The notes under the pieces: model-generated
Told to the model about the DNA's origin: nothing
The model's input: the letters and a program-made list of their open reading frames with translations, nothing else
The model's database searches: none
Program-made: the position numbers and the translations under genes
Assembly (NCBI GenBank): GCA_031265105.1
Contig: JAISDC010000087.1
Coordinates: 1 to 37,461 of the forward strand
Length of the DNA stretch: 37,461 bases
Direction: 5' to 3'
Source of the DNA: Verrucomicrobiales bacterium
GTDB lineage: Bacteria > Verrucomicrobiota > Verrucomicrobiia > Methylacidiphilales > JAAUTS01
In this document: in pieces, positions 1 to 37,461 of the stretch
Numbering within the stretch: the stretch's first letter is position 1
Layout: the number at the start of each line of letters is the position of its first letter

Positions 1-100
1 ACTCTCGCACTCTCGCACTCTCGCACTCTCGCACTCTCGCACTCTCGCACTCTCGCACTCTCGCACTCTCGCACTCTCGCACTCTCGCACTCTCGCACTC
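1..100. repeat. 8-bp tandem satellite (ACTCTCGC)n
   Basis: The window opens inside a perfect tandem array of the octamer ACTCTCGC, about 12.5 copies, ending abruptly where unique sequence begins. The left boundary is outside the window, so the true length is unknown. Eight is not a multiple of three, so copy-number change would shift any reading frame crossing it. No gene is seen crossing it here. Confidence 0.97.
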
Positions 101-206
101 AGCATGACGCTTGCCCCGATCCGTTAATTTTTCCGCGGAATTTTAACCGCTTTATTCCTTATCCGATTGCCCTTGCCCGCCGAGACTTGGCCGGCTCCGT
201 CAACAG

Positions 207-238
207 AAAAGGCTTTCTCATCGTCAGAAAAGCCTTTT
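207..238. terminator. A/T-flanked hairpin, probable intrinsic terminator
   Basis: AAAAGGCTTT (207-216) pairs with AAAGCCTTTT (229-238) around a 12-nt loop. The A-run and T-run at the stem ends would allow termination in either direction. No complete gene is visible just upstream, so the transcript it ends probably comes from outside the window or from a decayed gene. Confidence 0.6.
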
Positions 239-265
239 CCGCCAAAAAGAACAATTATATCCGCC

Positions 266-376
266 ATGCTCATCAAACCAATCCAGCGCAACTACTTACC
301 TGCCGCCGAAGACCACGCCTTCGACTGGCTGGCCAACTTCAAGACCGAACTGCCGCGCTTCGCCGCCATCTTCTAA
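266..376 (+). pseudogene. short ORF, possible 5' scrap of a hypothetical protein
   Basis: An ATG at 266 opens 36 codons ending at 376. The peptide includes YLPAAEDHAFDWLANF, which reminds me of the N-terminus of a hypothetical family common in planctomycetes and verrucomicrobia that begins with a tyrosine-proline segment and a W-x-x-N-F motif. That recollection is weak. The ORF ends just before a long hairpin repeat (400-480), which suggests truncation by repeat insertion. It could equally be a chance ORF. Confidence 0.25.
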
Positions 377-399
377 ACTACCACTTAACTAACTACGAT

Positions 400-480
400 A
401 ATGGCCGCAAAAGAACGCAAGGAACGCAGAGAAAAGCATTTTTAAAATCTATGCGTTCTCTGCGTTCTTTTGCGGCCATT
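400..480. repeat. imperfect palindrome, 'ggccgcaaaagaacgcag' family
   Basis: The sequence from 400 to about 440 is the near-perfect reverse complement of 451-480, so the whole block can fold into a long hairpin. The arms contain internally repetitive units (aagaacgca / ggaacgcaga). This is one of several analogous but differently worded palindromes in the window. An ATG at 470 lies inside the right arm and is therefore unlikely to be the start of the downstream autotransporter. Confidence 0.85.
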
Positions 481-509
481 AAAAACTGCTGACCAACCAT
501 CACCAACAA

Positions 510-544
510 AAAATAATCTGCGTAATCTGCGGATCAAAATCCTT
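510..544. repeat. half-copy of a dispersed 'aatctgcgtaatctgcgg' repeat
   Basis: The stretch just before the autotransporter ATG reads like a single arm of the dispersed palindromes, with the phrase aatctgcgtaatctgcgg. A diverged relative of the same phrase lies inside the signal-peptide codons of the second autotransporter near 37120-37155. It probably forms the 5' leader of the autotransporter mRNA. Confidence 0.5.
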
Positions 545-3421
545 ATGAACACACCCATAATAAAAACCCTAACCCTGATATTAACCCTCCTCCCCGCTCT
601 GGCACTGACCGTGGCGGCGGAGCCGAAAGTCGTCAATACCCCCGGCATCACGTATGACGCCGACCAAAGCTACACCAGCGGCGGCACCGGCACGGCGGCA
701 TTATCGGTCACCGGCAGCGGCGTGGTGTACAGCGGCACCCGCATCACCGCCACCGGCACGGCCGCGACCGGCAACGGCCGATGGGGCGCGCACATCGCCA
801 ACCAAGGCGAGGCGTTCCTGTTCAGCAGCACGATTATCGCCGCGGACTCCGGCACGGCGTGGCAACATTTCGGTTTGTATATGAGCGGCTCGGCCAAGCT
901 CACCGGCGAGCAAGTGGTGGTTGACACGCTGTCCGGTTATTCCGCTTACATCACTGACAGTTCCCAGGTGAACGTCAACGGTCTGACGATTATCGGGCAC
1001 GGGACGACGGAACACGGGCTACAACTAGCAACCAACTCCAGCTTCAGCGGCACCGACCTGCGGGTGAGCATCACCGGCTCGGGCAATGTCGGACGCGCCG
1101 TGATTGTGTCCACCGACGCGTCTTTCCACGGCGTGAATGTGGATATTGATGTTAGTGGCCGTTCCTTGCGCGGCATTACCTTGGGCGAGGGTACCGCGAC
1201 TAACAGCATGGTCACCGGCACCAATATCAACATCACCATGCTGGGAACCGGCGACGCTGTTTTTGTCGGCCCTGGCGGTTGGATTGAGGTCGCCGGTCTC
1301 ACGGTAAGCGGCACCGGCGAGAATGTCAGGGCGGTGGCGGTGGCCGGCGGCACCATGACGGTGAACACCGGCACCTTCCACATGACCCAAACCGGCGGCA
1401 CCCTGCGTCGCGCGGCAGTCGGTGTGGGCGAAGGCGGCGGGTTAATTCTCAATCATGTGGAGGTATCCACCGCTGGAGCCGATTACGCAGGCATTCAGGT
1501 GTTAGCTAACGGCGCGACAGAGAGCGCCACCAGACTGACGGTCAACGGTGGCAACATTAAATCGGCGGATGGCGCCGGCTTGCTGGTAGCTGGCGACAGC
1601 ACCAATGGCGCGGACATCACTATTGCCGATGGCGCGCAAATCAGCGGCACCTCGGCGCTGGAATTGACCACCGCCAACGCCGACACGACAGTCAACATCA
1701 CGGTCTCCGGCAATTCCACGCTGGCCGGCGAGGTCAACGCCAGTGGTAGTTCCAACACCGCCCTCACCCTCGACCACAGCGCCATCACCGGCAACGTCAC
1801 CGCCAGCGGCAACAGCCAACTCATCCTCACCGCCAGCAATGGTGCCACCATCAGCGGCGACATCACCGGCAACAACAGCAGCGCGCTGGCCGTGACCGTC
1901 AGCGACGACAGCACCTTGACCGGCAACATCACCACCAGCGACAACAACAAAACCACCGTCAACATCAGCGCCGGCGGCATCATCACCGGTGACCTCAGCG
2001 GCAGCGACAACAGCGCGCTGGCCGTGACCGTCGGCGACGGCGGCATCTTGACCGGCGGCCTCAGCGGCGACCGCTTGACCGTCACCGTGAACACGGGCGG
2101 CCACGTCACCATCAACAAGGACTCCGACTTCGGTTCACTCGACAACCACGGCACCCTGAACGTCGGCGATTACCAGGTAAGCGTCGGCGACTTGACGAAC
2201 AACGGCGCCATCAACATCAGCGTGAACAACGACACCGGCGCCGGCGGCTCCCTCACCATAACCGACACCGCCAGCGGCACCGGCGCCATCCACCTCACCA
2301 CCACCGGCGACGGTCAAGCCGACCCGAACCAAGTCCTCCCCAACGTGGTAAAAGGCGAAGGCACCGAACACTGGACTTGGGACGAAGTGGACTGGGGCCT
2401 GGAAAAACTAATCGTCACCCCCAACCCCGACGGCACCATCACCGTCAAAGAAGACGGCGTCAGCCCCGCCGGCGCCGTCTTAGACAGCGCCATCGCCGTC
2501 CAGCAATCCATGTGGTTCGCCCAGCAAAACAGCTTGCTCAAACGCATGGGTGAGTTGCGCTATGGAGCGCGGGCATCCTTGCCCGCTGGCGGGCGAGACG
2601 CCCGCGCTCCATATGGACTGATAGAAAATATCTGGCTCAGAAGTTATGGGCAACAGCTAAACGTCGGCAGCCAAGTATCGGGCAAAGCCTACGAGCAACT
2701 CATCTACGGCGTGGACATTGGCACTGACCATAAGTTTACTTTGTCCGCTGACAGTGATCTTTTTCTTGGCGTGTACGCCGGTTACGGCCGCAGCGATCTC
2801 GATTATCGCACCCCCGGCACTGACGGTGAGATTAATAGTTACTACGGCGGTCTCTATGCCACTTGGCTCCACGCCAGCGGCTTCTACATCGACGCCACCG
2901 TCAAGGCTGCCAGTGTCAACAACGACCTGAAGGCCCCTTACGGCAACACTCAACTCACCGCCAGCTACAGCGACGTGAATATCGGCGGTAGTATCGAAAT
3001 CGGTCACAAGTTCACCTTCACCGATGATTGGTTCATCGAGCCACAACTCCAAGTGAACTACCTCCATATCCTCGCTGAGAATTACACCGCCGGCCCGATG
3101 ACCATCAGCGCCCAAGACCTTGACGCCCTGCAACTCCGCATCGGCAGCCTCTTTGGTCGCAGTATAAAACTCACCAACAGCGGCGCGTTACAACCCTACC
3201 TCAAGGTCGGCGGCGTCGAAACCATCAGCAGCGGCGGCACCCTCCGCAACGGCTACCAGTCCACTCGCGCTAACACTGACGGTGCCAGAGCGGAGTTAGG
3301 CGGCGGTATTATCTGGCAACTGGACGCTGACAATCAACTCCACCTTGATTACGAAGCCTCCTTCGGCGACAAGTATGACAAGCCCTGGGGCCTAACCGCC
3401 GGCTATCGCCATCAGTTCTAA
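545..3421 (+). CDS. autotransporter (type Va secretion) with C-terminal beta-barrel
   Basis: This encodes a 958-residue secreted surface protein. I chose ATG 545 because it begins a classic signal peptide (MNTPIIKTLTLILTLLPALA, cleavage near AAEPK); the upstream ATG at 470 sits in a hairpin repeat. Residues from about 30 to 650 form a Thr/Ser/Asn/Gly-rich passenger with short beta-helix-like repeats (forms such as TVSGNSTL and GNVTASGN), typical of a right-handed beta-helix. A linker leads into a barrel from about residue 690 (IWLRSYGQ) to the terminal Phe, matching the autotransporter-domain pattern in which the barrel inserts into the outer membrane. An in-frame palindromic element interrupts the linker (2561-2613). 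The function of the passenger (adhesin or other) cannot be read. Homologous fragments occur at 32188-32328 and 37244-37461. Confidence 0.93.
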   Translation: MNTPIIKTLTLILTLLPALALTVAAEPKVVNTPGITYDADQSYTSGGTGTAALSVTGSGVVYSGTRITATGTAATGNGRWGAHIANQGEAFLFSSTIIAADSGTAWQHFGLYMSGSAKLTGEQVVVDTLSGYSAYITDSSQVNVNGLTIIGHGTTEHGLQLATNSSFSGTDLRVSITGSGNVGRAVIVSTDASFHGVNVDIDVSGRSLRGITLGEGTATNSMVTGTNINITMLGTGDAVFVGPGGWIEVAGLTVSGTGENVRAVAVAGGTMTVNTGTFHMTQTGGTLRRAAVGVGEGGGLILNHVEVSTAGADYAGIQVLANGATESATRLTVNGGNIKSADGAGLLVAGDSTNGADITIADGAQISGTSALELTTANADTTVNITVSGNSTLAGEVNASGSSNTALTLDHSAITGNVTASGNSQLILTASNGATISGDITGNNSSALAVTVSDDSTLTGNITTSDNNKTTVNISAGGIITGDLSGSDNSALAVTVGDGGILTGGLSGDRLTVTVNTGGHVTINKDSDFGSLDNHGTLNVGDYQVSVGDLTNNGAINISVNNDTGAGGSLTITDTASGTGAIHLTTTGDGQADPNQVLPNVVKGEGTEHWTWDEVDWGLEKLIVTPNPDGTITVKEDGVSPAGAVLDSAIAVQQSMWFAQQNSLLKRMGELRYGARASLPAGGRDARAPYGLIENIWLRSYGQQLNVGSQVSGKAYEQLIYGVDIGTDHKFTLSADSDLFLGVYAGYGRSDLDYRTPGTDGEINSYYGGLYATWLHASGFYIDATVKAASVNNDLKAPYGNTQLTASYSDVNIGGSIEIGHKFTFTDDWFIEPQLQVNYLHILAENYTAGPMTISAQDLDALQLRIGSLFGRSIKLTNSGALQPYLKVGGVETISSGGTLRNGYQSTRANTDGARAELGGGIIWQLDADNQLHLDYEASFGDKYDKPWGLTAGYRHQF
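2561..2613. repeat. palindromic element inserted in frame in the autotransporter
   Basis: TATGGAGCGCGGGC (2561-2574) is repeated in inverse at 2600-2613, with a nested GCCCGC-tgg-CGGGC hairpin between them. The hexamer TATGGA occurs at both ends (2561-2566 and 2612-2617), compatible with a target duplication. Translation through it gives ARASLPAGGRDARAP, a Gly/Ala/Arg-rich segment unlike the rest of the protein. The frame is kept open. Confidence 0.85.
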
Positions 3422-3429
3422 CAGCGCAT

Positions 3430-3536
3430 TGGGACACAGAGAACACAGAGCAGACACAGGGATTCACAGAGATTTTATTAAACTAAACATCACCCCTGTG
3501 TTTCTCTGTGCCTGCTCTGTGTGCCTCTGTGGCCAA
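3430..3536. repeat. imperfect palindrome, 'cacagagaacacagag' family
   Basis: The intergenic space between the autotransporter and cutA is filled by two arms of cacagag-type repeats (left 3430-3475, right about 3495-3536) that are mutually inverted around an AT-rich centre. It separates convergent genes and could act as a bidirectional terminator, but it has no clean stem plus T-run. Confidence 0.85.
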
Positions 3537-3543
3537 CCAAAAC

Positions 3544-3858
3544 TCAGGATGACAGCCATGCTAGGTATGGCGGGGAAATCCGGCTGACGCTGACCGCGAC
3601 GATTTCCGGGCATTCATAGGGGTGATGTTGCCGGATGAGCTGCTCGACGCGCGCGTAGTTGACGGTCAGTGTCTTGATGAGTAGCAGCACCTCGCCGGCG
3701 GTCTCGCGCTTGCCCTGCCAGACGTAATGCGACTCGACCGCCGCTGACAATGACACACACGCGGCGGCTTTGGCGTTTAGCAAAATGTCAGCCAGCCACC
3801 GCCCAGTGTCAGCGTCCGGCACGGTGCAGAAAATAATGCTCGCTTCGTCCATGTTCAT
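3544..3858 (-). CDS. cutA: CutA1 family protein (divalent-cation tolerance)
   Basis: The 104-residue product matches CutA1 in length and signature blocks: FCTVPD near the N-terminus, ACVSLSAAVESHYVWQGK in the middle, EVLLLIKT, and the C-terminal HPYECPEIVAVSV. CutA1 proteins form very stable trimers with a ferredoxin-like fold and have been linked to copper and other metal tolerance, although their molecular role is debated. I start at ATG 3858 (MNMDEAS); an internal ATG two codons later is possible, and a longer upstream extension would run into the uracil-DNA glycosylase gene in another frame. It lies 20 bp downstream of that gene on the same strand, so co-transcription is likely. No signal peptide is seen, so it is cytoplasmic. 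Confidence 0.9.
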   Translation of the reverse strand: MNMDEASIIFCTVPDADTGRWLADILLNAKAAACVSLSAAVESHYVWQGKRETAGEVLLLIKTLTVNYARVEQLIRQHHPYECPEIVAVSVSRISPPYLAWLSS

Positions 3859-3878
3859 GTTCCCGCCGCGGTGGATGG

Positions 3879-4772
3879 TTATTTCGTTAAAAAATACCGC
3901 CGCTGCTTGTCGCTGACGGTGAGGCCGACGCGCGCCATCACTTGCAGCAAATCTTCCCAGACCTTGCGTTTCTCGCTGTTGACGGGATTGCGCAGCAGGT
4001 ATGCGGGATGGTAGGTCGGCATCAGCGGGATGCCCTGGAATTCCGTCCACTGCCCGCGGCGCTGCGTGATGGCGGCGCGGCCGGTCTTGAACAGGCCCTC
4101 GATGGCGGTGTTGCCGAGCGCGACCAGCGCCTTGGGCCGGATGATGCGCACTTGCTCGCAGATGTACGGGCGGCTGACGGCGATTTCGTCCATCGTCGGC
4201 TTGCGGTTGCCGCTGCTGCCGGGCGGCATGTCGGGGCGGTATTTCAGAATGTTGCCGATATACACGTCGGCGCGTTGCAGGCCCATCGCCTGAATCATCT
4301 TGGTCAGCAACTGGCCGGCGCGGCCGACGAACGGCTCGCCCTGCGCGTCCTCGTCCGCGCCGGGCGCCTCGCCGATGAACATGATTTGCGCGTCCGGCGC
4401 GCCGACGCCGAACACCATGTTTTTCGCGTACTTGAACATGGCGCGGTATTCGGCGTTGGCGCTGATGGTGGCGGCCAGTTGCTCCAGGGCGGCGGCTTTT
4501 TGCGCGGAGTCGAGATTCAGCGGCGGCGCGTCACCGGCAGCGGCGGGAACGGCAATCGGCGCGGCGGCGCTGACAGCGGCGGGCCGGCGCGACTCCCGGC
4601 GCTCATCGTCAGCGGCGGCGCTGGTGGTGCGGCGTACCGGCAGCGGCGGCGATTTTTTGCGGCGCGACTTCAGCGCGTCGAACGTGGCGGCGCTGACCTC
4701 GACGGTTTGCGCGCCCAGGTCGCGGAGGGTCCGCAAATAATCCACCGTCGCGTTTTCGAGCTGCTGGTTCAT
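3879..4772 (-). CDS. uracil-DNA glycosylase, family 4-like, without Fe-S cysteines
   Basis: This 297-residue protein has a disordered Ala/Arg/Pro-rich N-terminus (about residues 35-85) and a C-terminal uracil-DNA glycosylase domain. Motif 1, GEAPGADED, lies at 134-142, followed by [12 protein letters not shown] (145-156). The second catalytic loop, HPAYLL, lies at 255-260. These identify a family 4-type enzyme that excises uracil from DNA in base-excision repair. Canonical family 4 enzymes bind a 4Fe-4S cluster through four cysteines. Here the CxxC before motif 1 is replaced by KYAKN (114-118), the usual KCRP is KYRP (177-180), and the fourth position is Ser200. The only cysteine in the protein is Cys205. 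It may therefore fold without a cluster. It sits between rluD and cutA on the same strand. Confidence 0.88.
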
Positions 4773-4777
4773 GCCGG

Positions 4778-4812
4778 ATTATTTTAACCACGGATGGACG
4801 CGGATAAACACA
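4778..4812. repeat. half-copy of a 'ccacggatggacgcggataaacac' repeat
   Basis: The intergenic space between the uracil-DNA glycosylase and rluD contains one arm of the dispersed repeat family that elsewhere reads ccacgaatgaacacgaa. No inverted partner is seen nearby, so this is a solo or decayed copy. Confidence 0.6.
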
Positions 4813-4840
4813 GATTTTTTTGCGGTTTGGCAAGCGGTCT

Positions 4841-5773
4841 TCATACGGGGCCAGCCGCGGTTAAAAATTTTTCAAACTCCGCAAAGTCAGCCGGCAGCGG
4901 CGCGACAAATTCCAGTCGCCGACCGTCAACGGGATGGGTCAGCAACAGTCGCCGCGCGTGCAACAATTGCCGCGTCACGCCAGCGGCGGCGAGCCACGGA
5001 ATGTTCCGCCCGTAAACGCGGTCGCCGACCACGGGGCAGCCGGCGCTGGCGCAGTGGACGCGGATTTGATGCGTGCGGCCGGTGTGAATCCGCAGTTCCA
5101 GCAGCGCGGCGCGCGGCAATTTTTTCACCACGCGAAAATCCGTGCGCGCCGTCCGCCCGCCCGCCGTCAGCGCCGCCATCCGCTGCCGGCGCGCCGGGTG
5201 CCGGCCGATGTTCGCCGTCCACGTACCGACCGGCGCTGACGGTGGCGGCGAGACCCACGCGGCGTAATATTTTTCGGTTTCCCGCGCCTTGAATTGCGCG
5301 GCCAGTTGGCGGTGCGCGCCGTCGGTTTTCGCCACCACCAGCGCGCCGCTGGTGTCACGGTCGAGCCGGTGCACGATGCCGGGCCGCTCGACGCCGTTGA
5401 TGCCGGACAACTGGCCCCGGCAATGAAACAGCAGCGCGGCGACCAGCGTGCCGTCGCGGTGACCGGCGGCGGGATGCACCACCACGCCGGGCGCCTTGTT
5501 GATAACCAGCAACTGCTCGTCCTCGAACAGGATGTCGAGCGGCATGGCCAATGGCGTCACGCTCAGCGGCCGCGGCGCCGGCTCGCTGACGGTGATGACG
5601 TCACCGGCAGCGGGCTTTGATTTGGCGGCCAGCGCCGCGCCGCCGACGGTGACCAGCCCGCGCCGTAGCAATTCCTGCACCCGCGTCCGCGACAGCGCCA
5701 GCCGCGCCGCCAGCACTTTGTCCAGCCGCTGCCGGTGATCGGCGGCGGTCCAAATGTACGTGTATGAATTCAA
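4841..5773 (-). CDS. rluD: RluD-type 23S rRNA pseudouridine synthase
   Basis: The 310-residue product has an N-terminal S4 RNA-binding domain (about 14-65, RLDKVLAARL...SRTRVQELLRRG) and a RluA-family catalytic domain. The catalytic Asp is D138 in HRLDRDTSG (135-143). Downstream signatures include GRTHQIRVH and VVGDRVYG. RluD makes pseudouridines in helix 69 of 23S rRNA and helps ribosome assembly. Length and domain order match RluD rather than the shorter RluA, although exact target assignment is inference. The start ATG at 5773 overlaps antisense sequence upstream of the kinase gene. Several GCTGACGGT motifs fall inside, including a near-inverted pair at 5585-5611. Confidence 0.9.
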   Translation of the reverse strand: MNSYTYIWTAADHRQRLDKVLAARLALSRTRVQELLRRGLVTVGGAALAAKSKPAAGDVITVSEPAPRPLSVTPLAMPLDILFEDEQLLVINKAPGVVVHPAAGHRDGTLVAALLFHCRGQLSGINGVERPGIVHRLDRDTSGALVVAKTDGAHRQLAAQFKARETEKYYAAWVSPPPSAPVGTWTANIGRHPARRQRMAALTAGGRTARTDFRVVKKLPRAALLELRIHTGRTHQIRVHCASAGCPVVGDRVYGRNIPWLAAAGVTRQLLHARRLLLTHPVDGRRLEFVAPLPADFAEFEKFLTAAGPV

Positions 5774-5840
5774 AAACTGGCGCCTAAAATTTCGCTATTG
5801 CCTGCGGCGGCGAGATTGTTTATGTTCACCATTCTCCGTG

Positions 5841-6920
5841 ATGGATACTCAGCAAACCACCGTTTGTCCGCAGTGCAACCAGCTCATTGACATCACCGGC
5901 CTGGCTCCCGGCGCTTCCATTGCCTGTCCCGCGTGCAATCATGAATTCAGTATTACACCGACTTTCGATCATTATCGACTGGAAACTTTGCTCGGCGAGG
6001 GCGGCATGGGCACGGTGTATCGCGCCACCGACCTGAACCTCGACCGCGAAGTCGCCGTCAAGGTGTTGAAGCCGGCCATCTCCAGCGACCGCAAGTTCAT
6101 CGCCAACTTTTTGCGCGAAGTGGAAATCACCGCCTCGCTCAATCACCCGAACATCGTCAGCGTGTTCTCCTTCGGCGAATTCAACGGCCAGTATTACCTG
6201 GTCATGGAATATCTCGGCAGCCGGACGCTCGACGATGACATCGAGGAACAGGTGCAGCTCAGCGAGGCGGACCTCCTCGACATCGGCATCGGCGTCGCCA
6301 GCGGCCTTAATTTCGCCCTGCAACACGGCGGCCTCATCCACCGCGACATCAAGCCCGGCAACATCATGCTGACCGCCGACCGCACACCCAAGGTGCTGGA
6401 CTTCGGCCTGGCGCTGACCCCGGAGACCGCCGGACGCCCCGGCGAAATCTGGGGCACGCCGTATTACGTCTCGCCCGAGCGGCTGGAGCAGCAGCCGGAG
6501 GATTTCCGCAGCGACATGTATTCGCTGGGCGTCTCACTGTACCACGCGCTGTGCGGACACCCGCCCTTCGACGCCAAGACCGCCGATTTGGTCGCCGCCA
6601 AGCACCTGAATGACAAGCCGCTGTCAATCAAGACCTACGCGCCCTACGTCAGCGAATTCACCACCTACGCCATCATGAAGGCGATGGCGCGCCAGCCCGC
6701 GGAGCGTTACGCCTCCTACGACGAGATGATCGGGCAATTCGAGGACGCCAAGCGCCGCCTGGCCACCCAGCCCGCGCGGCACCACAGCCCGCAAGTGGTC
6801 GTGGAGGAAACCGTTGAGACGGACAAGCGCATGGGCTGCATCGTCGGCGCGGTGGTCGGGTTTATCGCGCTGGCGGTGGTACTGTTCCTGGTCTGGAAAT
6901 TGTTCATCGGCACCGTATGA
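5841..6920 (+). CDS. zinc-ribbon, membrane-anchored Ser/Thr protein kinase (PknB-like)
   Basis: I chose ATG 5841 (359 residues) because the protein then begins with a zinc ribbon: CPQC (9-12) and CPAC (29-32). The kinase domain follows with the glycine loop GEGGMGTV (52-59), ATP-binding Lys74 (VAVK), catalytic HRDIKPGN (167-174), DFG (187-189) and GTPYYVSPE (205-213). All catalytic residues are present, so it should be active. A single hydrophobic helix (about 332-355) lies at the very C-terminus with only a few residues after it, giving a cytoplasmic kinase with a tail anchor. No extracellular sensor domain exists. A zinc ribbon before a Hanks-type kinase is common in planctomycetes and verrucomicrobia. 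Its substrate is unknown. Confidence 0.9.
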   Translation: MDTQQTTVCPQCNQLIDITGLAPGASIACPACNHEFSITPTFDHYRLETLLGEGGMGTVYRATDLNLDREVAVKVLKPAISSDRKFIANFLREVEITASLNHPNIVSVFSFGEFNGQYYLVMEYLGSRTLDDDIEEQVQLSEADLLDIGIGVASGLNFALQHGGLIHRDIKPGNIMLTADRTPKVLDFGLALTPETAGRPGEIWGTPYYVSPERLEQQPEDFRSDMYSLGVSLYHALCGHPPFDAKTADLVAAKHLNDKPLSIKTYAPYVSEFTTYAIMKAMARQPAERYASYDEMIGQFEDAKRRLATQPARHHSPQVVVEETVETDKRMGCIVGAVVGFIALAVVLFLVWKLFIGTV

Positions 6921-6924
6921 CCGC

Positions 6925-6949
6925 GCTGACGGTGACCGTCACGGTCAGT
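6925..6949. terminator. inverted GCTGACGGTGAC pair between convergent genes
   Basis: CTGACGGTGAC is followed at once by a near-perfect inverse, GTCACGGTCAG, with one mismatch. The pair spans the junction between the kinase stop (6920) and the stop of the convergent minus-strand ORF (6945). There is no clear T-run, so termination is a guess; the inverted-motif arrangement itself is plain. Confidence 0.45.
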
Positions 6950-7451
6950 GGCCAAATTTGAGTTGCCGTCCACAACCGGTGGATTCCGCGCGAATTTGCA
7001 CGTCAATTGGCATCAACTGCCCGTCCAGTTTCAGGATGAAATTTTTCGGATTGGCGTCATACAGCGTGATGCCATGCTCACGGTTTTCAAAAATACCATC
7101 GGTCACGGTTGGGAAAAAACCGTGCGCGGCGAGAATTTCACGCATAATCGCCTCATCGGGATGCTCGCCCTCGTAAAACGGCTGGGAAAACACAATGGAA
7201 TGGGTGTCGTCATGATTGGCTTTCACACCGACCAGCCGCAGGTCGTCACCAAACACCCGGTTGGCGTCCGCCATTCGGTCGAAAAACACCAGCGGCGCGG
7301 TGCGTTCCGCCACCAAGGGACGCAGGATTTTGATAGTGCGATGAGCAGCGGGATTGTAGTAAATAATACTCTCCGCACCCTCACTGAAAGGTTCGCGTTC
7401 CGCCAGATAGTCTTCGGCGAACAAGCGGTGATTTTGCCGCGCCCATTCGAC
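6945..7451 (-). CDS. polyvalent-type protein kinase-like domain, start unresolved
   Basis: About 169 codons (LVEWARQNHRLF to the stop at 6945) resemble the small kinase-like domain found in phage and mobile-element 'polyvalent' proteins: a glycine-containing GAESIIYYNPAAHRTIKI strand pair, and a catalytic-loop-like GITLYDANPKNFIL followed by MPIDVQI. That is inference from pattern only. The frame stays open upstream to 7733, but from 7451 to 7639 the codon use looks poorer than that of a 62-codon ORF in another frame. No ATG lies near the domain start. Candidates are GTG 7643, TTG 7424, or a frameshift from the upstream ORF. I list the supported domain only. Confidence 0.55.
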   Translation of the reverse strand, partial: VEWARQNHRLFAEDYLAEREPFSEGAESIIYYNPAAHRTIKILRPLVAERTAPLVFFDRMADANRVFGDDLRLVGVKANHDDTHSIVFSQPFYEGEHPDEAIMREILAAHGFFPTVTDGIFENREHGITLYDANPKNFILKLDGQLMPIDVQIRAESTGCGRQLKFGH

Positions 7452-7639
7452 TAATCGAAGTTGCTGGGTATCCCGATCCGGGCGTTGTTCCGGCGAAATT
7501 GCTCTTTCACTTCCGCCAATGAAGGCGCGCGCTGACTCAAGCGTGACTGGCGCAATTCCTCCGTCCAGCGACGCAGGCGCGGGTCGCTGTTCCACTTCTT
7601 TTCCAAGTTCGCCGTCGTTTCTGTTTTCGGATAAACCAT
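7451..7639 (-). CDS. small hypothetical protein upstream of the kinase-like domain
   Basis: A 62-codon ORF starts at ATG 7639, preceded at good spacing by a strong Shine-Dalgarno (GAGGTGA). Its codons are GC-rich at the third position, as expected of real genes here. The product is highly charged (MVYPKTETTANLEKKW..., ending ARIGIPSNFD) and is predicted to be soluble and helical. It is not recognised. It ends exactly where the kinase-like domain becomes recognisable in another frame, so it is either a separate upstream partner or the N-terminal half of a protein split by a frameshift. Confidence 0.6.
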   Translation of the reverse strand: MVYPKTETTANLEKKWNSDPRLRRWTEELRQSRLSQRAPSLAEVKEQFRRNNARIGIPSNFD

Positions 7640-7732
7640 TCACATCACCTCGTTGTGTCGAACAATAGGCGCGCCGGTTATTCAGGGCAATGTTTTTATG
7701 TTTGGTGACCGCCGCCGGCCATCCGGGGCGCA

Positions 7733-7765
7733 AAAAAACCGGACACGGTCAGCGTCCGGTTTTTT
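7733..7765. terminator. bidirectional intrinsic terminator with the dispersed motif in its loop
   Basis: AAAAAACCGGAC (7733-7744) pairs perfectly with GTCCGGTTTTTT (7754-7765) around the 9-nt loop ACGGTCAGC. The loop is a copy of the dispersed motif (ACGGTCAGC). It lies just after the prepilin-like gene, which ends at 7788 on the minus strand and is the transcript most likely terminated here. Confidence 0.9.
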
Positions 7766-7787
7766 GCCAATGAACTGTCAAGACACC

Positions 7788-8450
7788 TTAATCCTGTAAC
7801 AACAGGGCATCGGAAGGCAAATCCACATCATCCGTATTATAGAACGGCTTGACTACCTTGGCGGTGGCTTTCACCCAAATGGCGGAATTGCCAATGGTGT
7901 AGGCCACCACTCCTTGCGTGCCCCACACATTGTTAGCATTCAGGGTCTTACCCTGGGAAAATTCCGCCGCTGTGCTGTATGCGCCGCGCGACACCAGCAG
8001 CGGAATCTGGGACTCACTCGAGGTGGACAAGCCCTTGACGTAATTAAACGCCAGATTGTCCCTGGTGAGTTGCAAGCTGGCATTGGCAGTGGTTCCCACA
8101 TCGGTTTTGGGTTTCGCGCTGTTACCCCAAATCAATTTGGGTTCGGTCAACTCCTTGCTTCTCAACAAGCTCATGAAAAACTGCGAACTGGAGCTGGCAT
8201 CGGTACGAGTTCCGGAATCTTCCAACCCACCGCTGGGAAAAGAGCCGTTTTCTTCGTTGGCCAGCGTGAACAGAATCAAGCCCAATTGCCGGACATTCGC
8301 CACGTCCGCGGTTTGCTTGGCAGTGTTCAGCGCCTTGTTAATACCGGGCACCGCCAGGCCGGCCAGGATGCCAATAATCGTTACCACCACCAGCAGTTCA
8401 ATCAGGGTGAAACCGCGGTGGTCCATTCGTTTCATGATTTGCTTAGACAT
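7788..8450 (-). CDS. prepilin-like protein with type IV N-methylation motif
   Basis: The 220-residue product has a type III (class IV pilin) leader: MSKQIMKRMDHRG cleaved before FTLIELLVVVTIIGILAGLA (F14 onward, Glu at +5). A long hydrophobic helix follows, then a 170-residue Ser/Thr/Asn-rich globular part. Prepilin peptidase would process it for a type IV pilus or a type II secretion pseudopilus. Verrucomicrobia and planctomycetes often carry many lone genes of this kind, so a role in a specific machine cannot be assigned. The ATG at 8450 is preceded by GGAGG at a rather long spacing of about 14 nt. It is transcribed alone and ends in a strong terminator. Confidence 0.85.
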   Translation of the reverse strand: MSKQIMKRMDHRGFTLIELLVVVTIIGILAGLAVPGINKALNTAKQTADVANVRQLGLILFTLANEENGSFPSGGLEDSGTRTDASSSSQFFMSLLRSKELTEPKLIWGNSAKPKTDVGTTANASLQLTRDNLAFNYVKGLSTSSESQIPLLVSRGAYSTAAEFSQGKTLNANNVWGTQGVVAYTIGNSAIWVKATAKVVKPFYNTDDVDLPSDALLLQD

Positions 8451-8571
8451 GTCACTATTAAATACCTCCGCGCGCGATTGTCAATCTCCTTAGTAATGTT
8501 GGCAAACGCCATCTCTCCGGCCACTTGACCGTTGGCAGCGCGGGGTTTTTCGCTATGCTGCCACGCTGACC

Positions 8572-9588
<1,017 letters not shown>

Positions 9589-9675
9589 GGCAATCAACGC
9601 GCCGCCGCCGCTGACCGTGGCGCGGGAATTTGCGAATTTACTTTGCGCGGGAAATTGCGTTATCGTGAGCGTTCT

Positions 9676-10671
9676 ATGATTCGCTCGTTCGTATTCAGCG
9701 AAGGCAAGCTCGCCGCCGAGAATCTCGACCTTGACGCGCTCAAGCTGGTGCGCTTCGACAAGGGCCTGATTATCTGGGTGGATCTCGACCAGCCGACCGA
9801 GGAGGAAACCAAGGCGGTGCTGGAAAAACTGTTCCAGTTCCACCCGCTGTCCATCGAGGATTGCGTGACGGTCAGCAGCCTCCCCAAGCTGGAGGACTAC
9901 GACGATTACAGCTTCCTGGTCATGCACGCCGTCGATTTCAATAAGCGCGAGAAATTCAACACCAACGAGTTGAACCTGTTCATCGGCAAGGAATTCCTGG
10001 TGACCTATCACCAGCAGGAATTGCGCCCGGTGCGCGCGACGATGGAACGCTGCGCGGTCAAGAGCGGCGCCCCCATCGCCCGCGGCCCGGACCGGCTGGC
10101 GCACACGCTGCTGGACCTGCTGACGGACTCGTACAAGCCGGTGGTTTCCGAGTTGAGCCGCGAGCTGGACGACCTGGAGGATTTGCTGCTGGACGACAGC
10201 GCGGCGCAGGAGCGCAAACTCAGCAGCCGCGAGGTGATGGGCGAGATGCTCAGCTTCCGCAAGGACCTGAGCGCGTTGCGGCAAATCGTCCGCCCGCAGC
10301 GCGAGGTGGTGTACCGGCTGTCGCGCGGGGAAAACAAATTCATCCGCCCGATTTTGATGCCGTATTACCGCGACTTGCACGACGACCTGAACAAAATCGA
10401 GCAGGCGGCGTCCTCCTTCAACGAACGGCTGCTCAGCTCCCTCGACGTGTACATCAACAAGACCGCCTACCAGACCAACGAGGGCATCAAGATGCTGACC
10501 GCGCTGACCGCCATCACGTTGCCGCCGCTGATTGTGGGCGGCTGGTACGGCATGAATTTCAGCAACATACCGGAACTCCATCGCCCGTGGATGTATTGGG
10601 TGGTGCTGGCCGCGACTGTCATGGCGATGCTGGGCATGTGGCTGTGGATTCGGAAAAAAAACTGGTTCTGA
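9676..10671 (+). CDS. corA: CorA-family magnesium/cobalt transporter
   Basis: I start at ATG 9676 (MIRSFVFSEG, 331 residues); the ORF extends to 9643 but that segment is not CorA-like. A long acidic cytoplasmic domain (MDLDQPTEEE-type and HPLSIEDC blocks) precedes a coiled helix region and two C-terminal membrane helices. The signature YGMN loop follows the first of these (GGWYGMNFSNIPE), and the protein ends with a positively charged tail. CorA forms a homopentameric channel for Mg2+ uptake. The GMN residues are intact, so transport function is expected. It follows queA by 87 bp on the same strand, but the gap includes a GCTGACCGTG motif and there is no evidence of coupling. Confidence 0.93.
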   Translation: MIRSFVFSEGKLAAENLDLDALKLVRFDKGLIIWVDLDQPTEEETKAVLEKLFQFHPLSIEDCVTVSSLPKLEDYDDYSFLVMHAVDFNKREKFNTNELNLFIGKEFLVTYHQQELRPVRATMERCAVKSGAPIARGPDRLAHTLLDLLTDSYKPVVSELSRELDDLEDLLLDDSAAQERKLSSREVMGEMLSFRKDLSALRQIVRPQREVVYRLSRGENKFIRPILMPYYRDLHDDLNKIEQAASSFNERLLSSLDVYINKTAYQTNEGIKMLTALTAITLPPLIVGGWYGMNFSNIPELHRPWMYWVVLAATVMAMLGMWLWIRKKNWF

Positions 10672-10707
10672 CCGCGGCTGGGCCGACAGTTGTTTTCTTT
10701 TGTTAGC

Positions 10708-10738
10708 TACATTAACGCAAAGGCGCAAAGGAACAAAG
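10708..10738. repeat. half-copy of 'attaacgcaaaggcgcaaagg' repeat
   Basis: The phrase cattaacgcaaaggcgcaaaggaacaa matches the arms of the large palindrome at 11310-11463. Here only one arm is present, directly followed by a different palindromic element, suggesting nested insertion. Confidence 0.7.
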
Positions 10739-10745
10739 GCGCCAG

Positions 10746-10824
10746 CACTGGGAGCGCCGGCTTCCAGCCGGCTGGTTCGCCTGCCAAGGTTAGTCTGCCG
10801 GCAAGGATGCCGGCGCTCCCAGTG
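10746..10824. repeat. palindromic element with 16-bp perfect inverted ends
   Basis: CACTGGGAGCGCCGGC (10746-10761) is exactly inverted at 10809-10824. Inner sequence includes nested GCCGGC palindromes (ccagccggctgg and gccggcaaggatgccggc). It is built like the in-frame element at 2561-2613 but differs in wording, so it probably belongs to the same structural class. There is no transposase, so any movement would be in trans. Confidence 0.88.
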
Positions 10825-10828
10825 CGGC

Positions 10829-11014
10829 TCAGGGTTGTTCCGGGGCTTCGATGCCTTGGACGAGCAGGGTCAGGGTTTTGCTGGCGGTGCCGATTTCCCG
10901 GCCTTTGTAAACGTACACGGCGTAGTAGTCGTATTGCACGGTGTGCCGCGCGGGGAGCAGGTTGTGCTGGTATTCGGGGTGCGGGGTGTAGCCGAGCAGG
11001 GTGTAGTCGTTTAG
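10829..11014 (-). pseudogene. C-terminal remnant of a hypothetical protein
   Basis: An ORF on the minus strand ends at 10829. After the tandem-repeat part, its last roughly 60 codons look protein-like: NDYTLLGYTPHPEYQHN, then YDYYAVYVYKGREIG, resembling the final strands of a fibronectin type III-like domain (YxYYAVYVYxGxxIG). No credible start exists without reading through the 21-bp array. I interpret it as the 3' end of a broken gene, possibly from the same hypothetical family as 266-376. Both ideas are low-confidence. Confidence 0.35.
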
Positions 11015-11240
11015 GAAAGTTGACTGGGGAGCAAAATAAGGTGACTTTCCGCCGTGGAAAGTGGACTTGGAAGCAAAAAAAGTGGACTTTCTAGCGCGGA
11101 AAGTTGACTTGGAAGCAAAGAAAGTGGACTTTCCGCCGTGGAAAGTTGACTTGGAAGCGTGGAAAGTGGACTTTCTGCCGTGGAAAGTTGACTTGGAAGC
11201 GCGGAAAGTTGAGTTTCCAGCGTGGAAACTTGGCATCCGG
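11010..11240. repeat. 21-bp tandem repeat array, 11 diverged units
   Basis: Eleven consecutive 21-bp units (consensus close to gcgtggaaagttgacttgga) run without spacers from 11010 to 11240. Odd and even units alternate in their ends (ttggaa versus ttccg/ttcta), hinting at a 42-bp higher-order unit. Because 21 is a multiple of three, frames on both strands stay open: one reads KVDLEAK/KVDFLPW heptads, the other KSTFHAS heptads. No start with a ribosome-binding site supports translation of either. Absence of unique spacers excludes CRISPR. Confidence 0.93.
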
Positions 11241-11309
11241 GCTAACAAGGGGGCAAACACAAGGAGGCAATCTAATGATGACCGGAAGGGGGTCAACATT
11301 TTTTAGCTT

Positions 11310-11463
11310 CATTAACGTAAAGACGCAAAGGAACAAAGAATTTTTTACAAGGAGATCATGGAGTTCATGGAGATTATTTTTTTAAAAACCTCCATGAACT
11401 CCATGATCTCCCTGTAAAAAAATCCTTTGCGCCTTTGTTCCTTCGCGCCTTTGCGTTAATGAG
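11310..11463. repeat. 154-bp near-perfect palindrome, 'gcaaaggcgcaaagg / gagatcatggag' family
   Basis: Left arm 11310-11385 and right arm 11390-11463 are inverted copies of one another through phrases such as gcaaaggaacaaag, tttttacaaggagatcatgg and agttcatggag, so the block can form a hairpin of about 75 bp. It ends 8 bp from the dnaB stop codon and could serve as its terminator. A related element at 25302-25462 shares the ttttttacaa(a/g)gagatcatggag wording. Confidence 0.93.
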
Positions 11464-11471
11464 GCTTTTTT

Positions 11472-12899
11472 TCAAACCGGCTCCCGCGGCTCGTCCTCAT
11501 AGCGGGTGTATTCGCCGATGAACCGCAGGCTGAGCTTGTCGGTGGGGCCGTTGCGCTGTTTGGCGATGTTCAGCGTCGCCTTGACGCCGCGGCGGCTGTC
11601 CCCTTCCTCTTTCTCAAAGCCGCGACTCAGCAACAGCACCACGTCGGCGTCCTGCTCGATGGAGCCGGACTCGCGCAAATGATGCAGCGCCGGTTCCTGG
11701 TTGCCTTCCTCTGGCTTGCGGTTGAGCTGGGCGAGCACGATGATCGGCACTTTCAATTCCTTCGCCAGCGCCTTGATGCCGCGCGAAATCTCGGCCACTT
11801 CCACCTGCCGGCTGTCGCGCGCCTTTTCGCTGGTCGAGGTCAGCAATTGCAGGTAGTCGATGATGACCACCTGGATGTCGTGCATTTTTTTCATGCGGCG
11901 GGCCTTGGCACGCAGTTGGTTGATGGACAGCAGGCTGGACTCGTCAATGTACAGCGGCATCTCCGCCAGGTCCTCGGCAATCATGGTCAGCTTGTCCTGG
12001 TCGTAGGGCGACAGCCGACCGTCGCGGATGCTTTGCAGGCGCACGTCGGCCAGGGCCGCCAGCAGGCGCAACATCAGTTGCTCCGCCGTCATTTCCAGGC
12101 TGAAGAACGCCACCGGGTAGCCGGGCTTGACGAAGCGCTCCTGTTTCACGTCGTAACGCTCCTTGATGAAATTCTTCGCCATCGACAGCGCCAGCGCCGT
12201 CTTGCCCACGCCGGGGCGCGCGGCGATGACAATCATTTCCCCCGGCTTGAAGCCGGTGGTCAGCTTGTCCAGCTCGCTGAACCCGGTCGCCAGACCGTCG
12301 TAGCGGCCTTTCATCTTGATGGTGCGCTCGATGATTTCAATGGCCCGATAGACCACTTCCTTCGCGCCGACGGTGGAGTTGGTCACGCCGCGGTCGGTGA
12401 TTTCGAACACCAGCTTCTCCGCCTCGTCCAGCACCTGCTCCAGTTCGTGCTGGCGCTCCTGCGAATCGTACATGATTTTCGCGCACGCCTGTTGCAGGTG
12501 GCGTAAAATGCTTTTCTGCCGCACCGCCTGGATGTGGCTCGACGCGGTCAGGACGTTGACCACGGCGGCGGCCAGCTCGCCCAGCAATTGCGCCCCGCCC
12601 ACCGCGTCGCTGAGCTTGCGGTCCTCCAGGTACAACAGCAGCGTCGCCGGGTCAATCGCCGCGCCGCGCGACCGCATGTCAATCAGCGCGCGGAACATGG
12701 TCTGATGCGCCGGCTGGAAAAAATCCTCGGCCACCAGGGTTTCCTCCGCCATGTCGATTACCTGCTCAGGCTCCGACAACATCGCGCCCAGCACCGCCCG
12801 CTCCGCCTCGGGACTGTGAATGGCGGGCAGGGACTCGATGGCGAAAGTGATTTCCTTTTTGAATTTCGGCGCGAAGGTTCTGGTCGGATCGGCAATCAT
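11472..12899 (-). CDS. dnaB: replicative DNA helicase DnaB
   Basis: The 475-residue product has the DnaB N-terminal domain (about 20-125, SPEAERAVLGAML) and the RecA-like helicase domain. Walker A is ARPGVGKT (227-234), the Walker B region is VVIIDYLQLL, and IVLAQLNRKPEEG and the C-terminal DADVVLLLSR blocks follow. The hexamer unwinds DNA at the replication fork and recruits primase. Length is normal and no intein is present. The gene carries no exact copy of the GCTGACGGT motif, unlike its neighbours, as expected if strongly conserved proteins tolerate it poorly. It is divergent from recQ. Confidence 0.96.
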   Translation of the reverse strand: MIADPTRTFAPKFKKEITFAIESLPAIHSPEAERAVLGAMLSEPEQVIDMAEETLVAEDFFQPAHQTMFRALIDMRSRGAAIDPATLLLYLEDRKLSDAVGGAQLLGELAAAVVNVLTASSHIQAVRQKSILRHLQQACAKIMYDSQERQHELEQVLDEAEKLVFEITDRGVTNSTVGAKEVVYRAIEIIERTIKMKGRYDGLATGFSELDKLTTGFKPGEMIVIAARPGVGKTALALSMAKNFIKERYDVKQERFVKPGYPVAFFSLEMTAEQLMLRLLAALADVRLQSIRDGRLSPYDQDKLTMIAEDLAEMPLYIDESSLLSINQLRAKARRMKKMHDIQVVIIDYLQLLTSTSEKARDSRQVEVAEISRGIKALAKELKVPIIVLAQLNRKPEEGNQEPALHHLRESGSIEQDADVVLLLSRGFEKEEGDSRRGVKATLNIAKQRNGPTDKLSLRFIGEYTRYEDEPREPV

Positions 12900-13268
12900 G
12901 TGCCACGCATTCTAGGGCCAACCGTCCCGCTGCAAATCACCGAACCACCCGCCCGCCGTCAGCGTGTGAGCAAGTCGCCAATAACCCCGCCGCCCGCCTG
13001 TGAACAATTCGTGAAGAAGTCACCGTCAGCGGCGGCAGGCCGTCCCGCCAAAGGAGAAAACGCGGCGCAACAAAGGCGGCGGCAATGTGAACAACTCCGC
13101 GCGTCACCCCACGCTGACCATGGTGTGCGGTGTCGCGTAAATCCGCATCATCAGCGTCCAGCGGCGTTCATTGGTAGTTAAAGTCTCTTCGCGCCTTGGC
13201 GTCTTCGCGGCCTGAGTTCCCAAAAAATCCGTGTCCATCAGCGGCAAACTGTGATTAACTCTCCCCCC
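12900..13268. other. dnaB-recQ divergent intergenic region
   Basis: This 369-bp gap should contain promoters for both genes. I see one exact ACCGTCAGC motif (13022-13030), one GCTGACCATG variant (13113-13122), and a half-copy of the gcgccttggcgtcttcgcgg repeat near 13180-13215. No confident -35/-10 pair, DnaA-box cluster or RNA gene is visible. Confidence 0.5.
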
Positions 13269-15101
13269 ATGCCCGCGCTGCTTGCCACGCTGAAACAAAC
13301 CTTCGGTTACGACCAGTTCCGGCCGTTGCAACGCGAAATCATGGCGGCGGCGCTGGCGGGGCGCGACGTGTTCGCGCTGTTGCCCACCGGCGGCGGCAAA
13401 TCGCTGTGTTTCCAGTTGCCCGCGCTGCTCAAGCCGGGGTTGACGCTGGTGGTGTCGCCGCTCATCGCGCTGATGAAGGACCAGGTGGACGCGCTGACGG
13501 TGGCGGGCGTCAAGGCGACGTTCCTCAATTCCTCACTGTCAGCGGACGAGACCCGCGCGCGGCTCGCGGGCCTGCACCGCGGCGCATACAAACTGCTCTA
13601 CGTCGCGCCGGAACGGCTGCTGCTCGACCACTGGGAGGAAAACCTGCGCGCGTGGCACATCGCGCTCGTCGCCATTGACGAGGCGCACTGCATCAGCGAG
13701 TGGGGCCACGATTTCCGCCCCGAATACCGCCAGCTCGCCAGGCTCCGCGAGTTGCTGCCGGACGCGCCGCTGATGGCGCTGACCGCCACCGCCACCGAGC
13801 GCGTGCGCGCGGACATCGTCAGCGGGCTGGCGTTGCGCGAGCCGGCGAAATTCATCGCCTCATTCAACCGCCCGAACCTCACCTACCGCGTCAAGGCGAA
13901 GGAAAAACCGTTGCAGCAAATCCTGGATTTTCTGGCCCGGCATCCCGACGAGAGCGGCATCATCTATTGCTCCAGCCGCGCCGGCACGGAACTGCTCGCG
14001 GAATCGCTGTCCGCGCGCGGCCACGCGGCCAAGCCCTACCACGCCGGCCTTGACTCCGCGGTGCGCAGCGCCAACCAGGAGGAATTCCTGCGCGACGAGA
14101 CGAAAATCATCTGCGCCACCATCGCGTTCGGCATGGGCATCAACAAACCTAACGTGCGCTTCGTCATCCATCACGACCTGCCGAAAAACGTCGAGGGCTA
14201 TTACCAGGAGACTGGCCGCGCGGGCCGCGACGGCCTGCCCGCCGAGTGCGTGCTGCTCTACAGCACCGGCGACGCCGCCAAGCAGCAGCATTTCATCGAC
14301 GAAAAGCCCGACGAGCAGGAGCGCACGGTCGCCCGCCGCCAGTTGCTCCGCATGCTGCACTACGCCGAATGCACGGTCTGCCGGCGCACGGACTTGCTCG
14401 AGTATTTTTCCGAGCAATGGACGGAGGAAAACTGCGGCGCGTGCGACAATTGCCTCGAGCCGCGCGAGACGTACGACGGCACCGTCAGCGCGCAAAAATT
14501 CCTCTCGTGCGTGTTCCGCGCCCGCCGCGCCTGCGGCTACAGCGTCGGCATGAACAGCGTCGCGGAAATTCTCACCGGCGGCGCGAGCGAGAAAATCAAA
14601 ACCCGCGGCTTCGACCAACTCAGCACCTACGGCATCGGCAAGGATTTGCACCGTAGCGAATGGCTGGCCATCGGGCGCGAGTTAATCCGGCTGAAACTGC
14701 TCGACCAGTCGCAGGACCAATACGCGACGCTGACAGTGAGCGACGCCGGCATGACCGCGTTGAAGAACCGCGCGCCCGTCCGCCTCACCCGCCCGCTCGC
14801 GCCGCCGCCCGGCGCGCCGAAACGCCGCGCCGCGCAGACCGGCGCCATCGAGTGCGACGAGGAATTGTTCAACCTGTTGCGGACGCTGCGCCGCCAACTG
14901 GCCGACGCGCGGGGCGTGCCCGCCTACATCATCTTCGGCGACGTGACGCTGCGGCAACTGGCGCGTTTTTACCCGCTGACGGCGGAGGAATTCGGCCGGC
15001 TCAGCGGCGTCGGCGAGAAAAAGCTCGCCGAGTTTTGCGCGCCCTTCACCGCGGCGATCCGCCAATACCTCGACACCCACCCGCGCGTGAATTTCAAATA
15101 A
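13269..15101 (+). CDS. recQ: RecQ family ATP-dependent DNA helicase
   Basis: I start at ATG 13269 (610 residues); a GTG six codons upstream is possible. Helicase motifs are complete: LLPTGGGKS (37-45, Walker A), IDEAHCISEWGHDFRPEY (DEAH box), TATATERVR, GIIYCSSR, and YYQETGRAGRDG. The RQC zinc site follows (CTVCRRTD ... CGACDNC), then a winged-helix region, and a C-terminal HRDC domain (about 525-605, GVPAYIIFGDVTLRQLA). RecQ unwinds 3'-5' and acts in recombination repair and stalled-fork processing. Length and domain order match E. coli RecQ. Confidence 0.96.
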   Translation: MPALLATLKQTFGYDQFRPLQREIMAAALAGRDVFALLPTGGGKSLCFQLPALLKPGLTLVVSPLIALMKDQVDALTVAGVKATFLNSSLSADETRARLAGLHRGAYKLLYVAPERLLLDHWEENLRAWHIALVAIDEAHCISEWGHDFRPEYRQLARLRELLPDAPLMALTATATERVRADIVSGLALREPAKFIASFNRPNLTYRVKAKEKPLQQILDFLARHPDESGIIYCSSRAGTELLAESLSARGHAAKPYHAGLDSAVRSANQEEFLRDETKIICATIAFGMGINKPNVRFVIHHDLPKNVEGYYQETGRAGRDGLPAECVLLYSTGDAAKQQHFIDEKPDEQERTVARRQLLRMLHYAECTVCRRTDLLEYFSEQWTEENCGACDNCLEPRETYDGTVSAQKFLSCVFRARRACGYSVGMNSVAEILTGGASEKIKTRGFDQLSTYGIGKDLHRSEWLAIGRELIRLKLLDQSQDQYATLTVSDAGMTALKNRAPVRLTRPLAPPPGAPKRRAAQTGAIECDEELFNLLRTLRRQLADARGVPAYIIFGDVTLRQLARFYPLTAEEFGRLSGVGEKKLAEFCAPFTAAIRQYLDTHPRVNFK

Positions 15102-15134
15102 CCCGCCCGTCACGGTCAGCGCGGTCGCCTGACT

Positions 15135-17774
15135 TCAACCGTCGGCCCGGTCGGCGAGAATGCGCCGCGCCCGCGCGAAAATATCCTGCGCGTGGGGCAC
15201 CGCTTCCAGTGGCGCGAGGCGGGCGGCCAGCGCGGCCAATGGCGTCGCGTGCAAAAAAATCAGCGCCTCCGCCGCCGCCACGCGCGGACTGCTGCCCCAG
15301 AATTGCGCGGCCCATTTGGCGCGCGGGTCGTAAACGGTTCGCTGCTCGCGCTCGACCAGCGCCAGCAACTCGTCCGCCGCGGCACGGTCGCCGAGCACGG
15401 CCAGCGTGCGCGCGGCCTCCAGGCGGACATGCGCCGCCTCGGTCGCCAGCGGATTGTTGGGCTGGTGGATTTTTGACCGGTCCCAGCGCAGCAGTTCCCG
15501 CGCCAGCGGCGCCGCCTCGCGCAGCATGGCGGCGCGAATGCGATTGAGCAGCGGCACGATGACGTCGGCGTCACCGTCAGCGGCGGCGGCGCGCAAGGCG
15601 GCGATTACATCGTCAGCGGGCGGCTGCCACGCGGGCACCGTCAGCGACTGCCAGTCACCGTCAGCGGCCAGTGCCGCCGGCGCGTCGTTCAGCACGGCGT
15701 TGAGCGCGTTGCCGCGCAGCCGCAACGTCAGCGGGCGCGGCGTCCGCGCGTAAAGCTCCAGGCCGTTGCCGCGCCTGGCGCTGAGCGTCACCCCGTCGGC
15801 GCGCCAGGATAAAAAATTACCGTACCCCAACCCCTCGACCGCCAGTTCGTCCGCGCTGACGCTGATGTTCAGCGGCGCATCCGACCACAGGCGCTCGTGT
15901 CCACTGTCAGCGTCGCGCAACATTCGCGCGCCGAACAACGACAGGCCGCCCGCGCCCTCCAGCACCGCCACCGCAGCATCCGTGACGTAATCGCCGATCC
16001 GGCGCAGCCCCGCCGCTGACAATGACGGCAGCAGCACGACGCGGGTTTGGCCGCGCCGCGTCACCGTCAGCAAGTCGTCGCGCGCGCGCGTGATTTGCAA
16101 CTCACCGTCAGCGTCAGCGCCCCACGTCACCGCCACGTCAAACGCGGCGCGGCCCGCCGCGCCGGTGAGACGGAGAAAATCCGTCGCCAGATTACCGTGC
16201 GCCCCGTGTTCCAGCCGGCACAACCCGGACGCTGACAGTGACAGCTCACCGGCGGCGGCGACTAACCGCGCGGCGGGGCCGCTGACGGTGGCCAGGGTGG
16301 CGGCGCGACCGTCAGCGCCGTCCACGCGACTGCCCTTGAGCACCCGGGTTTGCCAATATGGAGCGGCGGCGCGGCGGCTGGCGAAACGGTCGCTGACGAT
16401 GAGCAGGCCGTCGTGCCAGACAACCGTCCGGCGGGCCTCGGTCACCTCCGCCTTGGGCGGATATTGCGGCGCGGTATCCACGGCAGCGACGCCGCAGCCG
16501 GGCAGGTCGCCGTGGACTAACAAGCGCCCGGCAGGCAACATCCAGCCCTGGAAATCCCAGTCGAAATCACCGGGCTGCACCGCGTTGGCGTCGCGCCAGG
16601 CGTCGCCGCCGCCCGGCAAAATCGGACTCGCCGCCGTCTCCAGCACCAGATGCGGCGCCTTGCCGCGCAGCCACAGCGCCACGGCCTGCGCCTGCCGCTG
16701 ACGGTCGTAAAACGCCGCCCAAGCCTCTGGTCGGCACTCGCTCACCGGCGCGACCGGTACGCTGACGGTGGTGATTTCCCGGTTCAAATCCTCCGGATAC
16801 CACAACAGCGCCAGCGGCAGTTCCATCCGCAGCCACGGTGATTTGTAGTCGTAGCCGGCGTTATCGCGGCGCGCGACTTGCAGGAACCGCGCGTCGCGGT
16901 CGCGGCGGGCGGCGTAGCTCAGCGCGAACACGTTCCACGCTTTCATGTAGCCGTAGCGCCCCAGCGGCCACGAGCAGCCCGACGGCCCGATAAAATCAAG
17001 CTGCCGCCGGTTGAGCCAGGCGAGGCTGATGTTGTTAGGAGCAAAGCAGCGGTGATACCAGTCGCTGCCGGTGACATCTTCCAGCAGCGCGACGCCGAGG
17101 GTGAAGCATTGCAAGTGAATCTGCCGCAGGTAAGTGAACCCGTCGCCGTCGTAGCCGCACGGCAGGAACTGGCCGAGGTGGTCGGGCAGCAGGTTCAGCG
17201 CGCGCGCGTACATGCGCACCGCCCGCGCGTCGCGTCGCCATTTGTGACCGAACAGCCAGCCGGCGTATAGCAGCCCCGCTGACATTGCCGCGCCCTGGTT
17301 GATCGGGTCGTGCAAAATCGGCAGGTGTCCGCGCCCCTTCAAATGTGTCTCGATATACACTTCCAGGATGCTGAGCGCGGTCTCCGCGTGCGCGTCAATC
17401 TCAGCGTCGCGCCACGCGCCGGCGACCGCCAGCCAGTCCCATAAAATCAGCAGTTGCGCCAGCATGGCCGCGCCGATCCAGCGGTCGTTGGTCTTGAAGG
17501 TCGGGCTGTTCCAGTAATGCACCGGATTGCCCAGCGCCGCGCCGTCCCGCCACTCCAGCAAAAACAGTTCGCGCGCCCGCGCCACCGCTGACGGTGAGCC
17601 GTCGAGCAGCGCCAGCGTCACCGCCGACGGCACCTGCCAGCGGCGGCCGTTTTCCATCGGCGCGTCACCGTCAGCGTGCGCGCGCAACAAATCGCGCCAT
17701 TCCCTGAGATAACCATCCGCGGCGGCGAGTTTGCGCGCCAGTCGTTGAAAATCGTCCTCGAACAGCCGTTTCAT
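15135..17774 (-). CDS. large predicted polysaccharide-active protein, heparinase/lyase-like architecture
   Basis: The 879-residue product starts at ATG 17774 (MKRLFEDDFQ), or seven codons earlier. Its first 340 residues are rich in Trp/Tyr/Leu helices (HYWNSPTFKTNDRWIG, HLPILHDPINQGAAMSAGLL), suggesting an alpha/alpha toroid. Residues 370-740 look like beta-sandwich sequence (VVWHDGLLIVSDRFASR). The C-terminal 120 residues are helical and HEAT-like (RLEAARTLAVLGDRAAADELL). This order resembles heparinase II/III-type lyases and relatives, but I cannot point to catalytic residues, so the substrate and even enzymatic activity are open. No signal peptide is seen. It contains ten exact GCTGACGGT motifs, the densest gene in the window. 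It is convergent with recQ. Confidence 0.6.
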   Translation of the reverse strand: MKRLFEDDFQRLARKLAAADGYLREWRDLLRAHADGDAPMENGRRWQVPSAVTLALLDGSPSAVARARELFLLEWRDGAALGNPVHYWNSPTFKTNDRWIGAAMLAQLLILWDWLAVAGAWRDAEIDAHAETALSILEVYIETHLKGRGHLPILHDPINQGAAMSAGLLYAGWLFGHKWRRDARAVRMYARALNLLPDHLGQFLPCGYDGDGFTYLRQIHLQCFTLGVALLEDVTGSDWYHRCFAPNNISLAWLNRRQLDFIGPSGCSWPLGRYGYMKAWNVFALSYAARRDRDARFLQVARRDNAGYDYKSPWLRMELPLALLWYPEDLNREITTVSVPVAPVSECRPEAWAAFYDRQRQAQAVALWLRGKAPHLVLETAASPILPGGGDAWRDANAVQPGDFDWDFQGWMLPAGRLLVHGDLPGCGVAAVDTAPQYPPKAEVTEARRTVVWHDGLLIVSDRFASRRAAAPYWQTRVLKGSRVDGADGRAATLATVSGPAARLVAAAGELSLSASGLCRLEHGAHGNLATDFLRLTGAAGRAAFDVAVTWGADADGELQITRARDDLLTVTRRGQTRVVLLPSLSAAGLRRIGDYVTDAAVAVLEGAGGLSLFGARMLRDADSGHERLWSDAPLNISVSADELAVEGLGYGNFLSWRADGVTLSARRGNGLELYARTPRPLTLRLRGNALNAVLNDAPAALAADGDWQSLTVPAWQPPADDVIAALRAAAADGDADVIVPLLNRIRAAMLREAAPLARELLRWDRSKIHQPNNPLATEAAHVRLEAARTLAVLGDRAAADELLALVEREQRTVYDPRAKWAAQFWGSSPRVAAAEALIFLHATPLAALAARLAPLEAVPHAQDIFARARRILADRADG

Positions 17775-17846
17775 GAATCGCGCGCAATGTAACACGGGAG
17801 CCGCGGGTTTGTCTGTTGAATAAACGGCGAACCAGCGGCCGCCCCC

Positions 17847-18143
17847 TCAGCCGCTGCGGGCGGCGCGTCCGCGTTCCGCGGCCGTCAGCGTCAGCGCGCC
17901 GATTTTCTGCGCGTTGCGGAGTTCGAGGATGTCAAGAATGGTGTTGATGGTCCTCTCCGAGATGTCCTCGTCGGGAATCAGGCCGAGGTCTTTCATCGCC
18001 AGCCAAATCAGATAACTCGTGCGATCACGCCCCAACTGCGCCGCGCGGGCGTCAATCTGTCGCTTTAGTTCCGCGCTGGTGCTGATGGTGATCGTCACCG
18101 TTTTCCTGGCAATGACCTTCTTCACTCTGACAACGTAACACAT
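17847..18143 (-). CDS. ribbon-helix-helix (CopG/Arc-like) small protein
   Basis: From ATG 18143 the product is 98 residues; GTG 18125 is an alternative start. An N-terminal beta strand (KTVTITIS) followed by two helices (SAELKRQIDARAAQLG and RTSYLIWLAMKDLG) is the ribbon-helix-helix pattern. Such dimers bind short palindromes. The rest (about 30 residues) is helical and unassigned. It is divergent from a second RHH-like gene at 18206, with a perfect palindrome in the 62-bp gap, so one or both proteins probably autoregulate. Antitoxin function is possible, but no toxin is recognisable directly downstream. Confidence 0.65.
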   Translation of the reverse strand: MCYVVRVKKVIARKTVTITISTSAELKRQIDARAAQLGRDRTSYLIWLAMKDLGLIPDEDISERTINTILDILELRNAQKIGALTLTAAERGRAARSG

Positions 18144-18189
18144 GCACCGATAAGGAGCCAAAAATTTAATTGGCACTGACTGGCGTTTA

Positions 18190-18204
18190 TCTTACAGTGT
18201 AAGA
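18190..18204. promoter_or_regulatory. palindromic operator candidate TCTTACA-G-TGTAAGA
   Basis: A perfect 7-bp inverted repeat around one central base ends two bases before the ATG of the 18206 gene, between two divergent RHH-like genes. Its size fits an RHH or other dimeric repressor. Binding there would block transcription or leader translation of the plus-strand gene. Confidence 0.55.
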
Positions 18205-18205
18205 C

Positions 18206-18397
18206 ATGAAAAAAGTGAAAAACTCCAGTCGGCAGGAGGTCGCTTTCCCCATCACCATACGCGCCACACTGGCGCGGCAGATTGAGAAAAAACTGGGTAA
18301 AAACGCCGGCGGCGATCACTCGCGTTACTTCACCGAGCTTGCCATCAGGGATCTCACTGGCAGCGGCGAGGTCGCCCGCGTCATCGTCAGTGTCTGA
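18206..18397 (+). CDS. small RHH-like DNA-binding protein
   Basis: The 63-residue product has a basic start (MKKVKNSSRQ), a strand (AFPITIRAT) and helices (LARQIEKKLG, SRYFTELAIRDL), the same strand-helix-helix plan as the divergent 17847-18143 gene. The RxxYFTELAIRDL segment parallels RTSYLIWLAMKDL in that gene, so they may be distant paralogues. It precedes the 18422 gene by 25 bp on the same strand, indicating a two-gene operon under the palindrome at 18190-18204. No ribosome-binding site is visible because the palindrome abuts the ATG. Confidence 0.6.
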   Translation: MKKVKNSSRQEVAFPITIRATLARQIEKKLGKNAGGDHSRYFTELAIRDLTGSGEVARVIVSV

Positions 18398-18421
18398 AAT
18401 TTTCAACCGGATTAACTACGC

Positions 18422-19129
18422 ATGGTGAACCTAAAACAAAACGACCTCCGCAGAACCGTCACGGACGAGTTTCCGCAAAATGCCGTCGCCGCCGATCTCC
18501 GCTGGAAGTCCTTCGATTATTGCTATCATTATTTTCTCCGCACCGACCTGGCCAAAGCCGACCCGGAAAAATCCTGCTCGGCGCTCGGCTGGTATCTCGC
18601 CAGTTGGGGGTTGCTGCGCCCCGCGCCGTTCGCCAAGGATGAAAACTGCCGTTATCTTCCGGCCATCGTCAATTACATCGCCGGCCAGGACAAAAAAATC
18701 TGGCGCCTGGATGTTGACCGATATACCGACGAGAACATCGCGGAAATCCTCGCGATTCACGGCGAGATCCAGGCAATTATCCGGCGGACAACGGGCCAGG
18801 AGGCCGGCGTCGCGCGCACGACCAAAATCCTGCTCGGCGTCTTCGGTTTTGTCCCGGCGCTGGACAGCCGCTTCGTGACAACCTTCAGGAACATTTTCCG
18901 GAACAGGGAGGCGTTCTCGCGACTGGACGAGGAGACGCTGAAGCTGTTGCGCGATTTTTATCAGGCCAACCAAGCTGACATCAATAAATTATCCGGCGAA
19001 TTTTTTACCTATGATTTTTTAAAGGACAAACCCACCGGCGCGCAATATCCCAAAATCCGCATCATTGACATGTACGGCTACGCCAAGTCGGCCCGCCCCA
19101 GGCGGCAACCGGCATGGTCAGCGAATTGA
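18422..19129 (+). CDS. unrecognised-function protein with conserved-looking core
   Basis: The 235-residue product is soluble and mostly helical. Blocks that look conserved are SCSALGWYLASWGLLRP (51-67), VDRYTDENI (98-106) and TTKILLGVFGFVPALDSRF (133-151). I recall hypothetical proteins with the same blocks scattered through accessory regions of many bacteria, without an assigned role; this is memory, not a search. There is no known catalytic motif, signal peptide or membrane helix. It is probably co-transcribed with the RHH-like gene at 18206, which suggests regulation by that protein and is reminiscent of a toxin-antitoxin or defence cassette. Confidence 0.7.
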   Translation: MVNLKQNDLRRTVTDEFPQNAVAADLRWKSFDYCYHYFLRTDLAKADPEKSCSALGWYLASWGLLRPAPFAKDENCRYLPAIVNYIAGQDKKIWRLDVDRYTDENIAEILAIHGEIQAIIRRTTGQEAGVARTTKILLGVFGFVPALDSRFVTTFRNIFRNREAFSRLDEETLKLLRDFYQANQADINKLSGEFFTYDFLKDKPTGAQYPKIRIIDMYGYAKSARPRRQPAWSAN

Positions 19130-19197
19130 AGCGACGACGCCGGCGGCAACCCTGACCGTCCGGTCGGCGCCAACCGGCCGCCGGCAACGGTCCGTAT

Positions 19198-20013
19198 TCA
19201 ATCCACCAGCGTCAGCGTCCCCGCCGCCTGCGGCGAACGGTGGGCGCGGCCTTCAACCACCCGCGCCCAGTTGGTGATGACCGGCGGACGCCCCGCGCCG
19301 GCGGCGTAATCAAAGCGGACAAAATTGGCGCGCAACCGCAGGCCGGCGGAAAATTCCTTCAACCCGAGCCGCTGCAACAGCGCCGCGGCGGGCAGGGCGA
19401 CGGTGACGCGCCAGCCGTCGGCGCTGACGGTGGCGGTGTTGCGCAGGCCGGCCAAATCCCATTCCTTGAAAAACCAGCACTCGCGCGCGGTGAGGTCGCC
19501 GCGCACCATGCCCTGCGCGTCGCTCTCAACGCTGCCGGTGAACAAATACACGCCGTCAAACACGCCGTGGCCGGGACTGAATTGCAACTCGATGTATTCG
19601 CGCGCGTCACCGACCGGGTCGAGAAACACCTCCACGCAGTCGCCCTTGAAATATTGCAGGTCGCGCGGCGGCGGCGCTGCCGGTGACAGCGGCGCCTCGG
19701 GCAGAATGTTGACCGGCGCGCCGGCGCATTCAAAGCGGAGGAACAAGTCTTGTTTCGTCCACAACGCCAGCACGCGCGTGTTTTGCGGCGGCGCCGCGAA
19801 AGTCATCGCCAGCGGCGGGCTGAATTGCCCGATGACCGCGGCCCGCCGCCACACGGGGTCGCCGGTGGCGGCGTCCAGCGCCGGTTCCGCCGCGGTAAAC
19901 GGCACCGCCAGTTCCGGGCGGGCGCCGTCACCGTCAGCGGCGACGGCCGCGACCGTCAAAGCCATCACGGTCAGCACCGCCAACAAAATATCCCGCCAAA
20001 ATCCACCGCACAT
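19198..20013 (-). CDS. secreted CBM9-like carbohydrate-binding domain protein
   Basis: The 271-residue product starts with a signal peptide (hydrophobic stretch ILLAVLTVMALTVAAVAA, cleavage near residue 26). The rest reads as a single beta-sandwich domain with hallmarks of family 9-type carbohydrate-binding modules: LDAATGDPVWRRAAVIGQF (the 'small difference, Trp' opening), LFLRFEC, FKGDCVEVFLDP, YIELQFSPGHGVFD and WRVTVALP. Such domains bind sugar chains or occur alone in environmental bacteria as periplasmic or surface proteins. No catalytic domain is attached. It lies between an unknown gene and tRNA-Ser, and may relate functionally to the large lyase-like protein at 15135, although they are not adjacent. 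Confidence 0.72.
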   Translation of the reverse strand: MCGGFWRDILLAVLTVMALTVAAVAADGDGARPELAVPFTAAEPALDAATGDPVWRRAAVIGQFSPPLAMTFAAPPQNTRVLALWTKQDLFLRFECAGAPVNILPEAPLSPAAPPPRDLQYFKGDCVEVFLDPVGDAREYIELQFSPGHGVFDGVYLFTGSVESDAQGMVRGDLTARECWFFKEWDLAGLRNTATVSADGWRVTVALPAAALLQRLGLKEFSAGLRLRANFVRFDYAAGAGRPPVITNWARVVEGRAHRSPQAAGTLTLVD

Positions 20014-20125
20014 GACTAGTCACCATACGCAATTTCACCGAATATGCAATCGCGCCGGCGCGGACCGTGAAAACGCATTTTGATTGCCACCGTCAGCGGA
20101 GGAATTTAAGCTGTCAGCGTCTTCT

Positions 20126-20213
20126 GGACAGGTGGCGGAGTGGTCTATCGCAGCGGTCTTGAAAACCGCCGCGCCGCAAGGCGCCGTGAGTTCGAATCTC
20201 ACCCTGTCCGCCA
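20126..20213 (+). tRNA. tRNA-Ser (anticodon TGA)
   Basis: The acceptor arm GGACAGG (20126-20132) pairs with CCTGTCC (20203-20209). A long variable arm (CGCCGCGCCGCAAGGCGCC region) marks a class II tRNA, the anticodon loop reads CTTGAAA, and TTCGAATC is the T loop. Discriminator G and an encoded CCA (20211-20213) follow. Overlapping the CCA, CGCCAGTC (20209-20216) and GACTGGCG (20223-20230) form a further hairpin that may stop transcription or guide 3' processing. Confidence 0.97.
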
Positions 20214-20234
20214 GTCGTTGCTGACTGGCGAATC

Positions 20235-20450
20235 GGCGCCAAGGATGAATTTTATAAAGACGCGGCAGCCGCGCGGGTGGGCGGTTATGTGCATCCCGTG
20301 GTACGCGCCATGATTTTACATTTCTGGCTGGCTTACGACCAGCCGTTCACTGACGGCAACGGGCGCATGGCGCGGGCGTTGTTTTATTGGGCGGTGCTGC
20401 ATCAAGGCGATTGGATTTTCGAGTTATTTTCATTTCCAGCAGTCCTGTAA
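20235..20450 (+). pseudogene. truncated Fic-domain (AMPylase) gene fragment
   Basis: Without an ATG at its left edge, the frame from 20235 encodes 71 residues with HPVVRAMILHFWLAY and QPFTDGNGRMARALFYW, followed by HQGDWIFELFSFPAVL and a stop. This is the core of a Fic domain, whose signature is HPFxDGNGRxxR. Both the N-terminal part and everything beyond the catalytic loop are missing, and the usual catalytic His is Gln (DQPFTDGNGR). It is therefore a dead remnant. It begins just beyond tRNA-Ser, a common integration site for mobile islands, which suggests an old insertion. Confidence 0.8.
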
Positions 20451-20500
20451 ATACCAGTAACTGTGGTTAAAAAACGACCCTTCGGCGCCGCTGGCGTTGT

Positions 20501-20980
20501 TTACAGGGTTTTAAGCGCTTGCTGAATCGCCGCGAAGTTCGGCAAATCCTTCGGCGTCGGGGTTTGCTCGCTGTAGCGGATGAGGCCGTCTTGGTCCACG
20601 ACGAACGCGGCGCGGGCGCTGACGCTGCCCAGGCCAAGCAGGTCGTGCAGCAGCACGCCGTAGGCTTCGGCGGTTTTCTTGTTCAAATCGCTGAGCAACG
20701 GCAGCGTGATGCGTTCTTTCAACGCCCACGCTTCTTGCGCGAACGGGCTGTCCACGCTGACGGCGTACACGGCGGCGTTCAGGCTTTCGTAGGCCGCGAG
20801 GCCGCCGCCGCTGAGGTCGCACATTTCCCGCGTGCAGACGCCGGTGAACGCCAGCGGGAAGAACAGGATGACGGTGTTCCTTTGGCCGAAGTTGTCGCTG
20901 AGTTTCACGTCAACCACACCGTCAGCGGTCTTGCGCTTGAGGGTGAAGTCGGGTGCCTTGCCGCCGGTTGGTATTGCCAT
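20501..20980 (-). CDS. peroxiredoxin of the BCP/AhpE type
   Basis: The 159-residue product begins APDFTLKRK and carries the peroxidatic motif [14 protein letters not shown] with Cys49 and Thr46; Cys54 could be a resolving residue. [13 protein letters not shown] and the later [14 protein letters not shown] are typical AhpC/TSA blocks. The FPLAFTGVC form is closest to AhpE-like peroxiredoxins, which reduce peroxides with thiol donors. It is cytoplasmic with no signal peptide. It is downstream of pnp on the same strand in transcription direction, with a 78-bp gap holding GCTGACCATG. Oxidative-stress control cannot be read from the sequence, though a Fur-family gene lies nearby. Confidence 0.92.
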
Positions 20981-21058
20981 GAGTTGCTCCTGGTTGACCG
21001 CTGACCATGCGACCGGCGCGAATGGTTGCGCCGCGCCGGTCGCGTGGTCGCGCGGAAA

Positions 21059-23179
21059 TTATTTCGTTTCCCCGCGCTCGCGCAGGGCGGCTTTGCGGGA
21101 AAGTTTCACGCGGCCCTTGTCGTCCACGCCGATGCACTTCACCCACACTTCCTCGCCCATGCGGACGACATCCTCGGTGCGGTTCACGCGCGTCTCGGAT
21201 AGCTCGGATATATGCACCAAGCCGTCCTGCCCCGGAAACACTTGCACGAACGCGCCAAAATCCTTGATGCTGACCACTTTGCCACGGTAGGTTTTGCCGA
21301 TGGCGATTTCGGCGGTCATGCCGTCGATGATTTCCAGCGCGCGCGCCATGCCGTCGCCGTTGTTGCAGTAAATCCGCACGGTGCCGTCGTCGTCGATGTT
21401 AATCTCCGCGCCGGTCTCGGCGGTGATGCCTTTGATGGTCTTGCCGCCGGGGCCGATGAGCAGGCCAATCTTGTCCGGGTTAATCTTCACCACCTCGATG
21501 CGCGGGGCGTATTGCGAAAGCTGGCCGCGCGGGGCGTCGATGACGCTGCTCATGAACGTGAGGATTTCCTGGCGCGCGCCGGCGGCTTGCACCACGGCGC
21601 GTTGCAACATCTCGACGGGGATGCCGGGGAGCTTGAGGTCAAGCTGGAAGCCGGTGACGCCCGTCTTGGTGCCGCACAGTTTGAAGTCCATGTCGCCGAA
21701 ATGGTCCTCGCTGCCGATGATGTCGGTCAGCAACAGATGCCGTTGCAGTTCATTGTTAGCATCAAACTCGGTGACGAGGCCGACGCTGATGCCGGCGACG
21801 ATGTCGCTGACCGGCACGCCCGCGTCCATCAGCGACAGGCAGCCGCCGCACACGCTGGCCATCGAGGTCGAGCCGTTGGATTCCATCACCTCGCTGCTGA
21901 TGCGGATGGCGTAGGGGAACTTGGCCTCCGGCGGCACGACCGCCGCCAGTGACCGCTCGGCCAGCGCGCCATGGCCGATTTCGCGCCGGTTGAGGCCGCC
22001 GGTGCGCCCCGTCTCGCCGACGCTGAAGGGCGGGAAGTTGTAGTGCAGGATGAAGCGCTTGGTGTCCTCGCCGCCGGTGTAGGCGTCGAGCGACTGCGCC
22101 TCGTCCACCGGCGCGAGCGTGGTGAAGCACAGCGCCTGAGTCTCGCCGCGCGCGAACAGCGCCGTGCCGTGCGCCCGCGGGATGAGGCCGACCTCGCCGC
22201 TGAGCGGGCGGATTTGGCCGATGCCGCGCCCGTCGCACCGCTGCTGGCGGTCGAGGATGCTCAGGCGGAACGCTTTTTTCTGCAAGTAATCGAACGCCTG
22301 GTTGATTTCAAACGCGGTGGCGGCGGGGAATTTCTCCAGGATTTTCGCCTTCACCTCGTCCTTGAGCGCGCCGACGGCTTTTTGCCGCGCGACTTTGCCG
22401 GAGGTGTACAGCGCGCCCTCGATGCGGCTGCCTGCGACTTCGTAGGCGATTTCGAGCAACTCGTCTTTCGCCAACAACAGCGCCACCTCACGCTTCGGCT
22501 TGCCGGCAAGCGCGGCCAGTTCCTTTTGGGCGCTGACGATGACGCGCACTTGCTCCTGCGCGAACGCGAGCGCTTTGTTAAACTCCTCCTCCGGCAGTTG
22601 CAGCGCGGAGCCTTCAATCATAATCGGCTCGTTCTCAGTGCCCGCGTAAACCAAATCCAGGTCGGACACCTCGATTTGCGCGTGCGTCGGATTGACAATG
22701 AATTGCCCGTCCACGCGCCCGACGCGCACCGCGCCAATCGGCCCGGCGAACGGCACATCGCTCACCGCCAGCGCGGCGGAGGCGCCGTTAATCGTGAGAA
22801 TATCCGGCTCGTTCGCGCCGTCGGCGGAGAGCAAAATGGCGATGATTTGCGTGTCATAAAAATAACCCTTCGGGAACAACGGGCGCAGCGGCCGGTCGGT
22901 CATGCGCGCGGTGAGGATTTCCTTTTCGCTGGGGCGGCCCTCGCGACGGAAATAACCGCCGGGGATTTTGCCGGCGGCGGCGGCTTTCTCGCGATAATCC
23001 ACCGTCAGCGGGAAGAACTCCTGCCCGTCCTTGACGGTGGTGGCGGAAACGGCGCTGACGAAGACAATGGTCTCGCCGAGGCTGACGGTGACGGCGCCAT
23101 CGGCAAGTTTGCCCATTTTACCGGTTTCAAATTTAATTGGCAGGGCGCCGACTGACGCCGTGGTTGAATGAATTGACAT
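21059..23179 (-). CDS. pnp: polyribonucleotide nucleotidyltransferase (PNPase)
   Basis: The 706-residue product has the full PNPase plan: first RNase PH domain ([33 protein letters not shown]), alpha-helical linker, second RNase PH domain ([32 protein letters not shown]), a KH domain ([16 protein letters not shown]) and an S1 domain ([28 protein letters not shown]). It degrades RNA 3'-5' phosphorolytically and is part of RNA turnover complexes. Exact GCTGACGGT motif copies occur only near its 5' end (23001, 23081). As in many bacteria, pnp follows rpsO. Confidence 0.97.
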
Positions 23180-23346
23180 ATGTACGGTTACTTTCTATTG
23201 GCGCTTAACCGGACCATTGGCGGCCCGGTTAAACTTTTAAGGCGAGGCAACCGGCGGAAAGTTCAGAGTACAAAACAAACATCCGCTGACGGTGATGACT
23301 GTTTTGTTCTCTGTGGCTTTCGCGCGTGGCACCCCGCCTTAACGGT

Positions 23347-23610
23347 TTATTTTCTGATTTTCAGTTTCTTGATCAAGGTCTCATAACGAGACTTGCTCGT
23401 GCGATTCAGGTAATCAAGCAGACGACGGCGCTTGCTGACCATGGTGATCAATCCGCGGCGGGAGGAGTGATCCTTGGCCGCGGCCTTCAAATGCTCGGTT
23501 AAATAGTTGATTCGCTGGGTCAGGAGCGCGATTTGGACATCGGCCGAGCCGGTGTCCTTCTCGTGCAGGCGATTGCCAGCAATAATGGTGTTTTTCTCAA
23601 TCAGTGCCAT
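23347..23610 (-). CDS. rpsO: 30S ribosomal protein S15
   Basis: The 87-residue product from ATG 23610 ([10 protein letters not shown]) matches S15, with [31 protein letters not shown] and [23 protein letters not shown]. The ORF opens four codons earlier with MVHV, but the internal Met fits the family better. S15 binds 16S rRNA helices 20-22 early in 30S assembly. It is followed downstream by pnp (168-bp gap with a GCTGACGGTGA motif), the classic rpsO-pnp arrangement, often cotranscribed. Confidence 0.97.
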
Positions 23611-23670
23611 AACGTGAACCAAGGAGACTGCCGCTGACGCTGCCGGCCGTCAATCTTTTTTTGCGCGTTT

Positions 23671-24147
23671 TTATTTGACGCCGATGGCGTCGCGCCGCGC
23701 GCAAGTCCCGGTGCTGGCCAGTTGTTCGCAGGTGGCTTCAATGCGGAGCCTGACCGCGCCGGGGCGGAAGCCGAGGTTTTTGGCAATGACGCTTTCGCGC
23801 ACATCCAGGCAATAATCCTCGAATTCGACGATTTTATCGCAATCAACGCAGATGATGTGGTTGTGATTGGGGTGACTGGCGTAATTCGGGTCGTAGTACA
23901 TCTGGTCCTTGCCCAAATCCAGCTCGCGCAACAAGCCGGTTTGCACCAGCACGGGCAGCGTGCGGTACACCGTGGCGCGGGACACGGAAGGATCGACCTG
24001 GCGGGCGCGCTCGAGCAGTTCCTCGGCGGTGTAATGCTCGTCGGTGCTGAAAGCGGCCTCGATGATGGCCTGGCGTTGCGCGGTGACGCGCAGGCCGTTG
24101 CTGGCCATGAAACCGATGATTTTTTCCTTGATGGCCGGTTCGGTCAT
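23671..24147 (-). CDS. Fur/PerR-family metal-responsive repressor
   Basis: From ATG 24147 (MTEPAIKEKI) the product has 158 residues; the ORF continues upstream without family-like sequence. A winged helix (LRVTAQRQAIIEAAF, SRATVYRTLPVLVQTGLL) precedes the metal-binding dimer domain with HPNHNHIICVDC (92-103) and a second Cys pair at 140 and 149. The arrangement suits Fur/PerR, but which metal or peroxide it senses cannot be decided; nearby peroxiredoxin and lack of iron genes would suit PerR (inference). It is transcribed toward rpsO but separated by about 60 bp. Confidence 0.9.
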   Translation of the reverse strand: MTEPAIKEKIIGFMASNGLRVTAQRQAIIEAAFSTDEHYTAEELLERARQVDPSVSRATVYRTLPVLVQTGLLRELDLGKDQMYYDPNYASHPNHNHIICVDCDKIVEFEDYCLDVRESVIAKNLGFRPGAVRLRIEATCEQLASTGTCARRDAIGVK

Positions 24148-24282
24148 GCGCGGGATGATAACACGCGCCGCGGTTGGGCGACAAGGATTACTGACGGGGA
24201 GCACTTGGCCGCGCAATCCCGGACCGGTCCTCCCGTCGAGTCACCGTCAGCGAGACGGCGATGAATCTGGGACGGCACCGGA

Positions 24283-25212
24283 TTATTTCACCGTCAGCGG
24301 CGGGACTTCGTCGATGTTGTGGGGGGTGGCCTGGTAGATATTGTTGATCCAGTTGCTGAATAGCAGGTGGCTGTGGGTGCGCCAGGTGAGCAGCGGTTCG
24401 CGGGCGGTGTTGTCGTCGGGGAAGTAGTTGGCGGGTTTGGCAATCGGCAGGCTGGCGGCGAGGTCGCGGAGATATTCCTTTTTCAAGGTGTCGCGGTCAT
24501 ATTCGCTGTGGCCGGTGAGAAAAACCCGCCGGCTGTCACGGGTGGCAATCAGATAAACCCCTGCCTCGTCGGACTCGCTGAGGATTTGCAGTTCGGGATA
24601 TTTTTCAATATCGTCCCGCAATACAGTGGTGTGCCGACTGTGCGGGACGGGGAATACGTCGTCAAAACCGCGCAGCAGCGGGTGGCCGGGCTGGCGGTTG
24701 CGGTGCGGGAAGATGCCGAACATTTTGCCGGGCAGCGGGTGCTTGGGGATGCCGTAGTAGTGGTACAAGGCGGCTTGCGCGCCCCAGCAGATGAACAGGG
24801 AGGACCAGACGTTTTGCGCGGCCCAGTCGAAGATGCGGGCCAGCTCGTTCCAGTACTGGACTTCCTCGAAGGGCAGGTGCTCGACGGGCGCGCCGGTGAT
24901 GATCAGGCCGTCGAACTTGTGCGGACGGATGTCGTCAAAGTTGCGGTAAAATTCGGCCAGATATTCCGCGGAGGTGTTTTTGGCGGTGTAACTCTTGGTT
25001 GTCAGGAACACCGGCTCGATTTGAATCGGGGTGTTGCCGAGCAGGCGCAGCAGTTGGGTTTCGGTGGTTTCCTTGGTCGGCATCAGGTTGAGGATGGCGA
25101 TGTGCAAGGGGCGGATGTCCTGGGCCAGGGCGCGATTGCGGCCCATGACAAAGATGTTTTCCCCGGCAAGGATACTGGCGGCGGACAGGCCGTCTGGAAT
25201 GTTGACTGGCAT
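24283..25212 (-). CDS. metA: homoserine O-acyltransferase (MetA family), probably acetyl-CoA-specific
   Basis: The 309-residue product is MetA-like along its whole length: MPVNIPDGLSA, LNLMPTKETTETQLLRLL, SLFICWGAQAAL with catalytic Cys142, and GHSEYDRDTL with His235 and Glu237. Position 111 is Glu (GAPVEHLPFEEV). In this family Glu111 has been linked to acetyl-CoA and Gly111 to succinyl-CoA, so the product is probably O-acetylhomoserine, feeding methionine synthesis. The stop codon is immediately next to a GCTGACGGT motif, which encodes the C-terminal LTV. It is preceded by a long palindrome at 25302-25462 that may hold its promoter region. Confidence 0.93.
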   Translation of the reverse strand: MPVNIPDGLSAASILAGENIFVMGRNRALAQDIRPLHIAILNLMPTKETTETQLLRLLGNTPIQIEPVFLTTKSYTAKNTSAEYLAEFYRNFDDIRPHKFDGLIITGAPVEHLPFEEVQYWNELARIFDWAAQNVWSSLFICWGAQAALYHYYGIPKHPLPGKMFGIFPHRNRQPGHPLLRGFDDVFPVPHSRHTTVLRDDIEKYPELQILSESDEAGVYLIATRDSRRVFLTGHSEYDRDTLKKEYLRDLAASLPIAKPANYFPDDNTAREPLLTWRTHSHLLFSNWINNIYQATPHNIDEVPPLTVK

Positions 25213-25301
25213 AGAAAACGGGCATCAGTCTAGGACAAAAACCCGGCGCTGGCAAGAATAGCGGCGGGGCGATTTCGTCTTCATGCCGGGAGGAACTGTC
25301 G

Positions 25302-25462
25302 GAAACTCCGGCCACGAAGACGCAAAGGCGCGAAGGATTTTTTTACAAAGAGATCATGGAGTTATTGGAGAAAGTTTGTCTTGGCTAAACCACCCCCTCC
25401 ATTCCCTCCGTGTTCTTTTTGTAAAAATTTCTTCGCGCCTTCGCGTCTTCGTGGCCAGAGTT
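25302..25462. repeat. 161-bp imperfect palindrome, 'ccacgaagacgcaaaggcg' family
   Basis: Left-arm phrases ggccacgaagacgcaaaggc and gaaggatttttttacaaaga are mirrored by tttgtaaaaatttcttcgcg and cgtcttcgtggcc on the right. The block fills most of the space between metA's start and the stop of the RluA-like gene. Its core shares tttttacaaagagatcatgg with 11310-11463, so the two elements are related by more than style. Confidence 0.9.
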
Positions 25463-25466
25463 TTTG

Positions 25467-26204
25467 TCAACGCTCCCAAAACTCCCGCAAATCCTCCGGC
25501 CACGGGGCACTGACGGTGACCGGCGCGTCGTCCCAGGTGAACGTCAGCGTCGCGGCGTGCAGGGCGTGGCGGGGGAGCAACAGCAGCGCCGCCAGTTCCG
25601 GCGTCCAGCCGCGCGCGATGAAACGCAGGTAGCAACACTCGTCGGGGCCGTAGATTTTGTCGCCGACCACGGGATGTCCGAGGTGCGCGAGATGGACGCG
25701 GATTTGGTGCAGGCGGCCGGTTTCCAACGTCAGTTCAAGCAAGGAAAACCGGTCACCGTCAGCGGCGCTCTTTGCCGCTAACCGCTGATAATGAGTTATC
25801 GCCGGATAACCGCCGACAGTGACGCCTTGTCGGATATGCACGGCGGCCGGGGCGCGCTTGCTGACGCGGTCGAGCGGCGCGTCAATGACGCCGCGCGCCG
25901 GCGCGTGGCCGCTGACGATGGCGCGATAGGTTTTGCGAATTTCGCGGCGCATGGTCAGCTTGCCGAGCCGGGAGGCCGCTGCCGGTGAGCGCGCGACCAG
26001 CACCAGCCCGCTGGTCTCGCGGTCGAGCCGATTGACGATGGCGGCAAACTCGCCGACGAACCGTCGCTTAATCCATTCGAGCAACGTGAATTGCCCGTCG
26101 GGCCGCGTCGGGTGAACCAGCAAATGCGCGGGTTTGTTGACCACCAGCCAGTCGGCGTGCTCGCTGACGATGACCGGTTCCGCTGACGGTGACAAATGCA
26201 GCAT
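25467..26204 (-). CDS. RluA-family pseudouridine synthase without S4 domain
   Basis: From ATG 26204 (MLHLSPSAEP) the product has 245 residues. The ORF opens far upstream through the 26214-26307 palindrome, but that part is repeat sequence, not protein. Catalytic Asp61 sits in VNRLDRETSG (His before Arg replaced by Asn), with GRLHQIRVHLAHLGHPVVGDKIYG further on. It modifies an RNA uridine, but whether the target is rRNA or tRNA is not clear. It is divergent from rarA, with only the palindrome between them, and contains several copies of the motif (25755, 26182). Confidence 0.88.
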   Translation of the reverse strand: MLHLSPSAEPVIVSEHADWLVVNKPAHLLVHPTRPDGQFTLLEWIKRRFVGEFAAIVNRLDRETSGLVLVARSPAAASRLGKLTMRREIRKTYRAIVSGHAPARGVIDAPLDRVSKRAPAAVHIRQGVTVGGYPAITHYQRLAAKSAADGDRFSLLELTLETGRLHQIRVHLAHLGHPVVGDKIYGPDECCYLRFIARGWTPELAALLLLPRHALHAATLTFTWDDAPVTVSAPWPEDLREFWER

Positions 26205-26213
26205 CAAGTCAAT

Positions 26214-26307
26214 TTTAACCACGAATGAACACGAATTTACACGAATAATTTTGATGTCACCATCAGCGGCTTTTATTCGTGTAAATTCGTGTAAATTCGT
26301 GGTTAAA
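26214..26307. repeat. palindrome filling a divergent promoter region
   Basis: TTTAACCACGAATGAACACG and further repeats (26214-26249) are inverted at 26272-26307 as cgtgtaaattcgtggttaaa. The arms consist of 11-nt units (acacgaattt). The loop contains caccatcagcgg, a variant of the dispersed motif. Its last bases are the A of a possible ATG for rarA (26307). Confidence 0.93.
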
Positions 26308-26315
26308 TGCTCCCG

Positions 26316-27665
<1,350 letters not shown>

Positions 27666-27706
27666 GGCGTCTGGTCGCTGCCGGTGGCATGGAAATAATC
27701 CCTAAC

Positions 27707-27746
27707 AAACCGCCGCTGACGATGCGCTCACGGTCAGCGGCGGTTT
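27707..27746. terminator. intrinsic terminator built from an inverted pair of the dispersed motif
   Basis: AAACCGCCGCTGAC (27707-27720) is fully complementary to GTCAGCGGCGGTTT (27733-27746) around a 12-nt loop, followed by more T. Both arms contain GCTGAC/GTCAGC with GATG or CACG at their inner ends, i.e. two facing copies of the motif. It lies between convergent rarA and the methyltransferase and can work in both directions. Confidence 0.93.
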
Positions 27747-28256
27747 TTATGACTTGGCAATTTCGTCGCCTGGCGGCGGTGCCCACGGCGTCAGTCGCGG
27801 CAGCCAGCGCGGGACGTGGCGCCGGTAGCGGGCATAGTCGTCGCCGAAACGCTGGAGCAATTTTTTTTCCTCGACCAGCGGGAAGTAAACGGTGTTCACC
27901 GCCCAGAACACCGCCGCGTACGCTGCCAGTGACCAGGCGTTCAGGAGCAGCGCCTCGGCCAGCGCCATGAGCAGCACGCTGACAATCATCGGGTTGCGGA
28001 CATGCCGGTAGGGACCGCGAATCACCAGTTGGCGCGGCGGTTGCCACGGCGCCGCGGTGCCTTTGCCAACCCGGTCAAACAACCACATCGTCCACGCTGC
28101 CAGTGCCAAGCCTGCCACCAGCAGCGCCCCGCCGACCGCCAGCAACGCCGGATCATTCCGCGTCAATCGCCAGCCCGTCAGCCACAGCACCAAAGCTGGC
28201 AGGGTAATCAACGCGTTGCACGGCAGCAACACCACGGCTTTGCACCAACCGGACAT
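27747..28256 (-). CDS. integral-membrane methyltransferase (isoprenylcysteine/phospholipid-type)
   Basis: From ATG 28256 (MSGWCKAVVL) the product has 169 residues. It has four to five hydrophobic helices and the family motif GPYRHVRNPM, followed by a Glu-containing EEKKLLQRFGDDYARYRRHVPR near the C-terminus. These mark the isoprenylcysteine carboxyl methyltransferase / phospholipid methyltransferase superfamily, where RHVRNP and the C-terminal EE bind SAM. The bacterial substrate is generally unknown and is not indicated here. It is a single gene between rarA and nifJ. Confidence 0.82.
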   Translation of the reverse strand: MSGWCKAVVLLPCNALITLPALVLWLTGWRLTRNDPALLAVGGALLVAGLALAAWTMWLFDRVGKGTAAPWQPPRQLVIRGPYRHVRNPMIVSVLLMALAEALLLNAWSLAAYAAVFWAVNTVYFPLVEEKKLLQRFGDDYARYRRHVPRWLPRLTPWAPPPGDEIAKS

Positions 28257-28428
28257 GACGCGCAATCTAATGCGTTTCACGCGGCAGGGCAACCGTCAAA
28301 TGACGGCTCCTAGTCGCTGACCATGACGTGGCAGCGCATTTTCTTGTTTGACGAAAGCTAATGCCCAAGAGTAGCATTTTAATTTTAAACCCCAATTTCT
28401 GAGACCGATAATAGGTATTTATTTTACT

Positions 28429-31400
28429 ATGAAACACACAGCAATCACCGTGGACGGCAATGAAGCGGCCGCATCCGTGGCCTACCGCCTCAGCGAAGCC
28501 ATCGCCCTTTACCCCATCACCCCCTCGACGCCCATGGGCGAGTCTTCCGACGAATGGTCGGCCAAGGGCAAAAAGAACTTGTGGGGCAATACGCCCGCCG
28601 TGGTGGAAATGCAGTCGGAAGCCGGGGTGGCGGGGGCCATCCACGGGATTTTGCAGGCCGGCACGCTGGCCACCACGTTCACCGCGTCGCAGGGGCTGCT
28701 GTTGATGATTCCAGCCATGTATAAAATCGCCGGCGAGTTGTCGCCGTTCGTGCTGCACGTCACGGCGCGGGCGCTGGCCACCAATTCGCTGTCCATTTTT
28801 GGCGACCATTCCGATGTAATGGCGGTGCGTCAGACCGGTTTCGCCATGCTCAATTCCGCCAATGTGCAGGAAGCACAGGACCTGGCCTGCATCGCGCACC
28901 TGGCGACGTTGCAAACCCGGGTGCCGTTCCTGCATTTCTTCGACGGCTTCCGCACCTCGCATGAAATCAACCAGATTGACTACCTGACCGATGACATGCT
29001 GCGCCGCCTGTTGGACCCCAAGCTGCTGGACAATTTTTATCAAAACGCGCTGACGCCCGACCGGCCGACCATTCGCGGCACCACGCAGAATCCCGATGTG
29101 TATTTCCAGACCCGCGAGGCGGGCAATCCGTTCTACCTGGGCACCCCGACGGCGGTGCAGCAAATCATGGATGATTTTGCCAAGGTCACGGGACGGCAAT
29201 ATCATTTGTTCGACTACACCGGCCATCCCCAGGCCGAGCAGGTCATCGTGGTGCTGGGTTCCGGCGGCGAAACCAGCATTGACACGGTCAATCATTTGAA
29301 CGCTGACGGTGGCAAGTTTGGCGTGCTGCAAGTGCGCCTGTTCCGCCCGTTCGACGTGAATTTGTTCGTCCGGGCGCTGCCGCCGACGGTGCAAAAAATC
29401 GCCGTGCTGGACCGCACCAAGGAACCCGGCTCGGCGGGCGAGCCGCTGTATCAGGACGTGGTCACCGCCCTGCACGAAGTCGCGGACGCGCCCCAGGCGC
29501 AGGTGTGCGGCGGCCGTTACGGCATCGGCTCGAAGGAGTTCACCCCGGCGATGGTCAAGGCGATTTTCGACGAGTTGCAAAAAGCCGCGCCGCGCCGCCA
29601 TTTCACGGTCGGCATCATTGACGACGTCACCGGCACCTCGCTGACGGTGGACGACGATTACGACATCGAACCCAGCGAGAACAAGCGCGCGGTGTTCTTC
29701 GGCCTCGGCTCCGACGGCACGGTCGGCGCCAACAAGAACACCATCAAAATCATCGGCGACGAGACCGAGTTCAAGCCGCAGGCGTATTTCGTGTACGACT
29801 CGAAAAAATCCGGCGCGATGACCATCTCGCACCTGCGCTTCGGCCCCCAGCGCATCAACTCGCCGTACCTCATCAAGCAGGCGAATTTCATCGGCGTCCA
29901 CCAATGGCAGTTCGTGGAAAAATGCGACTTCACCGCCTACGCCGCCAAGGGCGCGACGCTGCTGTTGAACAGCCCCTTCACCGTGTACAAAATCTGGGAG
30001 CACCTCCCGCTGGAGTTGCAAGCCGCCATCCTGGAGAAAAAACTCCGGGTCTATGCCATTGACGCCTATCGCGTGGCGCGCGAGACCGGCATGGGCAGCC
30101 GCACCAACACCATCATGCAAACGTGCTTCTTCGCCATCAGCGGCGTGTTGCCGCGCGAGGAAGCCATCGCCCAAATCAAGAAATCCATCGAGAAAACCTA
30201 CCTGCGCAAAGGCCGGGCGGTGGTGGAAAAAAACTGGAACGCGGTGGACCAGACCCTGGCCAACCTGCACGAAATCATTGTGCCCGAGCAAGTCACCTCG
30301 ACCCACCGCCGCCCGGCGGTCATCCCCGCCGAGGCGCCCGCCTTCATGCACCGCGTCACCGCGCTGATGATGGAAGGCAAGGGCGACCTGCTGCCGGTGA
30401 GTGCCTTCCCCGTGGACGGCATCTGGCCGACCGACACCGCCCGCTGGGAAAAACGCAATTTATCGCAAATGATTCCGGTTTGGGCGCCGGAGTTGTGCAT
30501 CCAGTGTAATAAATGCGTGCTAGGCTGCCCGCACGCCACCATCCGCGGCAAGTTCTACCCGGACGCCGCGCTCCAGGACGCGCCGCCGACCTTCAAGCAC
30601 ACCGCCTTCAAGTCGCGGGAAAATCCCGGCTGCCAGTTCACCATCCAAATCGCGCCGGAAGATTGCACCGGCTGCGGGCTGTGCATCGCGGTCTGCCCGG
30701 GCAAGGACAAAAACGACCCGAAACGCAAGGCGCTGACCATGCTGCCGCAGGAACCCATCGTGGACGCCGAGCGGGTCAACTGGGATTACTACCTCGGCCT
30801 GCCGCTGCCCGACCGCGCCAAGCTCAAAACCGACCTGGTCAAGGATTCGCAATTCCTCCAGCCGCTGTTCGAGTTTTCCGGCGCCTGCGCGGGTTGCGGC
30901 GAGACGCCGTATGTCAAGCTCATCAGCCAGTTGTACGGCGATCGCGCGCTGATTGCCAACGCCACCGGCTGCTCGTCCATTTACGGCGGCAACCTGCCGG
31001 TCACGCCGTATGCCAAAAACGCTGACGGTCGCGGCCCCGCGTGGGCCAACTCGCTGTTCGAGGACAACGCCGAGTTCGGCCTGGGCCTGCGCATGGGCGT
31101 TGACCAAAAAACCGACCGGGCGCGCTATTTGCTGGCCTCACTGTCAGCGGCGCTCGGCGACCAGTTGGCCGGTGAACTGCTCAACGCCGACCAAAGCACC
31201 GAGGCGGGCCTGGCCGCCCAGCGGCAGCGGGTCGCCGAATTGCGCGACCGGCTCAGGACGCTGACCGTGCCCGAGGCGCCGGAATTGAGCCTCATCGCGG
31301 ATTATCTGGTCAAGAAAAGCGTGTGGATTATCGGCGGCGACGGCTGGGCCTATGACATCGGCTACGGCGGCCTCGACCACGTCATCTCGCTCGGCAAAAA

Positions 31401-32004
31401 AGTCAACATCCTGGTGTTGGACACCGAGGTTTATTCCAACACCGGCGGCCAGCAATCCAAATCCACGCCGATGGGCGCGGTGGCGAAATTCGCCGTCAAC
31501 GGCAAGGCGCAAACCAAAAAAGACCTCGGCCTGCTGGCGATGAGCTACGGCAACGTCTATATCGCGCGCATCGCCTTTGGCGCCAAGGACAGCCAGACGG
31601 TCAAGGCGCTGAACGAGGCGGACAGCTTCCCCGGCACCTCGCTGATTATCGCCTACAGCCATTGCATCGCGCACGGCATCAACATGGAAACCGGCCTCAG
31701 CCAGCAAAAGCTGGCGGTGGATTCCGGTTACTGGCCGTTATACCGCTTCGACCCGCGCCGCCTGGACGCCGGCCAAAGCCCGCTGATACTGGATTCCGCC
31801 GAGCCGAAAACCCCGCTGGAACAATTCATGGCCAACGAGACCCGGTTCAAGGCGCTGAAACAAATCAACCCGGAACGGTATCAAAAACTGGAAACCACCG
31901 CCCAGGAACAGATTCGCCAAAAATACGCGCAGATCAAGGGATTGGAAACCAATTGGAAAGCGCAACTCACCCCGGCCGCCAACGGCACGGGCACGCCGAG
32001 CTAA
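28429..32004 (+). CDS. nifJ: pyruvate:ferredoxin (flavodoxin) oxidoreductase
   Basis: The single 1191-residue chain fuses all domains of the homodimeric enzyme: N-terminal pyruvate-binding/TPP pyrimidine domain (ITVDGNEAAASVAYRLSEAIALYPITPSTPMGE), CoA-binding region, EKR linker, two 4Fe-4S ferredoxin sites (CIQCNKCVLGCPHA and CTGCGLCIAVCP, about residues 686-765), and the C-terminal TPP pyrophosphate domain (CAGCGETPYVKLI, TGCSSIYGGNLP, DTEVYSNTGGQQSKSTP). It oxidises pyruvate to acetyl-CoA, CO2 and reduced ferredoxin or flavodoxin, implying an anaerobic or facultative lifestyle. Spacing and key cysteines are intact. Three exact GCTGACGGT motifs fall in it (29302, 29640, 31021). The AT-rich 170 bp upstream probably holds the promoter. 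Confidence 0.97.
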   Translation: MKHTAITVDGNEAAASVAYRLSEAIALYPITPSTPMGESSDEWSAKGKKNLWGNTPAVVEMQSEAGVAGAIHGILQAGTLATTFTASQGLLLMIPAMYKIAGELSPFVLHVTARALATNSLSIFGDHSDVMAVRQTGFAMLNSANVQEAQDLACIAHLATLQTRVPFLHFFDGFRTSHEINQIDYLTDDMLRRLLDPKLLDNFYQNALTPDRPTIRGTTQNPDVYFQTREAGNPFYLGTPTAVQQIMDDFAKVTGRQYHLFDYTGHPQAEQVIVVLGSGGETSIDTVNHLNADGGKFGVLQVRLFRPFDVNLFVRALPPTVQKIAVLDRTKEPGSAGEPLYQDVVTALHEVADAPQAQVCGGRYGIGSKEFTPAMVKAIFDELQKAAPRRHFTVGIIDDVTGTSLTVDDDYDIEPSENKRAVFFGLGSDGTVGANKNTIKIIGDETEFKPQAYFVYDSKKSGAMTISHLRFGPQRINSPYLIKQANFIGVHQWQFVEKCDFTAYAAKGATLLLNSPFTVYKIWEHLPLELQAAILEKKLRVYAIDAYRVARETGMGSRTNTIMQTCFFAISGVLPREEAIAQIKKSIEKTYLRKGRAVVEKNWNAVDQTLANLHEIIVPEQVTSTHRRPAVIPAEAPAFMHRVTALMMEGKGDLLPVSAFPVDGIWPTDTARWEKRNLSQMIPVWAPELCIQCNKCVLGCPHATIRGKFYPDAALQDAPPTFKHTAFKSRENPGCQFTIQIAPEDCTGCGLCIAVCPGKDKNDPKRKALTMLPQEPIVDAERVNWDYYLGLPLPDRAKLKTDLVKDSQFLQPLFEFSGACAGCGETPYVKLISQLYGDRALIANATGCSSIYGGNLPVTPYAKNADGRGPAWANSLFEDNAEFGLGLRMGVDQKTDRARYLLASLSAALGDQLAGELLNADQSTEAGLAAQRQRVAELRDRLRTLTVPEAPELSLIADYLVKKSVWIIGGDGWAYDIGYGGLDHVISLGKKVNILVLDTEVYSNTGGQQSKSTPMGAVAKFAVNGKAQTKKDLGLLAMSYGNVYIARIAFGAKDSQTVKALNEADSFPGTSLIIAYSHCIAHGINMETGLSQQKLAVDSGYWPLYRFDPRRLDAGQSPLILDSAEPKTPLEQFMANETRFKALKQINPERYQKLETTAQEQIRQKYAQIKGLETNWKAQLTPAANGTGTPS

Positions 32005-32120
32005 TCGGCTGGTTATAGCCATACCTCATCACAACCCCGTTTAATCGCGAATTTGACAGCGGTCGCGCCGTTCCATCGCGCGACGACACCGGCAGGATGG
32101 CCTGTGCGCCATTGGCATTG

Positions 32121-32167
32121 CGCCGCTGAGAGTGCCGCGCACCGTCAGCGGCGGCTGGCGCGCGTTT
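32121..32167. terminator. motif-containing hairpin plus T-run after nifJ
   Basis: CGCCGCTGA (32121-32129) pairs with TCAGCGGCG (32145-32153). The right arm holds an exact ACCGTCAGC, and the left arm is a diverged facing copy (GCTGAGAGTG). A run of seven or more T follows about ten bases later. It is likely to end nifJ transcription, though the gap between stem and T-run is longer than usual. Confidence 0.5.
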
Positions 32168-32187
32168 TTTTGGCAACGGGATGCGGC

Positions 32188-32328
32188 ATGATTTCCAGCG
32201 GCACCGGCAATGTCACCGTCAGCGGCGGCAACGGCATGAATGGCGACGTGACCAACAGCGGCAGCGGCACGCTGACCGTGAGCCTGAACAGCAGCAGCCT
32301 GACCGGCGACTTTTCCCTGTCACCCGGT
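32188..32328 (+). pseudogene. fragment of an autotransporter passenger
   Basis: In the plus-strand frame beginning at ATG 32188, the peptide reads GTGNVTVSGGNGMNGDV, then NSGSGTLTVSLNSSSLTGDF, the same composition and repeat phrasing as the passenger of the autotransporter at 545-3421 (e.g. GNVTASGNSQLIL, STLTGNI). The match stops where the trxB 3' end begins (32329). There is no signal peptide or barrel. It is best explained as a scrap of a paralogous gene; TVSG and LTVS here are encoded by the dispersed motif. Confidence 0.7.
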
Positions 32329-33261
32329 TCAACCGCACAATCCCGCCAGATAACGTTCGGCTTCGATGCCGGCCATGCAGCCCGCGCCCGCCGCTGTGAC
32401 GGCTTGGCGGTAAATCGAATCCGCGCAATCTCCGGCGACAAACACGCCGTCCACATTGGTATGCACGCGTCCCGTCGATGTGATGAAACCCGCCTTGTCC
32501 ATGTCAATCACGCCTTGGAACAATTGCGTGTTCGGCACGTGGCCGATGGCGACAAACACTCCGGCGCAATCCAGCGTCGCGCGCGCGCCGGTTTTCACGT
32601 TGCTCAATTTCACACCGGTCACCCGGTCCAGATCGACGCCCAGCACTCCTTCCACCACGCTGTCCCACACCGGTTTGATTTTCGGGTTGGCCAAGGTGCG
32701 GGCCGCCATGATGCGCGAGGCGCGCAGTTGGTCGCGGCGGTGTGCCAGATACACCAGTGAGCCGAAGCGCGTCAAGTACGCCGCTTCCTCGCAGGCCGAG
32801 TCGCCGCCGCCGACCACCACCAGCGGCTGGCCGCGGAACATCGGCAGCGCGCCGTCGCAGGTGGCGCAATAGGTCACGCCCTTGTTTTCCAACTCCCGCT
32901 CACCCGGCACGCCGAGATGACGGTGACTGGCACCGGTGGCAATGATGACCGCCCTGGTCTCAATGACTTTGCCGTCCACGGTCAGCGTCAGCGGGCGGCG
33001 GGAAAAATCCACCCGCTCGACCACGCTCATGTACTCGACGCGCGCGCCGAACCGCGCGGCCTGCTCCTGCATCTCCATCATCAGCGTGTTCGCGTCCACC
33101 CCCTTGCTGAAGCCGGGAAAATTCTCCACCGCGGTGGTAGTGGTCAACAAACCGCCAGGCTGCGCGCCGGTCACCAGCAGCGGATTGAGACCGGCGCGCG
33201 CCGTGTAAATTGCCGCGGTCCATCCGGCCGGGCCGGAACCGATGATGACGACATTTTCCAT
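32329..33261 (-). CDS. trxB: thioredoxin-disulfide reductase
   Basis: The 310-residue product has the FAD-binding start VVIIGSGPAGWTAAIYTARAG, redox motif CATCDG (132-137), NADPH motif GGGDSACEEAAYLT, and the C-terminal GVFVAGDCAD. It reduces thioredoxin with NADPH. Length is typical. The stop codon at 32329 abuts the autotransporter fragment. It lies downstream of the RRM gene but a strong terminator separates the two. Confidence 0.96.
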   Translation of the reverse strand: MENVVIIGSGPAGWTAAIYTARAGLNPLLVTGAQPGGLLTTTTAVENFPGFSKGVDANTLMMEMQEQAARFGARVEYMSVVERVDFSRRPLTLTVDGKVIETRAVIIATGASHRHLGVPGERELENKGVTYCATCDGALPMFRGQPLVVVGGGDSACEEAAYLTRFGSLVYLAHRRDQLRASRIMAARTLANPKIKPVWDSVVEGVLGVDLDRVTGVKLSNVKTGARATLDCAGVFVAIGHVPNTQLFQGVIDMDKAGFITSTGRVHTNVDGVFVAGDCADSIYRQAVTAAGAGCMAGIEAERYLAGLCG

Positions 33262-33347
33262 GCGTCTTTTATAGGGTGAACGCGGTTTTGCGCCAGAGCG
33301 AATTTTGCGCCGGTTCCGGCTGTCGTCAAGTCAGGCTGAACCGCAAT

Positions 33348-33382
33348 AAAAAAACCCGCGGGGAAAGCCCGCGGGTTTTTTT
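33348..33382. terminator. strong bidirectional intrinsic terminator
   Basis: CCCGCGGG (33355-33362) and CCCGCGGG (33368-33375) form a stem around GAAAG, with seven A before and seven T after. It terminates the RRM gene on the minus strand just past its stop at 33397. Confidence 0.97.
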
Positions 33383-33396
33383 GCATCATCAGCCGG

Positions 33397-33963
33397 TTAT
33401 TTCTTGGCGCCGGCGACGACGATTTGGCGTCCCATGAACTCGCTGCGATTGAACTTCTCCGAGGCGGCCTTGGCAGTTTCCAACGCGCCCATCTCCACGA
33501 AGCCGAATCCCTTGGAATTGGAACGGCTGTCACGCACGATCTCGACATTGTTGACGCTGCCGACCTGCGAGAACAGATCAAACAGGTCACTTTCCGACGT
33601 TTCGTAGGAAAGGTTGCCGATGTACAAGCGCGGCGTTTCGATTTCCGGATTCTGATTTTCCTGGACGGGGACGTCGAGACGCTCCGAACGTTCGGCGCGC
33701 GGCGCGCGTTCACGATCACGGTCGTGTTCACGGTCGTGTTCACGGTCGCGGTCGCGGTCGCGGTCGCGTTGGCCGTTGACTGGTTTGCCATTGGCCGAAC
33801 GTTTGCCGAAACCGAACAGTTTGCCGAGGAAGGCGGTAATCGGGTTGGATTTTTTCTGTTTTTGGTAACCGCCCTCGCGGTTGCCACGGTAACGCCCGCC
33901 GCGATTACGGCGGCGTCCACCACGATATCCGGAACGTCCGGATCGTTGTTCTGTATTACTCAT
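33397..33963 (-). CDS. RRM-type RNA-binding protein with RGG and RD/RE-rich tail
   Basis: From ATG 33963 (MSNTEQRSGR) the product has 188 residues. An N-terminal basic Arg/Gly region (RSGYRGGRRRNRGGRYRG) is followed by an amphipathic piece (ITAFLGKLFGFGKR) and then an Arg-Asp/Arg-Glu dipeptide tract (66-86). The RRM domain takes up residues 111-188, with RNP2 LYIGNL (113-118) and RNP1 KGFGFVEM (151-158). Single-RRM proteins in bacteria often act as cold-induced RNA chaperones. The Gly-RNP domain usually stands alone or has a C-terminal Gly tail; the N-terminal RGG/RD tracts here are unusual. A long AT-rich leader may indicate mRNA-level control. Confidence 0.92.
   Translation of the reverse strand: MSNTEQRSGRSGYRGGRRRNRGGRYRGNREGGYQKQKKSNPITAFLGKLFGFGKRSANGKPVNGQRDRDRDRDREHDREHDRDRERAPRAERSERLDVPVQENQNPEIETPRLYIGNLSYETSESDLFDLFSQVGSVNNVEIVRDSRSNSKGFGFVEMGALETAKAASEKFNRSEFMGRQIVVAGAKK
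33707..33770. repeat. hexanucleotide coding tandem repeat (Arg-Asp/Glu)
   Basis: Consecutive cggtcg/cggtcgtgttca units code for the RD, RE and HD dipeptides of the RRM protein. Six-base periodicity would change tract length without frameshift. Confidence 0.8.
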
Positions 33964-34440
33964 GTTGCTGGTCAAGCCCGGGAGGTATCGGCGAGAGCGT
34001 TCAGCAGGCGAAACCGCAAGGGGAAAGTGACAACGCGGACCACACACCGTGCGTTAGCCGCCAGGCTTGGCCCGCGGTTTTACGCTGATGATGCAGGTAA
34101 TCCATTGGTTTTGTCACAATCTGTAAAACTAATCGGTTTTCAGTAAAGAACCGAAAAATTTCCCCAAGGGTTATTGCTCAAACGCTCTTCGCAAGGATAA
34201 CACGGTCAGCCTCAAGATTCTTTGCCAAGTGCCGATGTTTTATCACGTTGCAAACAACGGCGCTGAGATAAATCAGGCTAAAACCCAATCCCTGAGCTTT
34301 AACTCCTTTCTTCGCATGAAAGCATATTTCAAGATCAGGCGGTCAGCAATACTTAAATACAATAAATATGCGCAGTTCACTTTGACCCAGTGACAGCGAC
34401 GAGCAGCCGCAGGTGATTACGGCTTAATAACTGGGCATGA
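33964..34440. other. 477-bp AT-richer intergenic region upstream of the RRM gene
   Basis: This stretch is distinctly more AT-rich than flanking genes. It should contain the RRM gene promoter and a leader of unknown length. One ACGGTCAGC variant sits near 34202. I see no ORF with codon bias, no RNA gene signature (RNase P, SRP, tmRNA, 6S) and no clear promoter pair. Confidence 0.5.
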
Positions 34441-34474
34441 AAAAACGGCCATTGGCGTGCAAGCCAATGGCCGT
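34441..34474 (-). terminator. intrinsic terminator of the PPIase lipoprotein gene
   Basis: ACGGCCATTGGC (34445-34456) pairs with GCCAATGGCCGT (34463-34474) around GTGCAA. On the minus strand the stem is followed by a T-run (the A-run at 34439-34445), just after the stop at 34495. Confidence 0.93.
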
Positions 34475-34494
34475 GGTCAAAGGTTGTTGACAGG

Positions 34495-35532
34495 TCAATT
34501 CTTGGCGGGAGCGGGGGCCGGCGCCTCCGGGGCGGCAGTCGGCGCGGTTTTGTTCGCCAATTCCTTGGTGGGATCGGGGATATTGAATTGAATCTTGGCG
34601 TCGTCACGCAGCTTTTCAATGATGCGCCTGGCGAACTCGCTCTCCTTTTGCGATTGCAACCGCCTGATGATGCCTTCTTTTACCTCATCGAACTCCAACA
34701 CCTTGGCGGGGGTCAATTCAACCAATTGAAACACCAGCAAATTAGCGCCGATTTCCTGCACCGAGCTGATGCCGCCGGGTTTCAAGGTCTTGATAATTTT
34801 ACTGAATTCGGGGCTGAAATTGCTGGCCTGAACCTTCTGGGTAACACCGGCTTGAGGATTGGCGGGATCAAGCTCCTTGGCGACTTTTTCAAAATCCTCG
34901 CCGCCGCTTACGCGCTTGCGGGCAGTTTCGGCCGCCGCCTGTTTCTGCTTCTTGTCGGCCGGGCTGACATCGGCGGGCAGCGGCGTCGCGATGTAACGCA
35001 ACGAGTACAATTCTTCCTGGGGCCAGAGTTGCTGGTTGCCATCATAAAAAGCCTTGGCGTCAGCTTCAGTGACCGGGGCGGGCGCGTCCTTTTCCTGCTT
35101 GATCAGGTACCGGATGGTTTCCTGCTGGGTGATTTGCTCAATCAACTCCTTCTCCGTCAGGTCGGATTCGGCGAGCCGTTTTTGAAATTCCTGTTCATCT
35201 TCGCCAAATCGTTTTTTGGCCGCGGCGAGTTCGGCGTCAACCTCGGATTGGATTTTGCTTTTGAGCGCCGCCGTCTGTTTGGCAATGATTTTTTCCATGA
35301 TCAGGCGGTTAGCCACCTGCCAGTCCAGCATGGCGGACTGTTCCGGCTTCAAATCCTCGATTTTGCCGCCGAAACGGGAAATGAACTCATTTTCCTTGGC
35401 GGTCAATTCCGCGCGGGTTACTTTGCCGCCCTTGAAGGAAGCGACGACAAACTTGGCATTTTTGGGATCTTTGGGCGAGCAGGCCACCAACGCGGCCAGA
35501 CAAGCCACCGAAATAATGGATGAAATTTTCAT
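34495..35532 (-). CDS. SurA/PrsA-like peptidyl-prolyl isomerase lipoprotein
   Basis: From ATG 35532 (MKISSIISVA) the product has 345 residues with a lipoprotein signal ending LVAC (Cys18). A SurA-N-like helical chaperone segment (EFISRFGGKIEDLKPEQSAMLDWQVANRLIMEKII) is followed by a long coiled-coil-type stretch. A parvulin-like region (YSLRYIATPLPADV... SGGEDFEKVAKELD ... LKPGGISSVQEIGANLLVFQLVE) comes next, and an Ala/Pro-rich C-terminus. Such lipoproteins help fold secreted or outer-membrane proteins in the periplasm, a role that fits the autotransporters here. The parvulin core looks diverged, so isomerase activity is uncertain. Confidence 0.87.
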   Translation of the reverse strand: MKISSIISVACLAALVACSPKDPKNAKFVVASFKGGKVTRAELTAKENEFISRFGGKIEDLKPEQSAMLDWQVANRLIMEKIIAKQTAALKSKIQSEVDAELAAAKKRFGEDEQEFQKRLAESDLTEKELIEQITQQETIRYLIKQEKDAPAPVTEADAKAFYDGNQQLWPQEELYSLRYIATPLPADVSPADKKQKQAAAETARKRVSGGEDFEKVAKELDPANPQAGVTQKVQASNFSPEFSKIIKTLKPGGISSVQEIGANLLVFQLVELTPAKVLEFDEVKEGIIRRLQSQKESEFARRIIEKLRDDAKIQFNIPDPTKELANKTAPTAAPEAPAPAPAKN

Positions 35533-35679
35533 ACAGGGGATTAACACTGCGGATTTGCCCGCGAAATGCAAGCTTGTTTATTGATAAATTCCGAGCCGCC
35601 CGCCAGTGGAGATTTTAGCTTTGTACCTGAGCGCGCACTTTGCGGCGTTTTTTACCACTTTGCTTTAAGAACTAAAAAC

Positions 35680-35760
35680 TGCGCTCGAGAGGAGTCGAAC
35701 CTCCACGGTGTTAACCACTAGTACCTGAAACTAGCGCGTCTGCCATTTCGCCACGAGCGC
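35680..35760 (-). tRNA. tRNA-Leu (anticodon CAG)
   Basis: On the minus strand the acceptor GCGCTCG (from 35760) pairs with CGAGCGC before discriminator A (35680). The D arm reads GGCGAAATGGCAGACGC, the anticodon loop reads TTTCAGG, and a class II variable arm and GGTTCGACTCC T arm follow. CCA is not encoded, unlike the tRNA-Ser gene. Confidence 0.95.
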
Positions 35761-35816
35761 GTAATCAAGAGGCAAGGATTCTCCAGTTTTTTTGCGGCAG
35801 GTCAAGCCCGTAAGTT

Positions 35817-36491
35817 TCAATTTACGCAATTAAAGATTTTGATCTCGCCCCGTTCGATGGCGACCGCCCCCGCGGGAAAGGTGGCATCAAGGCCCTGCAT
35901 CAGGCGTTGCACCCAGGGTTGTTTGTCGGCGCCCTTGGTGAGAAACCAGATTTCCCTGGCCTGGCGCAGCGTGGGATAGGTCAAGGTCAGGCGCTGGGCA
36001 TCCATCTGCGGCACCCAGTCGGCGGCGGTGAACTTGACGTTTTCCCGCAAGGCTTTGGTGCCGGGAAATAGCGAGGCGGTGTGGCCGTCGTTGCCGACCC
36101 CGAGCAGGATCAGGTCGAAGCGCGGCGGCTGGCCGAGTTCGCGAATCAGGCGGCGCTCATAGTCAGCGGCGGCGTCCGCGGCCTTGGGCAGTTCGGTTTT
36201 CCAGCGTTCCAACCGCACCGCCAGCGGGTAAAATGCCGTGTAAATCAGGTGATAGTTGCTGTCCGGATGATCCAGCGGCACCCAGCGTTCGTCGCCGATA
36301 AACAAATGGGTGGCCGACCAAGCCCAGCCGCTTTTGCTCAACGCCCGGTAAAAACCGACCGGGCTGGCCCCCCCGCTGAGGGCAACATTAAAAACCCCGC
36401 GTTTGTGCAGGGCCGCGCTGCCGGTGGCCTGCCAGTGCGCGATTAACGCGGCGAGCCAGTCCGATTCGTGGTCAAAGCGGTGATTAATCAT
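35817..36491 (-). CDS. pgl: 6-phosphogluconolactonase
   Basis: The 224-residue product has family motifs ALSGGASPVGFYRAL, FIGDERWVPLDHPDSNY and LGVGNDGHTASLFPGT. It hydrolyses 6-phosphogluconolactone in the oxidative pentose-phosphate pathway, supplying NADPH that trxB could use. Length is typical. It is transcribed toward tRNA-Leu and stands alone. Confidence 0.95.
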   Translation of the reverse strand: MINHRFDHESDWLAALIAHWQATGSAALHKRGVFNVALSGGASPVGFYRALSKSGWAWSATHLFIGDERWVPLDHPDSNYHLIYTAFYPLAVRLERWKTELPKAADAAADYERRLIRELGQPPRFDLILLGVGNDGHTASLFPGTKALRENVKFTAADWVPQMDAQRLTLTYPTLRQAREIWFLTKGADKQPWVQRLMQGLDATFPAGAVAIERGEIKIFNCVN

Positions 36492-36654
36492 GGTAAATTG
36501 GCAGTTTACGGTTTTTGCCGGCCAGTGCCAGCGGGTTTTTTGAAATCGGGAAGACGCGGAAGCGGGTTGCCCAATCGAACGCTGATGCTGGCGTCATTGA
36601 CAGCGGCGATGTTCGTCAGGCTGACAGTGGGAAAAGTCGCGGCCGACCGGTGAC

Positions 36655-36948
36655 TCACGCGCGCCGGTCCGCCGACTTGGTTCCGCTGGCGCGGCGGGCC
36701 AGATTTTCCTCGACCAACGCGCTGACCGTCTCCTCCAGCGAGCGGGTTTGCTTGCCGAGTTTTTTTCGCACCATGACCGCCAGCGCCGGCGCGGGAATTG
36801 TCGCACCGTCAGCGTCGATTTGCTCCAGCAACGCGCGCACCGCCTCCTCAATAAACATCCGGCTGCTGTGGCCGCTATGCTGACAATGTCGCATGACCTC
36901 GCGCATCAAGTCGCGGCTGAAACGGATGTTAATTTCGGCACTGGCCAT
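36655..36948 (-). CDS. RHH-like small DNA-binding protein
   Basis: The 97-residue product starts SAEINIRFSRDLMREVMRHC, a strand followed by a helix, and then HSSRMFIEEAVRALLEQID, a second helix, matching ribbon-helix-helix proteins such as antitoxins. A helical C-terminal half ends in a basic tail. It has the same plan as the 18-kb pair but no close sequence match. Upstream of its start is AT-rich DNA and a perfect palindrome (37000-37016), which could be its operator. No toxin partner is adjacent. Confidence 0.6.
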   Translation of the reverse strand: MASAEINIRFSRDLMREVMRHCQHSGHSSRMFIEEAVRALLEQIDADGATIPAPALAVMVRKKLGKQTRSLEETVSALVEENLARRASGTKSADRRA

Positions 36949-36999
36949 GCCCGTTAATTAAATACGCAAAATCAAATAGGTTAATTTATTTGTTGCTTT

Positions 37000-37016
37000 G
37001 CACGCATTATGCGTGC
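37000..37016. promoter_or_regulatory. palindrome GCACGCAT-T-ATGCGTGC
   Basis: A perfect 8-bp inverted repeat with one central base lies in the AT-rich region between the RHH-like gene and the second autotransporter. Its symmetry suggests an operator for a dimeric regulator; the RHH-like gene beside it is the obvious candidate (inference). Confidence 0.4.
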
Positions 37017-37098
37017 CATAGCACTCTGGCTCGTTGCGAAGAGCGAATGAGCACATTTAACCAACCACGAAGGAAAAATCAGCAAGAAAGACCATCAT

Positions 37099-37461
37099 AT
37101 GAACCGCAATCTTCAAAAATTATCCGTCTTAATCCGCGTCATCTGCGGCCTAACCAGCCTGCCGCTGACCGTGTCGGCGCAGCAGCAGTATTTGGCTTCG
37201 GGCACCAAATTGGTGCTGACCGGGACTTACACCACCAGCGCGGATGACCGTCACTCTCGACCACAACTCAATCGGCACCGGCGGCTTCAACGGCGGCGAC
37301 CTCATCACCGGCACAGACAGCGCGTGGACTTTCAACCAAGACAGCCACGGCAACTACGGCGAAAACAACGGGGTATGGAACATCGGCGATTATGAAGTCA
37401 TCTTCGACAACATGACCCACAGCGGCACCGTCAATATCAGCGTCAACAGCGACACCGGCGA
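37099..37461 (+). pseudogene. 5' part of a second autotransporter, frame-disrupted and cut by the window end
   Basis: ATG 37099 encodes a signal peptide (hydrophobic LSVLIRVICGLTSLPLTVSA, cleavage near AQQQ) and YLASGTKLVLTGTYTTSAD, then the frame degenerates into Arg/His-rich sequence. The +1 frame from 37244 reads MTVTLDHNSIGTGGFNGGD, then WNIGDYEVIFDNMTHSGTVN and ISVNSDTG, closely matching the first autotransporter's GTLNVGDYQVSVGDLTNNGA and INISVNNDTG just before its linker. Either an indel around 37240 or an internal deletion has joined signal and passenger out of frame. The rest lies beyond the window, so whether a barrel follows is unknown. Part of the signal peptide is encoded by a dispersed repeat phrase. 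Confidence 0.7.

What the first reader, a model, noticed from the sequence alone, without database searches (positions are those of the whole stretch)
1895..36813. Massively over-represented dispersed motif GCTGACGGT, candidate uptake-sequence-like signal
Forty exact copies of one 9-mer occur in 37.5 kb, 20 in each orientation. Assuming 60% GC and independence, about 0.4 would be expected on both strands. Copies occur in several reading frames (read as LTV, ADGD, TVS or SPSA) and between genes, so protein function does not explain them. Balanced orientation argues against Chi- or KOPS-like polar signals, and frame-independence against codon bias. About one per kb with frequent inverted pairs is how DNA uptake sequences behave in Neisseria and Pasteurellaceae. 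Other options are a methylation or nucleoid-protein site, or a HIP1-like mutational product.
Basis: partly seen in the sequence, partly recalled or inferred. Interest (0 to 1): 0.88.

Follow-up and report, generated by a model that had tools for sequence, protein, structure and literature searches.

The report
Candidate DNA-uptake watermark in Verrucomicrobiota
Thousands of copies of one short DNA word, spread through the genomes of one uncultured bacterial genus and spelled differently in a sister species, look like the self-recognition tags some bacteria use to take up DNA of their own kind, a system known so far only from two unrelated bacterial families.

Summary
The window holds 41 exact GCTGACGGT (20 +, 21 -; chance 0.33). 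The whole genome holds 2661 (1315/1346) against 16 for the reversed word. The full motif is a graded 12-mer, CGCTGACGGTGA. Among 388 Verrucomicrobiota genomes and all 62 of the order, only one genus is rich in it. Four of its five genomes carry it. The fifth carries a different spelling, CGCTAAYGRCGA, about 1415 times, and almost none of the first. At aligned positions the two spellings replace each other by point changes: G in the window's genome at 38 of 42 sites where the sister has CGCT[A]A (background 24%, p = 4e-15). Strands are unpolarised, all five open reading frames are enriched, and flanks are unrelated, so Chi, KOPS, codon bias and mobile repeats do not fit. The genus has ComEC, DprA, PilT/PilU, PilB/PilC and many prepilins. 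Best explanation: a DNA uptake sequence with two dialects, maintained by biased natural transformation, in a phylum where I found none described. Uptake itself, and the receptor, are not shown. The main rival is another genome-wide DNA-binding or methylating protein (HIP1-like). 'Frequent inverted pairs' was not confirmed.

The parts
1895..1903 (-). GCTGACGGT copy (in autotransporter gene)
3912..3920 (+). GCTGACGGT copy
5235..5243 (+). GCTGACGGT copy
5585..5593 (+). GCTGACGGT copy
6925..6933 (+). GCTGACGGT copy (between genes)
8779..8787 (+). GCTGACGGT copy
9100..9108 (+). GCTGACGGT copy
9195..9203 (+). GCTGACGGT copy
13022..13030 (-). GCTGACGGT copy
13493..13501 (+). GCTGACGGT copy (recQ-like gene)
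14481..14489 (-). GCTGACGGT copy
15573..15581 (-). GCTGACGGT copy
15637..15645 (-). GCTGACGGT copy
15657..15665 (-). GCTGACGGT copy
16063..16071 (-). GCTGACGGT copy
16104..16112 (-). GCTGACGGT copy
16281..16289 (+). GCTGACGGT copy
16308..16316 (-). GCTGACGGT copy
16697..16705 (+). GCTGACGGT copy
16761..16769 (+). GCTGACGGT copy
17587..17595 (+). GCTGACGGT copy
17667..17675 (-). GCTGACGGT copy
19423..19431 (+). GCTGACGGT copy
19930..19938 (-). GCTGACGGT copy
20089..20097 (-). GCTGACGGT copy (intergenic)
   Evidence: kept in G004
20918..20926 (-). GCTGACGGT copy
23001..23009 (-). GCTGACGGT copy in PNPase gene; kept in G003, G004, G005
23081..23089 (+). GCTGACGGT copy in PNPase gene
23285..23293 (+). 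GCTGACGGT copy (intergenic)
24243..24251 (-). GCTGACGGT copy (intergenic)
24290..24298 (-). GCTGACGGT copy; same place reads CGCTAACCGCGA (other dialect) in G002
25755..25763 (-). GCTGACGGT copy; same place reads CGCTAACGGTGA in G002
26182..26190 (+). GCTGACGGT copy; kept in G003, G004, G005
26538..26546 (-). GCTGACGGT copy
27032..27040 (+). GCTGACGGT copy
29302..29310 (+). GCTGACGGT copy (PFOR gene)
29640..29648 (+). GCTGACGGT copy (PFOR gene); kept in G003, G004, G005
31021..31029 (+). GCTGACGGT copy (PFOR gene); kept in G003, G004, G005
32141..32149 (-). GCTGACGGT copy
32215..32223 (-). GCTGACGGT copy, inside a dispersed autotransporter-like repeat fragment
36805..36813 (-). GCTGACGGT copy
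7788..8450 (-). prepilin-like protein with N-terminal methylation motif; one of 14 detected in this genome; not shown to be the receptor

Best explanation
The word is the core of a DNA uptake sequence: a non-palindromic, graded 12-bp motif, CGCTGACGGTGA (strict CGCTG, C/T at 7, T/C at 10, G at 11). A pilus-borne DNA receptor of one uncultured Verrucomicrobiota genus would prefer it when cells take up free DNA by natural transformation. Fragments carrying good matches would be taken up and recombined more often, so matches accumulate everywhere by point mutation (molecular drive) in both strands and in any tolerated reading frame, and DNA without them is left out. In one species of the genus the preference has changed to CGCTAAYGRCGA (or the reverse happened in the other four), and sites have been rewritten in place to the other dialect. 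Shown here: the genome-wide excess, its grading, lack of polarity, genus restriction, the two reciprocal dialects, in-place replacement by substitution, and the presence of ComEC, DprA, PilT/PilU, PilB/PilC and prepilins. Inferred: that the reader of the motif is an uptake receptor, that it is a prepilin, and that the cells are transformable.
For: 2661 copies against 16 for the reversed word. Extended CGCTGAC..TG occurs 1293 times in 709 kb against 7 reversed. Excess falls with mismatch load as 93x, 10.5x, 2.4x, 1.3x, 1.0x, close to a proven Pasteurellaceae uptake sequence (438 vs 3, 947 vs 86, 2635 vs 1252 in PMC1939737). All five reading frames without an in-frame stop are enriched, from about 24-fold to about 185-fold over codon expectation. 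Strand use equals 50:50 and rejects 60:40. Flanks are unconserved. Only genus g1 is rich among 62 order and 388 phylum genomes. G002 has 1415 CGCTAAYGRC against 14-25 in its four genus-mates, and 77 GCTGACGGT against 1703-2661. In-place replacement: 38/42 vs 36/149, and in the other direction 38/103 vs 36/573, both p = 4e-15. Gene set: ComEC, PilT/PilU/PilB, DprA in 6 of 7 genomes, prepilins.
Against: No transformation or uptake data are at hand for this genus. No receptor was identified, and the PF12836 search for ComEA found only long Tex-sized proteins and weak hits. Outgroup genera g2 and g3 have the same competence genes but no motif, so the genes alone do not predict it. Raw density is lower between genes (5.1 per 10 kb) than in genes (9.2), unlike Haemophilus and Neisseria, although relative to local composition it is higher (52-fold vs 30-fold). 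Close inverted pairs acting as terminators are not enriched.
Confidence: 0.77

Rival explanations
1. A methylation or intracellular protein-binding site (nucleoid organisation, replication or repair) kept in thousands of copies by selection, in the manner of the cyanobacterial palindrome HIP1.
For: HIP1 reaches a comparable or larger excess (5648 vs 5 expected in Synechocystis, PMC1939737) and has been linked to DNA methyltransferases (PMC4390886 abstract). N6/N4 methyltransferase genes occur in four of the five genus members.
Against: The motif is asymmetric, 12 bp long and graded with degenerate inner positions, unlike a methyltransferase site. G002 keeps 1415 sites of its own dialect yet has no PF01555 match (its draft is 86% complete). 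Other methyltransferase families were not searched. Thousands of coordinated site changes within a genus are not known to me for nucleoid sites.
Confidence: 0.13
2. A polar recombination or segregation signal such as Chi (RecBCD/AddAB) or KOPS (FtsK).
For: The word shares GCTG with E. coli Chi GCTGGTGG and is commoner in coding DNA.
Against: Strand use is unpolarised over 36-39 contigs, with a majority-strand fraction of 0.564 against 0.565 expected for 50:50 and 0.611 for 60:40. G002 is equally unpolarised. The excess is about 93-fold, against 6.7-fold for E. coli Chi (1008 vs 151).
Confidence: 0.03
3. Copies of a mobile or repeated element, or of protein repeats such as those of the autotransporters.
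For: An autotransporter gene and two dispersed repeats lie in the window; one motif copy (32215) is in a repeat fragment.
Against: Flanks beyond the 12-mer are not conserved. Of 42 repeat copies in 709 kb one carries the motif. Orthologous sites differ by substitutions, mostly without gaps. All five open frames are used.
Confidence: 0.01
4. A purely mutational or gene-conversion product, such as biased repair or a homing-like nuclease site, with no uptake step.
For: Grading with mismatch and in-place change would also follow from a sequence-biased conversion process (inference).
Against: No mutational bias known to me reads 12 bp with this specificity, and none flips in step at hundreds of positions within a genus. 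No candidate enzyme was looked for or found.
Confidence: 0.06

Closest known systems
DNA uptake sequence (DUS) of Neisseriaceae
   Same: About 12 bp, non-palindromic, hundreds to thousands of copies, several clade-specific dialects, strict short core; type IV pilus and ComEC present (PMC3630211, PMC5031613).
   Different: Different sequence (DUS ATGCCGTCTGAA), different phylum, no ComP receptor identified, uptake not shown; sites commoner per kb in genes than between them.
Uptake signal sequence (USS) of Pasteurellaceae, Hin and Apl types
   Same: About one copy per kb; two dialects at clade level; sites arise by point mutation, not insertion (PMC1626085); mismatch-load curve almost the same as for the Apl type (PMC1939737).
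   Different: Different sequence (AAGTGCGGT or ACAAGCGGT), no AT-rich flank signature seen, different phylum, uptake not shown.
HIP1 of cyanobacteria
   Same: A short word at very high genome-wide excess, clade-specific.
   Different: HIP1 is a palindrome (GCGATCGC) with methyltransferase sites inside; this motif is asymmetric and has a replaced second dialect.
Chi sites
   Same: Short GC-rich word common in genes.
   Different: Chi is only about 7-fold over-represented in E. coli; this motif has no polarity and a far larger excess.

Membership tests
DUS/USS (uptake sequences) | Genome-wide over-representation of one short non-palindromic word | tested here: met
DUS/USS (uptake sequences) | Found on both strands and in several reading frames without polarity | tested here: met
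DUS/USS (uptake sequences) | Excess decreases gradually with mismatch load | tested here: met
   one search compared with PMC1939737
DUS/USS (uptake sequences) | Sites arise by substitution in existing sequence, not by insertion | tested here: met
   about four fifths of 126 aligned sites are gap-free against G002
DUS/USS (uptake sequences) | Clade-specific dialects | tested here: met
DUS/USS (uptake sequences) | Type IV pilus and competence genes (PilT, PilB, ComEC, DprA) | tested here: met
   ComEA not found by PF12836
DUS/USS (uptake sequences) | Enriched between genes relative to genes | tested here: inconclusive
   raw density lower (5.1 vs 9.2 per 10 kb), composition-normalised excess higher (52x vs 30x)
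DUS/USS (uptake sequences) | DNA bearing the motif is preferentially taken up | not testable with these tools
   needs cells
DUS/USS (uptake sequences) | A receptor (ComP-like minor pilin) that binds the motif | not tested
   14 prepilins detected in this genome, 25 in G002; none singled out
Neisseriaceae DUS or Pasteurellaceae USS proper | Shares the consensus of that family and lies in that lineage | tested here: not met
   different word; the organism is Verrucomicrobiota
Chi / KOPS | Orientation bias along the replichore | tested here: not met
HIP1 | Palindromic octamer containing methyltransferase sites | tested here: not met
   asymmetric motif; PF01555 methyltransferases not found in G002

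The most novel reading that the evidence does not exclude
A third, independently evolved DNA-uptake-sequence system, the first outside Proteobacteria, in an apparently uncultured Verrucomicrobiota genus. It includes a complete dialect switch between sister species in which the genome was rewritten site by site, so uptake specificity acts as a species barrier there too.
Probability: 0.72. Interest if true: 0.92.

Novelty: new variant of a known kind. Interest (0 to 1): 0.87.

Why it matters
Sequence-specific DNA uptake is described only for Pasteurellaceae and Neisseriaceae, both Proteobacteria (PMC5031613, PMC7811141); I know both mainly as host-associated groups. An independent case in another phylum would show that self-recognition in transformation evolves repeatedly, and would allow a test of the idea that it depends on life in host mucosa. 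The dialect pair at the same genomic positions within one genus gives a natural experiment on whether receptor change drives genome-wide rewriting, and a comparative route to the receptor: a prepilin conserved among the four first-dialect species and diverged in the fifth. It also predicts that these bacteria are transformable, which would matter for culturing and genetics.

Tried and rejected
Insertion or mobile repeat: flanks unconserved, and only 1 of 42 dispersed repeat copies carries the motif. Protein repeat or codon bias: all five open frames enriched. Chi/KOPS polarity: none. Terminator-like inverted pairs: no excess of close pairs, opposite orientation 252 of 562 neighbours. PF01555 methyltransferase as owner of the motif: not found in G002, which keeps its dialect. 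ComEA through PF12836: strong hits are long (about 765-803 aa) Tex-like proteins only. A freely iterated weight matrix at a low threshold drifted towards codon usage and I did not use it for counts. Literature: the word itself gives only unrelated (e.g. primer-like) hits; no paper in the library joins uptake sequences with Verrucomicrobia beyond a general review.
Full report
Observation. The window contains 41 exact copies of GCTGACGGT, 20 on the + and 21 on the - strand, where shuffles with the same dinucleotides give 0.33 on average and never more than 2. Base frequencies around the copies show one conserved block, CGCTGACGGTG followed by a preference for A/G and C, and nothing beyond it.

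Genome-wide. The window is contig 262 of a draft of 2,995,901 bases. The whole draft holds 2661 copies (1315 forward, 1346 reverse), while the same word read backwards occurs 16 times. That is one copy per 1.1 kb. In 709 kb of this genome that I could read, the looser CGCTGAC..TG occurs 1293 times against 7 for its reversed form, which extrapolates to about 5,500 sites per genome.

Shape of the motif. Around the consensus CGCTGACGGTGA, substitutions are hardly tolerated at CGCTG, tolerated in part at 7, 10 and 11, and more freely at 6, 8, 9 and 12. The excess over letter-shuffled control words declines with mismatches as 93, 10.5, 2.4, 1.3, 1.0. The proven uptake sequence of Actinobacillus pleuropneumoniae shows 438 vs 3, 947 vs 86, 2635 vs 1252 and 14278 vs 10796 (PMC1939737), nearly the same curve. 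E. coli Chi in the same table is 1008 vs 151.

Where the copies lie. With genes called from codon usage, the 9-mer falls in all five reading frames that do not create an in-frame stop: 187, 148, 144, 36 and 18 copies against 4.4, 3.8, 0.8, 0.3 and 0.8 expected from codon usage. Raw density is 9.2 per 10 kb in genes and 5.1 between them; relative to local composition the excess is 30-fold and 52-fold. Strand use on 36-39 contigs equals a fair coin and excludes even a 60:40 bias. Close inverted pairs are not in excess.

Relatives. In the order (62 genomes) and an even draw of the phylum (388 genomes), only genus g1 is rich in the motif; everything outside has at most about 95 copies of the 10-mer and 75 of the 11-mer. 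PNPase relatives place the organism in Verrucomicrobiota; the closest named records are Chthoniobacter flavus and a Candidatus Methylacidiphilales MAG, each 72%. The genome collection does not name the genus. No comparable word appeared de novo in the 80 named Verrucomicrobiota loci (those of 9 kb or more were scanned) or in samples from the order.

The second dialect. Genus member G002 has only 77 copies of GCTGACGGT. An unguided k-mer search of its DNA gave CGCTAATGGC and CGCTAACGRC instead. CGCTAAYGRC occurs 1415 times in G002 and 14-25 times in the four other members, below its reversed control there (14 vs 27 in the smallest). The two motifs share a 12-bp register and the CGCT start. In a tree of 5328 aligned columns the four first-dialect genomes and G002 form successive branches, with G002 next to the outgroups G001 and G006, which have neither word in excess.

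In-place replacement. Aligned to window orthologues, sites at 24290 and 25755 read CGCTAACCGCGA and CGCTAACGGTGA in G002. Over 61.8 kb aligned at 76.5% identity, wherever G002 has CGCT[A]A with matching neighbours, the window's genome has G in 38 of 42 cases, against 36 of 149 in other T[A]A contexts (p = 4e-15). In the other direction it is 38 of 103 against 36 of 573 (p = 4e-15). So many sites predate the split, and specificity changed afterwards at the same places by point substitution. Among first-dialect species, exact sites are kept in 5 of 8 (G005) and 4 of 10 (G003) cases, where 23-25% is the background for any 9-mer (small numbers).

Machinery. Each family genome has ComEC; DprA is found in 6 of 7. 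Tandem PilT/PilU occurs in this genome, and PilB/PilC-like genes lie together on contig 247. Fourteen prepilin-type proteins are found here and 25 in G002, and Verru_Chthon cassette proteins are among those in this genome. ComEA was not found with PF12836. Family members without the motif have the same genes, so the genes permit but do not predict it.

Mechanism. A trans-acting reader of the motif, whose specificity changed within the genus, explains the coordinated reciprocal dialects. Of known processes, biased DNA uptake with recombination (molecular drive; reviewed in PMC7811141) produces this set: both strands, any tolerated frame, graded mismatches, point-mutational origin and clade dialects. 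Pasteurellaceae and Neisseriaceae show the same pattern, and there uptake preference is proven (PMC1626085, PMC3630211). I therefore commit to an uptake sequence at 0.77. N6/N4 methyltransferases of PF01555 were not found in G002, and other methyltransferase families were not examined.

Novelty. Sources found here restrict uptake sequences to two families (PMC5031613, PMC7811141), and searches joining them to Verrucomicrobia gave nothing relevant. The library lacks most subscription papers and preprints, so prior mention cannot be excluded.

Noticed in passing
window 1-100: The contig begins with a perfect microsatellite (ACTCTCGC) x12.5; octamer runs of this kind may break the assembly (G004 samples also show a repeated AGGGAGCGAG word).
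   Followed up: partly
window 11014-11232: Tandem array of a 42-bp unit (5.2 copies) with alternating AAAGTTGACTT/AAAGTGGACTTT halves between the CorA and DnaB genes; function unknown.
   Followed up: no
window 25303-25463: Imperfect palindromic dispersed repeat of about 160 bp; 33 copies in 709 kb of this genome and many in G003 and G004; none carries the motif. MITE- or REP-like.
   Followed up: partly
window 470-3421 and L009, L024 (G002): Large repetitive autotransporters. In G002, regions C2:1-20000 and C11:12001-32000 hold many of that genome's copies of the foreign dialect (19 of 77 9-mers) and few of its own: possible transfer between dialects or a compositional effect of protein repeats.
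   Followed up: partly
L238 (G000 contig 247): The PilB/PilC contig (6.7 kb) has no copy of the motif, where about six would be expected.
   Followed up: no
window 15135-17795, 18422-19129, 19198-20013: Three sizeable proteins without any Pfam match; the first carries an unusually dense cluster of motif copies.
   Followed up: no
window 32180-32330: Stretch similar to autotransporter repeat coding sequence, about 9 copies in 709 kb.
   Followed up: no

Follow-up and report, generated by a model that had tools for sequence, protein, structure and literature searches.

In the literature found, self-recognising DNA uptake words have been described from two proteobacterial families only. Their use, as inverted pairs, for terminating transcription in Neisseria and Haemophilus was pointed to in the initial annotation of the DNA studied here and is documented (PMC1852404, PMC2397512, PMC3630211). 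About 55% of the strong terminators of Neisseria contain the uptake sequence DUS, and 16-29% of the terminators of Pasteurellaceae use the uptake sequence USS (PMC1852404). A newer method, which reports on these two families only, gave values of up to 37% for Neisseria and 22% for Pasteurellaceae (PMC13020248).

Here we describe a hairpin of similar design from an uncultured Verrucomicrobiales bacterium. It was found in a contig of 37,461 nucleotides, the whole stretch of DNA that was analysed and which is called the window below. With the DUS hairpins of Neisseria (GCCGTCTGAA...TTCAGACGGC) it shares the facing (+-) arrangement of two copies of a word present more than 1,000 times in the genome, as well as the location after gene ends, convergent gaps included, and the T tail (PMC1852404, PMC3630211). 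Most DUS in Neisseria are intergenic (PMC2397512), whereas the motif described here is mostly genic (2.1/kb, compared with 0.9/kb in noncoding DNA away from stop codons). Also unlike Neisseria, only about 15 intergenic pairs were found, and an A-rich start that could supply the tail is missing from the motif. The USS hairpins of Pasteurellaceae (AAGTGCGGT) show the same co-option, and there too the motif is used by a minority of terminators; their sequence is unrelated, they belong to a different phylum, and their A/T tails lie within the extended USS, while here a T tail is found at paired sites only. A literature search on uptake sequences and Verrucomicrobia turned up an unrelated review and no report of motif-built terminators for this phylum. 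The terminator mechanism has been documented in two proteobacterial families. According to the literature searched, the word, its pair of dialects and the phylum are new.

The hairpin between rarA and a methyltransferase gene

The hairpin occupies positions 27707-27746 of the window. Its placement between two convergent genes, rarA and a methyltransferase gene, was confirmed by protein family matches (MgsA_C, 1e-61, and PEMT, 6.7e-12). The rarA (mgsA) gene, which encodes an AAA+ ATPase, lies on the plus strand at 26316-27665, with an ORF that can start at 26307, and also matches Pfam AAA_assoc_2. The methyltransferase gene, of the PEMT/ICMT family, lies on the minus strand at 27747-28280. These gene borders are the output of an ORF caller written for this analysis. 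The rarA stop codon is found 41 nt upstream of the stem. The methyltransferase stop codon (27747-27749) adjoins the stem with 0 nt between them and shares bases with the TTTTT tract, so that in this direction the stem begins directly after the TAA.

The hairpin reads AAACCGCCGCTGAC-GATGCGCTCACG-GTCAGCGGCGGTTT, followed by TTA. Its left arm, AAACCGCCGCTGAC (27707-27720, plus strand), and its right arm, GTCAGCGGCGGTTT (27733-27746, plus strand), form a perfect inverted repeat of 14 nt each, 100% complementary and 12 nt apart. The perfect 14-bp stem first proposed for this site was thus borne out at 14 of 14 positions, and it was also recovered by RNA folding. The plus-strand RNA of 27700-27755 folded at -27.9 kcal/mol, compared with a shuffle mean of -12.8 kcal/mol (z -6.1, with 0 of 200 shuffles as good), and the minus-strand RNA of the hairpin region folded at -29.1 kcal/mol. 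Flanking runs of A and T had also been described. The T run is present as a TTTTT tract serving rarA (27744-27748, plus strand), the first three T of which lie within the stem, and the tail in the rarA sense reads TTTTTA. The A run amounts to just AAA and is part of the stem. In the methyltransferase sense the tail is the weaker TTTGTTAG, with the tract TTTGTTA at 27703-27709 on the minus strand, as read from the sequence and the list of tails. The sequence features of an intrinsic terminator are present: the hairpin is stable and G+C-rich, its stem runs into a U tract, and it lies just downstream of a stop codon. A consensus terminator scan did not list the hairpin because it accepts loops of 3-8 nt only.

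The word CCGCTGAC occurs inside the hairpin at 27713-27720 on the plus strand and at 27733-27740 on the minus strand. Two facing copies of a dispersed motif had been claimed, and both are there; their boundaries had been set slightly off, the core being CGCTGACnnTG rather than CCGCTGAC. With the core taken from a substitution scan, copy 1 (CGCTGACgaTG) spans 27714-27724 on the plus strand and copy 2 (CGCTGACcgTG) faces it at 27729-27739 on the minus strand. Since the core ends in TG, the motif copies reach into the hairpin loop. There the TG of 27723-27724 pairs with the CA of 27729-27730, above a 2x2 internal mismatch, and closes the loop to 4 nt (CGCT in the RNA fold, 27725-27728, plus strand). 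The pairing continues for 7 more base pairs past the motif core.

The dispersed motif

The window contains 40 copies of CCGCTGAC, compared with 2.2 expected, and the genome of 2,995,901 bases contains 3,820 (1941 forward and 1879 reverse), while the reversed control word occurs 188 times. A chance origin of this abundance is excluded. The single-substitution scan showed that the first C of the word is free and that CGCTGAC is nearly fixed. It is followed by two positions favouring g, c or a, by a nearly fixed TG and by a preferred A, giving the consensus cCGCTGACggTGAc. The core CGCTGACnnTG was found once per 531 bp in the 0.85 Mb scanned. In the same substitution scan, no A/T flank was seen for the solo motif.

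Genes held the motif at a density of 2.12/kb, the 90 nt that follow stop codons at 2.37/kb and other noncoding DNA at 0.88/kb, and by these values a concentration between genes like that of Neisseria was ruled out. Neighbouring copies were on the same strand in 959 cases and on opposite strands in 1034, without strand runs, by which a strand-biased signal of the Chi or KOPS type was rejected. In the long genes of the window's genome (G000), the coding strand holds the motif more often than the opposite strand (871 vs 686), which resembles a bias in orientation described for uptake sequences (PMC2346458). The uptake sequences of Pasteurellaceae also show an intragenic terminus bias (PMC2346458); a bias of this type was looked for in the distribution of the motif and was not seen.

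Facing pairs across the genome

Facing pairs of CCGCTGAC at 2-22 nt numbered 21 genome-wide, compared with about 26 expected from the strand counts, and facing pairs of the full core at 0-12 nt numbered 46, compared with about 39 expected. An overall enrichment of facing pairs was thereby ruled out, and the intergenic subset alone is enriched. With 46 pairs seen and about 39 expected, a facing pair as such is unremarkable; the pair in the window stands out because it lies at a gene end, has a longer stem and carries a T tail.

Of the 46 full-core pairs, 45 were read and placed relative to genes. The pairs come from the whole genome, while the motif densities come from 1.06 Mb, with expectations scaled up to the genome. 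Inside genes, 30 pairs were found where 36 were expected. Enrichment at gene ends had been set beforehand as the test of the terminator claim, and it was found: gaps with a gene end held 15 pairs compared with 2.5 expected, and the pattern recurred in a related genome (see below). Tail-to-head gaps accounted for 12 of these pairs (1.84 expected, P 6e-7) and convergent gaps for 3 (0.65 expected), while none of the 45 lay in a divergent gap. In an unbiased subset of 504 kb, where numbers are small, there were 2 intergenic pairs (about 0.3 expected) and 4 in genes (5.3 expected). Moreover, 12 of the 15 intergenic pairs were located within 60 nt downstream of a stop codon.

The intergenic pairs also carry sequence signatures that point to selection for terminator function. 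Read in the direction of the gene with the adjacent stop codon, the 12 nt past the hairpin contained 5.4 T on average, compared with 2.8 for solo motifs in the same zone (p 5e-5) and 2.95 for background (p 2e-5). These T tails lie outside the motif, given that solo copies have no A/T flank; A/T flanks borne by the motif itself were the confound that Kingsford and colleagues argued around for Neisseria and Haemophilus (PMC1852404). The stems extend past the core by 0-7 bp in the intergenic pairs, while 28 of the 30 genic pairs have no extension (p 1e-5). No more than roughly half of the intergenic pairs have a good T tail. A simple caller found T-tailed hairpins after 22 of 762 stop codons; a facing motif pair is found in 7 of the 22, and 9 have one motif copy or more. 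The sample was enriched for contigs that bear pairs, so the genome-wide share of T-tailed hairpins with the motif may be nearer one in six. One T-tailed hairpin, GGCA[AG]CCGCT[GA]ACCGTGG[CT]TGCC, recurs after stop codons (L084:5860, L111:1031, L111:4367 and L142:376). It has one motif copy at its apex, and two of the four instances carry the A of the dialect described below.

The cores lie 4 or 5 nt from each other in 10 of the 15 intergenic cases, so that a loop of 4-5 nt is left once TG and CA have paired. Back-to-back pairs with gaps of 0-12 would form equally good stems, but none was found in the noncoding DNA of the same sample. In both G000 and the related genome G001, facing cores are never closer than 4 nt, genes included, although about 11 closer pairs would be expected in the genes of G000. 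Non-overlapping footprints or the loss of long perfect palindromes might account for the absence of such pairs.

Motif dialects and conservation within the genus

Five genomes of the genus were compared, that of the window (G000) and G001 to G004. The word CCGCTGACnnTG is present in about 1,500-2,550 copies in each of G000, G002, G003 and G004 and in 53 copies in G001, and other genera and families have low background levels. Three congeners therefore use the same word as G000. G001 was found to lack CGCTGACnnTG and to have a dispersed word of its own, CGCTAAYgrYGA, in which CGCTAA[CT] (1,027 copies in 600 kb) is followed by a preferred g, r, [C/T], G and A. A weak G stands two bases before it, as in G000. 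The density of the G001 word is 4.0/kb within 90 nt after stop codons and 1.7/kb in genes. The words CGCTGACggTGA of G000 and CGCTAAYgrYGA of G001 are alike in length, register and flanks, and their differences fall mainly on two positions. Judged by these sequences, the G001 word is probably a dialect of the G000 word. This is similar to Neisseriaceae, where the DUS variants of related species differ at few positions (PMC3630211); unlike the DUS dialects, the two words have no common CTG core, as the G001 dialect has CTA.

The G001 word also forms facing pairs at gene ends. In 600 kb, 15 intergenic facing pairs lie within 24 nt, 13 of them tail-to-head (1.45 expected), 2 convergent (0.19 expected) and none divergent; 9 further pairs are genic (9.1 expected). 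They carry T tails (p 0.01). Between the 11-mers, the distance again peaks at 4-5 nt. One of them, ctgcCGCTAACCATGACCTCACGGTTAGCGgcttttttatt, lies between convergent genes. Good T-tailed pairs were also found in G002 (L168) and G004 (L177 and L181).

Conservation of the window hairpin itself could be followed in G002. The ortholog retains the complete stem (28 of 28 bases), whereas changes are seen at 3 of the 12 loop bases and at 5 of the 41 bases upstream. CA has been lost from one motif copy, and the inner pairs remain as U-G and G-C. The regions after rarA in G003 and G001 have a different sequence and no such hairpin, so the hairpin is either dispensable or recent.

Termination and alternative explanations

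The window hairpin is very probably an intrinsic (Rho-independent) terminator, and probably a bidirectional one, formed by two facing copies of the dispersed motif. The RNA of either strand can fold into the 14-bp stem, with the loop closed to 4 nt by TG/CA; TTTTT follows on the rarA side and the poorer TTTGTT tract on the other. The hairpin would make RNA polymerase pause and release, and mainly rarA transcripts would be ended, opposite ones more weakly. In the minus direction, ribosomes that terminate at the methyltransferase stop codon would be right next to the stem and may interfere with the terminator. We suggest that the motif is primarily a recognition word like those of DNA uptake, spread for another reason, and that selection would have retained pairs arising near gene ends and extended them for use as terminators.

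Some copies of a motif found every 530 bp will face each other by chance, and a functionless pair could happen to lie between these two genes. The totals of facing pairs near expectation (21 vs about 26; 46 vs about 39) and the chance level of genic pairs would agree with this. It is nonetheless scarcely credible beside 15 intergenic pairs where about 3 were expected, 12 of these 15 no more than 60 nt past a stop codon, with no divergent case, beside the sense-oriented T tails and extended stems of the intergenic pairs (+7 bp in the window), and beside the recurrence of the pattern in G001 with another motif. The pairing might instead exist for what the motif itself does in uptake or binding, perhaps as a high-affinity double site, with termination as a by-product. 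This would fit the fixed orientation and a core spacing that, genes included, peaks at 4-5 nt and is never 0-3 nt. Such a role is very improbable: pairs are not enriched in genes or divergent gaps, the G002 ortholog retains the stem while one motif core is lost, and in Neisseria a paired DUS transforms no differently from a single one (PMC2397512). The hairpin may instead stabilise mRNA 3' ends or act as a processing barrier, for example where a Rho-dependent end is trimmed to the stem. About half of the intergenic pairs have no good U tract and intrinsic-type signals are rare in the genome; with T-tailed hairpins after so few stop codons (22/762), Rho may in fact do most of the terminating. 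The TTTTT at the stem end here and the restriction of T tails to the sense side speak against this role, which we regard as unlikely.

The nature of the motif is a separate question. It has traits of an uptake sequence, with more than 1,000 copies, equal strands and dialects in related species. Among the five genomes of the genus, ComEC was found in 5/5, DprA in 4/5 and PilT over the cut-off in 4/5, which favours uptake without deciding the matter; the best secretin match was GspD-like and gives no such support. ComEA was dropped as support for uptake, since the sole strong HHH_3 match reads like a Tex protein. The initial annotation took the terminator as support for the uptake reading, and this holds weakly: pair-built terminators would be anticipated for an uptake word, but they would also follow from any very frequent word, which supplies inverted pairs open to co-option. 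The motif could accordingly be another genome-wide signal, such as a Chi- or KOPS-like sequence or a methylation site, from which terminators were built, and the failure to identify ComEA would agree with this. We consider it possible but doubtful, as the lack of strand runs (959 same vs 1034 different neighbours) makes Chi or KOPS less likely, the motif is a non-palindromic degenerate 11-mer, its dialect changes inside one genus as in Neisseriaceae, and ComEC, DprA and PilT genes are present. The balance leans towards a verrucomicrobial genus with DNA uptake words and species dialects of its own, independent of those in Neisseriaceae and Pasteurellaceae, each word being separately recruited into terminators of the same geometry. 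If so, this would be a third, unrelated case with dialects, implying that uptake words and their reuse in terminators arise repeatedly and that uptake-word terminators are a convergent outcome of carrying such words. G000 and G001 would then offer a natural comparison of how thousands of sites, together with the terminators, get rewritten.

Other repeats

Other repeats were observed in the same genome. The window contig opens (1-100) with a perfect tandem array of an octamer, ACTCTCGC in 12.5 copies. Perfect octamer arrays of GCGCTCAC are found between genes in many contigs, for example in L081 near 11400, and such arrays probably break the assembly. At 11014-11232 of the window, a 42-bp unit (GGAAAGTTGACTTGGAAGCAAA...) is repeated in tandem in 5.2 copies with 84% matches.
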